64,000 bases of DNA from Sutcliffiella horikoshii. Its GTDB lineage: Bacteria > Bacillota > Bacilli > Bacillales > Bacillaceae_I. The stretch lies in NCBI GenBank assembly GCA_001636495.1, contig KV440964.1, positions 1,008,666 through 1,072,665 of the forward strand. Reading direction: 5' to 3'. The position numbers and the translations under genes were made by a program. Shown here piece after piece: positions 1-64,000 of the stretch. Within the stretch, counting starts at the first letter, position 1. Each line of letters starts with the position of its first letter. Under the pieces are notes generated by a model. That model was given only the letters and a program-made list of their open reading frames with translations. It ran no database searches and was not told the DNA's origin.

Positions 1-61
1 CCGTAATTAAGTAGAATCTTTTTTGAAAAGAAGATCTAACACATATACGGTGGTGGCTCAT

Positions 62-592
62 ATGAAAAATAAGAGAATTCTATACTATCTGTTTCTGGCC
101 TTTGGCTGGACCGTCATATTGTTTTATTTGTCTTCTATGTCCTACGCGGAGCAGGATATCAGGCCGTACCTGCGCATGCTAGTGGCGGAAGAGCACATCG
201 CTCAGGTATTTTCCAACGTCGAAATAACGTACAGAGACAGTACGGTGAGTGTAGACAATATGGGAGGCTATCAGTTTGTGGAATTTCTCTTCCGTAAAGG
301 AGCACACCTGTTTTTTTATAGTGTCCTTGGCTACCTGCTTGTTCGGTATTTTGCAAGTTCTTTAGGGAAGAAGTATTGGAGGGTATGTTTGTTCAGTCTA
401 TCAATCCTTCTTACGATTGCCATGCTCGATGAGTACTTGCAGCATCTGCACCCAGAACGCAGCGGACAGTGGGCGGATGTCTGGTTGAATGGGATGGGTG
501 GGGTGAAAGGGATTATTACGGGGTTCCTGTCCACCTATATTAAAAAGAACCGTAATGGAACGACAAAAAAGAGCGCAGACCACTCTATGTAG
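62..592 (+). CDS. VanZ-like membrane protein
   Basis: A 176-residue integral membrane protein of the VanZ-like family. About four hydrophobic segments are seen, at residues 5-25, about 85-103, 112-132 and 147-160. Between them lie the family's typical motifs: FRKGAHLFFYSVLGYL, then DEYLQ...PERSGQWADVWLNGMGG, which carries the conserved Asp/Glu and Arg residues. The family is named after a teicoplanin-resistance protein, but the biochemical role of stand-alone members is unknown. An in-frame TTG at 23 would add 13 residues. The ATG at 62 is preferred because it directly precedes a Lys-rich and hydrophobic N-terminus and follows a GGTGG stretch. The gene converges with the helicase gene and shares a terminator with it. 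Confidence 0.8.
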   Translation: MKNKRILYYLFLAFGWTVILFYLSSMSYAEQDIRPYLRMLVAEEHIAQVFSNVEITYRDSTVSVDNMGGYQFVEFLFRKGAHLFFYSVLGYLLVRYFASSLGKKYWRVCLFSLSILLTIAMLDEYLQHLHPERSGQWADVWLNGMGGVKGIITGFLSTYIKKNRNGTTKKSADHSM

Positions 593-612
593 AAGGGTTC
601 TGCGCTTTTTTG
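564..612. terminator. Bidirectional intrinsic terminator
   Basis: A stem pairing AGCGCAGACC with GGTTCTGCGCT is flanked by A-runs on the left and a T-run on the right. It can end transcription from both convergent genes. The left arm overlaps the last codons of the VanZ-like gene. Confidence 0.8.
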
Positions 613-614
613 TA

Positions 615-3428
615 TCATCGCAATGTCAGCAAATCTCGCAATTCTTCATTATCTAGCTCTGTAATCCAGCCTTCGCTTGTGATGATTTGGTTATTCAACG
701 CCTGCTTGGATTCGATCATGGCATCAATTTTCTCTTCCAATGTTCCTGTGGCGATAAATTTGTGGACGTGGACAAATCGATTCTGTCCGATTCGATATGC
801 CCTGTCTGTAGCTTGGTTCTCCACGGCCGGGTTCCACCATCGGTCATAGTGGATGACATGGTTGGCGGCTGTCAGGTTCAGTCCGGTTCCGCCCGCTTTC
901 AGTGAAAGTACTAACACATTAAATTCCCCGTCCTGGAAATCTTGGATAAGCTGATCGCGGTCTTTTTTGACGACACTTCCATTGAGAAATCTGCCTTTTT
1001 CACCAAGTGAAGATTCCAATGTGTCAATAATCATATTCCCCATGGAAATGTATTGCGTGAAAATGAGGCAGCTTTCTCCGCGCAAACGGATCTGCTCCAC
1101 TAACTCCACCAGCTTTTCCATCTTACTGGAGCGCATCAATAGATTCTCAGGAGTTTCTTCTTTTAAGTAAAGGGCAGGGTGATCGCAGACTTGCTTCAAT
1201 TGCCCTAGCATTTTCAACACAAGGCCACGGCGCTGGATGCCACCGAGTTCTTCCACCTTATCCAATGTCTCTTTGACAAGCTGCTCATAAATGGAGGCCT
1301 GTTCAATGGTCAGTGGACAGTATTCCTTTTGCTCCTGCTTGGCAGGTAGATTTAGTGCCACCTGTTCATCCTGCTTCGTGCGGCGTAACAGGAATGGTTG
1401 GATCAGCATTTGAAGTTGCTGTATCTTCTTTTTGTCCTGATCCTTCTCAATCGCCAAGACAAACTGTTTATGGAAGGAACCTAGTGACCCCAGATATCCT
1501 GGATTAATAAAATCAAAGATGGCCCACAGCTCTGACAGGCGGTTTTCCATCGGCGTTCCTGTGAGGGCGATATGATGCGCACCGCTCAAATTCCGCACTG
1601 CTTGGGACTGTTTCGTATCTGCATTCTTGATGTTTTGCGCCTCATCGAGACAAATCGTGCGCCAGCCGACGCTTGCCAACTCCTCTTCATCAAGATGAGA
1701 GATGGCATAGGAGGTTAACACGACATCAAATCCCAATACAGCCTCCCGGAAAATAGATCCTTTCCCGCGATTCGGTCCGTAATGCAACATAACATCCAGG
1801 CTTGGAGCGAATTTTTCCAGCTCCTTTTGCCAGTTGCCAAGGACAGAAGTAGGGCAGATGATGAGTACAGGTGGTCCGTCCGGTTCCTTTTCTTTGCATG
1901 AAAGGAAATAGGCGATAAGCTGAATGGTTTTCCCCAGCCCCATATCATCTGCCAGACAAGCTCCAAAACCGTGCTCCCTTAAAAAGGTCAGCCAGGCCGC
2001 ACCATGCTCCTGGTAGGGTCTGAGCTCTCCTTTAAAAGTTTCAGGTACATCAAAAGGTGGGATGTCTTTGCCTTGATACAGCTGTTCGATCAGATGCTCG
2101 GCCGATCCCGTCAGTTCATAGGCGATATCCTTGACGGAATAACTTGCATTCGAATTGGTGTCATCCGGTATATCACCGGCCATTCCAGCCGCATTGCTTT
2201 TCAGTAGATCTTCCATTCGGATTCCGTTCTCTTCCGCATGCTTCATCATCCGTTTGATTTCTTCGATAAATCCTGGATCCAGCACAACCCATTCGCCTTT
2301 GATCTGAACGAGACGGCGGTTCTCCTCGACAAGTGCGAGAAACTCCTCTTCGGAGAGCTCTGTGTTGCGGGTCGAAAAGCGCCATTCGAAATTGACGAGC
2401 GATTGAAGTCCGACGAAGGATTGGCCATGGCCCCCGCTTTTCCCCGATCCGTTCACTCGAGCTTTCACCTTAATGCGGGAATCCTTGATTGCCTGCCACC
2501 AAGGAGGGAGGTGGATGAAGCTGCCGATTGCAAGCAGCTTTTCACTTCCGTCCACAAGGAAACGCCAGGCATCTTCTTCTGTCAAATAGCTTCTGATCTG
2601 GCCGTTTGAAAAGAGGGAAGGAGTCAGCTGCTGCCATTTTTTAAATCCGCGATTTACTTCTTTTTTATATTTTTTATAAGAAGGTGGAAGGGAGTCCTCC
2701 TCCCACACATATAATTCTTCGGTCTTTTTATCCTTAAGAAGGGTTTCCAACTTCCAGTCCTGCTCACCTTTTTCCGGCTCTAACAGGCGGAGGCCGAGCT
2801 TAAATGGAGTGGTATCCTTCGTCCAGCCGATATCGCGGAGCCAATCCTCTTTGTCCAAATACTCAACCAACCTGCCTTCCGCAGCAAGGGAACGCGGATC
2901 TCCGGCATAATTCATCCAGTAGGTTTGCAGGTTTTCGTCCTCTTTCCGATCCATCCAATCCTTCATGATGGCATCAATCCACTCTTCCATTTTGTCTTTA
3001 TAGGAAGGGAGGAGGGGGTTCTGTTCAATAAGCTGCATTCCTTCCGCAGTCAAGGAGAAGGCAAGCTTTCCTTCTTGCCATGCGGCAAAGTCCGGATGAA
3101 AAGCTCTTTGATTCAACACGTCGGAAACGGCCGGGGCAATTAGACGATATTGTTCGGACTGGTCGCACCATTCGAGCTCCAAGAACGAGTTTTCCGTATT
3201 ATTCGCAAACAGCTCCAGCGCATCTCCCGGGTTCAAAAAAACACCGGCCATTCCGTCGTGCGTAGACTCTCGAAAAAAGGAACCGAAAAAAGACCCTTCA
3301 TGCCACGTGAACAGGAGCGGGATGAATCTTGATGGCGGAAGAACAGAGGATCTCAGTTTGACATAGAGAAAAAACTGATTGCGTTCTTCGATGTAGGTTG
3401 AATTGGCATTTAAAGCCTCATTAATCAT
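615..3428 (-). CDS. ywqA: SNF2-family DNA/RNA helicase, YwqA-like
   Basis: A 937-residue SWI2/SNF2 ATPase of the HepA/RapA type. The N-terminal half (to about residue 460) matches the bacterial SNF2-associated region. The helicase core follows: Walker A in ADDMGLGKT near 493-502, Walker B as DEAQ near 593, the SALTGTPMENRL-like motif III region, and the C-terminal lobe with LSLKAGGTGLNL and DRAYRIGQ near 870-880. Such proteins use ATP to move along or remodel nucleic acid-protein complexes. The B. subtilis homologue YwqA has no settled role. The first codons overlap the end of the upstream SWIM-domain gene by 8 bases, so the two are probably translationally coupled, as in ywqB-ywqA. A GGGAAG ribosome site lies 8 bases before the ATG. 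Confidence 0.9.
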   Translation of the reverse strand: MINEALNANSTYIEERNQFFLYVKLRSSVLPPSRFIPLLFTWHEGSFFGSFFRESTHDGMAGVFLNPGDALELFANNTENSFLELEWCDQSEQYRLIAPAVSDVLNQRAFHPDFAAWQEGKLAFSLTAEGMQLIEQNPLLPSYKDKMEEWIDAIMKDWMDRKEDENLQTYWMNYAGDPRSLAAEGRLVEYLDKEDWLRDIGWTKDTTPFKLGLRLLEPEKGEQDWKLETLLKDKKTEELYVWEEDSLPPSYKKYKKEVNRGFKKWQQLTPSLFSNGQIRSYLTEEDAWRFLVDGSEKLLAIGSFIHLPPWWQAIKDSRIKVKARVNGSGKSGGHGQSFVGLQSLVNFEWRFSTRNTELSEEEFLALVEENRRLVQIKGEWVVLDPGFIEEIKRMMKHAEENGIRMEDLLKSNAAGMAGDIPDDTNSNASYSVKDIAYELTGSAEHLIEQLYQGKDIPPFDVPETFKGELRPYQEHGAAWLTFLREHGFGACLADDMGLGKTIQLIAYFLSCKEKEPDGPPVLIICPTSVLGNWQKELEKFAPSLDVMLHYGPNRGKGSIFREAVLGFDVVLTSYAISHLDEEELASVGWRTICLDEAQNIKNADTKQSQAVRNLSGAHHIALTGTPMENRLSELWAIFDFINPGYLGSLGSFHKQFVLAIEKDQDKKKIQQLQMLIQPFLLRRTKQDEQVALNLPAKQEQKEYCPLTIEQASIYEQLVKETLDKVEELGGIQRRGLVLKMLGQLKQVCDHPALYLKEETPENLLMRSSKMEKLVELVEQIRLRGESCLIFTQYISMGNMIIDTLESSLGEKGRFLNGSVVKKDRDQLIQDFQDGEFNVLVLSLKAGGTGLNLTAANHVIHYDRWWNPAVENQATDRAYRIGQNRFVHVHKFIATGTLEEKIDAMIESKQALNNQIITSEGWITELDNEELRDLLTLR

Positions 3429-4971
3429 AACTGAATCTTCCCTTTTTTAATTCTTCTTGGAAGGAGCGGAGTCGTTTCGTTCCTTCTTTTAGCTGTTGTA
3501 AATATTGTAGCCACACATCTTCCAGCTTCTCTTTTTTATAGAGGCTGTGCAATGCCTTCAATAGAGAGGTGGCCTCTTTATAGGCTGTCTTGTTCCTCTG
3601 CTCCAACGCCTTATTAATGGCCACATGGTAGAGCGGGAAAAGGGCATACGGGTCGGCTTTTTTAATCTCTTTCAGCTTGTATGCCTCCAGCCCGCTAAGC
3701 TCAAAGCCCATCCAGAGTTGTAGTTCCACCCACTTGCGATAGCTTTTCGTTTCAAACAGGAACCATTCATATTCCCCGTAGCTATAAGGCATCAACTTTC
3801 GTAAAGCTTCCTTATATAACTGGTCATGCTTTGTTTCCAGCGCGTAGTCAGTCAACAGCTTTAGCAAATGCTTGGTCAGCTGCCTTTTCCGATCATAGGT
3901 AGGCTCGGAATGGATATAGTCCGTCACGATGGGAAGGGCAGTGGAGAGCCAGTTTTCCAATCTGTCCTTCGCCTTTGCGGAAACAAGTGCCTGTAACCAA
4001 TGGAACACGTAAGGTGCATACTGATTGCCGTTCTTTCTGACTAACTTTAGCGCTGCTTCATCCTTTTTCTGCAAAAATAACAAATGGGTTTTCGCAAGTT
4101 CCGCCTGAAGGGAATCCTTCCCCTCGAGCTCCTTCAACTCCGAAGCCATCCAGTTGCGCCGTTGAAATACATCATTCCAGGTGAATTGGTACACATAAAA
4201 CATTTCCCTAATGAAGGGTTCCTCTTGCTGCAGAAGTTTTAATCGGATCAACTGTCTGCTTTCTTTCAACAGAGAGTCCAGCTGAAACGCAATGGCACTA
4301 TGAAACAGGCCCTTAGATTCTTCTTCCACAATATCGACGAAGCGGTGGAGGATATCTGCTATGTACTGATAAGGCTGGGAGCTGTCATAGCTGCTGATCA
4401 CTTGCTCCATGCAATAGAGGGAGGCGTGCAATAAAAATAACGGACGTATTTCCGCTTTTTTCGGTGCCTGTAAACGCAGTTTAGGAAAAAATGCATGTGT
4501 CAGTCCCGTCAAGTAGGTCCTTTTTGTCGGAATAGAGCTTTTAAATTCTGCATGCTGATAGTCCACAAAATCCAGCCAGCTTGCAAGGGAAGTGTCCTCA
4601 AAGCTGGTCACCTCTTTTGTTCTTGCGCTGGCAAGGACAGGGACGATGTTTTCTGTCGCTTCATCCTTCCAGGCGTCTATGAGGGAAGCTATCGTATTTG
4701 TTTGTGACCATATGGTTAGAAAGGTGGCTACCTGGTGGGGGCAGAGGGTGGATGCACCGCATGAGCATCTGCTGAGGTCACCGATTTCGGCGTCCAGTAG
4801 TACATGCTTCTGTCCATTGTCCTGCACTTTCCCGGTCAGGCTTGAGCCTTCTTGGTAGGCGTGAATGACGTTGCCTTGGCGGAACAGCTTTAAGCCTTCT
4901 TTTAGGGTCTGCCGGTTTTGGTCCTCTGAGAGGGGATATGTATCGATTAGCCATGCTGCAAACTGCTCCAT
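3421..4971 (-). CDS. ywqB: SWIM zinc-finger protein, YwqB-like
   Basis: A 516-residue cytoplasmic protein with an N-terminal SWIM zinc finger near residues 66-84. The ligands are visible as CSCGASTLCPHQVA (CxC...CxH). The remaining roughly 400 residues are helical and rich in Lys, Leu and Glu, without a recognised catalytic motif. SWIM domains are often found beside SNF2 ATPases and are thought to bind DNA or protein. The overlap with the helicase gene downstream supports a joint complex. The start ATG follows AAGGTGACATAA, a good ribosome site. The function is inferred only from domain and neighbour. Confidence 0.85.
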   Translation of the reverse strand: MEQFAAWLIDTYPLSEDQNRQTLKEGLKLFRQGNVIHAYQEGSSLTGKVQDNGQKHVLLDAEIGDLSRCSCGASTLCPHQVATFLTIWSQTNTIASLIDAWKDEATENIVPVLASARTKEVTSFEDTSLASWLDFVDYQHAEFKSSIPTKRTYLTGLTHAFFPKLRLQAPKKAEIRPLFLLHASLYCMEQVISSYDSSQPYQYIADILHRFVDIVEEESKGLFHSAIAFQLDSLLKESRQLIRLKLLQQEEPFIREMFYVYQFTWNDVFQRRNWMASELKELEGKDSLQAELAKTHLLFLQKKDEAALKLVRKNGNQYAPYVFHWLQALVSAKAKDRLENWLSTALPIVTDYIHSEPTYDRKRQLTKHLLKLLTDYALETKHDQLYKEALRKLMPYSYGEYEWFLFETKSYRKWVELQLWMGFELSGLEAYKLKEIKKADPYALFPLYHVAINKALEQRNKTAYKEATSLLKALHSLYKKEKLEDVWLQYLQQLKEGTKRLRSFQEELKKGRFSYD

Positions 4972-5011
4972 TTATGTCACCTTCCATTAGCGATTAGGTT
5001 GTTTGTGTTTA

Positions 5012-5128
5012 CTTCGTTCCAGGCGTTCGCTTTCCGCGGGCGGTCCGGAAGCCTCCTCACTTCGTTGCGGGGTCTTCCCTGTCCCTTCCTCCCGCAGGAG
5101 TCTCACGCCTTACACTCCGTAAACAGGG
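5012..5128 (-). repeat. Dispersed palindromic element, copy A
   Basis: GC-rich intergenic element that recurs eight more times in the window. Shared blocks are TTCGCTTTCCGCGGG, AGCCTCCTC, TGCGGGGTCT and CTCCCGC.GGAGTCT. The arms AGCCTCCTC...GAGGAGGCT-type and GCGGGG/CCCCGC can pair internally. No coding potential is seen. This copy sits between ywqB and the BsuPI lipoprotein. Confidence 0.8.
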
Positions 5129-5166
5129 GGGGTGCATTAAGCACACCTTCCTTTTTCTTCTCGTTC

Positions 5167-5203
5167 AAAAAAGGAAAAGGTCTACTTAAACTCGTAGACC
5201 TTT
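5167..5203 (-). terminator. Terminator of the BsuPI lipoprotein gene
   Basis: On the minus strand AAAGGTCTAC pairs with GTAGACCTTT around an 8-base loop, followed by TCCTTTTTT. It lies about 70 bases past the stop of the lipoprotein gene. Confidence 0.8.
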
Positions 5204-5275
5204 AGCGGTAAAATCTTCTTATTCTATTATAGGTTTTTTACGATACAGTTACAACCTAATGACATGTTTGCTTGA

Positions 5276-5818
5276 TCATTCGATGGTGAAGGTTTCTTTT
5301 GCTGATGCGTGATGATTGGAGTCGGTAAATGTGAATTCAATGGTGTACTCGCCAGGGGGCAGGTCTGCTGTTACGTCATCGTAGGATACCGGGTATTCTA
5401 GTTTTTCCCCCGGAGCCAGCATGATTTCCTTTATTGCTTGGGTGTACATCATCCCCTCAGACAATTTTTTAACGACTGCTCCGGAATCATCAATGACCAC
5501 ATAGTCGTATTCCTGGCCGGAAGAGAAGGTGATTTCCGCATCCTTATCCTGGTCATTTGTTACGGTGAAAAGGAAGTCCTGTTCTTGTCGCTCCACCTGT
5601 CCGTTAAGCTCTCCATCTTTGCTCTCCTCTAGTTTCAACTTTTCTTTAAGATCGTCCTTTGACTTTTCTGACTCAGTTGATTCATCGCCAGTTCCATTTG
5701 AAACTTCACTTCCTGGGGAGGAATTGTTTTCCACAGGTTCCTCCTGTGTCGAATTCCCACTCGTCCCACATGCAGTCAGCATGATGGAAATTATCAGCAA
5801 AAGCATAATTTTATACAT
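5276..5818 (-). CDS. Lipoprotein with BsuPI domain
   Basis: A 180-residue predicted lipoprotein. It has a short signal sequence (MYKIMLLLIISIM) and a lipobox LTAC with the acylated Cys at residue 17. A Ser/Glu-rich linker follows to about residue 75. The C-terminal domain matches the BsuPI fold named after the B. subtilis intracellular proteinase inhibitor: FLFTVTNDQDKDAEITFSSGQEYDYVV, then the PGE(K)LEYPV stretch. The domain is a beta sandwich. Whether this extracytoplasmic copy inhibits proteases is unknown, but three wall-bound subtilases are encoded in the same window. An upstream ATG exists, but GGAGG lies 7 bases before the ATG used here, and only this start gives a proper lipoprotein signal. 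Confidence 0.8.
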   Translation of the reverse strand: MYKIMLLLIISIMLTACGTSGNSTQEEPVENNSSPGSEVSNGTGDESTESEKSKDDLKEKLKLEESKDGELNGQVERQEQDFLFTVTNDQDKDAEITFSSGQEYDYVVIDDSGAVVKKLSEGMMYTQAIKEIMLAPGEKLEYPVSYDDVTADLPPGEYTIEFTFTDSNHHASAKETFTIE

Positions 5819-6041
5819 ATCTACGCCTCCATTTTTATAGTTAGTATTAGGGGAACACACCGTTCAGGCTTTATCTCACACTATATATATACCATACCCC
5901 TCTTTGTATAGTTAGACGGAAAATAATATAAAAGGTTACGAGGGGAAGGACAGGTCAGATGCCTCTTTTTGTAAAATTTTTACACCTGGGACATACAATG
6001 GTAGTACAAATGGTCTAAATATGTTGAAAGAGGTGGAAATG

Positions 6042-6830
6042 ATGAGAATAGTGTTAGATGCTGGTCACGGCTATAGTACACCAGGTAAACGAACACCTGA
6101 TGGAATGAGAGAATATGAGTTCAATAGGGTTGTGGCTCAATATGCAAGGCAGGAATTATTACGCTATCAAGATGTGGAAGTTCTGTTCACCCATTCGGAT
6201 GATAGGGATGTTCCTTTGCAAGAGCGTACAGATAGGGCGAACAGTTGGGGGGCGCTGGCGTTTGTCTCCATCCACGCAAATGCATTTGGAAATGGGGGGT
6301 GGAATACCGCTCAAGGAATAGAAACATACACTCCCATTGTCAACTCGCCCAATTCCAATCGACTTGCACAAATGGTACACCGCAGACTCATACAGGCAAC
6401 AGGCAGAAGGGATAGGGGAATCAAATCCGAGAATTTCCACGTTCTTCGCGAAACAAATATGGCGTCAATACTATGTGAATGCGGCTTTATGACATTCTAT
6501 CAGGAAGCACAGTTGTTAAAAACGAACAGCTACCGCAGAACCTGTGCCATAGCGATCGCAGAGGGACTGGTGGAATACTTCAACTTGCGGCTTAAACCGA
6601 CACCACCATCGACCAACAGAATCTATAAAATACAAGTAGGTGCCTTCCGGGCAAAAGAAAACGCAGACAGTCTGGCAACTGAATTGAACAGAAAAGGATT
6701 CAACACCTTTGTCTTTAAAGAGGAAAACCTATACAAAGTCCAGGCGGGAGCATTCTCCCAAAAGGATAATGCGAATCGCTTGGCAACAACACTGAGATCT
6801 CAAGGCTATACCACTTTTATTAGCACATGA
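6042..6830 (+). CDS. N-acetylmuramoyl-L-alanine amidase, CwlC-like
   Basis: A 262-residue zinc amidase (Amidase_3) that cleaves the MurNAc-L-Ala bond of peptidoglycan. The metal ligands are visible: His in LDAGHGY near residue 9, Glu in REYEFN, and His in SIHANAF. The catalytic Glu lies in LCECGFM. The last 75 residues hold two SPOR-like units, YKIQVGAFRAKENA and YKVQAGAFSQKDNA, which bind denuded glycan. There is no signal peptide. This is the architecture of B. subtilis CwlC, a mother-cell lysis enzyme made late in sporulation, so that role is likely but inferred. Starts at 6021, 6039 and 6042 are in frame. AGAGGTGG fits 6042 best, and this start begins directly at the conserved fold. Confidence 0.85.
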   Translation: MRIVLDAGHGYSTPGKRTPDGMREYEFNRVVAQYARQELLRYQDVEVLFTHSDDRDVPLQERTDRANSWGALAFVSIHANAFGNGGWNTAQGIETYTPIVNSPNSNRLAQMVHRRLIQATGRRDRGIKSENFHVLRETNMASILCECGFMTFYQEAQLLKTNSYRRTCAIAIAEGLVEYFNLRLKPTPPSTNRIYKIQVGAFRAKENADSLATELNRKGFNTFVFKEENLYKVQAGAFSQKDNANRLATTLRSQGYTTFIST

Positions 6831-6835
6831 AAATG

Positions 6836-6858
6836 GACCCCTTTTAAGGGGTTATTTT
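6836..6858 (+). terminator. Terminator after the CwlC-like amidase
   Basis: ACCCC pairs with GGGGT across TTTTAA, followed by a T-rich stretch. The stem is short, so efficiency is uncertain. Confidence 0.55.
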
Positions 6859-6970
6859 ACTTTTTCGACATTTTCATCTCCAATATTAAGAAAAAAACAG
6901 GGAAATTGTACTTATTTATCGAATGATAAGGAGAGATAATTGAAATGGATTTTAGGGGGATATAGAAAAT

Positions 6971-7288
6971 ATGAAATCTATTGAATGGTGGCCAAAAATA
7001 AAGAGTTCTATTAATTTCATTTGCTTTGCCCTTTCGCTACTATTGTTGTTTTATAACATCAGTATCATCGGATTCTTCTATTTGCTGGTGGCTTATGGAG
7101 AGGCTCAAGGGACAATGATTTATTCCATGATCAGCGTAACTGGGATACTTTTGGTTGTCATTCCGTTGGTATTCCGAATGGCCAAGTCGACATTCTATCA
7201 CTTTGCACTAATTGGTTTGCATTTTATTGCAGCATTTTTACCAATCATCATGAAGAATATTTCCGGTGTTTTTGACAAAGTACTGTAA
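6971..7288 (+). CDS. Small hypothetical membrane protein
   Basis: A 105-residue protein I do not recognise. Three to four hydrophobic segments cover most of it, at about residues 14-30, 31-45, 50-69 and 76-93, with basic residues at both ends. An AGGGGGA ribosome site lies 11 bases upstream of the ATG. It ends 81 bases before the sortase gene and may be co-transcribed with it. No function can be assigned. Confidence 0.6.
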   Translation: MKSIEWWPKIKSSINFICFALSLLLLFYNISIIGFFYLLVAYGEAQGTMIYSMISVTGILLVVIPLVFRMAKSTFYHFALIGLHFIAAFLPIIMKNISGVFDKVL

Positions 7289-7290
7289 TT

Positions 7291-7297
7291 TGTCGAA
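7291..7297 (+). promoter_or_regulatory. Possible Spo0A box upstream of sortase
   Basis: TGTCGAA within AATTTGTCGAATC matches the Spo0A box consensus. It lies 73 bases before the sortase start. A seven-base match alone is weak; see the finding on clustered copies. Confidence 0.3.
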
Positions 7298-7369
7298 TCG
7301 ATGGGAGTTGCCGTTTTGCCTGTATAAGTTAGAATGGTATTAAATAGTAGTGGGGGGAGACTGGACGCA

Positions 7370-7978
7370 TTGAAAAAGGGAATGATAGTTGCCCTGTTGT
7401 TTATTGTGGCTGGCATTTCATTTATAGGCTATGGTCTTTTTGAGAAAATCAGCATGGACAGAAAAACCGAAGCTGCCCTAAGAGAAGCTGTCGGCATTAC
7501 TAAGGGGGATGTCCCATCTAGGGTAAACCCTGAAGAGAAAGAGCGACCTGTGAAACCGGAGGACTTTGCACCCGGGATTGGAGAAGTGGTTGGTGTACTG
7601 GAGATTCCTAGGCTTGAAGCCAAGCTTCCTATAGTGGAAGGAACAGATCCAGATGAGCTTGAAAAAGGAGTAGGCCATTTTAAAGGTGCGTCTTTTCCTG
7701 GAGAACCAGGTCAGATTGTCTTTTCAGGTCACAGGGATACGGTCTTCCTGCGGCTAGGGGAATTGGAGATAGGCGACAGATTCTTCGTGAAAATGCCTTA
7801 TGGAGATTATATGTATGAAATCTATGACTCCAAAATAGTGGATGAGGATGATCGTACGGTCATCACCCTGCAAAAGGAAAAGGAAGATCTTCTTCTTACA
7901 ACGTGTTATCCCTTTACACTGACTGGAGCAGCACCTGAAAGATATATTCTATATGCAAAACCTGTTAAAATAAGATAA
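7370..7978 (+). CDS. Class D sortase
   Basis: A 202-residue membrane-anchored transpeptidase. One N-terminal transmembrane segment (residues 4-24) is followed by a linker and the sortase beta barrel. The catalytic residues are visible: His121 in FSGHRDT, Cys179 in LLTTCYPF and Arg191 in PERYILY. Size and the TTCYPF motif fit class D enzymes such as YhcS of B. subtilis, which attach surface proteins with an LPxT-type signal to the wall. No sorting-signal protein is seen in the window, so the substrate lies elsewhere. An ATG at 7334 has no ribosome site; GGGGGGAG precedes the TTG used here by about 10 bases. Confidence 0.85.
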   Translation: MKKGMIVALLFIVAGISFIGYGLFEKISMDRKTEAALREAVGITKGDVPSRVNPEEKERPVKPEDFAPGIGEVVGVLEIPRLEAKLPIVEGTDPDELEKGVGHFKGASFPGEPGQIVFSGHRDTVFLRLGELEIGDRFFVKMPYGDYMYEIYDSKIVDEDDRTVITLQKEKEDLLLTTCYPFTLTGAAPERYILYAKPVKIR

Positions 7979-7980
7979 AT

Positions 7981-8003
7981 ACACCTTTCGAGGTGTTTTT
8001 CTT
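7981..8003 (+). terminator. Terminator after sortase
   Basis: ACACCT pairs with AGGTGT across a TTCG tetraloop, followed by TTTTCTTTT. Confidence 0.8.
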
Positions 8004-8188
8004 TTATTGGTTTATTTAATCGGCAAATAGTGAAAATAATTAATAGATAAAAAGTAATCTTTTTAAAGAAGTCATTCTTTTGCAAGGATTAATCCATAGG
8101 ACGTTGTCATCATTATTAGATATATTGAAATAGCAATTAGAGGGGTGGATAGTTAATATAAAATCATTAATAGGTTTAATTTGCTTAT

Positions 8189-8195
8189 TTCGACA
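8189..8195 (-). promoter_or_regulatory. Possible Spo0A box upstream of PHP phosphatase
   Basis: On the minus strand the site reads ATTTTGTCGAAAT, a near-ideal Spo0A box. It lies about 100 bases upstream of the phosphatase start in an AT-rich gap. Functional use is not shown. Confidence 0.35.
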
Positions 8196-8293
8196 AAATG
8201 CACCCGTATCTTATATCTTTCTGCTGTGATAATATTAGGTACAAGATAAATGATAGATAAATGGTATAAAAGTACTATTTTGGAGGTTTTAAT

Positions 8294-9067
8294 ATGATCG
8301 ATATTCATTGTCACATTCTTCCATCTTTGGATGATGGAGCCAGACATATGACCGAAAGCATGGAAATGGCCCGCGCTGCTTCAAATGAAGGTATAACAAC
8401 AATAGTCGCAACCCCTCACCATAATAATGGGCAATATTATAATACAAAAGAAGAGATTCTTGAAAAGGTGGCAGAACTAAACGATCGATTGGAGAAAGAA
8501 GGAATTGATATTACTATTCTACCTGGTCAGGAGACACGCATCTCAGGAGAACTATTGGAACAATATGAAAAAGACGAACTGTTGACCTTGAACGACGGGG
8601 ATAAATATTTATTTATTGAATTACCTTCCAGTCAAGTACCTCTATATACGGAAAAGATCATCTATGATATACAGATGAAAGGCCTCACTCCAATTATTGT
8701 CCATCCCGAACGAAATGCAGAATTGATTGAAAATCCGGAAAAACTCTATCAATTAGTTAAAAATGGTGCCTGTACACAGGTTACTGCTGCTAGTGTAGCT
8801 GGTAAATTTGGGAAGAAAATTAAAAAATTCTCTTTAGATTTAATTGATGCCAACCTCACTCATTTTGTTGCATCCGATGCTCATAATTTAAAGGGCAGAA
8901 ACTTCCTAATGGCAGAAGCCCTCCATGTAATTGAAAAAGAGTGCGGATCCGATGCAAAATATCTTCTAATGGAAAATGCGGAATTGCTAGTGGAAGGTTC
9001 CATGATTATGAAAGAAATTCCAGAGAGAATCAAAAAGAAAAAGAAACTTTTCGGTATATTAGGGTGA
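8294..9067 (+). CDS. PHP-type tyrosine phosphatase, YwqE/CpsB-like
   Basis: A 257-residue manganese-dependent protein-tyrosine phosphatase of the PHP family (CpsB, CapC, YwqE). The metal-binding motifs are seen in order: MIDIHCHILPSLDDGA at the N-terminus, ATPHH near 43, the Glu of LPGQETR near 80, VHPERN near 140 and ASDAHN near 195. These enzymes reverse tyrosine phosphorylation by BY-kinases that control polysaccharide export and UDP-glucose dehydrogenase activity. In B. subtilis ywqE follows the kinase pair ywqC-ywqD. Here no modulator or kinase gene lies beside it. GGAGG lies 7 bases before the ATG. A strong hairpin follows, so it is probably a single-gene transcript. Confidence 0.88.
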   Translation: MIDIHCHILPSLDDGARHMTESMEMARAASNEGITTIVATPHHNNGQYYNTKEEILEKVAELNDRLEKEGIDITILPGQETRISGELLEQYEKDELLTLNDGDKYLFIELPSSQVPLYTEKIIYDIQMKGLTPIIVHPERNAELIENPEKLYQLVKNGACTQVTAASVAGKFGKKIKKFSLDLIDANLTHFVASDAHNLKGRNFLMAEALHVIEKECGSDAKYLLMENAELLVEGSMIMKEIPERIKKKKKLFGILG

Positions 9068-9106
9068 AAAAAGAGGGACTCGTCCAAATACGAGTCCCTC
9101 TTTCTT
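9068..9106 (+). terminator. Terminator after PHP phosphatase
   Basis: A 12-bp stem AAGAGGGACTCG / CGAGTCCCTCTT with an 8-base loop, then TTCTT. Confidence 0.9.
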
Positions 9107-9182
9107 AATATATCTCATTTCAATTGCCAAAACTATTGAAAATTGTTTAAAAAGTAGTATATTTGGTATGAGGTGGTAATAG

Positions 9183-10001
9183 ATGAGAGCAATATCGATG
9201 CTAGTTGTATTGTTTTGTATCGGTGCATTAGTATATGGGAATTTTCATTGGAATGATAAATTGGGATCTGCGGTGAATCAAGAGGCGGCTAATATCCTCA
9301 CAAATCGTTCTGAAACTGCTACAGAGGTAACGGAGAACAAGGAAAATTCGACTAAAGGAAGTTTCGCAGAACTCCCATTAGAAATGTCTGAATTCTTAAC
9401 GGAAAAACATAATAATGGAGAAGTAGTAGAGCTTGTAATCATCGGCTCTGATGTAAATAAGTTGGCCGACAAGAAGTGGACCAAGCTCTTTAAAGAAGAA
9501 CTGCAAACTACATATAATGAATTGTTTAACATAACAGTAAATGCAATACCTGGTGAAGTGACTACAGCTGATGTGGTGAATGAAGGTCTGCATTTGGAAA
9601 ATTTAAATTCAGTGCCTGACATTGTCATATTGGAGCCATTTCTACTGGACAGCAACGGGTTAATCATGATAGAACATTCCCTTGAGAACATTTCCATTAT
9701 GATTGAAGATTTAAAAGAGATGAATTCGGATCTCTTCCTTATTCTACAACCAGGACAACCTCTTCGAAATGCAACCTATTATCCAAAGGATGTAGAGGAA
9801 CTGAGAACGTGGTCTGTAGAGCACGGCTACACATACATTAACCATTGGGAAAGCTGGCCTACAAATGCAGAAGAACTTTCTGAGTATATCGAGACTGAAG
9901 ACATAATCCCGAATGATAAAGGCCATGAAGTTTGGGCGGAACATTTAATCAAATATTTTACAGGTGAAAATAACAAAGGAAACGTTGATAGTCAAGATTA
10001 A
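9183..10001 (+). CDS. Secreted SGNH/GDSL hydrolase-like protein
   Basis: A 272-residue protein with an N-terminal hydrophobic segment (residues 4-19) that acts as anchor or signal. A Ser/Thr/Glu-rich linker follows, then an alpha/beta domain with SGNH features. Block I reads VIIGSD with the candidate nucleophile Ser. A long strand-helix core contains PDIVILEPFLLDSNG. A C-terminal DKGHEVWAEHL supplies the DxxH Asp/His pair. SGNH enzymes are esterases or O-acyl transferases and often modify polysaccharides; the substrate here is unknown. A paralogue starting at 18316 shares the plan. The ATG follows AGGTGGTAATAG. Confidence 0.7.
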   Translation: MRAISMLVVLFCIGALVYGNFHWNDKLGSAVNQEAANILTNRSETATEVTENKENSTKGSFAELPLEMSEFLTEKHNNGEVVELVIIGSDVNKLADKKWTKLFKEELQTTYNELFNITVNAIPGEVTTADVVNEGLHLENLNSVPDIVILEPFLLDSNGLIMIEHSLENISIMIEDLKEMNSDLFLILQPGQPLRNATYYPKDVEELRTWSVEHGYTYINHWESWPTNAEELSEYIETEDIIPNDKGHEVWAEHLIKYFTGENNKGNVDSQD

Positions 10002-10039
10002 AAAAGGACCGAAAAGTAGCCTCTTATACAGGATTTGTA

Positions 10040-10083
10040 AAAAAAGCGTTCATTTCCATAACACGGAAAATGAACGCTTTTTA
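10040..10083 (+). terminator. Terminator after SGNH-like gene
   Basis: AAAAAGCGTTCATTTCC pairs with GGAAAATGAACGCTTTTT around a short loop. Confidence 0.85.
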
Positions 10084-10137
10084 AATATGTATTAGCTCAG
10101 TCAAGAGACTCCTTAACTGATAAAGGGTGTGTTAAAT

Positions 10138-10174
10138 GAAAAAACAGGTGTACCACAAAATGGTAGACCTGTTT
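10138..10174 (-). terminator. Terminator of the first LCP gene
   Basis: On the minus strand AAACAGGT and TACCA pair with TGGTA and CCTGTTT, followed by a T-run, just past the stop codon. Confidence 0.8.
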
Positions 10175-10177
10175 CTG

Positions 10178-11104
10178 TTAGTTATTACTCGCAACCTCAG
10201 AATCTAGCTCTAAATGCTCCTTAAGCTGGTTGGAGATAGCCAAGCGGTCTTCTTCGGCAACCATCAAATAATAGATGTTATTAATTCTTGTACCAGAGCC
10301 AGTCAGCTGATGCTGGGAAAGCTTATGACGTGCGTCTTTGTAGTTTGATTGGATATCGACCATATCGTTGAAAGTAAGGTTGGTGCGGACATTATTCCCC
10401 AATACATCGAGGATGTCATCAAACTTCGTAACCGAAGAGATGGATGCTCCTTTGTTGATGACACCTTGAATGATGTCACGCTGTCTTTGCTGACGGCCAA
10501 AGTCACTGTCAACCGAACGCATACGGGAAAAGCTCAGGGCTTCCTCACCATTCAATTCAATTTGACCTAAAGGAAAATGATGTCCGCTCTGACTGAATTC
10601 CAGTTTGTTGTTAACTGTCACTCCGCCAACTGCATTCACAATATCTTTAAAACTCTCCATGTTTACCTGAACAAAATAATCGATCGGAATATCCAAGAAA
10701 TTCTCAACTGTGGCAATGGACATTTCCGGTCCGCCAAATGCATAGGCATGGTTAATCTTGTCGTCGAATCCTTTTCCAATGATTTCTGTTCTAGTATCAC
10801 GCGGGATACTGACCATGTTCATCGATTTATCATTAGGATTGACTGTCAAAACGATCATGGAGTCCGAACGCCCTTTGTCCCCGGGTCTTTCGTCTACGCC
10901 CAGGATTAAGAAGGCTAAAGGATCCTTTTGACTGAAGTCCACTTGGGTCGTCCTTTTTTCGGAATTGGATCTTTCCAGTGGAGTATGCATGGAAGTTGCG
11001 GCATTTTCCAGAGATTTATAAACACTAAAAGCAAAGATTCCGACACCGATTGTAGCAATACCTAAAACACTAACTAATATAATGAACCATTTTTTCTTGA
11101 ACAT
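10178..11104 (-). CDS. LytR-CpsA-Psr (LCP) family wall-polymer transferase
   Basis: A 308-residue membrane-anchored LCP protein. One transmembrane helix (residues 5-27) precedes the extracytoplasmic LCP domain. The conserved segments are visible: LAFLILGVDERP, GRSDSMIVLTVNP, VSIPRDTR and KINHAYAFGG, followed by the Arg-rich FSRMRSVDSDFGRQQRQR. LCP enzymes move undecaprenyl-pyrophosphate-linked wall polymers (teichoic or teichuronic acid, capsule) onto peptidoglycan. A second LCP gene lies at the other end of the polysaccharide region. The gene stands alone between its own promoter and terminator. It resembles B. subtilis TagT/TagU/TagV but I cannot say which. Confidence 0.88.
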   Translation of the reverse strand: MFKKKWFIILVSVLGIATIGVGIFAFSVYKSLENAATSMHTPLERSNSEKRTTQVDFSQKDPLAFLILGVDERPGDKGRSDSMIVLTVNPNDKSMNMVSIPRDTRTEIIGKGFDDKINHAYAFGGPEMSIATVENFLDIPIDYFVQVNMESFKDIVNAVGGVTVNNKLEFSQSGHHFPLGQIELNGEEALSFSRMRSVDSDFGRQQRQRDIIQGVINKGASISSVTKFDDILDVLGNNVRTNLTFNDMVDIQSNYKDARHKLSQHQLTGSGTRINNIYYLMVAEEDRLAISNQLKEHLELDSEVASNN

Positions 11105-11138
11105 TCAGCACTCTTCCTTTTTTGATATTCTTCTTTTG

Positions 11139-11167
11139 ATTATATGGGTAATTGGTCAGTTATACAA
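11139..11167 (-). promoter_or_regulatory. Sigma-A-type promoter for the first LCP gene
   Basis: On the minus strand TTGTAT and a perfect TATAAT are separated by exactly 17 bases. The -10 lies 35 bases upstream of the LCP start codon. Confidence 0.65.
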
Positions 11168-11322
11168 TATGAGAAAAGTCAATAACTTCTTGAATTTGTA
11201 ACTTTTTGTAGATTTGATGAACATTCATTCCAATTATAAGCCAAAATCATCCATTTTTCTTGCGGGGAAATGTGATGTAAGTTAGCCCTTTATTACTTTC
11301 CCGTTACAAACATGGCTCAAAG

Positions 11323-11351
11323 TGGATTTTCCTAAAAGATGTACTTATAAT
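11323..11351 (+). promoter_or_regulatory. Candidate promoter for nucleotide-sugar dehydrogenase
   Basis: TGGATT and TATAAT are 17 bases apart. The -10 is perfect and the -35 is weak. It would leave a leader of about 120 bases before the dehydrogenase start. Apart from the divergent LCP promoter, nothing else is evident in this gap. Confidence 0.4.
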
Positions 11352-11478
11352 AGGGGATTAGAGTGAAACTTGTTTTTTTGCATCTTTTTCTATATATTTT
11401 AAATCAAACTTTCCTTTATATATAGAACCATGTTTTATTTAGTCGATGAAGCCATTCATCCAAGGAGGATATGACAGA

Positions 11479-12759
11479 ATGAACAAGAAGATAGCACTAG
11501 TCGGATTAGGTTACGTAGGATTACCAGTAGCTGTAGAGTTCGGCAAAAGCCATAGAATTATCGGATTTGATATAAATGAGCATAGAATCAATACCTTAAA
11601 GCAGGGAACAGATTACACAAATGAAGTATCTGCAGAAGATCTCGCTAAAGCCGATATCGATTTTACAATGGACCCTTCGGCACTAAAAGAGGCGGATTTC
11701 ATCATTGTTGCGGTACCGACCCCTATCAACCAAAATAATCAGCCTGACTTGACTCCACTTGTGAAGGCATCAGAAACAGTGGGAAGCAACTTGTCAAAAG
11801 GTACCATTGTGGTATATGAATCCACGGTTTATCCTGGTGCGACAGAAGAAGTTTGCTTGCCGATCTTGGAAGAGCGTTCTGGTTTAAAAGGTGGAGAAGA
11901 TTTCTTTATCGGCTATTCTCCTGAACGGATCAACCCAGGAGATAAAGAACGTACCTTCAGAACCATCACAAAGGTTGTATCAGGCCAGAACGAAGAAATT
12001 TTAGAAGAAGTGGCGGCGGTGTACAATTCAGTTGTGGAAGCTGGTGTTTACCGAGCAAGCTCCATCAAGGTAGCAGAAGCGGCAAAAGTCATTGAAAACA
12101 CACAGCGTGATGTTAACATCGCATTAATGAATGAGTTGGCATTGATCTTTGACCGTCTTGATATCGACACAGAAGAGGTGTTGAAGGCTGCAGGAACAAA
12201 GTGGAACTTCCTACCGTTCTCCCCTGGTTTAGTCGGCGGACATTGCATTGGCGTGGATCCATACTACTTGACATCCAAGGCCGAAAGCGTCGGCTATCAT
12301 CCGGAAGTTATCCTTTCCGGCCGTCGCATCAACGGCAATATGGGGAAATTCATTGCAACTTCCCTTATTAAACAAATGATTCACCAAAAGATGACCATCC
12401 AAGGCGCTAAGGTTACCATCTTAGGGTTAACGTTTAAGGAAAATGTGCCTGACTTGCGTAACTCCAGAGTTATCGATGTGATCGATGAACTGAAGGAATT
12501 CGGCATTGAAGTCCAGGTAACGGACGCACTTTCTGAAAAGGAAGATGCATACAAAGAGTACGGCATCGAGCTTATCGATTATGAAAAACTTGAGCCGGCA
12601 GACGCTGTGATTTTTGCCGTACCACACACCGCATACGTTGAAAAAGGTTGGAACCAATTCGGAACGCTCCTTAAAGACGGAAGCGGAGTAGTCGTAGACA
12701 TTAAAAGCAAATTGCCAAAAGAGGAATGCCCTAAGGGAATCACTCTTTGGAGATTATAA
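11479..12759 (+). CDS. Nucleotide-sugar (UDP-HexNAc-type) dehydrogenase
   Basis: A 426-residue UDP-sugar 6-dehydrogenase of the TviB/WbpO/CapL type, which oxidises UDP-N-acetylhexosamines to uronic acids. The NAD-binding Rossmann motif GLGYVGLP is at residues 9-16. VPTPIN lies near 80, and the catalytic Cys sits in GGHCIGVDPYYL near 253-264. The C-terminal nucleotide-binding domain starts at VTILGLTFKENVPDLRNS. The motifs separate it from the UDP-glucose dehydrogenase at 52684, which has GGSCFPKD. The exact sugar (GlcNAc, GalNAc or ManNAc) cannot be told from sequence. AAGGAGG lies 10 bases before the chosen ATG and after the upstream in-frame ATG at 11446, which rules the latter out. Confidence 0.87.
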   Translation: MNKKIALVGLGYVGLPVAVEFGKSHRIIGFDINEHRINTLKQGTDYTNEVSAEDLAKADIDFTMDPSALKEADFIIVAVPTPINQNNQPDLTPLVKASETVGSNLSKGTIVVYESTVYPGATEEVCLPILEERSGLKGGEDFFIGYSPERINPGDKERTFRTITKVVSGQNEEILEEVAAVYNSVVEAGVYRASSIKVAEAAKVIENTQRDVNIALMNELALIFDRLDIDTEEVLKAAGTKWNFLPFSPGLVGGHCIGVDPYYLTSKAESVGYHPEVILSGRRINGNMGKFIATSLIKQMIHQKMTIQGAKVTILGLTFKENVPDLRNSRVIDVIDELKEFGIEVQVTDALSEKEDAYKEYGIELIDYEKLEPADAVIFAVPHTAYVEKGWNQFGTLLKDGSGVVVDIKSKLPKEECPKGITLWRL

Positions 12760-12776
12760 TAAAGCAAGCTTTAGAG

Positions 12777-12809
12777 CCCTGACTCCTTTATGTGGAGTTG
12801 GGGTTTTTC
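12777..12809 (+). terminator. Terminator after nucleotide-sugar dehydrogenase
   Basis: CCCTGACTCC pairs with GGAGTTGGGG across TTTATGT, then TTTTT. Confidence 0.75.
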
Positions 12810-12837
12810 TAAAGGCTCTTTTCGTAAACTTTGTTGA

Positions 12838-12960
12838 TTTCCGTTCCAGGCGCTTCGCTTGCCTGCGGGCGGTCCGTGAGCCTCCTCACTTCGTTGCGGG
12901 GTCTCACCTGTCCCTTCCTCCCGCGGGCGTCTGCGCGCCTTCCACTCCAATCAACAAGGT
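12838..12960 (-). repeat. Dispersed palindromic element, copy B
   Basis: Minus-oriented copy, starting GATTTCCGTTCCAGGCGC and ending CCAATCAACAAGG. It faces copy C about 80 bases away, giving an inverted pair that could fold into a very long hairpin. The same pair recurs at 26001-26322. Confidence 0.85.
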
Positions 12961-13040
12961 GACTTCATTCATCTAAAGGTTAACGAAAAGTCATTATATT
13001 AAGTGATCGGATAAAGCATTAACGTTTGTTCTTGTAATTT

Positions 13041-13178
13041 CTAGCTGTGGATTGGAGCAAATGGCGTAGACTCCAGCGGGGGAGTAGCGACAATCTTGAG
13101 ACCCCGCAGGCTTGCCGAGGAGGCTCAAGGTCGCCCCGCGGAAAGCGAAGCTATTTGCGGAAAGGAACAGCGGTGATT
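13041..13178 (+). repeat. Dispersed palindromic element, copy C
   Basis: Plus-oriented copy with core GACTCCAGCGGGGGAGTAGC, TTGAGACCCCGCAGG, GAGGAGGCTCAAGG and CCCCGCGGAAAGCGAAGC. The 12760-13369 gap holds copies B and C and two hairpin terminators. No gene is seen in it. Confidence 0.85.
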
Positions 13179-13208
13179 AACCAAACATCTAATGATATTC
13201 TGTTTTAA

Positions 13209-13241
13209 AAGCACCGGGCGGTTTCTGCCCGGTTTTTTTGG
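13209..13241 (+). terminator. Orphan terminator after copy C
   Basis: ACCGGGC pairs with GCCCGGT around GGTTTCT, then TTTTTT. No gene lies directly upstream. A near-identical hairpin follows the 28.4 kb repeat block, so it may travel with the element. Confidence 0.65.
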
Positions 13242-13369
13242 TGTGCAGGGGAATAGTTTACAAAAAATTTACACTGTATTAACATTATATTTACATGTAA
13301 AATTAAGAAGGACTGGGAAAATACAGGATGCAAACTGTGTTTTTTTGAAAAGGAGGGCAGACATCCATT

Positions 13370-14128
13370 ATGGCATTAGAAATTTTCAGCAGATATGAAT
13401 TGAAATACTTAATCCCATTTGACATGTACGTAAAATTGGTGGAAGAAATGAAACCTTATATGCGATATGACAAATTTGGTGATGAGGGGAAATACAATAT
13501 CATCAGTTTGTACTTTGATTCCCCCAATTATAAAATCTACTATGAAACTCGTAATAAGTTATACTTTCGCCAGAAATTGAGATTGAGAGTATACGACAAA
13601 GTGACCACACAAGACGATGCTTTTTTTGAAGTGAAACAAAAGTACAAAAATGTGGTAAATAAAAGAAGAACTAAAATTACCTTGCAGGATGCATACCGCT
13701 ATTTAAATCAGAGCGACTTTTCCCTTCCTCAAGATTTAAGCATTTCCAATCCCCAAACCATGAAAGAAGTGCATTCCTTTCGTTCACTTTATCAGCTCCA
13801 GCCGGAAGTGGTGGTCAGCTATGATCGCCAAGCGTTCCATGGTATTTATGATGAAGATTTACGGGTGACGTTTGATTACAATTTACTGTGCCGGTCTCAA
13901 GATTTGCGGATTGAAAATGGACCATTTGGAACAAACTTTGTGAATCCTGAACTTGTAATTATGGAAGTGAAGGTCACCCATAGCGTGCCTTTATGGCTGA
14001 CAAGGCTACTGAGTGACTATCGCTGTAAGAAACAAAGTGTTTCGAAATTTTGCACAAGCATCGATTTGATGGCCGAAGAAAGAAACGGGAGCGCATCATT
14101 GGCGAAACCCGCGGTCTATACTGGATAA
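13370..14128 (+). CDS. VTC-domain protein (polyphosphate polymerase fold)
   Basis: A 252-residue cytosolic protein of the VTC family, which has the triphosphate tunnel fold of the yeast Vtc4 polyphosphate polymerase. Tunnel-lining motifs are seen: SRYELKYLIP (residues 5-14), NIISLYFDSP, FRQKLRLRVYDK near 65-76, FFEVKQKYKNVVNKRRTKI near 83-101, VVSYDRQAF, VTFDYNL and the metal-binding Glu of VIMEVKV. The set looks complete, so catalytic activity is plausible. It is the first gene of a tight run with CotH, LRR and DUF4956 genes. AAAGGAGGG precedes the ATG with a rather long 12-base spacing. Which nucleotide it would use is unknown. Confidence 0.82.
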   Translation: MALEIFSRYELKYLIPFDMYVKLVEEMKPYMRYDKFGDEGKYNIISLYFDSPNYKIYYETRNKLYFRQKLRLRVYDKVTTQDDAFFEVKQKYKNVVNKRRTKITLQDAYRYLNQSDFSLPQDLSISNPQTMKEVHSFRSLYQLQPEVVVSYDRQAFHGIYDEDLRVTFDYNLLCRSQDLRIENGPFGTNFVNPELVIMEVKVTHSVPLWLTRLLSDYRCKKQSVSKFCTSIDLMAEERNGSASLAKPAVYTG

Positions 14129-14140
14129 GGGGCTATACAC

Positions 14141-15907
14141 ATGAATAAATGGTTTACACTCATTCTTTTAATTTTTAGTTTTCTTGCCTTGTTCGGTCTG
14201 GCATTTTTCCTGGCAGCCTCAACAGATTCTACCGCTCCAGGTGAGGAAAAGGGGGAAGAGGTGGAGGTTCCTGAAAGCACACCTGAACCTAGCGATGAGA
14301 TTGGTAATTTGTATGTCAGTGTGAACGAAGCAGAACTGGAATACCTTTATAATAGGGACCTTTCAGATGATCAACGAGTAGACGGCACAGTTGCAGTGGA
14401 TGAAGTATCCAAAGGACATGCTGCTGAACTTAGATTCAGAGGGAATTCTTCAAGAGGTCTCCCTAAAAAATCCTTGAGCCTTCGCTTTGATTCCCCGAAA
14501 GACTTTATTTTTGGGGCGACCCACATGAATCTTAATGCCATGTACACGGACCCGACAATGATGAGAGAGAGAATCTCCTTTGATATGTTTCATGAATTGG
14601 GGCTCCCGGCTCCTAGGACAAAATATTTCAATGTTTATGTAAATGGTGTTTTTGAGGGATTATACCTTCATATAGAACGGATAGACGAATATATGCTGGC
14701 ACAGCTGGGATTAAGTCCACGAGGGACTTTGGTCAGAGACGAGTTCAGACATAATCAGCAGTTGGAAAATGTGGAGTCCTCCTCTATTTTTAGCTTTGAT
14801 ATTCAAACGGTCGAAAATAAGCAGGAGTTTCTAGAGAAGACCACCAATTACCGCAATAACCCTGACTGGGAAGCATTTTCTGAGTTGTTGGATTGGGTGT
14901 ATCAAACAGAGGCTGGACCGGAGTTTGCTGATGGAATTACAGAACGTGTGGATATGAAAAACTTTATCGACTGGCTGGTCATTCATTTTCTGGTTGCAGA
15001 TGTAGACGCTTTTTCTGATGACTATTGGATGTACCTAGATCCACAAGCAGAAGAAGCAAAATGGAGTCTGATACCTTGGGATAAAGATCTATCCTTTGGT
15101 TCCCATTATCGTCAAGGGGCCGGAACAGGAAATCATTACTTTGCCTATGAGTCTCCTATTCAATCAAGATTCGGCAATCAACTATTAGGAAAGTTCTTAG
15201 CCACACCTGAACTACGTACACAGTTAAATGAACGAATGCACTATTTGATGACAGATATTTTCACCCCTTCCTATTATGAAAACAAAATAACCGAACTGTC
15301 TCAGATCCTGGAATCCAACGGCGAGCATACAGCAGAGGAAAAGTTTGTTCTTCACCGTAAAAACAATATGGGAGAAGCGGAATTTGAAGACTATTACAAA
15401 GAAAACATTCTCGACTTTGTAGAACTTCGCTATCAATATATAACACAGTACCTAGAGGGCTTCGGACCGGAAGTAGACGCGGCTACACTGGATGTCAGCG
15501 ATGCGCAATCAGGGGATGTACTCCATTTACGAGACCAGCGGGGATGGGTGATCGGAAAAATAGAAGTGGAAGATAATCGGAATGCCCAGACAGTCCGTAT
15601 TGCAATCAGCCAATCCGACGCATCTCCCGATATAGACCGCATTTGGACAATCGAGACAAGCGGTGGGGAGCTACAGGGTAACCTTACGCTCTACTACAGA
15701 AATGATACCGGTTGGATCGGAAAAGAAAACTGGTATAAGGAAGATACGCCAACAGGCGAGCAATGGGATTTACAGCTAGCACAAGTAAAGGGGACTGCTG
15801 AAATAGATACAATAGCATCCTATGTAAATCCATTCTCCAATAAAGTTACAAGTGAAAATCCTATAGAACTAACAGAGAAACAGGAATTTATCCTAATAAA
15901 ACCATAG
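14141..15907 (+). CDS. Membrane-anchored CotH-family protein kinase
   Basis: A 588-residue protein of the CotH kinase family, atypical secreted kinases that phosphorylate spore-coat and surface proteins. An N-terminal transmembrane helix (residues 5-25) and a Glu/Pro linker place the enzyme outside the membrane. Family motifs are LRFRGNSSRGLPKKSLSL near 100, NLNAMYTDPTMMRERIS near 125, VNGVFEGLYLHIERIDEY near 165 and LIPWDKDLSFG near 310. After residue 440 there is a beta-rich C-terminal domain that I do not recognise. It starts 12 bases after the VTC gene. B. subtilis CotH acts in the spore coat, but this copy has a membrane anchor and sits in an envelope operon, so a vegetative surface role is also possible. 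Confidence 0.82.
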   Translation: MNKWFTLILLIFSFLALFGLAFFLAASTDSTAPGEEKGEEVEVPESTPEPSDEIGNLYVSVNEAELEYLYNRDLSDDQRVDGTVAVDEVSKGHAAELRFRGNSSRGLPKKSLSLRFDSPKDFIFGATHMNLNAMYTDPTMMRERISFDMFHELGLPAPRTKYFNVYVNGVFEGLYLHIERIDEYMLAQLGLSPRGTLVRDEFRHNQQLENVESSSIFSFDIQTVENKQEFLEKTTNYRNNPDWEAFSELLDWVYQTEAGPEFADGITERVDMKNFIDWLVIHFLVADVDAFSDDYWMYLDPQAEEAKWSLIPWDKDLSFGSHYRQGAGTGNHYFAYESPIQSRFGNQLLGKFLATPELRTQLNERMHYLMTDIFTPSYYENKITELSQILESNGEHTAEEKFVLHRKNNMGEAEFEDYYKENILDFVELRYQYITQYLEGFGPEVDAATLDVSDAQSGDVLHLRDQRGWVIGKIEVEDNRNAQTVRIAISQSDASPDIDRIWTIETSGGELQGNLTLYYRNDTGWIGKENWYKEDTPTGEQWDLQLAQVKGTAEIDTIASYVNPFSNKVTSENPIELTEKQEFILIKP

Positions 15908-15926
15908 CAAGGAGGGGAGCCAACTT

Positions 15927-16523
15927 ATGCAGAAAAAGCTTACGCTCATCATTCTTTTAACACTCCCTCTATTAATCCTTTGGGGCTTTGTGTTCCAGCT
16001 CTCTCCAAAAGGAATATATTTTGCAGATAAAAGAGTGGAAGAGGCGGTGCGTGCTGTCATCCAAGAGGATGGCCTCATCACCCAGGACCAATTGAAAACA
16101 ATAGAAGAACTAGTTATCCGGGACGCAGGGGTCGAGAGCCTGGAAGGATTGCATTTCCTCACCGAGTTGAAAACATTGGATCTGCGTGATAACGAGATTT
16201 CGGACCTCACCCCTTTAGAGGAGTTGACCAAAATAGCAGACCTGAATTTGAGAGGAAACCAAATAACCGATATTTCGGTCTTAGCTAACTTTGAGGATCT
16301 ACGGGTTCTCAACATTCGCAACAACATGATTGAAGATATATCTCCACTTTCAAAAGCGGTGTACTTGGAGGATGTCAATCTTAGATTTAATCGGATTACG
16401 AACATTGAAGCATTGCATGATCACGAATACTTAACTACCCGCCTTTACTTAGAAGGCAATCCGATAACCGATTACAGCCCAATTGACCATTATTACCCTT
16501 CCATTGAAGACAAAGACTTTTAA
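15927..16523 (+). CDS. Leucine-rich repeat surface protein
   Basis: A 198-residue protein with an N-terminal hydrophobic anchor (residues 5-24). About five 22-residue leucine-rich repeats of the internalin type follow, from residue 70 to 185, with the pattern LxxLxxLDLRDNxISDLTPL, then LNLRGNQITDISVL and LNIRNNMIEDISPL. Such repeats form curved binding surfaces for other proteins. No catalytic domain is present. AGGAGGGG precedes the ATG. It is the third gene of the VTC-CotH operon and could serve as substrate or partner for the kinase; that is inference. Confidence 0.8.
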   Translation: MQKKLTLIILLTLPLLILWGFVFQLSPKGIYFADKRVEEAVRAVIQEDGLITQDQLKTIEELVIRDAGVESLEGLHFLTELKTLDLRDNEISDLTPLEELTKIADLNLRGNQITDISVLANFEDLRVLNIRNNMIEDISPLSKAVYLEDVNLRFNRITNIEALHDHEYLTTRLYLEGNPITDYSPIDHYYPSIEDKDF

Positions 16524-16549
16524 TAGGAAGAAAAAGAAAGGTGACAAGC

Positions 16550-17242
16550 ATGAACCAACTAATCGAAGAGTTTTCCAAGCTCGCCAACTTAACGACAAAA
16601 CTTACGATCGTCCAGGCATTTATCGCCATCTTTTTGACCTTCATCCTTACCATCATCATTACACAGGTCTATAAAAGAACACACAAAGGAAACAACTACT
16701 CCCAATCCTTTGTCCATACCATCATCATCATGGGCGTTGTCGTCTCCGTCATCATGATCGTCATCGGAAACAATGTAGCAGTCGCATTCGGTCTTGTCGG
16801 AGCCTTCTCCATCATCCGATTTAGAAGCGCCATGGCCGATCCAAAAGATATCGCCTTCATCTTTTTCGGAATGGCAGCAGGGATCGCATGTGGACTAGGA
16901 TTTTACCTACTTGCTATCCTATTTACCGTATCACTATCCATCCTGATCTACATCCTGTTCCTCCTCAACTACGGACGCAGAGGAGAAGCAACCAAAAGCC
17001 TCAAAATCACCGTGCCGGAAAATCTGCACTACGAAAACCTGTTCGACGATATTTTCGAAAAGTACCTAGAAACCTACACTTTACAAAAAGTAGAAACTAC
17101 TAATCTAGGTACAATGATACAAATGGAATATCTCATTAATAACAAAACGGGTGTCAGCGACAAAGTGATAATTGATGAGATTAGGCAGCATAATGCTAAT
17201 TTGAAGGTTAGTATGAATTATGTGAGGTATGAGGGGAGATAG
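16550..17242 (+). CDS. DUF4956 membrane protein
   Basis: A 230-residue protein matching the DUF4956 family. Three to four transmembrane segments lie at about residues 23-43, 58-80, 84-95 and 110-145, with the conserved FGLVGAFSIIRFRSAMADPKD loop between them. The last 80 residues form a soluble domain (KSLKITVPENLHYENLFDDIF...). Family function is unknown, but DUF4956 genes are repeatedly found with VTC and CotH genes. A GTG at 16541 is in frame. The ATG at 16550 is preferred because AAAGGTG sits 8 bases upstream. A good terminator follows and closes the operon. Confidence 0.8.
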   Translation: MNQLIEEFSKLANLTTKLTIVQAFIAIFLTFILTIIITQVYKRTHKGNNYSQSFVHTIIIMGVVVSVIMIVIGNNVAVAFGLVGAFSIIRFRSAMADPKDIAFIFFGMAAGIACGLGFYLLAILFTVSLSILIYILFLLNYGRRGEATKSLKITVPENLHYENLFDDIFEKYLETYTLQKVETTNLGTMIQMEYLINNKTGVSDKVIIDEIRQHNANLKVSMNYVRYEGR

Positions 17243-17249
17243 TATTTTA

Positions 17250-17289
17250 TAAACCGTATTTTAGATTATTTTCTTGAATACGGTTTTTT
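17250..17289 (+). terminator. Terminator closing the VTC-CotH-LRR-DUF4956 operon
   Basis: AAACCGTATT pairs with AATACGGTTT, followed by TTT. It lies 8 bases past the DUF4956 stop. Confidence 0.8.
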
Positions 17290-17343
17290 AGCGGACCCGG
17301 ACTATCAGAAACAATCAGGTCCGCTAAGTGTGACGTGGACAAT

Positions 17344-17386
17344 ATAAAAAAACCTTCATTTCAGCAAGTTGAAAATGAAGGTTTAT
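17344..17386 (-). terminator. Terminator of the Pro/Glu-repeat gene
   Basis: On the minus strand AACCTTCATTT pairs with AAATGAAGGTT, then a run of seven T. Confidence 0.8.
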
Positions 17387-17432
17387 TATTGGTCAATAAC
17401 TAAATGTATTCCCCAAAAGCCAATGAACTCAA

Positions 17433-18173
17433 TTAATTATTTTTTTTAACGGCTTCCATTTTCTTCGTTCGAATTTCTGCTAATCTTTCATCAATTAACT
17501 GTGTATTCATTTCTTTTAGTTCATCCGATAAAAAGAAGTTTTCCATTTCTTCAATCTGTTGCATAGATAGCTTAATAGCTAAATCATTTATCGGCTGTTT
17601 TGTAAAAGAACTTGAAGATTCAGAGGTATACTTGTTTTCAATTAGTATGGTAATAATGTTAGTGAAAATGTATGTATTAAGCGTTGAATAGTTAGTCTGT
17701 TTTTCATCAAAGATTTTAACTAAAGATTCTCTTGATATAGGTGTTGCTTCAGTTTCTATATCCATCTCTTCCGTTTCCAGTTCCTCTGTCTCTAAAACCT
17801 CTTCAAATTCAGGGGTCGAAGGAGTAGTAATTGGAGCGGGTACAGGTTCTGGTTTAGGTTCTGGTTTAGGCTCTGGTCTAGGTTCTGGTCTAGGTTCTGG
17901 TCTAGGTTCTGGTTTAGGTTCTGGTCTAGGTTCTGGTTTAGGTTCTGGTTTAGGTTCTGGTTTAGGTTCTGGCTCAGGTTCTGGCTCAGGCTCAGGAACT
18001 GGTTCTGGTTTAGGTACCGGATCAATTATAGGATTAGTGTTTGAAGGTAAATACTGTTCCTGTTGCGAAATACTGTTATTGTTTACTACTTCTGCAAAGG
18101 ATATTGTTCCGAATCCCAGTACTGATAGGGAAAAAGTAAGAGAGTATATCAGAGTAACACGATAATTAAACAT
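17433..18173 (-). CDS. Secreted Pro/Glu-repeat protein
   Basis: A 246-residue protein with a signal peptide (residues 1-27, cleavage near FAEVV). From about residue 52 to 118 it is built of [11 protein letters not shown] units, a stiff extended spacer typical of wall-spanning proteins. An acidic stretch and a roughly 90-residue C-terminal domain ([14 protein letters not shown]...[10 protein letters not shown]) follow, which I do not recognise. There is no LPxTG motif or wall-binding repeat, so its attachment is unknown. The repeat DNA has a 12-base period, so copy number can change without a frameshift. AGGAGG lies 6 bases before the ATG. Confidence 0.7.
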
Positions 18174-18254
18174 AACTTCCTCCTAAAGAATTTTATATAA
18201 ATCTTGTTATTTGCACTTATTTTATCATATTTTGTAAAAATTTACTTGTAAATC

Positions 18255-18283
18255 TATTAGTTTAAAAAGTTTATGTATATAAT
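18255..18283 (+). promoter_or_regulatory. Candidate promoter of the second SGNH-like gene
   Basis: TATTAG and a perfect TATAAT are 17 bases apart; the -10 ends 33 bases before the start codon. The same pair with the same spacing lies before the NlpC/P60 gene. The -35 is far from consensus. Confidence 0.35.
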
Positions 18284-18315
18284 GATGTTAGATTCTTTTT
18301 AGGAGTGTAAAAAAC

Positions 18316-19083
18316 ATGAAAAATATATTAATTATACTAATATGTACAGTAGCAATATCCTTAATTTTTTTAGGGAAGGTGCAGTATGATAATAAAATTG
18401 CTCAGGCTGGCAAGGCTACAATTCAAGATCAATCTAGTAAATCAACTGAAAAAAATCTATTCTCATTAACAACTAATATGAGTAATGATTTACAAACTAA
18501 AATAAAGCCGAAACTAGAATCTGATAAAGATATATCCGTTTTAATAGTAGGTTCTGACGCAATTATGAATGGCGATTCAAACAACCTGCCCTGGCCTCTA
18601 CAAGTGAAAACTGCATTGGAAGAGAGTTATGGGGAAGATGTTTTTAATTTAGATGTAATGAGCTTTGGGAAATTTACTACCAATCACTTAGTTGAAACTA
18701 AAGGGCATGACCAAATTGCCTCCAAAAGACCTGATATATTACTTATTGAACCTTTACTGTTAAATGATAATGCTTTTGTTAAAGTGGAAGATACATTACA
18801 AAACCTAGAAATTATTATCAGTGCAGTACAAGAGATAAATTCTGAGACCTATATTATCTTACAGCCTCCTAATCCTATTTATAAGCCAGTTACTTACCTT
18901 GAACAAGTTAATGCCTTAGAAGAGTTTGCATCGCAAAATAATATCGAATATTTTAACCATTGGAAGGATTGGCCGGACACATCTTCAGAAGATATAAAGG
19001 AAGTCCTCCAAGGAACCTTCCCTAATGCCACTGGACAAAACATTTGGGCGGAATTTATCATAAAATACTTCATTGCAAATTAG
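18316..19083 (+). CDS. SGNH-like secreted protein with degenerate active site
   Basis: A 255-residue paralogue of the protein starting at 9183: N-terminal hydrophobic segment, low-complexity linker, then the same alpha/beta domain. Shared landmarks are VLIVGSDA (block I, Ser present), PDILLIEPLLLNDNA, YIILQPPNPIY, NHWKDWP and a C-terminal GQNIWAEFIIKYF. At the point where the first protein has DKGH, this one reads ATGQ, so the canonical Asp/His pair is missing. It may be a non-catalytic relative or use other residues. The base composition is more AT-rich than neighbours. AGGAGTG precedes the ATG. Confidence 0.68.
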   Translation: MKNILIILICTVAISLIFLGKVQYDNKIAQAGKATIQDQSSKSTEKNLFSLTTNMSNDLQTKIKPKLESDKDISVLIVGSDAIMNGDSNNLPWPLQVKTALEESYGEDVFNLDVMSFGKFTTNHLVETKGHDQIASKRPDILLIEPLLLNDNAFVKVEDTLQNLEIIISAVQEINSETYIILQPPNPIYKPVTYLEQVNALEEFASQNNIEYFNHWKDWPDTSSEDIKEVLQGTFPNATGQNIWAEFIIKYFIAN

Positions 19084-19134
19084 TGGAGATTTATATATCA
19101 GTGTTGTATTTTATTATTCGTCCGTTTTATGTCT

Positions 19135-19174
19135 GAAAAAACAAACTCATATTTTCATGAGTTTGTTTTTTTTT
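19135..19174 (+). terminator. Terminator after the second SGNH-like gene
   Basis: AACAAACTCAT pairs with ATGAGTTTGTT across ATTTTC, followed by TTTTTT. Confidence 0.85.
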
Positions 19175-19244
19175 GGAAATATATAGTGAATGCTCTTTTA
19201 ATAATTGATAGAATAGAAATAGAGAATAAAAGGGGGATATTTTT

Positions 19245-21428
19245 TTGAGGAAAATCAAATTTTTTATATTACTTTCAACACTTACCTTAATTTTACCGCA
19301 TTCCATAAAAGCGCAAGAGACCATTCTCTGTGTACAACCTTCATTCCAAGAGATTGATAGATTGCTAACAACAGAAGCCTTAGCACAGGACATCCCACCC
19401 GAGATTGTAAAAGCGATTGCTTTTGTAGAATCGGACGGTTGGTTACAGTGTAAGGATGGAGAACCGAATGTATCGCCTGATAATGGTATAGGAATCATGC
19501 AGGTGACAGATCAAAGATATGATGAAGAAAGATTGAAGTATGACCTAGAGTATAACATCGAAGTCGGAGTCAGTATTCTTAACGAGAAATATGGTTACAG
19601 CGGGATAGATATCCCACTTCTAAATAATGGTGACCGTGATGTAATGGAAAACTGGTATTTTGCCATAATGGCCTATAATGGAATTAAGCAAGTGAATAGT
19701 CCTCTTTATAGAGCTAATGGGGAAAGGAACTATAATTCCTATCAAGACCGTGTTTTCAAACGTATCAAAGAAAGTTCCGATTTGAACTTGAATCTAGCGT
19801 TAGAAGAAATAGAACTATCTCATTTGAACTATGGGGACAATGGGTCATTATCTTTTGATAAGCTGAACTATTCACAAGAGGGAGTATTACATAAAACCAA
19901 GCATAAGTTTGAGCCTAAGGAACTGGTTGTTGCGACAGAGGAAGTCAATCTTAGAAATGTTCCGGGAAGGAATGGATCGAGTCTCGGGAAGCTTAATCAA
20001 GAGATAGTCATGATTGAAGATACTTTTGTCTATGACACTTCTACGAGCAACAGGAATTTTAATCATTTTGTCTGGTATCCAGTTTCGAGTGAATTGGTTG
20101 GCGCAAAGAAAAATGGATTTGTAGCTTCTTCCTATTTAACTTCTTTCGGCAAAAGGATTTCAGGGGCAGATAGATTTTCTACAGCAAACGAGATTGCTCT
20201 TGAAGGCTGGGATAAGGCGGATACAGTGATTATTGCAAGTGGCCAGAACTTCCCGGATGCGTTGGCTGGTGCACCACTGGCTTATAAACTTGATGCTCCC
20301 ATACTTTTAACCAAAAAGGATAGCCTACCAGATCAGACAAAACAAATGATTCAGCAGCTTGGTGCAAAGAGAGTTATCATGTTAGGCGGGACGGGTGCTG
20401 TCAGTGATAATGTTAGAAAGAGCATTGAGAATATTAAAGGTGTGGAAGTAGAACGTATTAACGGGGCAACGCGTTATGAAACGGCTGCTAGAATTGCGGA
20501 ACGATTGGGTGGTTCACCGGAAAAAGCAGTCATTGCCAATGGTTCTAATTTCCCGGATGCCCTTGCCATTGCTCCTTATGCTGCCAAGAATGGCTATCCG
20601 ATACTATTAATCAAGGAAAAAACGGATACTATTAATGAGCCGACAGCTAAACTATTAAGAGATAAAAAGATCAAGAGTACAATCGTAGCCGGTGGGACTT
20701 CTGCTGTGACTGATGCAGTCTTGAAGGCATTGCCAGGGGCGAAGCGTATTTCAGGTAAAGACAGATATGCTACTTCTGTCGAAATCATCAAAAAGCTTAA
20801 CCTACCTACTGAAAATATCTATACAGCTACAGGCAAGTCCTTTGCTGATGCTTTAACAGGATCTGTACTAGCGGCCAAGAAGGGAACTTCGATTTTACTG
20901 GTAGACGATAAAGTAAGGCCTGTCGTATCTGAACTGGTAAGCGAAAAGAATCTTCATAATTTTCAGGTGTTAGGCGGAAGAAGTGCAGTCAATGACCAAG
21001 CTCTAAACCTACTTTTTAAAGCTAGTAAAGGTATTTTTAATACTGCTGATTTAAGTGAAGAAGAGAAAAAGGTAATCGAGTTGGTTAATGTTGAGCGCAA
21101 GAAACATGGTGTTACTCCACTTTCCACACATGTACAACTAAGCTTGGTGGCAAGGGAGAAATCACTAGATATGAAAGCTAATAGCTACTTCGACCATACA
21201 AGCCCTGTATATGGTACTCCATTTGAGATGATAGATCATATCAACATCAAGTACACCTCTGCTGCAGAGAATATTGCAAGAGGTCACTTGACTCCTGAAC
21301 AAGTAGTTAACGCTTGGATGAATTCAGCGGGGCACAGGGCCAATATTTTAAATCCTAATATGACGCATATTGGGGTAGGGTATGAAAAAGAATTAAAACA
21401 CTGGACCCAGATGTTTATAAGTAAATAA
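19245..21428 (+). CDS. Lytic transglycosylase-like / SH3 / CWB_2 / CAP wall protein
   Basis: A 727-residue secreted modular protein. Signal peptide 1-24 is followed by a lysozyme-fold domain (about 35-175) with the likely catalytic Glu62 in AFVESDGW, GIGIMQV and the closing WYFAIMAYNG. An SH3-like domain comes next (about 220-300, LVVATEEVNLRNVPG...). Three CWB_2 repeats start at about 303, 403 and 500, with RISGADRFSTA, RINGATRYETA and RISGKDRYATS. A C-terminal CAP domain (from about 605) has HTSPVYGTP and GHRANILNPNM. CWB_2 triads hold proteins to anionic wall polymers. The start is TTG, 8 bases after AGGGGGA. The N-terminal modules match those of the gene starting at 22176, so the two arose by duplication with gain or loss of CAP. 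Confidence 0.88.
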   Translation: MRKIKFFILLSTLTLILPHSIKAQETILCVQPSFQEIDRLLTTEALAQDIPPEIVKAIAFVESDGWLQCKDGEPNVSPDNGIGIMQVTDQRYDEERLKYDLEYNIEVGVSILNEKYGYSGIDIPLLNNGDRDVMENWYFAIMAYNGIKQVNSPLYRANGERNYNSYQDRVFKRIKESSDLNLNLALEEIELSHLNYGDNGSLSFDKLNYSQEGVLHKTKHKFEPKELVVATEEVNLRNVPGRNGSSLGKLNQEIVMIEDTFVYDTSTSNRNFNHFVWYPVSSELVGAKKNGFVASSYLTSFGKRISGADRFSTANEIALEGWDKADTVIIASGQNFPDALAGAPLAYKLDAPILLTKKDSLPDQTKQMIQQLGAKRVIMLGGTGAVSDNVRKSIENIKGVEVERINGATRYETAARIAERLGGSPEKAVIANGSNFPDALAIAPYAAKNGYPILLIKEKTDTINEPTAKLLRDKKIKSTIVAGGTSAVTDAVLKALPGAKRISGKDRYATSVEIIKKLNLPTENIYTATGKSFADALTGSVLAAKKGTSILLVDDKVRPVVSELVSEKNLHNFQVLGGRSAVNDQALNLLFKASKGIFNTADLSEEEKKVIELVNVERKKHGVTPLSTHVQLSLVAREKSLDMKANSYFDHTSPVYGTPFEMIDHINIKYTSAAENIARGHLTPEQVVNAWMNSAGHRANILNPNMTHIGVGYEKELKHWTQMFISK

Positions 21429-21460
21429 TGCTGTATTAAATAGACTAATCTTAAATAAGT

Positions 21461-21495
21461 AAAATCCCCACATCCTCTGAGGAGTGGGGATTTTA
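21461..21495. terminator. Bidirectional terminator between convergent genes
   Basis: AAAATCCCCAC pairs with GTGGGGATTTT around CCTCTGAGGA-type bases. It serves the CAP-domain gene and the minus-strand membrane-protein gene. Confidence 0.8.
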
Positions 21496-21510
21496 TTATT
21501 GATAAAGCTT

Positions 21511-21978
21511 TTATAATTGAAAAAGTGCGATAATCCATAGAATGAAAGTTAATAATAGAACGCCACTGGTGATAAAGGCGGCCCTTTTAGCTTGGTGAGG
21601 GTCTTTCACATAATATAAAACAAAGAGAATTGGTACTAAAAACCACGGTAAGGATAGGAAAATTGCCAGTAGGTAAAAGGAAAAGATGCCTTCCATATGC
21701 GCAAATTTTATTATATAGGCAGGTAATGCCAATGCCACACTGGACAGACAGGATACAATAATGGTCTGTATCCAATATGTTTCAAAAAAGAAGGCGAATT
21801 TTTCTCTTTCGAATGTTATGTTTGGTCGCTTCATTTTTATCGCAGGTAAAAAACGTTTAGCAAATTCCATCGATACATCCCCTTTAGTTATCTTTTTCCC
21901 ATCATATGTACGCCACTCTATTACTATTCCGCTTCTTTCTATATACGCTATATCTATTCCCGTTTTTACTAGATTCAT
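21511..21978 (-). CDS. Hypothetical three-helix membrane protein
   Basis: A 155-residue protein I do not recognise. The first 65 residues are polar; three hydrophobic helices follow at about 71-90, 98-120 and 134-153, with a KDPHQAKRAA loop before the last. The long frame starts at an ATG without a visible ribosome site. A second ATG at 21870 follows AAAGGGGAT with good spacing and would give 119 residues. I keep the longer frame because its N-terminal part reads like normal protein, but the shorter start is quite possible. It lies between two CWB_2 genes on the opposite strand. Confidence 0.55.
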   Translation of the reverse strand: MNLVKTGIDIAYIERSGIVIEWRTYDGKKITKGDVSMEFAKRFLPAIKMKRPNITFEREKFAFFFETYWIQTIIVSCLSSVALALPAYIIKFAHMEGIFSFYLLAIFLSLPWFLVPILFVLYYVKDPHQAKRAAFITSGVLLLTFILWIIALFQL

Positions 21979-22132
21979 AACTACATATTAGGAATTATTT
22001 TCTATTTGTCTGATTTACACACAGATAAAAGAACCATTTTTTACAATTTGTATAAAAATACGACAATATCGCCAAATAATAGACAAATTACCTATTCATC
22101 CTCATGTAATCTATTTGTTAAAATTAATATTG

Positions 22133-22139
22133 TGTCGAA
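22133..22139 (+). promoter_or_regulatory. Possible Spo0A box before the second transglycosylase gene
   Basis: TGTCGAA inside TTGTGTCGAAATA, 37 bases before the GTG start. The position close to the ribosome site argues for repression or chance. Confidence 0.25.
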
Positions 22140-22175
22140 ATATTTGTAGTTTAATATTAAGGAGGAAGGCGTTTC

Positions 22176-24452
22176 GTGCAAAAATGTATTATTGCTGTAA
22201 AGTTGTGTTTGGTATTAATGCTGATACTGGTTGTGGACAAGGGGTACGCAGAATGGACGGTTGAGGAACATTCCGTTCATGAAAAGAAACATACTACCGT
22301 GACTTTTGGTGAGTATGAGGTATCGGTTTCTAATGGAGAGACTTCTACTGCAGGTGTTTATTACAATGGGAATTTAAAAGAAGAACTAGTGGTGGATCAT
22401 GCTGGTTTTTCGACAATATTCACCTGGCAAGTTGATAATAAAGGGTATGTGTTATTGGAAAACAAAAAACAAGGTACAGGCGGCTATATGCAATTCTCTG
22501 TGGTCGAATTGGAGAATGGTACTGCAGAGCAAGTATTTTTATCAGACGAATACCTAATGGGATCGGTAAAGATTGATGCGGATAAGTTACAAGTAATCTA
22601 TGTAGATGGAAATGCTAGTCTGGTAGATAGTGTTACTCTACTAAAAGATACATACACGCAATCTGATAAAGGTTCTCTGGCTTTAACAGAAAAAGCAGTT
22701 AAGCAGTCTTTAACAGCAGAAATAGCGGAGGAAGGCTTCTCTTTCCAATCGTCTGGAAATCGAATTGTTGGGGAAAATCCGACGACTGCCCAACTGAATA
22801 TTATGTTGACGCAGGAAGCAATTCTTGCTGGAGTTCCTCCGGAGCTTGTCAAAGCCATTGCTTGGCAGGAAAGTTCATGGAGACAATTCCGAACTAACGA
22901 TGAACCGAGCGGCCTATGGAAAAAGGGCGACCCGGTGGTTTCTTTCGATGGCGGAATTGGAATCATGCAAATCACAGAGCCTAATATGACGGCTGAACGT
23001 GAAATTAGGCTAAAAGAAGATATTCGTTACAATATTCAAGAAGGCTTAAGAATTTTAAAAGATAAATGGAGTTACAGCAATTGGGGCCGTATCCCTAAGA
23101 TAAATGGAAATGACATGAATGTGATGGAAGACTGGTATTTTGCTATCATGGCTTATAACGGCATTTCCCGCAGAAATGATCCACAGTATTATCCGAACAA
23201 TACGTATCAAGATGTCATTTACCGTCATATCGAGCGATATACACAAATGTCGGTTACGAAGTTCCCAGAATCGCAGTTAAGAAGCGACATCTATTATAAT
23301 AATGCCGGTTCCCTGCATTTCAGAAAAAATCACTACTATGTAAATGGACCATTTGCAACGTCCAAGCACTTTTTCAAATCCAATGATTTAGTGAAAGCGA
23401 CAGAGAGTGGCGTAAGGCTAAGAAGATCTCCGGAAGGTGCGGAGGTAAGAATGACAACTGCAGGGGAGACGTTGCAGATAGTTGGGAATTACCAAGCGGG
23501 TAACAACAGTAATAATCACTTTGTCTGGTATCCAGTCAAAGATATGAAATCCAATGAAACGTATTTTATCGCGTCTAGCTATCTAGAAAACATTCGTATT
23601 TCAGGACCAAATCGTTATGCCACTGCTGTTAGCATTTCTCAAGCAGGCTGGGACAAATCAAATATAGTCGTTATTGCACGAGGAGATAATTTTCCTGATG
23701 CATTGGCAGGAACACCGTTAGCATACAAACTAAACGCGCCGATCCTTTTGTCGAGAAAATCCGATTTAACGGAAGAAACAAGAAATGAATTGGTTCGCTT
23801 AGGTGCCAAAAATGTGATTATCCTTGGCGGTACTGGTGCCATATCCAATACTGTTGCAAATAGCGTAAGGGATATGGGGATAGAAGTGAAGCGTATTGCA
23901 GGTTCTAACCGTTTTGAAACGGCGAAACTGATCGCTAATGAAATGGGAACAAACTTCTCCACTGTAGTTGTTGCTAATGGATACGGATTCCCTGATGCAC
24001 TTGCAATTGCTCCATATGCAGCAAGAAATGGAATTCCGATTCTTTTGACAGAAAAATCATATATTCCTGGTGCTACAAAAACCATTTTGAATTCAGCTAG
24101 TAACACCATCGTTGTAGGTGGAACAGCCGTTGTGAACCAGAGCCTATTGAAGAGCATGCCGAAAGCTAGCAGAGTTTCTGGTGCAACCAGATATGAGACA
24201 GCCTATAAAATAGGCACACAGTTCAACTTCTCTTCAACTGATGGATTAGCTGTGAGTGGGACAGACTTCCCAGATGCATTGACTGGATCTGTTCTGGCTG
24301 CAAAACGCAATGCACCGTTATTGCTGATGAATCCGACTTACTTACCAACCGAAACGTTGCAACTGGCACGTGCCAAAGAGTTTGCGCGTATATCTGTATT
24401 GGGTGGGACATCTGCTGTTCGTACGGAGAGCATTATTAATCTAGTTAAATAG
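22176..24452 (+). CDS. Lytic transglycosylase-like / SH3 / CWB_2 wall protein
   Basis: A 758-residue secreted protein. Signal peptide 1-25; a unique beta-rich region at about 26-190 of unknown function; a lysozyme-fold domain at about 205-350 with likely catalytic Glu232 in AWQESSW, GIGIMQIT and WYFAIMAYNG; an SH3-like domain at about 395-470; and three CWB_2 repeats from about 473 (RISGPNRYATA, RIAGSNRFETA, RVSGATRYETA) to the end. It probably cuts peptidoglycan glycan strands while held on a wall polymer. It is the close paralogue of the upstream gene but lacks CAP. The start is GTG with GGAGGAAGG upstream. Its own terminator follows. Confidence 0.88.
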   Translation: MQKCIIAVKLCLVLMLILVVDKGYAEWTVEEHSVHEKKHTTVTFGEYEVSVSNGETSTAGVYYNGNLKEELVVDHAGFSTIFTWQVDNKGYVLLENKKQGTGGYMQFSVVELENGTAEQVFLSDEYLMGSVKIDADKLQVIYVDGNASLVDSVTLLKDTYTQSDKGSLALTEKAVKQSLTAEIAEEGFSFQSSGNRIVGENPTTAQLNIMLTQEAILAGVPPELVKAIAWQESSWRQFRTNDEPSGLWKKGDPVVSFDGGIGIMQITEPNMTAEREIRLKEDIRYNIQEGLRILKDKWSYSNWGRIPKINGNDMNVMEDWYFAIMAYNGISRRNDPQYYPNNTYQDVIYRHIERYTQMSVTKFPESQLRSDIYYNNAGSLHFRKNHYYVNGPFATSKHFFKSNDLVKATESGVRLRRSPEGAEVRMTTAGETLQIVGNYQAGNNSNNHFVWYPVKDMKSNETYFIASSYLENIRISGPNRYATAVSISQAGWDKSNIVVIARGDNFPDALAGTPLAYKLNAPILLSRKSDLTEETRNELVRLGAKNVIILGGTGAISNTVANSVRDMGIEVKRIAGSNRFETAKLIANEMGTNFSTVVVANGYGFPDALAIAPYAARNGIPILLTEKSYIPGATKTILNSASNTIVVGGTAVVNQSLLKSMPKASRVSGATRYETAYKIGTQFNFSSTDGLAVSGTDFPDALTGSVLAAKRNAPLLLMNPTYLPTETLQLARAKEFARISVLGGTSAVRTESIINLVK

Positions 24453-24460
24453 TTCTATCC

Positions 24461-24500
24461 AAAAAAGCGTCTATAATATTACATTATATGCGCTTTTTTG
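24461..24500 (+). terminator. Terminator after the second transglycosylase gene
   Basis: AAAAAAGCG and TATAA pair with TTATA and CGCTTTTTT around a short AT-rich loop. Confidence 0.75.
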
Positions 24501-24514
24501 TTACTTAATTTTAA

Positions 24515-24543
24515 TATTAGTACTAATTTACCAATGTTATAAT
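24515..24543 (+). promoter_or_regulatory. Candidate promoter of the NlpC/P60 gene
   Basis: TATTAG, 17 bases, TATAAT, with the -10 about 45 bases upstream of the start codon. This has the same layout as the site at 18255. Confidence 0.35.
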
Positions 24544-24587
24544 AAATGAGTAAATTATGTAATAAAATGTAGATTTAGGGGGAAAAC

Positions 24588-25922
24588 ATGAAGATTTTAG
24601 CTTTCAAACGATACATAGTTGCTCTTGTTCTTGGTATGGTCGTTCTTGTCTCTTTGCCTTCCGTCAATCATGCAAATAGTTTTAATGTCGATAGAATCAG
24701 TGGTGAGAATAGGTATAAAACTGCAGTAGAAGTGTCAAAAAAGGGGTGGACAAGCTCCAATACCGTTATTATCGCAGCAGGCAACCAATTTCCCGATGCC
24801 CTGACAGGCACACCGCTTGCCTACTCACTAAATGCACCTATCCTTTTAACGCAAAACAGTTCACTTCCAAGTGAAACAAAAAGTGAAATTAATCGCCTAA
24901 AAGCAAAACATGCTATTATTCTGGGTGGCACAGGTGTTGTCACTTCCAATGTGGAAACTCAATTGAAAAATATGGGGTTAACAATCGAAAGAATAAGTGG
25001 ATCTGACAGATATTCAACTTCTGTGAAAATTGCCGAAAAACTGGCTGGTCAAAAAGATACAGCGGTACTTGTATATGGGAAGAATTTCCCTGATAGCTTG
25101 GCGATAGCGGCTCATGCAGCACGTAATGGCTATCCGATTCTTTTAACGAAAACAGACTCTCTTCCTTCAGCAACCAAAAAAGTCCTATCCAAATATAAGA
25201 ATACAATCGTCGTTGGTGGAACAGGCGTAATCTCTGAAAAGATTATGAATGATGTACCAAATGGGAAAAGGTATTCCGGGGAAAATCGTTATGATACTGT
25301 ATCGGAAGTGGTAAATGGCCTCAATGTTAAATTTGGGGAAAATGTATATGTGGCAACAGGTCAAAGTTATGCAGATGCATTGACAGGATCTGTATTGGCT
25401 GCGAAGAAAAACTCTTCTCTAGTATTAGTACAAAAAGATAAGGTTCCAACTCCTGTGCAAAATGTCCTGAATTCAGTGAACTCTTCAAACGCTTCCATTA
25501 TTGGAGGGACAGGTGCAATATCTTCCAATGTACAAAGTAAACTTGGCTTTAATACGGATGCGCTTGTTAAAACAGCCAAGCAATATATTGGAACACCGTA
25601 TCAGTATGGCGGGACTACTCCATCAGGTTTCGACTGCAGTGGATTTATCAAGTTTGTATTTGAGAAACATGGCATAAATACACCAAGAACTACTTCAGAT
25701 TTGTATGCGGGTGGGAAATCCGTTTCTAAGCTTGAGGTTGGGGACATTGTCTTCTTCAAAACAGACCCAAGCCATAATCGTGCTTCCCATGCAGGTATCT
25801 ATATTGGGGACAATAAATTTATCCATGCAAAATCTGCTGGATCTAATATTGGAGTAACAATAGATGAAATGTCTAATAGTTACTTTTACCCGCTATACCT
25901 TGGAGCTAAACGTTATCATTAA
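24588..25922 (+). CDS. CWB_2 / NlpC-P60 endopeptidase
   Basis: A 444-residue secreted wall enzyme. Signal peptide 1-30. Three CWB_2 repeats start almost at once: RISGENRYKTA near 36, RISGSDRYSTS near 133 and YSGENRYDTV near 226. An NlpC/P60 cysteine peptidase domain runs from about 323 to the end. Catalytic residues visible are Cys350 in FDCSGF, His401 in SHAGIYIG and the third polar residue in FIHAKS. Such domains cut the D-Glu-DAP bond in stem peptides. The wall-binding part is N-terminal here, whereas most neighbours have it at the C-terminus. GGGGGA precedes the ATG. Confidence 0.9.
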   Translation: MKILAFKRYIVALVLGMVVLVSLPSVNHANSFNVDRISGENRYKTAVEVSKKGWTSSNTVIIAAGNQFPDALTGTPLAYSLNAPILLTQNSSLPSETKSEINRLKAKHAIILGGTGVVTSNVETQLKNMGLTIERISGSDRYSTSVKIAEKLAGQKDTAVLVYGKNFPDSLAIAAHAARNGYPILLTKTDSLPSATKKVLSKYKNTIVVGGTGVISEKIMNDVPNGKRYSGENRYDTVSEVVNGLNVKFGENVYVATGQSYADALTGSVLAAKKNSSLVLVQKDKVPTPVQNVLNSVNSSNASIIGGTGAISSNVQSKLGFNTDALVKTAKQYIGTPYQYGGTTPSGFDCSGFIKFVFEKHGINTPRTTSDLYAGGKSVSKLEVGDIVFFKTDPSHNRASHAGIYIGDNKFIHAKSAGSNIGVTIDEMSNSYFYPLYLGAKRYH

Positions 25923-25929
25923 AAAAATT

Positions 25930-25972
25930 AACAGGGTGGAAACCAATTTGGTTTCTACCCTGTTTTGTTTTG
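25930..25972 (+). terminator. Terminator after the NlpC/P60 gene
   Basis: AACAGGGTGGAAACC pairs with GGTTTCTACCCTGTT around AATTT, then TTGTTTTG. Confidence 0.85.
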
Positions 25973-26000
25973 TTAAAAGGTAAGAAAGTATAAGATCCGA

Positions 26001-26126
26001 TTGATTTCCGTTCCAGGCGCTTCGCTTGCCTGCGGGCGGTCCGTGAGCCTCCTCCCTCCGGTGCGGGGTCTCACCTGTCCCTTCCTCCCGCGGGCGTCTG
26101 CGCGCCTTCCACTACAATCAACAAGG
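26001..26126 (-). repeat. Dispersed palindromic element, copy D
   Basis: Nearly identical to copy B, including its ends. It faces copy E about 55 bases on, so the B-C inverted pair is duplicated here. Confidence 0.85.
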
Positions 26127-26180
26127 AGATACCATTCACCGAAAGGATAACTAAAAACTATCTAAACGAGGTGACTGGTT

Positions 26181-26322
26181 TCTAGCTGAGGATTGGAGCA
26201 AATGGCGTAGACTCCAGCGGGGGAGTAGCGACAATCTTGAGACCCCGCAGGGCGTTAGCCCGAGGAGACTCAAGGTCGCCCCGCGGAAAGCGAAGCTATT
26301 TGCGGAAAGAAACAGCCGCGTA
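26181..26322 (+). repeat. Dispersed palindromic element, copy E
   Basis: Nearly identical to copy C, starting TCTAGCTGAGGATTGGAGC. It has a small insertion in the loop (GGGCGTTAGCCCGAGGAG). The gap between the NlpC/P60 gene and the deacetylase holds only the terminator and copies D and E. Confidence 0.85.
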
Positions 26323-26360
26323 AATTTTATAACATTAAAAGAACTCGTTGCCCTGTTTTG

Positions 26361-27089
26361 TTATTGTTTGTAACGGTATCGGCTTTCCATGTTTTGTCGG
26401 GCTGTATGGAAGTAATCTGGGACGGAGATTTTTCCTATAGAATAACTGCCAGCAGCGGGGTCCCACTTTTCATAGGCACCTAATCCTACTGCCATGCGTG
26501 CTTTCTGATTTTTGTTCAGTAGTTTTACTTTATTGTCAAAGGAGAAGTTTTTGTGTTCCTGTACTGGAAAGTAAAATTTTCCGTAGTGTACATTTGCTTC
26601 GTCTATCAAACCTTGAAGTGCTTGGCCTGTTACGGCATGGTCTGAATGGGGATCCTGTTCGCTCATAACGTGATGGATGACTGTATCATGTAGGGTGTTT
26701 TTTTGAAGGATGATTTCTGTTACTGCATCCTTACTTATTTCCCCGTCTGGTAGGTCCAATATTGTCACATTTGAAGCAGAAACCCCTAGCGCATCAACCG
26801 CTGCTTTGAACTCATCCACTCTTGCCTCTCCAAATTCTTCAACTGATATGGTGGGATGGCCTTCTGCTTCCAGTCTTTCATTCACAGTATGGATGGCTTT
26901 GCTTGCTTTTCCTTTTGATAACAATACAACATGAACTTCTTTGCTTGAAGAAAGTGCATGAATGATGGCTGGGCCTAAGCTAAGTACCTCATCATCAGGG
27001 TGTGGGGAATAGAATACTTCCAGCTGATCTGTTTTTGTTGCGGAACAGCCTGCTAGAATAATAGTAAGTAGGAGTATCAAATTTCTCAT
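26361..27089 (-). CDS. PIG-L family deacetylase, predicted lipoprotein
   Basis: A 242-residue protein with a lipoprotein signal (MRNLILLLTIILAGC, acylated Cys near residue 15) and a PIG-L/LmbE deacetylase domain. The zinc-binding motifs PHPDDE (near 31-36) and HSDH (near 146-149) are present. The family removes N-acetyl groups from GlcNAc-type sugars, for example in bacillithiol or glycolipid synthesis; those enzymes are cytosolic, so an exported lipoprotein points to a wall or surface glycan. An upstream frame extension to 27221 is unlikely: AAAGGAAAACAG precedes the chosen ATG. It is divergent from the acyltransferase gene. Confidence 0.8.
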   Translation of the reverse strand: MRNLILLLTIILAGCSATKTDQLEVFYSPHPDDEVLSLGPAIIHALSSSKEVHVVLLSKGKASKAIHTVNERLEAEGHPTISVEEFGEARVDEFKAAVDALGVSASNVTILDLPDGEISKDAVTEIILQKNTLHDTVIHHVMSEQDPHSDHAVTGQALQGLIDEANVHYGKFYFPVQEHKNFSFDNKVKLLNKNQKARMAVGLGAYEKWDPAAGSYSIGKISVPDYFHTARQNMESRYRYKQ

Positions 27090-27168
27090 CTGTTTTCCTT
27101 TCCTGTTCGACAAATATGCTACAATCATTCTATCAAACTTTTTACAGGAAAGTGTAGGCAAAATTGGT

Positions 27169-28281
27169 ATGGAAAAGAATGTAATGGAAACAAAAAGAAG
27201 ATTCAGGTCCATTGATGTCACAAGAGGGATAGTTGTCCTGGTGGCAGTCTTTGTCAGTGCTTTACCTGGGGGAGGGGGATACGACTATCTCCGCCATGCG
27301 TATTGGTATGGGGTGACAATTACAGACCTTGTCTTTCCCGCTTTTTTGACGGTGTATGGAATAGGGCTGGCTATTGTTTATCGAAAAGGGGTAAAGTGGA
27401 AGGATCTGTTAAGAAGAACCTTTTTACTTATTCTATATGGACTTCTGTTTAACATGATTTCCAGTTGGAAGCTGGATTTCGAGAATTTAAGATTTACAGG
27501 TGTGTTGCAACTCTTTGCCTTAACGGGAATAGGGGTAGTCCTGCTATCTCGCCTTGCTAGAAGCTGGAAGTGGATGCTTGCAGCTGGCCTTCTTATAGCA
27601 ACCACTTATATGTCCATTCTGATGATAACAGGGAGTGGGTGTGAAGGGGGAGTTCCGCAGCGGGATTGTAATCCTTCCGGTACTTTAGATGCGATGGTTT
27701 TTGGTGAGAATCATATGTACGCCAAAGGGGAGAGAGGTTTTGACCCAGAAGGTATTTTTGCTGTATTCAGTGCACTATCCAATGTAGCATTTGGATATGC
27801 CGTGGGGATGGTCCTGAATAGCCGTAAGCAGATTGCGGGCAGAATAGCCGCTATTGGTGTTGGACTAGTAATCCTGGGTTTTGTTTTTAATATATTTATA
27901 GAATTCAATAAACGCCTTTGGAGTCCTTCTTTTGCCTTGTTAGCAAGCGGTTTGACTTTATTACTATTGGCACTGCTCTTCTATTTAATAGATGGTAGGG
28001 AAAGGACGAATCGGAACTTTTCAAACTATCCGATCTGGTTTTTTGAAGCATTCGGAAGAAATAGCTTTTTGATTTATTTTGGTAAGATGCTGGTGTTCAT
28101 TTTGGTTAGTAAGATAGTAATCAATGTATTTGGAAGAGAAGGCTCCCTGGCCTCCTTGCTGTTTCAATTCTTGGAAAAGACGGTTCCATATCCGCATTTC
28201 TTTTATAGTGGAGTATTTGTGTTGTTCTGGTCCATCATTGCGGTGACCATGCACGCAAATAAGAAATATGTAAGGGTATAG
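27169..28281 (+). CDS. HGSNAT/DUF5009-type membrane acyltransferase
   Basis: A 370-residue integral membrane protein with about ten hydrophobic segments. The N-terminal motif RSIDVTRGIVVLVAVFVSAL, then LRHAYWYGVTITDLVFPAFL, fits the heparan-alpha-glucosaminide N-acetyltransferase-like family (DUF5009/DUF1624), which moves acetyl groups across membranes onto amino sugars. The conserved His in RHAYW is present. It is divergent from the PIG-L deacetylase, with 79 bases between start codons, suggesting shared control of sugar N-acetylation; that link is inference. ATG at 27169 is used; ATG at 27184 is an alternative. The ribosome site is weak. Confidence 0.75.
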   Translation: MEKNVMETKRRFRSIDVTRGIVVLVAVFVSALPGGGGYDYLRHAYWYGVTITDLVFPAFLTVYGIGLAIVYRKGVKWKDLLRRTFLLILYGLLFNMISSWKLDFENLRFTGVLQLFALTGIGVVLLSRLARSWKWMLAAGLLIATTYMSILMITGSGCEGGVPQRDCNPSGTLDAMVFGENHMYAKGERGFDPEGIFAVFSALSNVAFGYAVGMVLNSRKQIAGRIAAIGVGLVILGFVFNIFIEFNKRLWSPSFALLASGLTLLLLALLFYLIDGRERTNRNFSNYPIWFFEAFGRNSFLIYFGKMLVFILVSKIVINVFGREGSLASLLFQFLEKTVPYPHFFYSGVFVLFWSIIAVTMHANKKYVRV

Positions 28282-28286
28282 AATAG

Positions 28287-28318
28287 AAGGAACGTGACTT
28301 CGGTTGCGTTCTTTTTTG
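28287..28318 (+). terminator. Terminator after the acyltransferase gene
   Basis: GGAACGTGAC pairs with GTTGCGTTC across TTCG (with two G-T pairs), then TTTTTT. Confidence 0.7.
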
Positions 28319-28336
28319 AAGAAAGTATTTACTTTT

Positions 28337-28395
28337 GTTGATTTCCGTTCCAGGCGCTCGCTTGCCTGCTGGTGGTTCGTGAGCCTCCTCACAAC
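28337..28395 (-). repeat. Truncated dispersed element, copy F
   Basis: The first 60 bases match copies B and D (GTTGATTTCCGTTCCAGGC ... GTGAGCCTCCTCAC), then the match stops and a 52-bp repeat block begins. Confidence 0.75.
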
Positions 28396-28402
28396 GGTAA
28401 TG

Positions 28403-28550
28403 TTTGCATCCACTGAGATGAAAATCGAAGCGGAGAGGTCTTCATCCAGTTTATGAAGACCTCTCTGGGAAGAAAATCGAAGTGGAAAGGTCTTCATCAA
28501 AGTAATGAAGACCTTCCTCACGTGAAAATTGAAGCGGAGAGGAACAGCGA
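28403..28550. repeat. Short array of 52-bp hairpin repeat
   Basis: About two and a half copies of the 52-bp unit also found at 38096-38407. GAAGACCT starts lie at 28455 and 28507. Each unit holds the inverted arms AGGTCTTCAT and ATGAAGACCT. The block ends in GAGGAACAGCG, like the end of element copies C and E, so it seems inserted into, or grown from, a dispersed element. Confidence 0.8.
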
Positions 28551-28572
28551 CTATTAACCTAACAACATTTAC

Positions 28573-28603
28573 AAGAACCGGGCGGGTTTTGCCCGGTTTT
28601 CTT
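28573..28603 (+). terminator. Orphan terminator after the repeat block
   Basis: AACCGGGC pairs with GCCCGGTT around GGGTTTT, then TTCTT. It is very similar to the one at 13209. Between here and the protease start there is an AT-rich leader; the palindrome GTTGGACGGTCCAAC lies at 28668-28682. Confidence 0.65.
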
Positions 28604-28862
28604 ATTGGTTCATTTTTCAGTATATGGGAGTAGGTAGAAGTGTGAAGCGGAGAGGTAGAACGTTGCCGTTGGACGGTCCAACTTGTAGAAATGCTTTCTA
28701 TCTGTAAGCTCCCCCTACCAAAGTCCTGATTTGAAAATTTAATAAAAAATACTAATCTAATTATTTCAAATATCTGCTATAATATTCTAGTATTTAGTAA
28801 TTAATCTAAATATAACTAGTTTTAAATGCTTTTATTTTATGTGATGGAAGAGAGGAAAACGT

Positions 28863-31800
28863 ATGAAGCGTTGGGAGAAATGGAGTAAAGCTGTTATTCC
28901 ACTTGCTATAACAGCGGTAGTTGCTAGTTCACCGTTACAAGCGTTGGCTTATACTGGGGGCGAGAGGTCTGTTGAGAAAGATTATTCTAGTCTGGCAAAT
29001 CAGTTTAAGAGATTTGCTGATGAGAATGCAGGGAAAAGTTCATTCCAAAAACAGAAAGAACAGGCATCTGTAAGTGAAACCACTTATATTGTGAAATACA
29101 AAGAGAAGCTTTCTCCGCAAGAGCACAGAAATGCCGGTGCAACTCTTGTTAAAAGCTATCCTAAGCTTGGTTATGATGTGGTGAAGGTTAATGCCAAATC
29201 AAGCTTGCCTCAAACATTGCAAGCATATGAAAAAATGAAGAAGGTTTCATCTATCACGCCAAGTGTGATGTATCAAAAGCTTGGTACAGCTGATCCAAAA
29301 ATAAATGATATGTATCATCTTAAGCAGTTAGACGTATTGAAGGCTCAAGGGCTGGTTGGGGATAATAGTGTTAAAGTGGCAGTAATTGATTCGGGGTTAG
29401 ACAAGAATCATCCTGAATTAAAAAATAGAATAATAGATTCCGTCAATATTATGGACCCGATGAGAAAGCCTGTAGCTGATCTGCATGGAACACATGTGGC
29501 AGGTATCATCGCAGCAGAAAAGGATAATGGTGTTGGTGGAGTGGGTATTAACCCTTCTGCAGAATTATTGGCCATTGATGTATTCAACGGTGATTGGGGA
29601 GCGTTCGATTTTGCTGTTGCCGAGGGTATTGTTTATGCGGTGGATAATGGGGCACAAGTAATTAATATGAGTCTTGGCAGTTACTATCCTTCACAGATCA
29701 TTGAAGAAGCTGTCAATTATGCCATTGCTTCTAATGTAACTGTTGTTGCAGCTGCAGGGAACTCTGCATCAGACTCAAAAGAATATCCTGCTTCTTATAA
29801 AGGAGTTATCAGTGTTGGTGCTACGGATGAAAATAAGGATTTGGCATTCTTCTCTTCATATGGCGCATCTGTGGATGTAGTTGCCCCGGGTGAAGATATT
29901 TATAATGCAGCCTATACAGGCAAATCCACTTTCATGAACCTGAGCGGAACCTCTATGGCGTCGCCTGTAGTAGCAGGAATTGCATCCCTTTTGCTTGCGA
30001 AAAATCCTGACCTTACACCTTACGAAGTGGAGTATTTATTAAAATCCACGGCAGAGGATCTTGGGGAAAAAGGATATGATCTGAAATACGGTCATGGATT
30101 GGTGAATCCGATCGCTGCTTTAAACGCTAACGTAAACGACATCCCGGAATTCGCCCAAGTATCTGAGGATGAAATTTTGGGAGTGGCTAAAAAGGTAGGA
30201 TTCAAGCAAGGGAAATCTTCTGAAACTGGTTCCATCACACAGCCGTATCAGCAAAAATTTTATAAGATGGATGTAAAAGAAGGGGAATTTGTTCAAAGTC
30301 TGCTAGAAGTACCTGCAAAAGCAGATTATGAGTTAGTGTACAGATTTTATCCTGCCGGGGAAGAAAATGCATACGACAGCTTTACGGTAAACTATGCAGA
30401 GGTTGGACAAGCAGAAGGTCATTTATATGAAGCATTCATGGATGGGACTCTAGTAATTGGCGTTCAGGATGCAAATGATAATGCAGATTCCAAAAATAAG
30501 ACAAGCTATACATTATCTCTAGAAAAATCTTCTGAATTAAAAGAAGATGGCATCTCCATGGAAAATCCTGTTCAAGTAGCAAACCTTCCATATCAGACAA
30601 AAGGTGAGCACTACTTGGCTGGTGAGTTTGGAGATCAGGATTACTATGAATTCGAAGTAGAAGAACTTCAAACGGTAAGAGCACAGGTGAAAGGCGTACC
30701 TGGTGTTGATACAGGATTGAACGTTTATGTGTATGAAGAGGAATATGATGAATGGTACATGATGGACTATAGCAATTACAAAGGACCAAGTCAAGGAGAG
30801 CAATTGGTTTTTGAAGCAATGCCAGGATTAAAGTACCGTGTGGAAGTAACGAGCATGCCGGAATATTTTGATGAGTTTTTCGGAATGTGGTTTGAAGGAA
30901 CAGGTAGCTTCTCCTCGCATATTCCTTACGAGTTTGCACTTGAAGGAAAAGTTCTGCCAGAAGATAAAGACGGTTTCCCTTACGGCTTGTATGAATATGA
31001 AGAAGAAGTAATGGAAGAAAAAATTACAATTAAAGAGTATGCACAAAAAAGGCTTGCTAAAAAGTCAGATGAAATGACTCCTGTTCTTGAAGATGATGAA
31101 TATGAGGAATATGAAGAAACAGATTGGTTATGGGAAATGGCCTTGCCATACGACATAGGTTCCACTGAAGAGGAATACATGCAGTACAGTGATGATATTG
31201 ACCTATACAAGTTTGAAACTTCTACTGCTGGCATCTACCATTTCCAAGTAGATGGATCAGAAGAAATGACTCCTTTCATTGAATTGTTGGAGTATAACGA
31301 GATGTGGGGCTGGAATACTGTCGCGTTCAACTTTGGAATGACAGGTCTGGAAAATTATATCCAGGCTGGTTTGAAAGGGGAAAGCAAGTATATCCTTGCA
31401 GTGTATAACGCACAAATGCGCCCAACATTTGAACCGTACCAAGTAAGCTCTAAGCAAATTTCTGAAGGCACTAATGATGCTAACGAATTCAATGATACAG
31501 AAGATATGGCAACCATCCTCGATGGTGGTGTTAAAACAGGAAACTTTGACATTACGAATGATCTCGATATGTTCTATCTGCAACCAGGAGATAAAGAAGA
31601 GCTATATGCATTCTATGTGGATGTAGATAAAAAACCGGCAACGAAAGATTATCCTAATGGGTATAAACCGACTCCAATTGATCCAATGGTATACATTGTC
31701 GAGGACACTAATGGCGACCAATACTTGGATGAAACAGAGTTTGGAACTATCAGAGTCTTAGATCGCGGATGGGATAATGAAGGAGAGCATGGATCCTTCA

Positions 31801-33194
31801 ACCGTAAAGCAGATGCAGGCTACTTCCTTGTACTGATGAACTTTATGTGGGATATGAACAAAGTGCCGTTGGCTCCGTATCAATTAACAGTTGGCCCTGT
31901 CAACACAGTGGATGAGGATAAAGGTTCCGTTGTGAAGAATAATATTCCTTCCAACCCTATCATGTTGAATCAGGTTGGGGAATCCGAGTGGGAAGCAACA
32001 GGATACCTTAACTATGTTGCAAATGGACAGGATACCGACTGGTACATGATTCCTTCTTGGAAAAACAGCAATATGAACATTGAGTTGAAGGTTCCGTCCG
32101 ATATTGATGGAAGCATTAAATTATATGATAAGAAAGGTAAACTGATTAAAGAATCTAGCATTTATGGCTATGGAGATTCTGAGGTCATGCTTACTCTAGG
32201 CAAGGAATCGGGTCCATACTATCTTGCTGTTTCAAGTACAGATGGAAACCCTAGTCTCAAGCCGTATCACTTAAGTGTGAAAGCAGAGATGGTGCCAGGA
32301 GAGGGGCATAAAGAAAGAATTTCTGGCCCTGACAGATATGATACTTCCTTGGCATTTTCTAATAGAATCCCGGATGGTTCCTTGGATGTCGTATTGCTTG
32401 CAAACGGAAAGAATTATCCGGATGCATTGGCAGGGGTCGTCCTGAACGAGGTGATGAATGGAACAATCTTGCTTGTTAACGATAGCGACAAAGTTCAACA
32501 GAATGCGATAAATGAAGCGAAGCGACTTTTGAAGAAAGATGGCAAGGTAATTGTACTAGGAGGAGTTAATGCAATTTCTTCCAATGTAGAAAAAAGCTTC
32601 AAAAAGCACTTTAAAGTAGAAAGAATCTCTGGAGAAAACAGAACAAAAACTTCTATTGAAATAGCAAAAAAAGTAAAGAAGAATCCAGAGGAAATTATTG
32701 TAGTATCAGGTTTGGATTTTGCTGATGCATTAAGTATTGCTCCATATGCATCAGACAGTGTGACACCTGTACTGCTAAATACCTCCAAGACAACTTTAAC
32801 AAAAGAGTTGGAGGATTACGTAAAACAAAATAAAGTGAAAAAGGTCACAGTAGTCGGAGGGAAGTCAGCTGTTACAGAAGATGCTGTGAAGAAGTTGAAA
32901 GCTTCCGGTGCCAAAGATGTTTCAAGGATCTCCGGTGCAAACAGATACTTGACTTCAGTAGAGGTAGCGAAGAAATTCTATCCTGAAACGACAGCGGGAG
33001 GAATCTCAAGTGGTAAGGTGTTTCCAGATGCATTGAGCGGAAGCCACTTCGCCTCCAAGAACAATATGCCAATCGTACTTGTAAATGGGACGACGATGGT
33101 AAAAGAACTATCCAACTATTTAAAAGAAGCAAATGTAGAGCATTATTACATCTATGGTGGGACAAAAGCAGTGGATTCGAATATAGTAAAATAG
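28863..33194 (+). CDS. Wall-bound subtilisin-like protease with PPC-like domains and CWB_2 repeats
   Basis: A 1443-residue secreted S8 serine protease. Signal peptide 1-29, an inhibitor-like propeptide at about 70-140 (TTYIVKYKEKLS...), and a catalytic domain at about 150-425 with Asp176 in VAVIDSGLD, His208 in LHGTHVAG, the oxyanion Asn300 and Ser364 in SGTSMASP. The long acidic middle (about 440-1140) holds several beta domains of the pre-peptidase C-terminal type, recognisable by repeated D-x-D/YxF starts (DQDYYEFEV, DIDLYKFET, DLDMFYLQ, DTDWYMI). Three CWB_2 repeats finish it (RISGPDRYDTS near 1152, RISGENRTKTS, RISGANRYLTS). It likely processes surface proteins or the autolysins nearby. 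GAGAGG precedes the ATG; a strong terminator follows. Confidence 0.9.
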   Translation: MKRWEKWSKAVIPLAITAVVASSPLQALAYTGGERSVEKDYSSLANQFKRFADENAGKSSFQKQKEQASVSETTYIVKYKEKLSPQEHRNAGATLVKSYPKLGYDVVKVNAKSSLPQTLQAYEKMKKVSSITPSVMYQKLGTADPKINDMYHLKQLDVLKAQGLVGDNSVKVAVIDSGLDKNHPELKNRIIDSVNIMDPMRKPVADLHGTHVAGIIAAEKDNGVGGVGINPSAELLAIDVFNGDWGAFDFAVAEGIVYAVDNGAQVINMSLGSYYPSQIIEEAVNYAIASNVTVVAAAGNSASDSKEYPASYKGVISVGATDENKDLAFFSSYGASVDVVAPGEDIYNAAYTGKSTFMNLSGTSMASPVVAGIASLLLAKNPDLTPYEVEYLLKSTAEDLGEKGYDLKYGHGLVNPIAALNANVNDIPEFAQVSEDEILGVAKKVGFKQGKSSETGSITQPYQQKFYKMDVKEGEFVQSLLEVPAKADYELVYRFYPAGEENAYDSFTVNYAEVGQAEGHLYEAFMDGTLVIGVQDANDNADSKNKTSYTLSLEKSSELKEDGISMENPVQVANLPYQTKGEHYLAGEFGDQDYYEFEVEELQTVRAQVKGVPGVDTGLNVYVYEEEYDEWYMMDYSNYKGPSQGEQLVFEAMPGLKYRVEVTSMPEYFDEFFGMWFEGTGSFSSHIPYEFALEGKVLPEDKDGFPYGLYEYEEEVMEEKITIKEYAQKRLAKKSDEMTPVLEDDEYEEYEETDWLWEMALPYDIGSTEEEYMQYSDDIDLYKFETSTAGIYHFQVDGSEEMTPFIELLEYNEMWGWNTVAFNFGMTGLENYIQAGLKGESKYILAVYNAQMRPTFEPYQVSSKQISEGTNDANEFNDTEDMATILDGGVKTGNFDITNDLDMFYLQPGDKEELYAFYVDVDKKPATKDYPNGYKPTPIDPMVYIVEDTNGDQYLDETEFGTIRVLDRGWDNEGEHGSFNRKADAGYFLVLMNFMWDMNKVPLAPYQLTVGPVNTVDEDKGSVVKNNIPSNPIMLNQVGESEWEATGYLNYVANGQDTDWYMIPSWKNSNMNIELKVPSDIDGSIKLYDKKGKLIKESSIYGYGDSEVMLTLGKESGPYYLAVSSTDGNPSLKPYHLSVKAEMVPGEGHKERISGPDRYDTSLAFSNRIPDGSLDVVLLANGKNYPDALAGVVLNEVMNGTILLVNDSDKVQQNAINEAKRLLKKDGKVIVLGGVNAISSNVEKSFKKHFKVERISGENRTKTSIEIAKKVKKNPEEIIVVSGLDFADALSIAPYASDSVTPVLLNTSKTTLTKELEDYVKQNKVKKVTVVGGKSAVTEDAVKKLKASGAKDVSRISGANRYLTSVEVAKKFYPETTAGGISSGKVFPDALSGSHFASKNNMPIVLVNGTTMVKELSNYLKEANVEHYYIYGGTKAVDSNIVK

Positions 33195-33199
33195 TTTTA

Positions 33200-33238
33200 A
33201 GGAGGGGCCTTTCATTACGATAAGGCCCCTTTTTCTTT
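33200..33238 (+). terminator. Terminator after the first subtilase gene
   Basis: AGGGGCCTT pairs with AAGGCCCCT around TCATTACGAT, followed by TTTTCTTT. Confidence 0.85.
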
Positions 33239-33401
33239 GTAAAATATAATATTCAAAATATTTAAAAGATAAACAATTGACTAAAAAGTAATCCGTCTGT
33301 AAAATTATAGTGTAATTTGAAATCTTATGTAGGAAGAAAGGAGGACCATCTTTTTACTTAACATTTCATTTTTCAACAATATCTGGGGGAGGTTTTTGTT
33401 A

Positions 33402-36400
33402 GTGCAACTTCGTAAGTACTTTCTAGGTTTCGTAGCTTTCTTACTGGTGTTTTCCAATCTGCATTTCGCTGTTGGGGCTACATCTGTAACGAAAACAACT
33501 AATGGACTTGATCTAAATGAGGTAAAAGAGTCGCTTGTGGAAAGACAAAAGTTTGAAGAGGCTGCTGATTCAGCCAAAGCTTCATTCTCAGCAACGGATA
33601 AAGTTCGTGTCATTGTCGAATTGGATGGAGAGGCGCCAATTGAGTACGCGACAAAACAAAACGTTCTTTATAAAGATTTAAGCGAATCCACTAAAAAGTC
33701 TTTGACTGCAGCGGTGGAAAAGCAACAGGCAACTGTGAAAGGCGCCATCTCTTCTAAAGGCTTGGCAATGTCTTATAACCACCACTATACTACAGCTTTT
33801 AACGGCTTCAGTGGAGAAGTGGCGTATGGCGACATCGCCAAAATCGAAGGAATTAAAGGCGTATCCAATGTGTACTTAGCGAATGAGTATAACCGTCCGG
33901 AAATGGAACCGGATATGACAACAAGTCATGATTACATCCAGTCCATGCAAGTTTGGGCAGATGCTCATTTCAAAGGTGAGGGGATGGTTGTCTCCGTAAT
34001 TGACTCCGGAGTAGATCCTTCTCATAAAGATTTCGTGTTAAGTGAAGGCACGGAAGCATACTTAACGAAAGAGCTTGTGGAAGAAATGGTAAGCTCTGAA
34101 GGCCTAAAAGGAAAATTCTTCACTGAAAAAGTTCCTTATGGCTATAACTATTATGATAAAAACCAAGAGGTTCTAGATCTTGGACCAGCTGCTTCTGAGC
34201 ATGGAATGCACGTTTCCGGTACGGTTGTAGCGAATGGAGAGATCAAAGGGGTTGCACCTGAAGCGCAAGTTTTGGGAATGAAAGTATTCTCTAATGATCC
34301 AAACTATCCATCTACTTGGTCTGATATCTACCTAGCAGCAATTGATGATTCTATTAAACTAGGTGCAGATGTATTAAACATGAGTCTTGGTTCCACTGCT
34401 TCATTCTACGAGATGAACAGTGCTGAAGATGTTGCAATCACTCGTGCAGTAGAAAACGGAATCGTTTCTTCTGTATCTGCTGGTAACGCTGGTCACATTG
34501 GCCGCGGATGGGACAACCCATTCTTCCAAAATCCTGATATCGGTCTTGTAGGTGCTCCTGGTCTTAACAAAGACACAATTCAGGTAGCAGCTTCTGGAAA
34601 TACTGCATATTTATATGAGCATTCTTTATCAGTTGATGGAACTGATTTCTCTGGTGTTGGTTACGGTATCGACAGCTGGGAAGGTTTAGAGAATGTTGAA
34701 TTAGTTTTACTTGATGGTCTTGGCTATCCTGAAGATTATCAAGGTGTTGATGTAGAAGGTAAAGTGGTGGTCATGTCGCGTGGAGCACTGACTTTCTATG
34801 ATAAAACGCAAAACGCTGCAGCAGCAGGTGCTGCTGGCGCAATCGTATATAACCATGATCCTAATGCCGTATTCTTTAAAGACCAAGGTGGTTGGGCTGT
34901 TCCATTCATGAAGCTTAGCTATGGCGATGGTCAAGCAATCGTTGAAGCACTTGAAGGTGGAAGTGGACAAGGAACGGTTGAAGCATTAAATCAAAAAGAA
35001 AGTCCAGAAATGGGCCGTATGACTGAATTCACTTCTTGGGGAACTACTCCAAGCTTAGAGTTGAAGCCTGAGATCACAGCTCCAGGTGGAAACATCTACT
35101 CTACACTTCAAAATGATCGTTATGGAGTAATGAGCGGAACTTCCATGGCAGCTCCACACGTCGCCGGCGGTGCTGCATTGGTTCAACAATATTTAAAAAC
35201 AGATGAGAAATTCACTGGATTAAATGCAGAAGAACGTACTAGACTTGCTAAAGCTATGTTGATGAACACAGCTGCTAGTATTGAAGATTTATATGGCAAT
35301 GACTATTCACCTCGCCGTCAAGGTGCGGGTATGATGCAGCTGTTCGCAGCAGTAGACACTCCTGTATATGTTGTCGAGAAGAATAGCGGAGAAGGTAAAG
35401 TTGAATTAAAGGCATTCGATAGTCAAAAAGTAAGCTTTACACTTTCTGCTACAAACGTTGCTGACTATGAAGTTTCCTACAGAGTTGATACTTCTGTATT
35501 AACGGATACTTTCCTAGAGCAAGCTAACGGACCGAAATTGAATGCTTTAACAACAGGTTCTTTACAAGGTGCTAAAGTAACTGCTCCTAAGGAACTGACA
35601 CTTAAAGCTGGCGAAACAAAAGAATTCAACGTAACTATCGATTTTGCAAATGCAAAAATCCCTGGTTACAAAGCAGACGGATCTGAAACAACAATGGATC
35701 TTGTGAAAAATATCTTTGTTGAAGGGTTTGTAACATTAGCTCACCCTTACGAAGCAGATCTTTCTGTACCATTCTTAGGTTTTTATGGTGACTGGAGTGA
35801 ACCTTCCGTATTAGACGGATTTATGGCGTTTGGCGAAGATAAGTATTATGATGTTGGATTTGCGTCTGACGCAGTAGATGAAGATACATTTTTCATCGAT
35901 CATTTATTAGATGAAGAAGGTAATGCTTTCTACGGTCTAAGCCCTAATGGAGATGCATGGAATGACAGCATCAACTTTATCAATGCATACCTGCGTAATG
36001 CAAAAGAAGTACAATACAATGTACTTGATGAGAATGGCAAGCAATTACGTAGAATCCTATCTTCCAACTATGTAAGAAAGAACTTCTTTAATGGTGGAAA
36101 TGGATCCTATTATTCTCTTAACGCTGCTCGCGCTTGGGATGGAACAGTAAACAATAAAGTGGTTGCAGATGGAACGTACCATTACGAAATCAAAGCACTT
36201 GTTGATGGAACGAATAAGTGGCAATCCAAGAAAATTCCAGTGGTAGTGGACACTACTGCTCCTGAAGTGGAAATCACTTCTTATGATGCTGAAACAGGTG
36301 AACTTACATGGACTGCATCTGATGCAGGTGTTGGAATCGACATGATTGTCGTTTATGTTAACGGTCAATCTGTAGTGCTTGATGCAGATGCAACAAGTGT

Positions 36401-37961
36401 TACTCTTCCTGAATCTAATGTTTCTGATATTGAAGTACTTGCAGTGGATAAAGTAATGAACATCGGATTTGACACATTAGTTAGTGGTGATACAACTAAT
36501 CCGGTACTTTTCTTGCCAACTAGTACTCCAGAACCATTCGGAGCTTATAACACAAACGATATTCGTGTTGCTGGTTATGCGACAGATAACGTACGTGTAG
36601 AAAAAGTATTAGTAAATGGCAAAGAAGTTGCCTTAACAACTACACAAGTAGGAAATCAAACTCGTTATAACTTTGATACGGTTGCTACCTTCAATGAAGA
36701 TGGATACCACGATATCATCGTTACTGCCATCGATGGAGCAGGAAATGAGTTCGGTATTTCTAGAAAAGTATTCGTAGATACGACAGGCCCTACTTTAACA
36801 GTAGACCTACCTAAGTTTGTGGATAAAGATGTAGATAAAGTAACTGCTTCTCTTCTATTGGAAGATAACTTTAACTACCTATCCCTATACGTCAACGATA
36901 ACCATGAATTCGAACAGCCTTTCACAAGCCCTGTGAAAATCATGGAACCTGCGTCTAAGAAATTGGATACAGAATTAAGCCTTGAGCCAGGAAACAACCA
37001 CTTCGTCTTCCGTCTAACGGACCTTGGTGGAAACACAGTAACTAAAGAAGTAACTGTTTACCGTAACGAAGTGGCAGATCGTGTGGACCGTGTAAGAGGA
37101 GCGGACCGTTACGCTACTGCAGTAGAATTGAGTAAAACTGGTTGGGAACAATCTGACGTAGTAGTAATTGCACGTGGGGACAACTATGCGGATGCACTTG
37201 CTGGTGTACCGTTGGCTCATAAACACAATGCACCACTACTATTGACGAAAACTGCATCTCTACCAGATGCTACGAAAGCTGAGATTGAGAGATTAGGTGC
37301 GAAGAAAGTCTACATCCTTGGTGGAACTGCCGCTGTAAGTAAAGGTGTGGAAGATACTTTCAAAGCGCATGGTCTTGAAGTGAAACGTCTTTCAGGTTCG
37401 GATAGATGGTCTACTGCTGGAGCGATTGCTACAGAGGTTGCACCAAATGGAGCGAATGGAGTAGTTGTTGTTAACGGCAAAAACTTCCCTGATGCTTTAT
37501 CTGTAGCTTCTTATGCAGCACAAAATGGTATGCCAATCCTATTGACGGATCAAAAAGAACTACCTAAACAAACAAATGCAGCGTTAATCGCACTTAGCCC
37601 TAAACAAGCTATCGTTGTCGGTGGAACAGCTGCGGTTTCTGATAACGTATTAAAATCCTTACCAAATCCTAAGCGAATTGGCGGAAAAGATCGTTACGAA
37701 ACGGCTGTAAATGTTGCGAAGCACTTTGATTTAGATGCAAACCATTACTATGTTGCAACAGGCAAGCAATTTGCCGATGCACTAGCTGGTGCGGCTCTTG
37801 CTGCTAATGACCATACTGGTATTCTACTAGTTGGCACTAGTGTTTCTGGTCATGTTGAAGGATTCTTAACTTCTGAGGGAGTAGATACTTTAACTGTGAT
37901 TGGTGGAGAGAATGCAGTATCTGCAAAAGTGTTTGAGCACTTGGCAAAAATCGTGAAGTAA
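33402..37961 (+). CDS. C5a peptidase/lactocepin-type subtilase with PA domain and CWB_2 repeats
   Basis: A 1519-residue cell-envelope S8 protease. Counted from the TTG at 33396 (add 2): signal peptide to about 27, propeptide about 70-165, then Asp203 in VIDSGVD, His269 in SEHGMHVSGT and Ser583 in SGTSMAAP. A PA insert lies at about 440-525 (GKVVVMSRGALTFYDK, AAGAAGAIVYN). A fn3-like domain, a FlgD/Ig-like ending with YGLSPNGDAWND and two Ig-like modules follow. Three CWB_2 repeats end it (RVRGADRYATA near 1230, RLSGSDRWSTA, RIGGKDRYETA). HGMH instead of HGTH is usual for lactocepin and C5a peptidase relatives. GTG at 33402 fits GGGGGAGG (9-base spacing) better than TTG at 33396. Confidence 0.9.
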   Translation: MQLRKYFLGFVAFLLVFSNLHFAVGATSVTKTTNGLDLNEVKESLVERQKFEEAADSAKASFSATDKVRVIVELDGEAPIEYATKQNVLYKDLSESTKKSLTAAVEKQQATVKGAISSKGLAMSYNHHYTTAFNGFSGEVAYGDIAKIEGIKGVSNVYLANEYNRPEMEPDMTTSHDYIQSMQVWADAHFKGEGMVVSVIDSGVDPSHKDFVLSEGTEAYLTKELVEEMVSSEGLKGKFFTEKVPYGYNYYDKNQEVLDLGPAASEHGMHVSGTVVANGEIKGVAPEAQVLGMKVFSNDPNYPSTWSDIYLAAIDDSIKLGADVLNMSLGSTASFYEMNSAEDVAITRAVENGIVSSVSAGNAGHIGRGWDNPFFQNPDIGLVGAPGLNKDTIQVAASGNTAYLYEHSLSVDGTDFSGVGYGIDSWEGLENVELVLLDGLGYPEDYQGVDVEGKVVVMSRGALTFYDKTQNAAAAGAAGAIVYNHDPNAVFFKDQGGWAVPFMKLSYGDGQAIVEALEGGSGQGTVEALNQKESPEMGRMTEFTSWGTTPSLELKPEITAPGGNIYSTLQNDRYGVMSGTSMAAPHVAGGAALVQQYLKTDEKFTGLNAEERTRLAKAMLMNTAASIEDLYGNDYSPRRQGAGMMQLFAAVDTPVYVVEKNSGEGKVELKAFDSQKVSFTLSATNVADYEVSYRVDTSVLTDTFLEQANGPKLNALTTGSLQGAKVTAPKELTLKAGETKEFNVTIDFANAKIPGYKADGSETTMDLVKNIFVEGFVTLAHPYEADLSVPFLGFYGDWSEPSVLDGFMAFGEDKYYDVGFASDAVDEDTFFIDHLLDEEGNAFYGLSPNGDAWNDSINFINAYLRNAKEVQYNVLDENGKQLRRILSSNYVRKNFFNGGNGSYYSLNAARAWDGTVNNKVVADGTYHYEIKALVDGTNKWQSKKIPVVVDTTAPEVEITSYDAETGELTWTASDAGVGIDMIVVYVNGQSVVLDADATSVTLPESNVSDIEVLAVDKVMNIGFDTLVSGDTTNPVLFLPTSTPEPFGAYNTNDIRVAGYATDNVRVEKVLVNGKEVALTTTQVGNQTRYNFDTVATFNEDGYHDIIVTAIDGAGNEFGISRKVFVDTTGPTLTVDLPKFVDKDVDKVTASLLLEDNFNYLSLYVNDNHEFEQPFTSPVKIMEPASKKLDTELSLEPGNNHFVFRLTDLGGNTVTKEVTVYRNEVADRVDRVRGADRYATAVELSKTGWEQSDVVVIARGDNYADALAGVPLAHKHNAPLLLTKTASLPDATKAEIERLGAKKVYILGGTAAVSKGVEDTFKAHGLEVKRLSGSDRWSTAGAIATEVAPNGANGVVVVNGKNFPDALSVASYAAQNGMPILLTDQKELPKQTNAALIALSPKQAIVVGGTAAVSDNVLKSLPNPKRIGGKDRYETAVNVAKHFDLDANHYYVATGKQFADALAGAALAANDHTGILLVGTSVSGHVEGFLTSEGVDTLTVIGGENAVSAKVFEHLAKIVK

Positions 37962-37975
37962 ATTTTCAATAAAAA

Positions 37976-38014
37976 TAAAAGCCGCTGGGGGTAAATCCTC
38001 TGGCGGCTTTTTTT
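37976..38014 (+). terminator. Terminator after the second subtilase gene
   Basis: AAAGCCGC and following bases pair with GCGGCTTT around a GTAAATC loop, then TTTTT. Confidence 0.8.
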
Positions 38015-38084
38015 GAAGCTAAGAAAGTTAAATAATTCTGTTGGTTTTCCACTCAGGGCATTTTGCTTTCTTTGGTAGGACTTC

Positions 38085-38407
38085 ATTCTGGGAATGAAGA
38101 CCTCTCTGCCATGAAAAACGAAGAGGGGAGGTCTTCATCCAGGTTATGAAGACCTCTCTGCCGTGAAAATTGAAGTGGGGAGGTCTTCGTCCAGGTTATG
38201 AAGACCTCTCTGCCGTGAAAATCAAAGTGGGGAGGTCTTCATCCAGGTTATGAAGACCTCTCTATCGTGAAAATCAAAGTGGGGAGGTCTTCATCCAGGT
38301 TATGAAGACCTCTCTGCCGTGAAAATCGAAGAGGGGAGGTCTTCATCCAGATTATGAAGACCTCTCTACCGTGAAAATCGAAGTAGCAAGGTCTTCATCA
38401 AGCTTTC
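38085..38407. repeat. Tandem array of six 52-bp hairpin repeats
   Basis: Unit starts (GAAGACCTCTCT) fall at 38096, 38148, 38200, 38252, 38304 and 38356, an exact 52-base period. Each junction forms GAGGTCTTCAT-CCAGGTT-ATGAAGACCTC, an 11-bp stem with a 7-base loop, so the array makes a row of equal hairpins. Copies differ by a few point changes (GTGGGG/GAGGGG, ATC/ACG). No open frame runs through it. The 37962-38633 gap otherwise holds a terminator and an AT-rich leader. Confidence 0.92.
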
Positions 38408-38633
38408 CGCACGGTTTTTTTCTAGTTCTTTGGGTTTATTTTTACACAGAAAACATCGTTCCAACAGTTGAATAAACCCTTATATGTCGCAATATTCACT
38501 TATCTACCCCACTATATTTGTTTTATATGAAAAATAAAAAACTTGTAAAAAACGAAACAATTCTGTAATTTACGATGGTATAATATAACAAGATTCGATA
38601 ATTTTTTCATTCTTGGGAGGTTAAGTTTTAATT

Positions 38634-40727
38634 GTGAATTATTTTAAGATTTGTAGTATGCTAGTGTTCCTATTTTTTATGGCTCCGATTGTATCCTTTG
38701 CAGAAAAGGTACTAGTCATTGATCCAGGTCACGGAGGGAAGTTCTCCGGTACATGTGGTTTCTCCGGTAATCAGACCGGTTATTGTGAAAAACATGCGAA
38801 TTTGGACGTAGCAATCCGTTTAAAGGAATTGCTAAAGAACACAGATATCAAAGTTTATATGACACGTGAAACAAACAGTAAGGATTTTGCTGCAACTTCC
38901 CAGGAAGACTTAAAGCAAAGAATGGTAGTGGCAAACAACTTTGTCAAAGGTAACAATGATGAAAGTTTATTCCTTTCCATTCACCATAATGCACATCCTA
39001 CTTCTCAGCTCGCAAAAGGGTTTGAAACCTACTATTATGACTACAGTGCAATGAGTGCATCTGAAAAGCAGTATCCACCAGATCCAATCCAAGTAGGATT
39101 AGCAGCAGAAAGTGGAAGGCTTGCAACCTTAGTACATAATTCAACATTAAGCAAAATAAGAGAAATCGACAAAGGATATATTGATAGACGTATCCATAAT
39201 AATCAAGCATTCTTCGTTATTAGAAATGCACAAATGCCAGCTGCACTGGTAGAGCTGGGCTTCATGACGAATAAAGAAGAAGAGAAGCTTATTAAAACTG
39301 CTCAATTCCAGCAAAATTCTGCCCAAGGGTTGGCGACAGCGGTCATCAATTACTTCAAGATATTTGAAGTGTATGACAAAGATCGCAATAAATTAGCTAC
39401 TTTTGATAAAAGAGATGACGCTTTAAACTACGCTAAAAAAGAGACTAAATATGTGGAAGTATGGGATAAGGATAAGCAACAAACCATCTTCACAAGTGAT
39501 AAGTTCAAAGTTTACGATAAATTGAATGGTTTATTGCAAGAGTTCTTCACAGAACAAGATGCCATCAATTTTGCCAAAAAGCAAAAGAATACGAGAGTTA
39601 TTCAAGACAATACCGGTTTCATCGTATGGTCAGATTATATTACTCCTAAATACGAAGTATATAGCCAAGACAAGCTGGTAGGAAAATATCTGGATTATGA
39701 CTATGCATTAAGCATAGCAAGTTCAAAGGCAAGTTCGAAGGTCACGACAATCGGAACGAAAGAAGTGATCTGGACCAATATCAGCGGAGTCCCTGTCAGT
39801 CGTATGGTAAACGTCGAAAGGCTTTCAGGACCTGATAGGTATGTGACGGCCATCGAAACATCCAAAAAAATCTATCCAAATGGTTTTGAAGAAACGAAAG
39901 AAGATAAAACCGTTATTTTAGCAACAGGTAAAACATTTGCAGATGCACTATCTGCTGGTCCGCTTGCTGCAAAATACGGAAATGCTCCAATTCTACTTTC
40001 CAGAAATACGGAATTAAACCAAGAGGTATTCGCTGAAATCACTCGTCTTGGTGCTGATAAAGTGGTTATCATCGGCGGTCATGGTGCCGTTCCGGAACAA
40101 GCGGAAATCACTCTACGTAATAGTGGATTGGAAGTAGCAAGAATCTCTGGTAAAGATCGCTATGAAACGAATAGAGCGATTCTGACGGAGCTCGGAGAAG
40201 TCAGTGGTGTGTTCCTAGCTTCAGGCCAAGGATTCGCAGATGCTCTTGCGTCTGCTCCAATTGCAGCGAAAAAAGGCTGGGGAATTCTTTTAACAGAACA
40301 AAGCTGGATTTCACAGCAGGCTATCCCTTACATGTCTGGCAAAGAGGTAGTTATTGTTGGAGGAAATGCAGCGGTATCCACTAAAGTGGAAAGTTCCATT
40401 ACTGGCGCTGGAAAAGTCACAAGACTATCTGGACCAAATAGATACGAAACATTGGCTCAACTACTATGGCATTTCTCTAGTGATCTACAAGGAGAAACAG
40501 TCCTTGTTTCTACCGGTCAAAATTTCCCTGATGCACTAGTATCTGCACCTTTAGCCATTCACAATGGTGCTCCACTAGTATTAGTAGGAAACAGCCGAAA
40601 CAGAAACGTCGAGTCCTTCCTGATGGCGTACACAAATGACGTACGTGTTAATACAGTAGAAGTTATTGGTGGAACAAGTGCCCTAAATGAGACACAAATT
40701 TCTACTATTACAACAAAACTAAAATAA
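38634..40727 (+). CDS. N-acetylmuramoyl-L-alanine amidase with CWB_2 repeats, LytC-like
   Basis: A 697-residue secreted amidase. Signal peptide 1-23; Amidase_3 domain 25-240 with zinc ligands His33 (DPGHGG), Glu52 (YCEKHAN) and His116 (SIHHNAH), and catalytic Glu206 (VELGFM). Residues 242-380 hold three repeats of about 46 residues (FEVYDKDRNKLATF, FKVYDKLNGLLQEF, YEVYSQDKLVGKY) that I do not recognise. Three CWB_2 repeats follow from about 393 (RLSGPDRYVTA, RISGKDRYETN, RLSGPNRYETL). B. subtilis LytC has the same parts but with CWB_2 first. The start is GTG. It is followed by a lipoprotein gene and a LytB-like gene, recalling lytABC in another order. Confidence 0.9.
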   Translation: MNYFKICSMLVFLFFMAPIVSFAEKVLVIDPGHGGKFSGTCGFSGNQTGYCEKHANLDVAIRLKELLKNTDIKVYMTRETNSKDFAATSQEDLKQRMVVANNFVKGNNDESLFLSIHHNAHPTSQLAKGFETYYYDYSAMSASEKQYPPDPIQVGLAAESGRLATLVHNSTLSKIREIDKGYIDRRIHNNQAFFVIRNAQMPAALVELGFMTNKEEEKLIKTAQFQQNSAQGLATAVINYFKIFEVYDKDRNKLATFDKRDDALNYAKKETKYVEVWDKDKQQTIFTSDKFKVYDKLNGLLQEFFTEQDAINFAKKQKNTRVIQDNTGFIVWSDYITPKYEVYSQDKLVGKYLDYDYALSIASSKASSKVTTIGTKEVIWTNISGVPVSRMVNVERLSGPDRYVTAIETSKKIYPNGFEETKEDKTVILATGKTFADALSAGPLAAKYGNAPILLSRNTELNQEVFAEITRLGADKVVIIGGHGAVPEQAEITLRNSGLEVARISGKDRYETNRAILTELGEVSGVFLASGQGFADALASAPIAAKKGWGILLTEQSWISQQAIPYMSGKEVVIVGGNAAVSTKVESSITGAGKVTRLSGPNRYETLAQLLWHFSSDLQGETVLVSTGQNFPDALVSAPLAIHNGAPLVLVGNSRNRNVESFLMAYTNDVRVNTVEVIGGTSALNETQISTITTKLK

Positions 40728-40732
40728 CAAAC

Positions 40733-40774
40733 AGAAGACTCGATAAGAATCCTTTCTTATCGAGCTTCTTTTGA
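40733..40774 (+). terminator. Terminator after the LytC-like gene
   Basis: AGAAGACTCGATAAG pairs with CTTATCGAGCTTCTT around AATCCTTT, then TT. It ends 13 bases before the next start, so it may only attenuate. Confidence 0.75.
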
Positions 40775-40786
40775 AAGGTGATTGTT

Positions 40787-41536
40787 TTGCAAAAGTCTTA
40801 TCTATTAATTATTTTTACATGTTTATTATTGGTATTCGCAGGTTGCTCCAAAACGGAAGAAAAAGAAATCACGACAAACATTGAAAACGAAGAAACAGAA
40901 ACGCAAGAAACTACTTCAGAAGATCCTGATTCAGCCGATACTAAAGAAGAAGAAGAAGAGAACACATCGGAGGAAGAAGAAAAGACGGAGGAAGAATCTC
41001 CATCCGAAGAGACCGAAGAAAATGAAACTCCCGCAGACCCAGGGTTAAAAATCTATCAACCAAGCCTTGGATGGGAAAAGAAATTTACCGACGGCGAGGA
41101 CATCGTCTTAACGGAAAAAGTCATTGCTGTAAATGACGAATATGTGCAGCTTGCTCTTACACTTGGTGGCAATCAATCTATCCAAATCTATAAGTGGACA
41201 CCAACTGAATTGGCGCTTGTCTATGAAGAGGTTTCAGTCGATGACGCATCTGTTAACATCCTGGATTCCTTTACACCGAACGGAGATCCTGAATTACTGC
41301 TTTCTGATGCATCCACCCAATGGGAGCTATTGGAAAGTGGAGTCAAACTGGACGTGCAATACGGTTCTTTTGAAGACGTTTATGTCATTCAAAAAGTTAC
41401 AGACGAAGTAGAGGATGCAGATACCATCTATACTCGCTACTATGCTCCGGGATACGGTCTTGTAAAGGAAACGTTTGAAGTGACAGGGGAATATGGTTAC
41501 TCCGGCGAGACGGAACTGGCTATCGTAGAAAAATAA
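40787..41536 (+). CDS. Acidic lipoprotein beside LytB/LytC-like genes
   Basis: A 249-residue predicted lipoprotein: signal MQKSYLLIIFTCLLLVFAGC with lipobox Cys20, then a strongly acidic Glu/Thr/Ser linker (residues 22-85). A C-terminal domain of about 160 residues (GLKIYQPSLGWEKKF...ETELAIVEK) is all beta by appearance and not recognised. The position between a LytC-like amidase and a LytB-like gene recalls LytA of B. subtilis, also an acidic lipoprotein, though LytA is shorter (about 100 residues). AAAGGTGA sits 6 bases before the TTG used; a GTG at 40778 overlaps that ribosome site and is less likely. Confidence 0.7.
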   Translation: MQKSYLLIIFTCLLLVFAGCSKTEEKEITTNIENEETETQETTSEDPDSADTKEEEEENTSEEEEKTEEESPSEETEENETPADPGLKIYQPSLGWEKKFTDGEDIVLTEKVIAVNDEYVQLALTLGGNQSIQIYKWTPTELALVYEEVSVDDASVNILDSFTPNGDPELLLSDASTQWELLESGVKLDVQYGSFEDVYVIQKVTDEVEDADTIYTRYYAPGYGLVKETFEVTGEYGYSGETELAIVEK

Positions 41537-41564
41537 GAAGTGCAACACAAATGGGGGAAGAAAA

Positions 41565-43865
41565 GTGAAGAAGTTTATCGTTTCATTGCTGGTGGTCTGT
41601 CTTGTCATACTGCCAAGCCTTACACAAGTAGAGGCCTCATCTGCAACTTCCATTCCAAATGAGGTTTCTGTGAAATTGAAGTATCACCTAAAAGAGAGAA
41701 AAGCAATTCCATTCAATTTCAACGGAACATACCAATTGGTAGGCAGTAATTTTGAACTGAAGAGTGATAGAAATTATGAAGTAAAACTGAATGGCAGTGT
41801 CATTGAGCTCTACGAAAATAGCAAAAAGATTAAGAGTTTCAACCACACGTTTGAAATCAAGCCGGTGAAGTACGGGAAAAGCAACTACATACGCTTAAAT
41901 GGTCGTCCGTATTTGGGTAGCATCCGTTTTATGATTGAAAATAACTATCTGGTCCCAGTCAATAAATTGCCAATGGAAGATTACCTGAAAGGTGTTCTTC
42001 CAAGTGAAATCTACCCTAGCTGGCATATTGAGTCTTTAAAAGCGCAGGCAGTCGCAGCAAGAACTTATGCTATGAAAAGAGTGCACCAAGTAATCACGGA
42101 TGATGTTGGATCTCAGCGTTATGACGGTTACATCTGGTGGGATGAAGCAAAGTATGCAAACACGAACGATGCGGTAAATGCAACAAAAGGACAAGTCCTA
42201 ACGTACAAAGGGAACCTGATTGATGCAGTGTTCAGTTCTAACAATGGTGGTTTTATTGAAGCAAATAAGGGGGCATGGCCAAGTGGTTCACAGTTGGACT
42301 ATCTGAAGGCTAAAGAAGACCCTTACGATCCAGCTTTTGACTGGAACCTATCATTAAGAGAACAACAGATCAACCTGGAGAACCTGAACCTGGAGAATCC
42401 AGGGGAATGGTGGAACAAGACTCAAGAAATCGGATTAGAAAACCCGCTAAAATTTGCTAACACCAATGAAGCGAAAATAGTAAACAATGTAAAAAACTAT
42501 CTAAAGAATAATAACACAACGTTAAAAGATGCCAACATCAAAATAGTGGGAATCAAGGATGTGGCAGTTTCCAACACTACTACTCCTGGTCAACGAAGAA
42601 CACATGGTAGTTACACCATCGCCTATTTTGTTCAAAATAAAGACGGAAGCTTTGTAATGGAAACAACGAAAGTGGATGGTGTTGAGCAGACGAACATTAA
42701 GCTGCACACATTCAAACAGATCAATAGTGCGATTACCAATATGCGTGGTATTTTTGGAATCAATGATTTCAAGAGTCACTTTGTAACATCCATTACCCTG
42801 AAAGATGGCATCTATGACATCAAAGGAAAAGGCTGGGGACATGGAGTAGGGATGAGTCAGTATGGTGCTAAAGCCATGGCAGACCAAGGGAAATCCTATA
42901 CAGATATTCTCGCTTTCTATTATCCTGAAACAGCCTTCACAAACTACATTTCGGGTCATATCAATAATAGTTTAAGAGGGTCAGATCGCTATGAAACTAG
43001 TACAGCGATTGCAAAGTATGGCTGGGATAAAGGCTTCCAAACTGTGGTCATTGGGCGTGGAGACAATCCTGTTGATGCGTTGACTGGAAGTGTTTTAGCT
43101 AAAAAGTACGATGCGCCACTATTGCTTGTGAAGACAGATGAAATCCCTACTGCTGTTAAGGATCTGTTATCAACACAAACGATCCATCAGATTTTTGTGC
43201 TTGGTGGACAAGCAGCCATATCTGATAAAACAGTAGCAGAATTGGGCGGATTAGCTACTCAGGTTACAAGAATCAAAGGGTCCGATCGTTACGACACTTC
43301 GGTAGATGTAGCAGGACAGATTGATGCAAAAGGGGAAGTCCTCATCACATCAGGTAGTTCTACCTCACCTGACGCATTATCTGTTGCATCTCATGCCGCT
43401 TTGAATCAGATTCCTATTCTGTTTACAAAGGCAGGCGAATTGCCGGCAAGTGTGGAAAAGTATTTAAAAGATAACAATGTGAAAAAGGCAACCATCATCG
43501 GTGGCGGAAGTGCCGTTTCTACTCAAGTGGAAACGCAATTGTCCAACCTTGTTGGGGAAGTGAAACGTGTTAGCGGGCCGGACCGCTATGCAACTAGTGT
43601 AGCCATCGTGAATGAGTATAACTTAGATCCTCGCAACCTTTTCTTTGCACGCGGGGAGCAATTCATTGACGCTCTACCTGGTTCTGTACTTGCAGCGAAA
43701 ATGGAAGCACCACTTCTATTAACGAAAAAGGATTCTTTACCGGATGTAGTTTCAAACTACATTAATGAGAATATCCATTATGTTCCTTCCATTCACTATT
43801 TGGGTGGAACAGGTGCCATTTCCGAAAGCACAAGAAACAATATTGAACAGGATATATTGAAGTAA
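41565..43865 (+). CDS. SpoIID/LytB-domain protein with CWB_2 repeats
   Basis: A 766-residue secreted protein resembling B. subtilis LytB, the modifier of the LytC amidase. Signal peptide 1-24. The SpoIID/LytB domain spans about 110-450 with PMEDYLKGVLPSEIYPSWHIE (near 136), the conserved QAVAARTYA and a late GKGWGHGVGMSQYGA (near 423). SpoIID itself is a lytic transglycosylase acting on denuded glycan, and the Glu of LPSE is conserved here. Three CWB_2 repeats start at about 468 (LRGSDRYETS, RIKGSDRYDTS, RVSGPDRYATS). The GTG start follows GGGGGAAGA, 28 bases after the acidic lipoprotein gene, so both belong to one transcript. Confidence 0.9.
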   Translation: MKKFIVSLLVVCLVILPSLTQVEASSATSIPNEVSVKLKYHLKERKAIPFNFNGTYQLVGSNFELKSDRNYEVKLNGSVIELYENSKKIKSFNHTFEIKPVKYGKSNYIRLNGRPYLGSIRFMIENNYLVPVNKLPMEDYLKGVLPSEIYPSWHIESLKAQAVAARTYAMKRVHQVITDDVGSQRYDGYIWWDEAKYANTNDAVNATKGQVLTYKGNLIDAVFSSNNGGFIEANKGAWPSGSQLDYLKAKEDPYDPAFDWNLSLREQQINLENLNLENPGEWWNKTQEIGLENPLKFANTNEAKIVNNVKNYLKNNNTTLKDANIKIVGIKDVAVSNTTTPGQRRTHGSYTIAYFVQNKDGSFVMETTKVDGVEQTNIKLHTFKQINSAITNMRGIFGINDFKSHFVTSITLKDGIYDIKGKGWGHGVGMSQYGAKAMADQGKSYTDILAFYYPETAFTNYISGHINNSLRGSDRYETSTAIAKYGWDKGFQTVVIGRGDNPVDALTGSVLAKKYDAPLLLVKTDEIPTAVKDLLSTQTIHQIFVLGGQAAISDKTVAELGGLATQVTRIKGSDRYDTSVDVAGQIDAKGEVLITSGSSTSPDALSVASHAALNQIPILFTKAGELPASVEKYLKDNNVKKATIIGGGSAVSTQVETQLSNLVGEVKRVSGPDRYATSVAIVNEYNLDPRNLFFARGEQFIDALPGSVLAAKMEAPLLLTKKDSLPDVVSNYINENIHYVPSIHYLGGTGAISESTRNNIEQDILK

Positions 43866-43868
43866 TAC

Positions 43869-43902
43869 AGAAGCTGCCCTTTAGCGGGGCAGCTTTTCTT
43901 TT
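43869..43902 (+). terminator. Terminator after the LytB-like gene
   Basis: AAGCTGCCC pairs with GGGGCAGCTT around TTTAGC, then TTCTTTT. Confidence 0.85.
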
Positions 43903-43928
43903 GCCTAAGGTAAGAGATTGTTGGAATT

Positions 43929-44064
43929 CCTAGCTGGTGATTGGAGCAAATGGCGAAGACTCCAGCGGGGGAGTAGCGACAATCTTGAGACCCCGCAACG
44001 AAGTGAGGAGGCTCAAGGTCGCCCCGCGGAAAGCGAAGCCAGTTGCGGAAATCAACAGCGGCGT
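43929..44064 (+). repeat. Dispersed palindromic element, copy G
   Basis: Same orientation and ends as copies C and E (CTAGCTGGTGATTGGAGC ... AATCAACAGCGG). The loop reads CGCAACGAAGTGAGGAGG. It separates the CWB_2 block from the polysaccharide genes. Confidence 0.85.
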
Positions 44065-44156
44065 TAAATATGACTCAAAGTTTTAGTTATCCCGACTTTT
44101 ATGTATAATAAATGAGGTATGAATTGAATCGTTTTAGATGTGGAGGAACCATTTTT

Positions 44157-45584
44157 ATGCTATCGAAACACGCATTTGCTTATTTTTTATCACATGGGGT
44201 ACCGGCACTAGTCAGTTTTGCCAGCATCGCCATTTTCACTAGATTATTAAGCCCTGAAGAATATGGGATGTACGCTTTAGTATTTGCAATTGCCGGAATG
44301 GTGAACGCGGTTCTGTTCGAATGGCTGAAGCTGAGTCTGCTTCGCTATTATCCTAAATATAAAGAAGATAGCCGCTTTTTGGAAACCATTAAACTATCCT
44401 TTCTAGCATTGATTGTAGCTACGCTTGTGGTTGGGGTAATTACTATGTTCTTTTTTCAGGGGAAAGAGTTTTCACCTATTTTCATTTTCCTCACCCTATT
44501 GTTTTCGTGGACACAATCATGGAACAGTATTAACTTAACACTAATGCGAGCTAAGTTATCACCTAAATCATATGGAATGCTGGCATTTAGTCGTACAACA
44601 TTGGGATTGGTCCTAGGTACAACTTTAATTTATGCCGGGTTTGCGGAGATCGGTCTGCTAACGGGACTTATCCTGGCATTTTGGATTACCTTGCTGCTGC
44701 CGACATTGAAATATTGGAAATTGGGTATAAACCTAAAAGCTTTTCAAAAAGATTACTTAAAACAATTTCTCAAATACGGAATGCCGTTAACGATCACCCT
44801 CTTGATGGGCGTGATTATCCATAACTCCGACCGCTTGATCATCAATTACTTGTTGGATACGAGTGCCACGGGTATCTACGCGGTCACCTATGATCTTTCA
44901 GAACAGACCATCTTCACACTGATGATGATCATTAACCTAGCCGCTTTTCCAATCGCAGTGAAAGTGATGGAGGAAAAGGGGGAGCTTGCGGCGTACGAAC
45001 AGGTGAGAAAAAACACCAGCTTAATTTTCTTGATTTCATTACCTGCAGTTGCAGGGTTCGTTCTTATCTCTTCTAATATTGCGCACCTTTTCCTAGGGGA
45101 AGCATTTCGGGCAGATGCACTTGTCCTGATCCCCTACATTGCAATCGGGGCTTTGTTGAAAGGGTTCAAGCTTTACAGTGTGGATATTATGTTCCATTTA
45201 AAACAAAAAACAGCCCTGCAAATATTCCCTGTCATTGTGGCAGCGGCGTTGAATGTAGCCCTTAACTTTCTGCTGATTCCTAAGTATGGAATAGAAGGGG
45301 CGGCGATGGCAACAGTAGCTGCATATGCTGCAGCGGTAGTGATGAGCTGGATCATTGTCCATATCCAAATAAACCCATTGCCATTTCCGGCTAAAGATTT
45401 TATCCATGTCATGACGGCATCTATTGTGATGGGACTGGCACTATGGCCATTACAGGATAAAACAGGGGTGCTTTATCTCCTTGTCCAGTTGTCGGTTGGC
45501 GGCATTGTTTTCTTAGGAATGGCGCTCGTATTAAATATCATGAATGCACGGACAATATTAATGAAAAGAATGAAAAAATCGTGA
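44157..45584 (+). CDS. Wzx-type polysaccharide flippase
   Basis: A 475-residue polytopic protein with 12-14 hydrophobic segments, of the MOP/Wzx family that flips lipid-linked sugar repeats across the membrane. Typical features are the N-terminal FTRLLSPEEYGMYALVFAIAG, the middle HNSDRLIINYLLDTSATGIYAV, and PKYGIEGAAMATVAAY near the end. The role would equal TuaB in B. subtilis. An ATG at 44112 lacks a ribosome site; GGAGG lies 10 bases before the chosen ATG. It opens a run of five same-strand genes (flippase and four glycosyltransferases). Confidence 0.85.
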   Translation: MLSKHAFAYFLSHGVPALVSFASIAIFTRLLSPEEYGMYALVFAIAGMVNAVLFEWLKLSLLRYYPKYKEDSRFLETIKLSFLALIVATLVVGVITMFFFQGKEFSPIFIFLTLLFSWTQSWNSINLTLMRAKLSPKSYGMLAFSRTTLGLVLGTTLIYAGFAEIGLLTGLILAFWITLLLPTLKYWKLGINLKAFQKDYLKQFLKYGMPLTITLLMGVIIHNSDRLIINYLLDTSATGIYAVTYDLSEQTIFTLMMIINLAAFPIAVKVMEEKGELAAYEQVRKNTSLIFLISLPAVAGFVLISSNIAHLFLGEAFRADALVLIPYIAIGALLKGFKLYSVDIMFHLKQKTALQIFPVIVAAALNVALNFLLIPKYGIEGAAMATVAAYAAAVVMSWIIVHIQINPLPFPAKDFIHVMTASIVMGLALWPLQDKTGVLYLLVQLSVGGIVFLGMALVLNIMNARTILMKRMKKS

Positions 45585-45602
45585 TGATTTGAGGGATGCA
45601 AC

Positions 45603-46712
45603 ATGGATAAAAAAAGAATTGGCTTTATTTTGGCAAGCCTCGGCGGGGGCGGAGTGGAACGGATGACCTTGAACTTGGCCGAAGAGTTCACCAAAAGGGG
45701 CTATGATGTAGACCTACTGGTGGCGGATGCCAAAGGAGAATACAAGGATTTGGTCCCTGCGAGTGTAAATCTTATTGATTTAAATAAACCAAGATTGCTT
45801 TCCTGTATCCCTGATATTAGAAAGTATCTGATAGATAAGAAACCAGACGCCTTTATTTCTGCGAAGGATTATATCAACTTGGCAGTTATTATGGCCAAGT
45901 TGCTTGCTAAGTCAAAAACAAACCTCATTGTAAGTACACGGGTAAACATAAGTCGTCAGTTGGAAGTATTGGATTCTAGGTCATTTAAAGTCATTGCGCG
46001 TCTGGTCAAGCATTTCTATCGTTTTGCCAATCACATTGTAGGAGTTTCCAAAGGAGTGGCAGACGATCTTCATAAAATCACTGGCATAGATTCTTCCAAA
46101 ATCCATGTAGTTTACAACCCTGTTGTGACAGATGAATTGTTGGCTAAGGCCCAGCAGGAAGTGGACCACCCTTGGTTTAAAGAGGATGTCCCTGTTGCCG
46201 TTACGGTCGGTAGATTTGATAAAGCGAAAGATTACCCAACTTTGTTAAATGCAATGAGGGTATTGCAGGATTCCAAAAAAGTGCGACTCATTGTGGTGGG
46301 GGATGGACCGGAAAAAGAACATCTCTTATCACTTGTAGAACAGTACAAGTTGAAAGAAGTAGTGGATTTTGTAGGATTTCAGTCCAACCCATACCCTTAT
46401 ATGAGAAAGGCCGACCTGTTCGTTTTATCCTCTGCCTACGAAGGTTTTGGGAATGTAGTAGCAGAAGCGCTTGCGGTGGGAACACCTGTTGTTTCCACCA
46501 ATTGCCCAAGCGGTCCTGGTGAGATTCTCGAAGGCGGAAAATATGGCACCTTGGTAAAGGTCGGTGACTATATCGAGCTATCCCAAGCAATGAAGGCAAC
46601 CATCGAAAACCCGATGCCTAAAGAAAAACTGCTTGAACGGTCGTTGTTTTTCACCATTAAAAATAGTGCAGACAGCTATGAAAAACTAATTTTAAATAAT
46701 AGGGATGCCTAA
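45603..46712 (+). CDS. GT4-family glycosyltransferase (first)
   Basis: A 369-residue GT-B glycosyltransferase of family 4. The N-terminal acceptor domain opens with FILASLGGGGVERMTLNLA. The donor domain has AVTVGRFDKAKDYPTLL near 200 and the EX7E motif EGFGNVVAE near 280, followed by GTPVVSTNCPSGPGEIL. It would add a sugar to the lipid-linked polymer repeat in the cytosol; the sugar is unknown. It is about 35-40% similar by eye to the next gene, and probably a tandem duplicate. It begins 18 bases after the flippase gene. Confidence 0.87.
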   Translation: MDKKRIGFILASLGGGGVERMTLNLAEEFTKRGYDVDLLVADAKGEYKDLVPASVNLIDLNKPRLLSCIPDIRKYLIDKKPDAFISAKDYINLAVIMAKLLAKSKTNLIVSTRVNISRQLEVLDSRSFKVIARLVKHFYRFANHIVGVSKGVADDLHKITGIDSSKIHVVYNPVVTDELLAKAQQEVDHPWFKEDVPVAVTVGRFDKAKDYPTLLNAMRVLQDSKKVRLIVVGDGPEKEHLLSLVEQYKLKEVVDFVGFQSNPYPYMRKADLFVLSSAYEGFGNVVAEALAVGTPVVSTNCPSGPGEILEGGKYGTLVKVGDYIELSQAMKATIENPMPKEKLLERSLFFTIKNSADSYEKLILNNRDA

Positions 46713-46715
46713 GCT

Positions 46716-47843
46716 ATGTACATTGCTTTGTTTATCCCGGTACTTACCTTTGGTGGAGCGGAGAAAGTGGTCATCACCTTGGCAAACGGTTTGGCGGCAA
46801 AAGGACACAAGGTGGATCTGGTGTTAATTAAACGGGAAGGGCAGCTGATAGAAACTGTTTCCGATAAGGTCCGACTAGTAGACCTTGGCTCGAAAAAGAC
46901 GTTCTTTAGTGTGTGGAAGCTGCGAGGCTATCTGCATAAAAACAAGCCGGATGTCTTGTTGTCAGGGCTCGATAATGCCAATATCGTATCTAGCCTGGCT
47001 ATGCGTATGGCAAAAGCGAACACAAAGCACATTATTGCATTGCATACGAATTTAAAGCAGTCCTATTTACGCCCTAGAACGAAATTGCATCGTTTTTACC
47101 CTGCAATGATGCGAAGATTATTTCCACATGCCGACCATTTTGTTGCCGTTTCCGAATGTGTGGCAAAACAATCCGGTAACTTTTTAGGGCTGACTAATGA
47201 TAGAATAGAAGTAATCTACAATCCTGTCATAAATAGTAAAATAAAAGAGAAAGCGCTCGAATCGGTGGAGCACCCGTGGCTAAATGATCATAATAACTTT
47301 ACGATAGTGGCAGCTGGAAGGATTTTTGAAGCGAAGGATTATCCGACCATGTTAATGGCGTTTGCGAAAGTATTGCCTAAAGCTCCACATGCACGTTTAA
47401 TCATCTTAGGAGACGGGAAGCAAACGATAAGAAGGGAAATGGACAAAATCATTTCAGATGAAAAAATGGAACATGCTGTAGATGTTCATGGTTTTGTTCA
47501 TAACCCTTACGCCTATATTCAAAAAGCTTCCCTCTTTGTATTAAGTTCAAAATGGGAAGGCTTCGGCAATGTACTGGTAGAGGCGCTTTATCTAAATAAA
47601 CCTGTTATCTCGACTGCTTGTGAATGCGGACCGGATGAAATTCTCCGTAATGGACAATTCGGGTCGCTTGTTTCGGTGGGGAAACCAGACGAGCTGGCAC
47701 AGGCGATATTGGAAAATATGCACGCTGAAGATACACGAGATAAAGAGGCGCTTGCTCGTCATTTGAAACAAATGGAAGATGAGTTTGTTGTCTCGAGATA
47801 TGAAGAATTTTTTAAGCAGAGGGTAGAAGAAACGAAGGGTTAG
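46716..47843 (+). CDS. GT4-family glycosyltransferase (second)
   Basis: A 375-residue GT-B enzyme related to its upstream neighbour. It starts FIPVLTFGGAEKVVITLANGL, has IVAAGRIFEAKDYPTML near 190 and the EX7E motif EGFGNVLVE near 284, then NKPVISTACECGPDEIL. Only 3 bases separate it from the previous stop, indicating one transcript and coupled translation. Substrates cannot be told from sequence. Confidence 0.87.
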   Translation: MYIALFIPVLTFGGAEKVVITLANGLAAKGHKVDLVLIKREGQLIETVSDKVRLVDLGSKKTFFSVWKLRGYLHKNKPDVLLSGLDNANIVSSLAMRMAKANTKHIIALHTNLKQSYLRPRTKLHRFYPAMMRRLFPHADHFVAVSECVAKQSGNFLGLTNDRIEVIYNPVINSKIKEKALESVEHPWLNDHNNFTIVAAGRIFEAKDYPTMLMAFAKVLPKAPHARLIILGDGKQTIRREMDKIISDEKMEHAVDVHGFVHNPYAYIQKASLFVLSSKWEGFGNVLVEALYLNKPVISTACECGPDEILRNGQFGSLVSVGKPDELAQAILENMHAEDTRDKEALARHLKQMEDEFVVSRYEEFFKQRVEETKG

Positions 47844-47856
47844 GGTGAGAGCATAA

Positions 47857-48783
47857 ATGAATAATGTATCTGTCATCATCCCTACACATAATAGACCGCA
47901 TCTGTTGCTCCTGGCCTTGCAAAGTATTGAGGAGCAAAAAGAAAAGCCGGATGAAGTTATTGTGGTCATGGATGGTGAAGACGAAGAGACAGAACGGTTC
48001 TTGAACAGTTATACTAGTTATACTAGCGAAAACTTTGCGTTCCGACATATCAAAATCCCCGAAAGTCAAGGTGCTTGTTATGCCAGGAACCTTGGAGCAA
48101 GTAAAGCTGAAGGGGATATATTGATGTTTTTGGACGATGATGATACATGGGAGCCTGAAAAAATCCAAGAGCAACTTAAGCAATTTGAATTAAATAATGA
48201 TGTCGGGTTGGTGTATTCCGGCAAACTTGTCGTATATAATACAAACCGAAAAAAGGTTATTCGAAAAATACCTGCAAAAGTAAAAGGGAACTTATATCCG
48301 AAAATATTCGAAGATAATTATATCGGCACCACTTCTTCCGTTGCCATAAAAAAAGATGTCTTTAATAAGGCTGGCGGCTTTGATGAAAATCTACCTGCTA
48401 TGCAAGACTATGACTTATGGATAAGATGTTGTGAATGGACGAAGGTAGCGCATGATAATCAGTATAATGTCAGATATACGATTGCAAAGAATGCAAGCAA
48501 TCAGATCAGCGGGAAAAGTGAAAATCACCACCGCGCATTAACATATTTATTCGAAAAATATCGTGAAGTGCTTGAAAGTAAATCTTCCACCTTACAGAGA
48601 AGGTTCAGGTCATCGAGATTCTTGCATCTATCTAAAGCAGTTCACCGGAACAACTATTTATATTCATTAAAGTACTCTTTGAAAAGTATTTATTATTATC
48701 CCAATATAAAAGCGGTAGCCTTATTTTTACCGCCATTCTTACTGGCATTCATTTCATTATTTCAACCAGGAAGAGGGAAATAA
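47857..48783 (+). CDS. GT2-family glycosyltransferase (first)
   Basis: A 308-residue GT-A glycosyltransferase. VSVIIPTHNRPHLLLLAL opens the nucleotide-binding half. The metal-binding DxD-type motif is FLDDDDTWEPEK near 90, and MQDYDLWIRC near 185 fits the catalytic region. The C-terminal 80 residues are basic and amphipathic, suggesting membrane association. The GAGAGCATAA before the ATG is a modest ribosome site. It belongs to the flippase operon. Confidence 0.85.
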   Translation: MNNVSVIIPTHNRPHLLLLALQSIEEQKEKPDEVIVVMDGEDEETERFLNSYTSYTSENFAFRHIKIPESQGACYARNLGASKAEGDILMFLDDDDTWEPEKIQEQLKQFELNNDVGLVYSGKLVVYNTNRKKVIRKIPAKVKGNLYPKIFEDNYIGTTSSVAIKKDVFNKAGGFDENLPAMQDYDLWIRCCEWTKVAHDNQYNVRYTIAKNASNQISGKSENHHRALTYLFEKYREVLESKSSTLQRRFRSSRFLHLSKAVHRNNYLYSLKYSLKSIYYYPNIKAVALFLPPFLLAFISLFQPGRGK

Positions 48784-48826
48784 CTTGCACGAGGATTTAA
48801 AACAGAAGATGGTGAGGGCGATAGAA

Positions 48827-49624
48827 ATGATTAGTGTTGTCATACCTACACTAGGAACGAGAGAAATGGAATTAGAACGTTTATTCCAGAGTCTTAGTGA
48901 TCAAACGTATCAAAATTTTGAAGTCATCGTGGTTTCTCAAGATAATCATGAAAAAGTGGGCACCCTTCTTGCTAATTACTCATTTCCATATGAGCATGTC
49001 TCTTTAGATAGAAAAGGGCTATCCTACTCAAGGAATGTAGGAATCAACTATACAAAAGGCAAGGTCGTCACATTTTCTGATGATGATTGCTGGTACGAAC
49101 CAAATGCATTCTTGGAGGTCCATAATTTTTTTCAGGAGAATTCTGCTGGCATCGTGTGTTACCAGATCTATGATCCGGAGAAGAAAGAATACTATAAGGA
49201 TTATCCTAAAAATGCGCAAGAAAAGTTGAAGTTTCAGGATCTCTTTAGAAAGTCTTCCATTGAAATATTTTTAAATCTTGATGTTGTCGACAAGCAAAAG
49301 GTTATTTTTGATGAGGACTTTGGCGTAGGGGCAAAATATCCGAACGGTGAGGAAAACATCTTCCTGCACATGATGTATAAAGAGGGGTATCAGATTAGTT
49401 ATGTGCCAAAAGTGGTCGTGTACCATGGTAAGCCGAGCATGGACACAAGGTTGAATTTTAAAGCCTTTTCCAGTAAAGGGCCATTGTTCAAACGAATCTT
49501 CAACACACCTGTCGGGTTTGCGATGCTGACCTTTTTGTTCATTAAGAAGTTCAATCATCTGGAAAGGCCGTTTCCTTTTTATATTTCGTCTATTAAAGAG
49601 ATGCTTCAATACAAAAAAAAGTAG
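48827..49624 (+). CDS. GT2-family glycosyltransferase (second)
   Basis: A 265-residue GT-A enzyme: ISVVIPTLGTREMELERL at the start and TFSDDDCWYEPNA near 77-89 as metal-binding motif. NGEENIFLHMMYKEGY near 185 fits the acceptor/catalytic loop. Longer in-frame starts exist (TTG at 48785, ATG at 48809), but the family fold begins exactly at the ATG used, which GAGGGCG precedes. It is the last gene of the flippase operon; a shared hairpin follows. Confidence 0.82.
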   Translation: MISVVIPTLGTREMELERLFQSLSDQTYQNFEVIVVSQDNHEKVGTLLANYSFPYEHVSLDRKGLSYSRNVGINYTKGKVVTFSDDDCWYEPNAFLEVHNFFQENSAGIVCYQIYDPEKKEYYKDYPKNAQEKLKFQDLFRKSSIEIFLNLDVVDKQKVIFDEDFGVGAKYPNGEENIFLHMMYKEGYQISYVPKVVVYHGKPSMDTRLNFKAFSSKGPLFKRIFNTPVGFAMLTFLFIKKFNHLERPFPFYISSIKEMLQYKKK

Positions 49625-49651
49625 AAAACGCCCGTTAGGTCGTTTTCTACT
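49621..49651. terminator. Bidirectional terminator after the glycosyltransferase run
   Basis: AGTAGAAAACG pairs with CGTTTTCTACT around CCCGTTAGGT. It separates the glycosyltransferase operon from the convergent lipoprotein gene and overlaps the ends of both. Confidence 0.75.
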
Positions 49652-50021
49652 CCATATTACCGGTTGTATCATAATTAGGGAATTCGAGCTTCTCTAATTT
49701 ATATTGGCCGTTTTCTTCTGTCCAGTCTGTGTAATAGACCATCTTTCCATTCTCGTCAAAACGGTATAATTCATCGGATACCATGATATAGCGGGTTTTG
49801 TTGTGGTGCTCCAGTGTCCATTTCAATTGATTGAAGTCATCCTCTTTTATTTCACTGTCACTTGCGATCATGTCAGAAAAATGTTTCCATTCCAGGGATG
49901 CGATGTTGCTTCTCACAAAATGGTCACCTTCAAGTGGGGTGCGGACAATAAGGACTTGGTCCCCGCACGCGGTTAAGAATATTGTTGCTATTGCGAATAA
50001 ACTAAACAGTTTCAACTTCAT
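49647..50021 (-). CDS. Small hypothetical lipoprotein
   Basis: A 124-residue predicted lipoprotein with signal MKLKLFSLFAIATIFLTAC and acylated Cys19. The remaining 105 residues form a small polar domain (LEWKHFSDMIASDSEIKED...YYTDWTEENGQYKLEKLEF) that I do not recognise. GGGGGAAG precedes the ATG. It lies on the opposite strand between the glycosyltransferase run and the polymerase gene, so it is transcribed separately. Confidence 0.7.
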   Translation of the reverse strand: MKLKLFSLFAIATIFLTACGDQVLIVRTPLEGDHFVRSNIASLEWKHFSDMIASDSEIKEDDFNQLKWTLEHHNKTRYIMVSDELYRFDENGKMVYYTDWTEENGQYKLEKLEFPNYDTTGNME

Positions 50022-50142
50022 CTTCTTCCCCCATAAGAGTTATTTCTTAGCCGTACTATTTGACCAGATGGGATATATTCTTCCCATATTATATAGTTTT
50101 TTTTCTATAAATCAAATGAGTTTAGGCAAAGTGGGCAAACTA

Positions 50143-50171
50143 TTTAACGTTGGAACGGTATGTGCTATTAT
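50143..50171 (+). promoter_or_regulatory. Candidate promoter of the polymerase gene
   Basis: TTTAAC and TATTAT are 17 bases apart, with the -10 about 60 bases before the start codon. Both hexamers deviate from consensus. Confidence 0.3.
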
Positions 50172-50230
50172 ATCTAATTAGATAAGTCGAAAAAAGTAGA
50201 AAAAGATCAGAAAAGGATTGGTATTATCAA

Positions 50231-51616
50231 ATGGGTTATCTTTTAACAGCAGCGAAACAGCATAAGGAAAAAATAATTCTTGTGATTATGGGATTATTCA
50301 TGTTCTTGGCCCCTTATTCGGTTTCAGGCATCTATCAAAAATTAACACCAGTTCCATCATCCGTCTTAGTGACTTTTTTAACAACAGGTGTATTGTTTCT
50401 TTTGCTTCTGGTTCATTTTAAAGAGAGAAAACAGTTTAATCCCTTAAGCCTTGAACACAAGGCCTTTTTAGGCTCCATCTACATACCTGGTATCTTGGCT
50501 ATACTAGCAGCTTTCTTTAATTTGACTGTGATGTTATCGGTTCATTATGTGAACTACATAACACAAGCTTTACCAAACCGGATTATCAATTTAACTTTAT
50601 TTTTAATGCTGTTCTACACCTTCTTCAAGCTAATATCCTTTTTAAATGATAAAGTGCTTCTATCCATCACCAGATGGTATCTGTTCGGAGTATTGGTTGT
50701 AACGGCAATCGGCATATGGCAATTCCTTCATTTTATGTTTGGTTATCCTATGATTGATTTGAACACCAGATCATTTGTACATAGTGTCGAATCGAATGTG
50801 CTGTTCAATTTCCGGCTGACCTCCATAACCGATGAGCCAAGCTACCTTGTGCCCTTTTTAATTGATGCTCTCATCATCGGTCTGGTAATATATAGCAGTA
50901 AGAAAAAATATTTTCTTCAAGTTTTGATTCCGTGTATGTTTGTTCTTATCTTTTCATTTTCCGTCAGCGGTTACGCGAATATGGCTCTTTTATTAGGCTT
51001 TGTTGTTGTAGTCTTCTTTACAACAAAACTGGAAAATAAACGAAAGATACTGAAGTATACGTTGTACGGTCTGATACCAGTAGCTATCCTGATGATTGTT
51101 CAATGGGACTTTGTCTTACAACTATTGCAGCCCATTACAGGCAGATTTGATACCTTGTTTGATATCCACCGACATAGCAGATTGTACATGCTTGTCATGC
51201 CGATTGCCTGGCTCTTTGACTACTCAATGGTAAATAGTATCTTCGGTTTTGGACCGGGAAGCTATTGGTTCCTGGCACAAACGAAATTCCTATACCATCA
51301 AGGTCCGCTCAGTGTGACATCAAACAATATTTTTATTGATTTATTATTTGAGCACGGAATCTTCGGTTTCCTACTGATTACTTCTATGTTCGTTTATGTA
51401 TTTTATCGTTTATTTAAGGTTCGAAACGAACATAAATACTTTTTATATTCGCTCATACTTTGGGTTCATTTGGCGATAACGTCCATGTACCGTTCCGACT
51501 TTGTATCCCCAAGATTTTGGGCAATCGTAATTATTATCTTTATTTTTGTGGAATTAGGGAAAAGAGATAGAGGAATGTCTTCACTATCTAAAAGTACTAG
51601 CAGCAGATTAACCTAG
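50231..51616 (+). CDS. O-antigen polymerase/ligase-type membrane protein
   Basis: A 461-residue polytopic protein with about 11-12 hydrophobic segments. It is of the Wzy/WaaL/TuaE type that joins lipid-linked repeats outside the membrane. The large extracytoplasmic loop (about 320-375) holds the conserved RLYMLVMPIAWLF...FGFGPGSYWF...TSNNIFIDLLFEHGIFG, typical of the family. It complements the upstream flippase and corresponds in role to TuaE. Length is close to TuaE, but I cannot assign the polymer. The start ATG has a modest upstream GGATTGG. It is separated from gtaB by element copy H. Confidence 0.8.
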   Translation: MGYLLTAAKQHKEKIILVIMGLFMFLAPYSVSGIYQKLTPVPSSVLVTFLTTGVLFLLLLVHFKERKQFNPLSLEHKAFLGSIYIPGILAILAAFFNLTVMLSVHYVNYITQALPNRIINLTLFLMLFYTFFKLISFLNDKVLLSITRWYLFGVLVVTAIGIWQFLHFMFGYPMIDLNTRSFVHSVESNVLFNFRLTSITDEPSYLVPFLIDALIIGLVIYSSKKKYFLQVLIPCMFVLIFSFSVSGYANMALLLGFVVVVFFTTKLENKRKILKYTLYGLIPVAILMIVQWDFVLQLLQPITGRFDTLFDIHRHSRLYMLVMPIAWLFDYSMVNSIFGFGPGSYWFLAQTKFLYHQGPLSVTSNNIFIDLLFEHGIFGFLLITSMFVYVFYRLFKVRNEHKYFLYSLILWVHLAITSMYRSDFVSPRFWAIVIIIFIFVELGKRDRGMSSLSKSTSSRLT

Positions 51617-51745
51617 ATGTTGATTGGAGAGCAGGATGTGAGACTCCTGCGGGAGGTAGCGGTAGCTTGAGACCCCGCAACGAAGTGAGGAGGCTCAAGC
51701 ACCGCCCCGCGGAAAGCGAACATCCGGAACGGAAATCAACCTGAA
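51612..51745 (+). repeat. Dispersed palindromic element, copy H
   Basis: A more diverged copy (AGACTCCTGCGGGAGG, TTGAGACCCCGC, GTGAGGAGGCTCAAG, CCCCGCGGAAAGCGAAC). It sits 38 bases before gtaB, so it would be in that gene's leader if transcription runs on from the polymerase gene. Confidence 0.8.
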
Positions 51746-51783
51746 ATACCCAAACTAATTATAGGGATTGAGGTGTCGGGAAT

Positions 51784-52662
51784 ATGAAAGTGAAAAAAGC
51801 GATAATACCTGCAGCAGGATTAGGGACAAGATTCCTGCCAGCAACGAAAGCACAACCAAAAGAAATGCTACCAATCGTGGACAGACCTACGATTCAATAT
51901 ATTATCGAAGAAGCGATTCAATCTGGAATCGAAGAAATCCTTATCGTAACAGGCAGGGGAAAACGTGCAATTGAAGACCACTTCGACCGCTCATTGGAAC
52001 TTGAAGAAACATTGATGGCAAAGGAAAAATTCGAACAGTTGGATGAAATTAAAAAGATATCCGAAATGGCTGATATCCATTATATCCGTCAAAAAGAACC
52101 AAAGGGCTTAGGACATGCCATCTGGTGCGCGCGTAAATTTATCGGTAACGAACCGTTTGCAGTGATGCTTGGCGACGACATCGTCGTTTCTGAAGATCAG
52201 CCATGTTTGAAGCAATTGATTGATGAATTTGAATCAAGAAATTCATCCGTAATTGGTGTGCAGGAGGTTCCAAGCAACGATTTATCAAATTACGGAGTCA
52301 TTGATTATGACAAGGGCGAAAGCGGAAAAGATTCCTTTAAAGTTACATCACTAGTGGAAAAGCCTTCTGTGGAAGAGGCACCTTCCAACTTGGCCATCAT
52401 GGGTAGATACGTTTTGACCCCTGAGATCATCGATATTCTTGAAACAATTGAACCAGGAAGAGGAAACGAGATTCAATTAACAGACGCTCTTCAGGAATTG
52501 ACAAAGTTCCAAGATGTCTATGGTTACCATTTCAAAGGGAAAAGATATGATATTGGAAATAAATTCGGCTTTATTCAAGCACAGATTGAATTTGCACTTA
52601 TGAGAGATGATTTAAAAGAACCGGTTGAAAAGTTCTTAAAAGATTTAGTCCGCAACTTATAG
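51784..52662 (+). CDS. gtaB: UTP-glucose-1-phosphate uridylyltransferase
   Basis: A 292-residue nucleotidyltransferase making UDP-glucose from UTP and glucose-1-phosphate. The signature [20 protein letters not shown] is at residues 12-31. [14 protein letters not shown]-like and LGDDIV (near 131) motifs, VEKP near 197 and GRYVLTPEI near 210 complete the active site. Length and motifs match GtaB/GalU. UDP-glucose feeds the UDP-glucose dehydrogenase encoded 21 bases downstream, as well as glucosylated teichoic acid and glycolipids. GAGGTGTCGGG precedes the ATG. Confidence 0.95.
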
Positions 52663-52683
52663 AATAGCGAGCGAGGGATTTAG

Positions 52684-53997
52684 ATGAATATTTGTGTTAT
52701 TGGAACAGGATATGTGGGACTTGTTTCCGGTGTCTGTTTTAGTGATATCGGAAATAAAGTGACATGTGTGGATATTGATGAAAACAAAATCAATAATCTA
52801 AAAAAAGGAATCATTCCTATCTATGAGCCAGGTTTAGAGGAATTGGTACTTAAAAATATCGAAGAAAATCGTCTTCATTTTACGACGGAATTGGAGCAGG
52901 CAATGCATGATGCTGATGTGGTTATCATCGCAGTCGGCACCCCTCCGAAAGAAAATGGTGAAGCTGACCTGAGGTTTGTTGAGGCGGTTGCCACTTCTAT
53001 CGGAAAAAACCTTAACGACTACAAAGTAATCGTTACGAAGAGTACGGTTCCTGTTGGAACTGGGAAGTGGATTAAAGGCATCATTGAAAAAGAAGCCGGT
53101 CACTCCAACTTTGATGTAGCATCCAACCCTGAATTCCTTCGTGAAGGTTCTGCCATATACGATACAATGAATATGGAAAGAGCAGTTATCGGGGTGGAAA
53201 GCGACAAAGCAAGAGACGTATTAACACAGCTTCATGAGCCTTTTAAAACGAATATGGTTGTTGCTGACATAGAAACAGCTGAAATGATCAAGTACGCAGC
53301 CAATGCTTTCCTTGCGACGAAGATCAGCTTTATTAACGAGATTGCGAACATCTGTGAGCTTGTTGGGGCAGATGTGACGAAAGTGGCAGAGGGAATGGGT
53401 TACGATAATCGGATTGGTAAAGCCTTCCTTGCAGCCGGAATTGGTTACGGGGGATCTTGCTTCCCTAAAGATACGAATGCTTTAATAAACATTGCCGAAA
53501 ACGCCGGCTATAACTTAAGAATTGTAAAAGACGTGGAAAATGTAAATGCAATGCAACGATTCCGTGTTTACGATAAAGTGAAAGAAGCATTCCAGGGTGA
53601 TCTTCAAGGTAAGAAACTTGCGATACTTGGGTTGGCTTTTAAACCGAACACAGATGATATGCGTGCAGCGCCTTCCATAGATGTCATTCCTAAATTGCTA
53701 GAAGATGGGGCAGAGGTGCTTGCCTATGATCCCGTTGCAATGGCGAATGCGAAAAAGGAAATTGAAAACCTGACTACGGTGGAATCTTATGAACAGGCTG
53801 TTCAAGATGCGGATGCAGTAGTGGTGCTGACCGATTGGAAAGAATTTAAAGACCTTGATCTGGCTGATTTGAAAAAGAAGCTTAAACAACCAATCTTGAT
53901 TGATGGAAGAAACATGTTTGAACTCAATCAGATGGAGGATCTTGGCTATTATTATGCATCTATCGGCAGAAAGACGATCAACGGGCTTGAGAAATAA
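52684..53997 (+). CDS. tuaD: UDP-glucose 6-dehydrogenase
   Basis: A 437-residue enzyme oxidising UDP-glucose to UDP-glucuronate with two NAD. Seen are the Rossmann motif GTGYVGLVSG (7-16), VGTPP near 88, TVPVGT near 120, NPEFLREGSA near 145 and the catalytic Cys in GGSCFPKDT near 258-266. GLAFKPNTDDMRAAPS marks the C-terminal domain. It lies directly after gtaB. UDP-glucuronate is the acidic precursor of teichuronic acid, so it points to a uronic-acid polymer. The paralogous ugd (ywqF) of B. subtilis is activated by tyrosine phosphorylation, which the YwqE-like phosphatase of this window could reverse. Confidence 0.93.
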   Translation: MNICVIGTGYVGLVSGVCFSDIGNKVTCVDIDENKINNLKKGIIPIYEPGLEELVLKNIEENRLHFTTELEQAMHDADVVIIAVGTPPKENGEADLRFVEAVATSIGKNLNDYKVIVTKSTVPVGTGKWIKGIIEKEAGHSNFDVASNPEFLREGSAIYDTMNMERAVIGVESDKARDVLTQLHEPFKTNMVVADIETAEMIKYAANAFLATKISFINEIANICELVGADVTKVAEGMGYDNRIGKAFLAAGIGYGGSCFPKDTNALINIAENAGYNLRIVKDVENVNAMQRFRVYDKVKEAFQGDLQGKKLAILGLAFKPNTDDMRAAPSIDVIPKLLEDGAEVLAYDPVAMANAKKEIENLTTVESYEQAVQDADAVVVLTDWKEFKDLDLADLKKKLKQPILIDGRNMFELNQMEDLGYYYASIGRKTINGLEK

Positions 53998-53998
53998 T

Positions 53999-54055
53999 AA
54001 AGACCAACAAGGACAAAGGTGTGCAAAAAAACTGCACATCTTTTGGTCTTGTATA
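53999..54055 (+). terminator. Terminator after the UDP-glucose dehydrogenase gene
   Basis: An outer AAGACCAA / TTGGTCTT stem encloses AAAGGTGTGCA / TGCACATCTTT. The structure is strong, but the T-run is poor. Confidence 0.65.
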
Positions 54056-54084
54056 TAGAAAAACGTAATAATGAGGTGTGCTGG

Positions 54085-54585
54085 GTGAAAAAAAGATGGA
54101 GAAATATAGCACTTTTACTATTTGGTATTATTTTTGTGTCAGGCTTTTTCTTCTTGGATAGTGATGAGGTCCTCTACAATCAGGAACCGCAGGATGAAGA
54201 AGAAATTAGTCTTGGACAGCAACGTAACATCATGTCCTATATAGAAATTGCAAAATTCAAGTTCCACAACTTAACAGTTGAAGAGCATTATCCAAACCCG
54301 GAGAACTTGACCCAAGAAGAATTAGAAGGGTATCTGTCGAATTATTTCGCTGATCCTATGTTAAGTGACCTGGTAGCATTTTGGTCGGGGGGAAATCCGG
54401 AAATGGGTGCCTTTGTGGAACAATTCCTTTCCCTAAGCTCTGAAATAGAGGAAGCGGAATACATTCACTTAGAAGATAAGCAAGTGCTTGTTCGTTGGGT
54501 GGACCGCAACTTTGCAGTAGAGGTTAATCTTACGGTAGAACGGTATGGAAACGGCTGGATCATTAAGGATATTATGTTCGTGTAA
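54085..54585 (+). CDS. Membrane-anchored hypothetical protein
   Basis: A 166-residue protein with one N-terminal hydrophobic segment (residues 7-23) after a KKRWR start, then an acidic exported domain. I do not recognise it. The region SYIEIAKFKFHNLTVEEHYPNPENLTQEEL is followed by a beta-rich end, QVLVRWVDRNFAVEVNLTVERYGNGWIIKDIMFV, which resembles small lumazine/NTF2-like solute folds only loosely. The GTG start follows GAGGTG; a longer frame from 54019 overlaps the preceding terminator and is not used. It lies 48 bases before the third subtilase gene and may be its partner or inhibitor; that is a guess from position. Confidence 0.65.
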   Translation: MKKRWRNIALLLFGIIFVSGFFFLDSDEVLYNQEPQDEEEISLGQQRNIMSYIEIAKFKFHNLTVEEHYPNPENLTQEELEGYLSNYFADPMLSDLVAFWSGGNPEMGAFVEQFLSLSSEIEEAEYIHLEDKQVLVRWVDRNFAVEVNLTVERYGNGWIIKDIMFV

Positions 54586-54633
54586 AGAAAACAGGGGAAT
54601 CAAAAAAATATGGGGTACTAGGGAGAAAATAGA

Positions 54634-56694
54634 ATGAAAAAAAGCTTAGGTTTTATTCTGGGAGTCCTGTTATGCTTCACTCCTCTTTTCCATAATGGGG
54701 TTGCACAAGCTTCGCAAGAAGAGAGCATGAGAATTATTGTCAAATATAAAGAGAAGGACAACTATTCTTTCAGCAAAACTAAACAAAAGAATAAAGAATC
54801 AGTAGAAGTAAAAAGCATAAAAAAGAACGACTTCAGCAAAATTAAAAAAGAGTTGGAAAGCCATGATGATGTGGAATATGTGGAAGAGGACAGTTTTTTC
54901 TATTATACAAGCACCAATGACCCCCATTATTCCTTTCAAAAAGACTACTTCCAACTCATGAATGTACAGGCAGCATGGGCAGAATATGAACAGACCCATA
55001 AGCCGACTGTTGCTGTACTCGATTCCGGCATAGACCATCAACACCCAGACCTTAAAGATAACATTGTAAAACCATATAATATTCTGTCACCAAGTAGCAT
55101 GCCGGTGGATGAAATAGGCCATGGTACACATGTGGCAGGGATTATAGGTGCCAAAACCAACAATGGAACAGGAATCGCATCTATTGTAAAAGACACATAC
55201 CTCATGCCGGTAAAAGTGGGAGATCGTCAGGGCGCTTTTGCCTCTGATATTGCTTTAGGCGTTGATTATGCTGTGAAAAATGGCGCTGATATTATCAATA
55301 TCAGTATTGCTGGACCTAATAAAAACAATACTTTAAAAGAAGCCATTGATAAAGCGTTAAAGAATAACGTCCTGGTAATAGCTGCAGCTGGTAATAATTC
55401 TTCTTATACGGTTGAATATCCGGCGGGATATCCTGGTGTATTATCTGTAGGAGCTTCCGGACCAACAGGCGGGATGGCGGATTTCTCCAATTACGGAGAC
55501 TCGGTGTCCGTTGTCGCACCCGGCGTTCAAATTTTCAGTACTTTGCCAACCTCCCTGTCAAACAGTATCAAAGGGTATGGGGAAATGAGCGGTACCAGTA
55601 TGGCAGCACCACTAGTCGCATCCCAAGCAGCCATGCTGAAAAGTGCCAATCGGGATTTAACGGTAGGCCAGCTACAGGAGATCATTGAGGTTTCCAGTAT
55701 TGATGCATCAGCCTTTCCTGTTCGCCTTGGACAAGTGAATGCCGCTGATTCTCTGCAGTATTATCATAATAAAAATAGAATAGCGGGCAAGAACTCCCTG
55801 GAAACGTCTGTGGAAGTTGCGAAAAAAGGCTGGAAAACCGTTTCCCATTCCACGATTTCCAACGGCAGTCGTGAGCTGAAGGGGAAATTCGCTGTTCTGG
55901 CAAGTAACCAGAACTTTGCTGACAGCCTTTCTGTCATTCCTTTGGCTTATAAGATAAATAGTCCGATTTTCCTTGCGGAGAGAAGCTTTTTACCACAAGG
56001 ATCCATATCTTCCATGAAGGAAATGGGCGTAGATCATGTTATTGTAGTCGGTGGGGAACAGGCGATAAGTAAAAGCGTCGAGAAAAAACTGAACGACAAT
56101 GGAATGAAATCAACAAGGATATCAGGTAAGACAAGGTATGAGACGGCAGTTGAAATAAGTAAGTTTGTGGTCGGAAATAATGGGGAAGTAATGATAGTGA
56201 ATGGCAAAAGCTATCCTGATGCATTATCAGCCTCAGTGGAAGCTGCTAGAAAGAATATGCCGATTGTTTTTGTTGAGAGTACTTGGGTGCCAAGTGTTAC
56301 GAAAGATTTCCTCGATAAACAACGTTTTTCGCGCAAATATATTATTGGTGGAACAAAGCCAATCAGTGATTCCGTCCAAAAAAGCTTAGGAGCAACTCGA
56401 ATCTCAGGAGCGGATCGATATAAAACCAATATAGCGGTTGCGGAGTATTTTAACACAACTTATAATGGCTATTATTTTGCCACAGGAGCAGATTTTAAGG
56501 ACGCGCTGACAGGTGGATTGCTTGCTGCAAAACAATATAGAGGGCTTATGCTCGTCCGCCCAAGCGATATGGATTCTTCCACAAAGAAATATCTTGAACA
56601 GCGTACACAGGCAGAATACGGCGTACTTGGTGGACGACAAGCGGTTCATTCTAGCGTGTTATGGAAAATTGACAAAATACTTTCTGGCAATTAA
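54634..56694 (+). CDS. Subtilisin-like protease with CWB_2 repeats (compact)
   Basis: A 686-residue secreted S8 protease. Signal peptide 1-27; short propeptide 32-90 (MRIIVKYKEKDN...VEYVEED); catalytic domain about 105-375 with Asp130 (VLDSGID), His163 (GHGTHVAG), the oxyanion Asn of AAAGNNSS near 254 and Ser322 (SGTSMAAP). Three CWB_2 repeats follow directly from about 382. The first is unusual: RIAGKNSLETS with an extra insert SHSTISNGSRELKG. The others, RISGKTRYETA and RISGADRYKTN, are normal. It lacks the PA and PPC modules of the other two subtilases and resembles a minimal wall-held subtilisin. It lies apart from the main CWB_2 block, downstream of the sugar-nucleotide genes. Confidence 0.9.
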   Translation: MKKSLGFILGVLLCFTPLFHNGVAQASQEESMRIIVKYKEKDNYSFSKTKQKNKESVEVKSIKKNDFSKIKKELESHDDVEYVEEDSFFYYTSTNDPHYSFQKDYFQLMNVQAAWAEYEQTHKPTVAVLDSGIDHQHPDLKDNIVKPYNILSPSSMPVDEIGHGTHVAGIIGAKTNNGTGIASIVKDTYLMPVKVGDRQGAFASDIALGVDYAVKNGADIINISIAGPNKNNTLKEAIDKALKNNVLVIAAAGNNSSYTVEYPAGYPGVLSVGASGPTGGMADFSNYGDSVSVVAPGVQIFSTLPTSLSNSIKGYGEMSGTSMAAPLVASQAAMLKSANRDLTVGQLQEIIEVSSIDASAFPVRLGQVNAADSLQYYHNKNRIAGKNSLETSVEVAKKGWKTVSHSTISNGSRELKGKFAVLASNQNFADSLSVIPLAYKINSPIFLAERSFLPQGSISSMKEMGVDHVIVVGGEQAISKSVEKKLNDNGMKSTRISGKTRYETAVEISKFVVGNNGEVMIVNGKSYPDALSASVEAARKNMPIVFVESTWVPSVTKDFLDKQRFSRKYIIGGTKPISDSVQKSLGATRISGADRYKTNIAVAEYFNTTYNGYYFATGADFKDALTGGLLAAKQYRGLMLVRPSDMDSSTKKYLEQRTQAEYGVLGGRQAVHSSVLWKIDKILSGN

Positions 56695-56726
56695 TATTTA
56701 TTAAGATTAATAGATTCTAAGTTTCA

Positions 56727-56762
56727 ATGGCTATCGAGCTTCGGTAGCCATTTGATTATTTT
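56727..56762 (+). terminator. Terminator after the third subtilase gene
   Basis: AATGGCTA pairs with TAGCCATT around TCGAGCTTCGG, followed by TGATTATTTTT. Confidence 0.75.
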
Positions 56763-56841
56763 TGTAAGGAATGTAAAAGAAAGTATAGGTAAACATAATT
56801 AGTATTAGTGCTTAATTTTTGGCAGGAGGAATCAATCAATC

Positions 56842-57606
56842 ATGAATGAAAGAAAACATTCTCCTTTAGTTTCAGTGGTTACCCCGGTTTATAATGCAGA
56901 AAAACATATAGCAAGCTGCATTGAGTCTGTACAGAATCAAACATATGAAAACTGGGAAATTTTCCTTGTAGATGATCAATCAAGCGATAATAGTGTTTCT
57001 ATTATCAAACAATATACAGAAAAAGATGCACGAATCCATTTAATTCAATTAGAAGTCAACAGCGGTGCGGCAGTTGCCCGTAATACTGCCATTGAAGCAG
57101 CAAACGGTAAATACGTTGCATTTCTAGACAGTGATGATATGTGGGTTCCAAACAAGCTGGAAAAACAAATCAGTTTTATGGAAGAAAAGGACATCGCTTT
57201 TTCTTTTACTAAATACTCCATTATTGACGAAGAAGGAAATGACCTTAACAAAGTGGTGGGAATTCCTGATGAAATTGACTATGATGGCTATCTGAAAAAT
57301 ACCATTATCGGATGCTTAACAGTAGTTCTTAATATAGAAAAAATCGGTAAGATGAAAATGCCTTTAATTAGAACGAGACAGGATTTCGCCTATTGGCTCT
57401 CTATCCTGAAAAAAGGCTATATTGCGTACGGAATTCAGGAAGATTTAGCCAAGTACCGTTATGTTGAAGGATCTATTTCCAGTAATAAATTCAAAACGGC
57501 GAAACGAAATTGGCAAGTATATCGTCAAATAGAGAAGCTGGGGTTTTTCAAATCTGTTTGGTGCTTTGTAAATTATGCCTATAATGGAGTTCGAAAACGT
57601 GTTTAG
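56842..57606 (+). CDS. GT2-family glycosyltransferase, TuaG-like
   Basis: A 254-residue GT-A glycosyltransferase. VSVVTPVYNAEKHIASCIES is at the start, VDDQSSDNS near 45, GAAVARNTAIEAANGKYVAFLDSDDMW near 78-104 carries the metal-binding DSDD, and TRQDFAYWLSILKKGY near 180 the catalytic region. The size and pattern resemble TuaG of the B. subtilis teichuronic acid operon and related enzymes. GGAGG precedes the ATG. It is a single gene between the third subtilase gene and tagO. Confidence 0.83.
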   Translation: MNERKHSPLVSVVTPVYNAEKHIASCIESVQNQTYENWEIFLVDDQSSDNSVSIIKQYTEKDARIHLIQLEVNSGAAVARNTAIEAANGKYVAFLDSDDMWVPNKLEKQISFMEEKDIAFSFTKYSIIDEEGNDLNKVVGIPDEIDYDGYLKNTIIGCLTVVLNIEKIGKMKMPLIRTRQDFAYWLSILKKGYIAYGIQEDLAKYRYVEGSISSNKFKTAKRNWQVYRQIEKLGFFKSVWCFVNYAYNGVRKRV

Positions 57607-57837
57607 CGGGTATATATTTTAAAAGTGAGCGAAAAGAACATGCACGTTTCCTTTAATTAGCATCCATATTACAGTGGAAACACCTTGTATTACATTTACA
57701 CATTTATATTTTCATTACAGAAAATATCTGTTAAAATGACAAAGGGTGCGATACAAGCAATTGGATAATTAAACTAGACATGTTTGTTTCTCAAATATGA
57801 AATGCTAAAAATAAGAACAAGAAATTAGGTGACGACA

Positions 57838-58899
57838 ATGGATTTACAATTAATACTTGCTTTCGTAGTGTCATTCATCACCGTCCTCCTTATCACGCCA
57901 TTGGTCATAAAATTCGCTCACTATATAGGAGCAACAGATAAACCGAATCATCGTAAAGTACACCAGAAGATCATGCCTCGTCTAGGCGGCCTGGCCATTT
58001 TCATTGGTGTTGTTGTAGGATATATGTTTGTTGGTCTATACGACCAAAGAATCACTGGTATTACGATCGGGGCCTTGATTATTGTCCTGATAGGGATCTT
58101 TGATGATAAATATGAATTAAAAGCAAGAACCAAACTTCTGGGGCAGATTGCCGCTGCAGGAGTGATTGTCTATACAGGACTTAAAATAGAATTCATTACT
58201 ATCCCATTCATCGTAGAACGCTTGGAATTAGGTTGGCTTTCCATTCCAATCACTATCTTGTGGATTGTAGGTATCACAAATGCCATCAACCTGATTGATG
58301 GACTGGATGGATTGGCAGCAGGAATCTCGACCATTGCCATCGCAACTATCGCAGTCATTGCCGGCTTGGGCGGAAAAGAGTTAATCCTGACACTTTCCCT
58401 TATTATTCTGGGGAGTACAATAGGGTTCTTGTTCTACAATTTCCATCCAGCCAAAATCTTCATGGGAGATACAGGAGCATTGTTCCTGGGATATTGCATT
58501 TCCGTATTATCATTACTCGGATTGTACAAGAGTGTCACGCTTTTCAGCTTTGTCATTCCGATTATCATCCTTGGGGTACCGGTATTTGATACAGCATTTG
58601 CGATCATTCGCCGTATCTTAAACAAGCAGCCCATTTCAGCACCAGATAAAAGTCATCTGCATCACCGATTACTGGCTTCGGGACTGTCACATAAAAATAC
58701 AGTGTTGGTCATCTATGGATTTGGTATCATCTTTGCAGCCTGTGCGGTCTTCTTAACCTCTGCGACCATCTGGGGTACGATTCTAATCACGGTACTGCTT
58801 ATCATTTTGATTCAGTTTATTGCAGAGCTTGTAGGAATTTTCAATGAACAGAACAAGCCGTTCATGAAGTTCTACAGGAAGGTTTTCGGCAGACATTAA
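57838..58899 (+). CDS. tagO: Undecaprenyl-phosphate GlcNAc-1-phosphate transferase
   Basis: A 353-residue polytopic enzyme (about 11 helices) that moves GlcNAc-1-P from UDP-GlcNAc to undecaprenyl phosphate, the first step for wall teichoic acid and, in bacilli, teichuronic acid. Family motifs are visible: PNHRKVHQKIMPRLGG (near 38-53), GIFDDKYELKAR near 86, NLIDGLDGLAAG near 155, the metal-binding FMGDTGALFLG near 210 and the HLHHRLL motif near 278. The position beside the tagV-yvyE-degS genes matches B. subtilis. GTG at 57829 is in frame, but AGGTGA supports the ATG used here. Confidence 0.93.
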   Translation: MDLQLILAFVVSFITVLLITPLVIKFAHYIGATDKPNHRKVHQKIMPRLGGLAIFIGVVVGYMFVGLYDQRITGITIGALIIVLIGIFDDKYELKARTKLLGQIAAAGVIVYTGLKIEFITIPFIVERLELGWLSIPITILWIVGITNAINLIDGLDGLAAGISTIAIATIAVIAGLGGKELILTLSLIILGSTIGFLFYNFHPAKIFMGDTGALFLGYCISVLSLLGLYKSVTLFSFVIPIIILGVPVFDTAFAIIRRILNKQPISAPDKSHLHHRLLASGLSHKNTVLVIYGFGIIFAACAVFLTSATIWGTILITVLLIILIQFIAELVGIFNEQNKPFMKFYRKVFGRH

Positions 58900-58951
58900 T
58901 GATTGATGTGCTGGTGTCACCTAACTTTTAAATGATAGATTGCTAGATTCG

Positions 58952-58990
58952 ACAGTGTCAGACCCTGATGAGGGGTTTGGCACTTTTTTA
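58952..58990 (+). terminator. Terminator after tagO
   Basis: AGTGTCAGACCC pairs with GGGTTTGGCACT around TGATGAG, then TTTTT. Confidence 0.8.
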
Positions 58991-59030
58991 ATGCAATTGA
59001 AAAAGTAATTAATTTTGGATGTTGATTAAA

Positions 59031-59174
59031 CACCGCTGTTGATTTCCGCAAACGGCTTCGCTTTCCGCGGGGCGACCTTGAGCCTCCTCGAGCTACGCTC
59101 TGCGGGGTCTCAACATTGTCGCTACCCTCCCGCTGGAGTCTTTGCCTATTGCTCCAATCTACAGCTAGAAATCA
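59031..59174 (-). repeat. Dispersed palindromic element, copy I
   Basis: Minus-oriented copy matching C, E and G (reverse of AGCTGTAGATTGGAGC at its right end; TTGATTTCCGCAAACGG at its left). It lies between the convergent tagO and tagV genes. Confidence 0.85.
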
Positions 59175-59207
59175 TCAACAAGGTGACTTGATTGACTTAA
59201 GGGGTAA

Positions 59208-59238
59208 GAAAAAGCCTTTCCAGTTGAGGAAAGGCTGT
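59208..59238 (-). terminator. Terminator of the tagV-like gene
   Basis: On the minus strand AGCCTTTCC pairs with GGAAAGGCT around TCAACT, then TTTTCTT. Confidence 0.85.
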
Positions 59239-59246
59239 CGTTATAA

Positions 59247-60230
59247 TTATAGGTCATCTTCTGCTGGTTGTATTTCTAGATGCGAGCGAATGGAGCTGCG
59301 GACTTCTGCAATGCTTTCGTCATAAGGGACAAAATAGTACACGCCGCCGATATAGGAATCTTCACCCTCAATGTTGATTGTTTCGATATCATTGGACTTG
59401 AAGTTAGCGAACTGCTGTGCCAATCCAAGGCCTTGTGACATTCTAACATTTGTTTCGACATTGTCTCCAAGTTCACCTGCTATATTATCGACTTTAAAGA
59501 CATTTCTTGGTGATAAGATTTGATCAATTACAGCTGCCATGATTTGGCGTTGTCTGTCATTACGACCAAAATCTCCTCTTGGATCTTGTTTTCTCATACG
59601 TGCGTATGCAAGTGCATGTTCGCCGTCGAGTTCCATTCTACCTTCATAAAAGTTGAGCCTTTTCCCTGTTTCATCACTTGTTTCATAAAAGTCAAATGGT
59701 ACATCAACCGTAACACCGTCTACAATGTTAATGATATTTTTAAATCCTTCAAAGTTTACTGTTACAAAATAATCGATTGGCACGTCCAAGAAATATTCCA
59801 CCGTTTCGATGGCCAAATCTTTTCCACCGTAAGCATGAGCATGGTTAATTTTCGTTTCTTCGTTCCTGTCAGGAATTGTTACTAATGTATCGCGCGGAAT
59901 ACTCAGCATTTTCATTGTTTTTTCTTTTGGGTTGATAGTTGCGACAATCAAGCTATCTGTTCTTCCATTCTGACCACCCGTGGAGTAATCTTCAATCCCC
60001 ATAATTAGGACGGAAAACGGATCTTTTCCTATTTCGACTTTTTTATCCCGTAGATTGGATTTATCTCCGCGGTCTATTTCTGTATAAGCGCTGTTGGCCG
60101 CTTGAAATGTTTGATAAAAAAGATAGCCGCCATATGCAACTACGGAAAGTAGAATAATGATGAAAAACATAAGGACGCGTTTTAGGACTGTTTTCTTCTT
60201 ATTTCTTCTTCTAATTCTTGAGTTATTCAA
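59247..60230 (-). CDS. tagV: LytR-CpsA-Psr (LCP) wall-polymer transferase, TagV-like
   Basis: A 327-residue LCP protein: basic N-terminus RIRRRNKKK, one transmembrane helix (about 17-40), then the LCP domain with FSVLIMGIEDYSTGGQNGRTDSLIVATINP, LSIPRDTLV, KINHAHAYGG and AYARMRKQDPRGDFGRNDRQRQ. It links undecaprenyl-PP-bound polymers to peptidoglycan. The gene order with yvyE and degS divergently beyond it is that of B. subtilis yvhJ/tagV, which supports the name. It follows yvyE by 18 bases on the same strand, so the two form a transcript. Confidence 0.9.
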   Translation of the reverse strand: MNNSRIRRRNKKKTVLKRVLMFFIIILLSVVAYGGYLFYQTFQAANSAYTEIDRGDKSNLRDKKVEIGKDPFSVLIMGIEDYSTGGQNGRTDSLIVATINPKEKTMKMLSIPRDTLVTIPDRNEETKINHAHAYGGKDLAIETVEYFLDVPIDYFVTVNFEGFKNIINIVDGVTVDVPFDFYETSDETGKRLNFYEGRMELDGEHALAYARMRKQDPRGDFGRNDRQRQIMAAVIDQILSPRNVFKVDNIAGELGDNVETNVRMSQGLGLAQQFANFKSNDIETINIEGEDSYIGGVYYFVPYDESIAEVRSSIRSHLEIQPAEDDL

Positions 60231-60248
60231 TGTTTAGTCTCCTTTAGG

Positions 60249-60887
60249 CTAGAGTACCACATCTATCTCTTTATACAATAGCTTTCCTTCTGTTGTGTTA
60301 TTTTTTCCTTGAGTCAAATCAATTATCCAATTCAGGTAATTTTCTTTATCTGATTCTGAGATCAATACGTCCACTTGTACATTCTCTTGGTAGTGTATAT
60401 TGTCCATGAAATAGGATGAAGACCGCACTTCATTTTCCACCTTGCCAAGCAGGGTATAATCTATCGTAGTGTGCATCAGTTGCATAAGCTTACGTTCCAC
60501 AAGCCCTGTAGCTGATAGTCCTTCAGAAGTGGCTTTCCCATAAGCACGAATCAATCCGCCTGCACCAAGTTTAATTCCACCATAGTAGCGGGTAACGACT
60601 ACTACCGTGTCTTTCAGCTTTTTCTTTTTTAACACTTCCAACATGGGGACTCCGGCTGTGCCGCTTGGTTCGCCGTCATCATTCGCTTTTTGTATTTGGT
60701 CATTCTCACCGATCAAATAGGCAGAGCAATTGTGGGTTGCATCCCGATACTTCTTCTTTATTTCTTGGATGAAGCTTTGTGCTTCTTCCTCTGTAGTGGC
60801 ACGGCTGACGCTGGCAATAAATCTTGATTTCTGAATAATGATTTCATGCTCTCCATAGCCTTTTACGGTATAGTAGTGAGATAGCAA
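60249..60887 (-). CDS. yvyE: YvyE/YigZ (IMPACT) family protein
   Basis: A 212-residue cytosolic protein of the YigZ/IMPACT family. The conserved core is GEHEIIIQKSRFIASVSR near 10-27, HNCSAYLIG near 54, ANDDGEPSGTAGVPMLEVL near 70-88 and VTRYYGGIKLGAGGLIRAYG near 98-117. A C-terminal ferredoxin-like domain follows. In eukaryotes IMPACT controls translation via GCN2; the bacterial role is unclear. The long frame to 60938 lacks a ribosome site. AAAGGAGAG stands before the TTG used here, and the resulting start MLSHYYTVKGYGEHE is like B. subtilis YvyE. Confidence 0.9.
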   Translation of the reverse strand: MLSHYYTVKGYGEHEIIIQKSRFIASVSRATTEEEAQSFIQEIKKKYRDATHNCSAYLIGENDQIQKANDDGEPSGTAGVPMLEVLKKKKLKDTVVVVTRYYGGIKLGAGGLIRAYGKATSEGLSATGLVERKLMQLMHTTIDYTLLGKVENEVRSSSYFMDNIHYQENVQVDVLISESDKENYLNWIIDLTQGKNNTTEGKLLYKEIDVVL

Positions 60888-61026
60888 ACCGACAACTCTC
60901 CTTTTCCCATTTTCTGTTTGGGGCGTTTGGTTGGCCATGTAAAAAGAGCCATACCTTATTTATTATAAATCGAGATGTGGTCTACATCAAATAAAATATA
61001 GTACTTAACTCCTTTATTAGACGAGA

Positions 61027-61033
61027 TTCGACA
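61027..61033 (-). promoter_or_regulatory. Possible Spo0A box between yvyE and degS
   Basis: On the minus strand GTTTGTCGAATC, a good match to the Spo0A consensus, in the gap shared by the divergent yvyE and degS genes. Confidence 0.35.
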
Positions 61034-61106
61034 AACTTTAACCCGATTGTAATAATAATGTTATACAAGTAAAACTTTGGTCCGATATAATAAAGTGTGG
61101 ACAATT

Positions 61107-61113
61107 TTCGACA
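61107..61113 (-). promoter_or_regulatory. Second possible Spo0A box before degS
   Basis: On the minus strand CCTGTCGAAAAT. It lies 80 bases from the previous site and about 65 bases upstream of the candidate degS -10. Two sites in one gap are more telling than one. Confidence 0.35.
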
Positions 61114-61156
61114 GGTACCCCCACAAACGTTTGGAAGAAATGGAATGATATAGCAT

Positions 61157-61185
61157 ATAGTGTCTTTCTTTCGTTTGGGTATAAT
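61157..61185 (+). promoter_or_regulatory. Candidate degS promoter
   Basis: A perfect TATAAT at 61180-61185, 70 bases before the degS start, without a good -35; it may need an activator. Confidence 0.35.
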
Positions 61186-61254
61186 GTACTATATTGAATA
61201 AAGAAGTATTCCTGATATTCTTTTAAGAATACCGGGTCTTTTGGAGGATGTCCT

Positions 61255-62397
61255 ATGTCTCGGAAAGTTATAAACTCTAAACAATTAGACATGATTATTG
61301 AACAGATGGTTAAAACGGTGGAAGTGAGCAAGGACGAAATTTTCGAGATAGGGGAAAGTTCCCGCAAAGAATTTGAGAACCTTGGCAAAGAGTTGAATGC
61401 GGTAAAGCTTGAAGTGACACAGCTTATACATAAACAAGATAAGCTTGAAATTCAGGTCCGCATGGCACGGAACCGTCTTTCGGAAGTAAGCAGGCAATTT
61501 AAAAATTATACAGAAGAACAGATTCGACAAGCGTATGACCACGCACATGAGCTTCAGTTGGAGCTACATACCATCTCCCAAAAAGAGGTGCAACTCCGCA
61601 ATCGCAGAAATGAAATCGAGCGCAGGTTGCTGAATCTTGAGGAAACCATCACCAAAGCGGATCGTCTAGTCAGCCAGGTGTCGGTGATACTCAATTATGT
61701 CACCGGTGATCTGCAACAGGTGGGGCAGATGATTGCGGATGCCTCGGAGAAGCGGGAATTTGGCTTTAAGATCATGGAAGCGCAGGAAGAGGAGCGCCGG
61801 CGCCTTTCAAGGGAGATTCACGACGGTCCGGCTCAAATGCTGGCCAATGTGATGATGCGTTCCGACTTGATTGATCGCACTTTCCGGGAGCGGGGCCCTG
61901 GGGAGGCTTTATCAGAGATCCGCTCCTTGAAAGTGATGGTGCGCTCCGCACTATACGAAGTACGAAGAATCATATATGATCTTCGTCCGATGGCACTCGA
62001 CGATCTTGGGTTGGTGCCTACTTTAAAGAAATATATTTCGACTATCGAGGATTATCATAACGGTTATCCACGAATTGAATTCATGAACCTTGGAGTGGAA
62101 CATCGCATTTCCGCCAACCTTGAAGTGGCAGTGTTCAGGCTTGTGCAGGAATCGCTCACAAATGCGATCAAGCACGCACAAGCAAGCTCCATCTATGTGA
62201 AATTGGAAGTGAAGCCTACCCATATTATTGTCATTGTCAAAGATGACGGTGTAGGATTTGATACGACAGAAAAAAAAGAAAAGTCGTTTGGTTTGATCGG
62301 AATGAGAGAGCGAGTGGAGCTTATCAGCGGCGAGCTGGACGTCCAGTCCTCAGCTGGAAAGGGAACCACCGTTTTTATCAAAATTCCGTTAGGCTAA
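61255..62397 (+). CDS. degS: Sensor histidine kinase DegS
   Basis: A 380-residue cytosolic kinase/phosphatase of the NarL-type two-component class. The N-terminal half is a long coiled coil (about 40-165) as in DegS, without membrane segments. The phosphorylated His189 lies in [16 protein letters not shown], and the HATPase domain has NAIKHAQAS near 303, DDGVGFD near 327 and [11 protein letters not shown] near 345. DegS phosphorylates DegU and so controls secreted proteases, competence, motility and biofilm. GGAGG precedes the ATG by 8 bases. degU begins 25 bases later. Confidence 0.96.
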
Positions 62398-62422
62398 AGA
62401 TGTATTTGGGAGGATGAGAGGA

Positions 62423-63139
62423 ATGGATACGACAAAAATCGTTATTATTGATGATCATCAGCTTTTCCGTGAAGGAGTGAAACGCATTCTCGATTTCGAA
62501 GCGAACTTTCACGTAGTTGCGGAAGGGGACGACGGAGCAGAGGCGCTTGAGTTGATGGAAAAGCATGAGCCGGACGTGTTCATCATGGACATCAACATGC
62601 CGAAAATGAACGGTGTAGAGGCGACCAGACTGCTTGTTGATGCCAACCCGGAAGCGAAGGTCATCGTACTATCCATTCATGATGACGAAAACTATGTAAC
62701 GCATGCCTTGCAAACAGGTGCACGCGGTTATCTGTTGAAAGAAATGGACGCAGATGCATTGGTGGATGCCGTAAAGGTCGTCGCTGATGGAGGATCTTAT
62801 CTGCACCCGAAAGTAACGCACAATCTGGTAAGGGAATACCGTCGACTGTCCGAAAACGGAGTGAGAAGCGGTGCCCGTGGTGGAAGCAACGGTTCAACTG
62901 CTACAACGTACCAACAGATCGAAATCCGCCGCCCGCTTCACTTGCTGACGCGCCGTGAGTGCGAAGTGCTTCAGTTGCTTGCAGATGGCAAGAGCAACAA
63001 GGCAATCGGGGAAGCGCTATTCATCAGTGAGAAGACGGTTAAAAACCATGTAAGTAACATCCTTCAAAAAATGAATGTAAATGACCGTACACAGGCTGTT
63101 GTTGTGGCAATCAAGAATGGTTGGGTAGAGGTTAGGTAA
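62423..63139 (+). CDS. degU: Response regulator DegU
   Basis: A 238-residue regulator. The receiver domain (3-125) has the acidic pocket IDDH, the phosphorylated Asp56 in [22 protein letters not shown] and Lys in YLLKEMDA. A variable linker (about 150-168, Gly/Ser-rich) is longer than in B. subtilis DegU (229 residues). The LuxR-type helix-turn-helix is [16 protein letters not shown]...[14 protein letters not shown]. It regulates exoenzymes, so the wall-bound subtilases and autolysins of this window are likely targets; no operator was identified. ATG at 62414 is in frame, but GGGAGG is only properly spaced for the ATG at 62423. Confidence 0.96.
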
Positions 63140-63171
63140 CCTTGGGGATTTGTTCTCCAAGGTTTTTTTTG
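63138..63171 (+). terminator. Terminator after degU
   Basis: ACCTTGG pairs with CCAAGGT around a GGATTTGTTCT loop, then TTTTTTT. The left arm overlaps the degU stop codon. Confidence 0.8.
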
Positions 63172-63250
63172 TTTGGATTGGGGGGACGCGGGTTTGCCTG
63201 GCGGGGGGCGGAAATTGTCTATCGGTGTCGAATGGCATTTATATGGTGTG

Positions 63251-63310
63251 AGTTGGCTTATAAATCAAAAAGTTGGCTTATAAAACGTAAACTTGGCTTA
63301 TAAAAATTGG
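63251..63310 (+). repeat. Three tandem 20-bp repeats upstream of degV
   Basis: TTGGCTTATAAA begins at 63253, 63273 and 63293, exactly 20 bases apart, about two helical turns. The spacer bases differ. It ends about 110 bases before the degV start. A TGTCGAA lies just upstream at 63226. Confidence 0.8.
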
Positions 63311-63422
63311 ACGCGCCAACGCTCTCCCAATAAAAATCAAACAAAAGATGAAACTTATCCACATTTCATGTACAATCTATATAGATAACAGAAATACTTA
63401 GTATAAGGAAGGTCTACTATTT

Positions 63423-64000
63423 ATGAAAACGGCGATTGTTACAGACAGTACTGCCTACATCCCAGCAGAATTACGCGCAAAGCATCATATACATATGATC
63501 CCGCTGAATGTCATTTTCGGGAACGAATCATACCAAGAGGAAGTCGATATCAAAGTCGACCAATTCTACGAAGAAGTTAAAAATAGCCGTGAGCTTCCAT
63601 CCACCTCTCAGCCGGCAATTGGTGAGTTTGTGGCACTATATGAGAAACTTGCAAAGGACTACGACGCAGTAGTCAGTATCCACCTTTCCAGTGGTATCAG
63701 CGGAACCTACCAGGGAGCAGTCGCTGCAGGGGATATGGTAGAGGATATCCAGGTTTACGCTTATGATTCGGAAATTAGTTGTATGGTTCAAGGATTATAC
63801 GTCTTGGAAGCAGCAGAGATGGCAGCAGAAGGAAAGGGTCCGGAACAAATTATCGAACGCATGAACGTAATGAAAGAAACGATCCGTGCCTACTTCATGG
63901 TGGACGATCTTTCTCACCTACAGCGCGGCGGACGTCTAAGCAGCGCCCAGGCGATTGTCGGTAGCCTTCTGCAAGTGAAACCACTCTTGCATTTTGTCGA
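63423..64000 (+). CDS. DegV family fatty-acid-binding protein (cut by the window end)
   Basis: The first 192 codons of a DegV-family protein (full length about 280). The start TAIVTDSTAYIP is the family signature. STSQPAIGEF near 60, HLSSGISGTYQGA near 88-100 with the lipid-contacting Ser residues, and YDSEISCMVQGL near 119 follow. FMVDDLSHLQRGGRLS near 158 is the second conserved block. DegV/FakB proteins bind a fatty acid for phosphorylation by FakA. The position after degU fits yviA of B. subtilis. AAGGAAGG precedes the ATG. The frame is open to the window end. Confidence 0.9.
   Translation, partial: MKTAIVTDSTAYIPAELRAKHHIHMIPLNVIFGNESYQEEVDIKVDQFYEEVKNSRELPSTSQPAIGEFVALYEKLAKDYDAVVSIHLSSGISGTYQGAVAAGDMVEDIQVYAYDSEISCMVQGLYVLEAAEMAAEGKGPEQIIERMNVMKETIRAYFMVDDLSHLQRGGRLSSAQAIVGSLLQVKPLLHFV

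Follow-up and report, generated by a model that had tools for sequence, protein, structure and literature searches.

The window analysed here, 64,000 nucleotides of a genome from the genus Sutcliffiella (the original prediction had spoken of a Bacillus locus), contains an array of eight CWB_2 proteins and a small lipoprotein.

19245..21428, + strand: cwA, SLT, three CWB_2 repeats and CAP (Pfam; SLT 1.6e-07, CWB_2 in 3 stretches, CAP 8.6e-19)
22176..24452, + strand: cwB, SLT and three CWB_2 repeats (Pfam)
24588..25922, + strand: cwC, three CWB_2 repeats and NlpC/P60 (Pfam; AF2 model; Foldseek)
28863..33194, + strand: cwD, subtilase and three CWB_2 repeats (Pfam)
33402..37961, + strand: cwE, subtilase (PA, fn3_5) and three CWB_2 repeats (Pfam)
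38634..40727, + strand: cwF, Amidase_3 and three CWB_2 repeats, LytC-like in function with the domain order reversed (Pfam)
40778..41536, + strand: lipoA, small lipoprotein between the amidase and the SpoIID protein, in the place of LytA (LVFAGC lipobox-like stretch)
41565..43865, + strand: cwG, SpoIID/LytB and three CWB_2 repeats (Pfam; TIGR02669 223 bits over cut-off)
54634..56694, + strand: cwH, subtilase and three CWB_2 repeats (Pfam)

A PF04122 profile search of the whole 4.26-Mb genome gave 27 repeats in nine proteins, all 27 above the curated cut-off. Each of the eight window proteins has three repeats (Pfam) and an N-terminus that looks signal-like by eye, which agrees with the predicted eight secreted proteins with exactly three repeats each. 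The ninth, an LRR protein with three CWB_2 repeats, is encoded outside the window (C1:1087858-1089507, minus strand, 15-17 kb past its end), and all nine CWB_2 proteins of the genome lie inside 62 kb. The partner enzymes had also been named correctly for NlpC/P60, the three subtilases, the amidase and SpoIID, but SLT and CAP are not split between two proteins: cwA holds both and cwB only SLT. lipoA matched no Pfam family. SLH-type anchoring was not found to play a part, with one PF00395 match in this genome and 0-2 per genome in the genus.

The repeats are ordered and not equivalent to one another. In 25 of the 27 cases a repeat is most similar to the one that holds the corresponding place in the triad of a different protein, against a permuted mean of 9.0 and a maximum of 22 over 5000 shuffles, and the triads are duplicated as ordered units. 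In the alignment a relaxed PILL-type motif falls inside a fixed slice in 25/27 repeats, the remaining two reading PIFL and GLML. The AF2 model of cwC, the one CWB_2 protein of the nine that was modelled (pLDDT 82.6), has the pseudo-threefold CWB2 fold, and its best Foldseek matches are Cwp6, Cwp8 and SlpA of C. difficile (5j72, 2.0e-24; 5j6q, 8.3e-24; 7acy, 5.5e-23). In the slpA/Cwp region of C. difficile the CWB2 repeats anchor to PSII and are not interchangeable (Willing et al. 2015, PMC4973711, in the portion available). The two systems share three position-specific repeats, paralogues beside polymer genes, the PILL-type motif and the fold. They differ in that the PSII locus has mannose-activation genes where the Sutcliffiella island has galU and uronate dehydrogenases, and no scanned island gene reaches the cut-off for mannose-1-phosphate guanylyltransferase (Pfam, NCBIfam). 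They differ also in what is anchored, an S-layer protein in C. difficile and enzymes with a putative polymer ligand here. The fold shared with SlpA and the Cwps, together with the subtilases that make up three of the eight window proteins, would suit a set whose main role, as in C. difficile, is to form an S-layer-like coat or a protease coat rather than to remodel peptidoglycan. We consider this very improbable, because domains that cleave peptidoglycan or activate its cleavage occur in five of the eight (SLT in two, NlpC/P60, Amidase_3 and SpoIID in one each), and among the nine CWB_2 proteins the LRR protein is the only one that lacks an enzyme domain (Pfam).

Polymer genes and the borders of the island lie within and around the array.

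10178..11104, - strand: LCP1, LCP ligase of the TagU type that bounds the island on the left (NF006897 455.2 over cut-off 441)
11446..12759, + strand: TviB-like UDP-GlcNAc 6-dehydrogenase (NF011729 518 bits, below cut-off 592)
26361..27221, - strand: PIG-L type deacetylase, possibly for polymer tailoring (Pfam PF02585 1.5e-19)
27169..28281, + strand: HGSNAT-type membrane acetyltransferase, also a possible tailoring enzyme (Pfam PF07786 2.4e-09)
44112..45584, + strand: Wzx/MOP-type flippase (Pfam PF13440)
45603..46712, + strand: gt4a, GT4 glycosyltransferase (Pfam)
46716..47843, + strand: gt4b, GT4 glycosyltransferase of the array-tracking pair (Pfam; distribution)
47857..48783, + strand: gt2a, GT2 glycosyltransferase of the array-tracking pair (Pfam; distribution)
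48785..49624, + strand: gt2b, GT2 glycosyltransferase (Pfam)
50231..51616, + strand: putative Wzy-type polymerase, wzy (hydrophobic segments in a crude scan, and position)
51784..52662, + strand: GalU, UDP-glucose pyrophosphorylase (TIGR01099 397.7 bits over cut-off)
52684..53997, + strand: UDP-glucose 6-dehydrogenase, TuaD-like (NF047673 667 bits, below cut-off 700; Pfam UDPG_MGDP_dh)
54019..54585, + strand: small protein of the wzy-type island, no family match (Pfam, NCBIfam)
56842..57606, + strand: gt2c, TuaG-like GT2 (NF047683 375 bits, below cut-off 400)
57829..58899, + strand: TagO/WecA-family initiating transferase (Pfam PF00953 3e-44)
59247..60230, - strand: LCP2, LCP ligase that bounds the island on the right (Pfam PF03816 8e-53)
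60249..63139: yvyE-like (-), degS (+) and degU (+), conserved right flank (Pfam)

The polymer genes listed in the original prediction are present, the polymerase as a putative one. TagO, both LCP genes and one dehydrogenase lie outside the 19245-56694 interval that it stated. For the polymerase candidate at 50231 neither Pfam nor NCBIfam gave a match; it is present in 6/16 genomes of the genus, and the small protein at 54019 occurs in the same six. The HGSNAT-type acetyltransferase is found in 8/9 genus islands that have the gt4b-gt2a pair, and every other region compared lacks it. Identification of 44112 as TuaB was rejected (33 bits against a cut-off of 580), as was that of 50231 as TuaE (zero NCBIfam matches).

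The island adjoins tagO, yvyE and degSU, as does the lytABC-tua locus of B. subtilis. LytC of B. subtilis has an N-terminal CWB_2 layout. PSII is the established CWB_2 ligand in C. difficile; none is known to be established for Bacillales, for example for LytB and LytC of B. subtilis. It is already known that the CWB_2 pair lytB and lytC lies, with a small lipoprotein, inside the tua/tag region of B. subtilis near tagO and yvyE (PMC8753576, in the part accessible). A CWB_2 amidase, a CWB_2 SpoIID-type activator, a lipoprotein and adjoining polymer genes are common to both loci. In 38634 and 41565, however, the catalytic domain is N-terminal and CWB_2 C-terminal, whereas CWB_2 is N-terminal in B. 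subtilis LytB (PMC7176660, from the text available), and compared with lytABC the Sutcliffiella window has six further CWB_2 proteins.

We compared the region from LCP1 to LCP2-yvyE-degSU in 18 genomes of Sutcliffiella's family, with the left border not reached in G013 and in G002, where the contig ends 25 kb upstream of degS. Across these genomes the stretch is an exchangeable wall-polymer island; degS is single copy in each of 31 genomes. The observed distribution of the CWB_2 array on the rpoB tree is patchy, with six changes, at least five of them forced, and no clustering relative to shuffles. The glycosyltransferase pair gt4b-gt2a (46716, 47857) is missing from the examined island in 7/7 array-less genomes. 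It is present in the islands of 9/9 genomes with orthologues of cwC, cwE, cwF and lipoA and of 0/9 others (all six independent contrasts agree, 6:0, p 0.031), but this table hinges on a core that was defined post hoc, since the pair is lacking from two genomes with CWB_2 arrays, G014 and G016, of which G016 has cwE, cwF and lipoA orthologues. Genomes with and without the array differ beyond the island as well, where CWB_2 proteins occur in 11/11 of the former and 1/7 of the latter (Fisher 3.8e-4; four of five independent contrasts agree with one tie, p 0.125; each of our tests has only 4-6 such contrasts). G008 has no array; its island contains a single CWB_2 subtilase, and a CWB_2 protein of 2933 aa is encoded at another site. 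In 6/7 array-less genomes the island is observed to hold other polymer genes and SH3_3-type wall hydrolases instead. SH3-type island hydrolases occur in 0/11 array genomes by a strict count (Fisher 3.8e-4) and 2/11 by a loose count (Fisher 0.013), with a profile seeded from genomes mostly without the array and independent contrasts above 0.05 (p 0.0625-0.25).

Synteny across Bacillaceae had been proposed as a check. Within the genus the array and adjacent polymer genes are gained and lost together, except that G001 and G003 keep the array after polymer-gene loss. At their island site the flippase, gt4a, gt2b, wzy, galU, the dehydrogenase and gt2c are lost; the array is whole in G003 and mostly kept in G001, with cwB decayed and cwD truncated. 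The glycosyltransferase pair is retained through these two separate losses. Its dN/dS between G001 and G003 (0.13 and 0.22) is below 1 yet above that between wzy-bearing genomes (0.06-0.09), so constraint on the pair may be relaxed. A separate locus of the tua type, away from the island and with partner proteins whose CWB_2 is N-terminal, is found in G001 (TuaE at 558 bits, over cut-off 400), in G003 (from the gene map) and in G015; locus-B of G001 has two proteins with N-terminal CWB_2.

The patchy distribution, fixed slot and conserved flanks would also follow from a recombination hotspot in which enzymes and polymer genes travel together with no physical interaction. There is a precedent in the B. 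subtilis wall teichoic acid cassette, which lies between yvyE and ribZB with lytABC inside, is exchanged, and is mixed among strains against genome-wide relatedness (PMC8753576, in the sections at hand). That exchange is between teichoic acid types, and those sections mention no joint change of hydrolase module class and polymer. We regard linkage of this kind as improbable, and by itself insufficient, because co-variation with the island extends to distant CWB_2 genes, which are absent together with the array. Moreover, binding modules switch with polymer type, and the glycosyltransferase pair, whose dN/dS is well below 1, escaped the losses that G001 and G003 underwent separately.

It is rather unlikely, in our estimate, that the ligand is a more constant wall polymer, such as teichuronic or teichoic acid or a shared linkage unit, and that the island polymer merely adjoins the array at a tagO/degSU site that has always held wall polymers and autolysins. 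The array survives in G001 and G003, which have lost wzy and the uronate genes at the island and whose tua-type locus has its own CWB_2 LytB/LytC-type pair, and in G166 and G049 no polymer-type gene lies within 40 kb of the array, all of which a constant ligand would accommodate. However, CWB_2 is absent genome-wide from G006, which has tua polymer genes, and from G002, G011 and G012, which have tagO-family and LCP genes in the region examined, and a constant ligand does not predict the joint absence of the array and of CWB_2 proteins beyond the island.

The reading we lean towards, with modest confidence, is that the exchangeable island carries a polymer together with matching hydrolases, the CWB_2 enzymes docking on a predicted glucuronate polymer. 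The gene content, the order within the triads, the joint absences and the replacements are direct observations. The co-variation suggests that the island polymer is what these enzymes hold; its chemistry, its attachment to peptidoglycan and its role as ligand we infer. The polymer would be TagO-initiated, probably Wzx/Wzy-assembled and glucuronate-containing, and LCP enzymes would link it to peptidoglycan. Adjacent genes would supply secreted lytic transglycosylases, an amidase with its SpoIID activator, an NlpC/P60 endopeptidase and three subtilases, which may dock on it through the ordered CWB_2 triad. In relatives, polymer type and the binding module of the hydrolases switch jointly, CWB_2 going with one polymer class and SH3_3 with others. 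Judging from gene distribution, the candidate ligand would probably depend on the 46716/47857 pair, whose products are the likeliest makers of the element that is recognised, and this narrows the ligand search to two adjacent glycosyltransferases. More tentatively, each polymer may fit its hydrolases as a lock fits a key, with the pair writing a glycan mark read by CWB_2. Such a mark would be independent of the backbone, to which G001, G003 and G010, having the pair with other polymers, would testify. A polymer swap would then force SH3_3 hydrolases to take the place of the entire CWB_2 set, and CWB_2 genes outside the island to be lost. If the docking reading is true, it would account for the large differences in hydrolase sets between close species, since the polymer in place must be matched. 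The 18 genomes, with at least five switches of array, polymer genes and anchor type, form a natural experiment.

Ten CWB_2 sites from ten other families of the order include five with no recognisable polymer gene in the 25-40 kb examined, and at one of these five the amidase-lipoprotein-subtilase block is present. Outside the family, relatives with CWB_2 sets away from polymer genes, which the original prediction had named as a refuting observation, are thus seen. This, with G001 and G003, speaks against the strong form of that prediction, which takes the local polymer to be the ligand. Co-variation, neighbouring loci and co-absence beyond the island speak for the idea, so that it is supported in part. 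In other genera the CWB_2 block directly adjoins polymer genes in 4/6 loci (Metabacillus, Peribacillus and Robertmurraya), and a lipoA-type lipoprotein adjoins the amidase in 6/6. In M. indicus the block comes with gt4b-gt2a-gt2b, in unchanged order, ahead of degSU. Different polymer genes accompany the block, or the amidase-lipoprotein-SpoIID part of it, in M. idriensis, P. frigoritolerans and R. kyonggiensis. Among 249 genomes of the order, 62 have a CWB_2 match at E<=1e-10 and six a gt2a relative at E<=1e-50, and each of these six has at least 22 CWB_2 repeats.

The original prediction had described eight secreted window proteins in which three CWB_2 repeats are joined to various wall enzymes. 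This observation is sound: a PF04122 profile search of the 4.26-Mb genome counts eight such proteins in the window (C1:1008666-1072665) with three repeats each, and 27 repeats genome-wide, every one over the cut-off, in nine proteins with three apiece. The list of partner enzymes was right overall, with the corrections that by Pfam the protein starting at 19245 carries SLT and CAP domains in one chain and the one starting at 22176 carries SLT only. A loose Sigma-D pattern matches at four places in the window, none directly 5' of a CWB_2 start on the same strand. The ninth protein is encoded outside the window:

C1:1087858-1089507 (15259-16908 of the fetched region L021), minus strand: LRR protein with three CWB_2 repeats, beyond degSU

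Around the CWB_2 genes of the window lie a flippase, five glycosyltransferases, a putative polymerase (wzy, 50231), GalU, a TuaD-like UDP-glucose dehydrogenase, a TviB-like dehydrogenase, a TagO-family initiator and two LCP ligases. A lipoprotein gene sits between the amidase and SpoIID genes, much as LytA neighbours LytB and LytC in B. subtilis. The domain order of B. subtilis LytC is opposite to that of these two window proteins, and the same is true of LytB (PMC7176660).

The three repeats of a triad are not equivalent. For 25 of the 27 repeats the best partner in another protein occupies the same position (permuted mean 9.0), and position-specific consensus motifs are seen across 294 repeats of the fetched genomes, a set restricted to repeats of at least 75 residues from proteins with exactly three detected repeats. 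Modelled from seven sequences (pLDDT 82.6), the 24588 protein has its best structural matches in C. difficile Cwp6, Cwp8 and SlpA, which the sequence profile also retrieves. In C. difficile, according to PMC4973711, anchoring requires the ordered three repeats and an Ile-Leu-Leu motif, and two CWB2 proteins are bound by the polymer PSII. We saw no gene conversion homogenising the triads, which cluster mostly by enzyme in a rapidly built tree whose G014 and G023 branches are long.

We compared 65-123 kb around degS in 18 genomes of the family, the present one included and 16 of them from the genus Sutcliffiella, and added a 140-kb stretch upstream of degS from G023, a genome from outside the family. 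The right border of the locus (LCP2-like, yvyE, degS, degU) is present in all 18 and the left border, LCP1, in 16; in G002 only 25 kb of contig precede degS, and the G013 region stops short of the border. Gene content between LCP1 and LCP2, which we call the island, varies among genomes. Eleven islands encode at least four CWB_2 proteins (an array) and seven are array-less (G002, G006, G008, G011, G012, G015 and G017); PF04122 has no match anywhere in the genomes of G002, G006, G011, G012 or G017. On a tree of 5.1-kb rpoB loci the array label requires six changes, at least five of these forced by well-supported branches, and it clusters no more than shuffled labels do. Array-bearing G003 and array-less G008 are 98.1% identical in the rpoB stretch. 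Orthologous triads mostly track species relationships, which favours several losses of an old array over several gains. Within arrays that are otherwise intact, G013 has a decayed CWB_2 remnant with a TAG at the position of the 28863 gene (C1:3791806-3792536) and G001 a short CWB_2 fragment at that of the 22176 gene (C1:3835039-3835230), which suggests that single array members are dispensable.

In most of the genus, what consistently accompanies the array is a pair of glycosyltransferase genes, gt4b (46716) and gt2a (47857). Nine of the 18 family genomes have both in the fetched island and the other nine have neither there; gt2a is missing genome-wide at E<=1e-50 in G006, G008, G011, G012, G014 and G017, while its absence in G002, G015 and G016 refers to the fetched region and that of gt4b to the fetched islands. 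The genomes with the pair are those that jointly hold orthologues of cwC, cwE and cwF (24588, 33402 and 38634) and of the lipoprotein gene lipoA (40778), a core that was defined only after the gene maps had been inspected (Fisher 4e-5; six independent contrasts, 6:0, p 0.031). The pair is missing from the island of G016, which has cwE, cwF and lipoA, and from that of G014, which has a different CWB_2 array. Two other candidates were set aside. The polymerase was rejected as the gene that defines the ligand, since no more than 6 of 16 genus genomes have it and arrays persist without it. A uronate dehydrogenase is non-specific as a shared factor, since G006, with tua genes and no CWB_2, has one. 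Additionally, CWB_2 proteins are encoded outside the island in all 11 array genomes and in one of the seven array-less ones (Fisher 3.8e-4; four of five independent contrasts agree and one is tied, p 0.125). This co-variation is the observation least explained by plain linkage. The gene of the ninth protein lies at the same site in six genus genomes, the present one included, all array-bearing.

Most array-less islands hold other anchors. Those of G011 and G012 encode an Amidase_3 protein with six or seven SH3_3 copies and a SpoIID protein without CWB_2, and those of G002, G006, G008 and G017 an SH3_3-Glucosaminidase protein, accompanied in G002 and G008 by an M14 peptidase. A profile seeded from the SH3_3 proteins of array-less islands and one G010 protein finds island members in six of the seven array-less genomes. 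Among array genomes the strict count, which sets aside a G013 match in the leftmost part of a region that stops short of its left border, is 0 of 11 (Fisher 3.8e-4; independent contrasts p 0.0625-0.125), and the loose count, which adds that match and G010 genes just past the LCP2-like gene, is 2 of 11 (Fisher 0.013; contrasts p 0.0625-0.25). The exception is array-less G015, where tua-type genes accompany CWB_2-bearing LytB-type and LytC-type proteins. SLH was considered as the replacement anchor and rejected, with only 0-2 matches per genus genome. SLH and CWB_2 look nearly mutually exclusive among the 13 other-family genomes of our relatives set: the five with at least 33 SLH matches have 0-3 CWB_2 matches, and G023 has 26 CWB_2 matches and no SLH.

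That the CWB_2 proteins bind the polymer encoded beside them is a plausible idea, and the joint absence, the absence of CWB_2 outside the island and the replacement of the anchor lend it support. It needs refinement, since the constant element in most of the genus is the glycosyltransferase pair and not the polymerase or uronate genes.

Two genomes complicate it. G001 and G003 have lost flippase and gt4a, the run gt2b-wzy-galU-dehydrogenase-54019, and gt2c from the island, and neither genome has a wzy match at any other site. They retain gt4b, gt2a and the 54634 subtilase. The pair's dN/dS between the two (gt4b 0.13, gt2a 0.22) compares with 0.06-0.09 for wzy-bearing genomes; the pair is still constrained there, perhaps less strongly. 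Both genomes also have, left of the array, a tua-type locus (TuaE 558 bits in G001, cut-off 400; by gene map in G003):

G001 C1, about 3845-3859 kb: separate tua-type locus, TuaE over the NCBIfam cut-off

By Pfam this locus encodes CWB_2-SpoIID and CWB_2-amidase proteins in the B. subtilis domain order, with relatives in G003 and G015. Either the CWB_2 proteins of G001 and G003 read a mark that gt4b and gt2a place on another polymer, or the ligand is altogether other than the wzy-type polymer. G010 retains flippase, gt4b and gt2a among otherwise different genes, and G006 has tua genes (TuaB 710 and TuaE 515 bits, over their cut-offs) and zero CWB_2. Structural relatives of the pair are distant only (WlaC and a TagF-like Cps3D for gt4b, chondroitin synthase first for gt2a), which precludes assigning sugars from solved structures.

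When named genomes were scanned with the alignment of the amidase, 11 loci were obtained, six of them from other genera outside the family. In four of these (Metabacillus indicus, M. idriensis, Peribacillus frigoritolerans and Robertmurraya kyonggiensis) an amidase-lipoprotein-SpoIID CWB_2 block is followed directly by polymer genes; Bacillus suaedae has no polymer-type label within 10 kb, and the Litchfieldia salsa amidase lacks CWB_2. Only M. indicus of the six has gt4b-gt2a-gt2b in the same place. CWB_2 occurs at E<=1e-10 in 62 of 249 sampled genomes of the order and a gt2a relative at E<=1e-50 in six, all with at least 22 CWB_2 repeats, the distance between the two being about 1.3 kb in G177 and 5 kb in G041. 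We also took the best-scoring CWB_2 site in one genome, picked for long contigs, from each of ten further families. Polymer-type genes, given here as raw counts and recognised by their resemblance to some 20 polymer proteins (which misses unusual enzymes), lie within the fetched 33-40 kb in five families (6, 5, 5, 3 and 1 genes, of which two are weak matches at 25-26 bits). None was found in the 25-40 kb fetched for the other five, which include G166 and G049 with 11 and 9 CWB_2 proteins. Adjacency of CWB_2 and polymer genes is thus common, yet it does not hold throughout the CWB_2 family.

CWB_2 enzymes beside polymer genes are already known in principle from C. difficile and B. subtilis lytABC, the latter inside an exchanging cassette (PMC8753576). 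Two features seem to be new: how large the enzyme block is, with its conserved gene order, and that the polymer switches together with the anchor type of the hydrolases. Searches of open-licence literature showed no description of the Sutcliffiella locus or of a joint anchor-polymer change, which is weak evidence of absence.

Two further groups of window genes deserve mention:

26361-28281, divergent and overlapping, within the CWB_2 array: genes for a PIG-L deacetylase and an HGSNAT-type acetyltransferase
13370-17242, plus strand: VTC-domain, CotH kinase-like, LRR and DUF4956 proteins in a row

The deacetylase and acetyltransferase could tailor amino sugars of the polymer; the acetyltransferase is found in eight of the nine islands with the glycosyltransferase pair and is unlabelled in the remaining fetched regions. 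The second row, possibly a separate surface module, also adjoins the island in G005 and G015.
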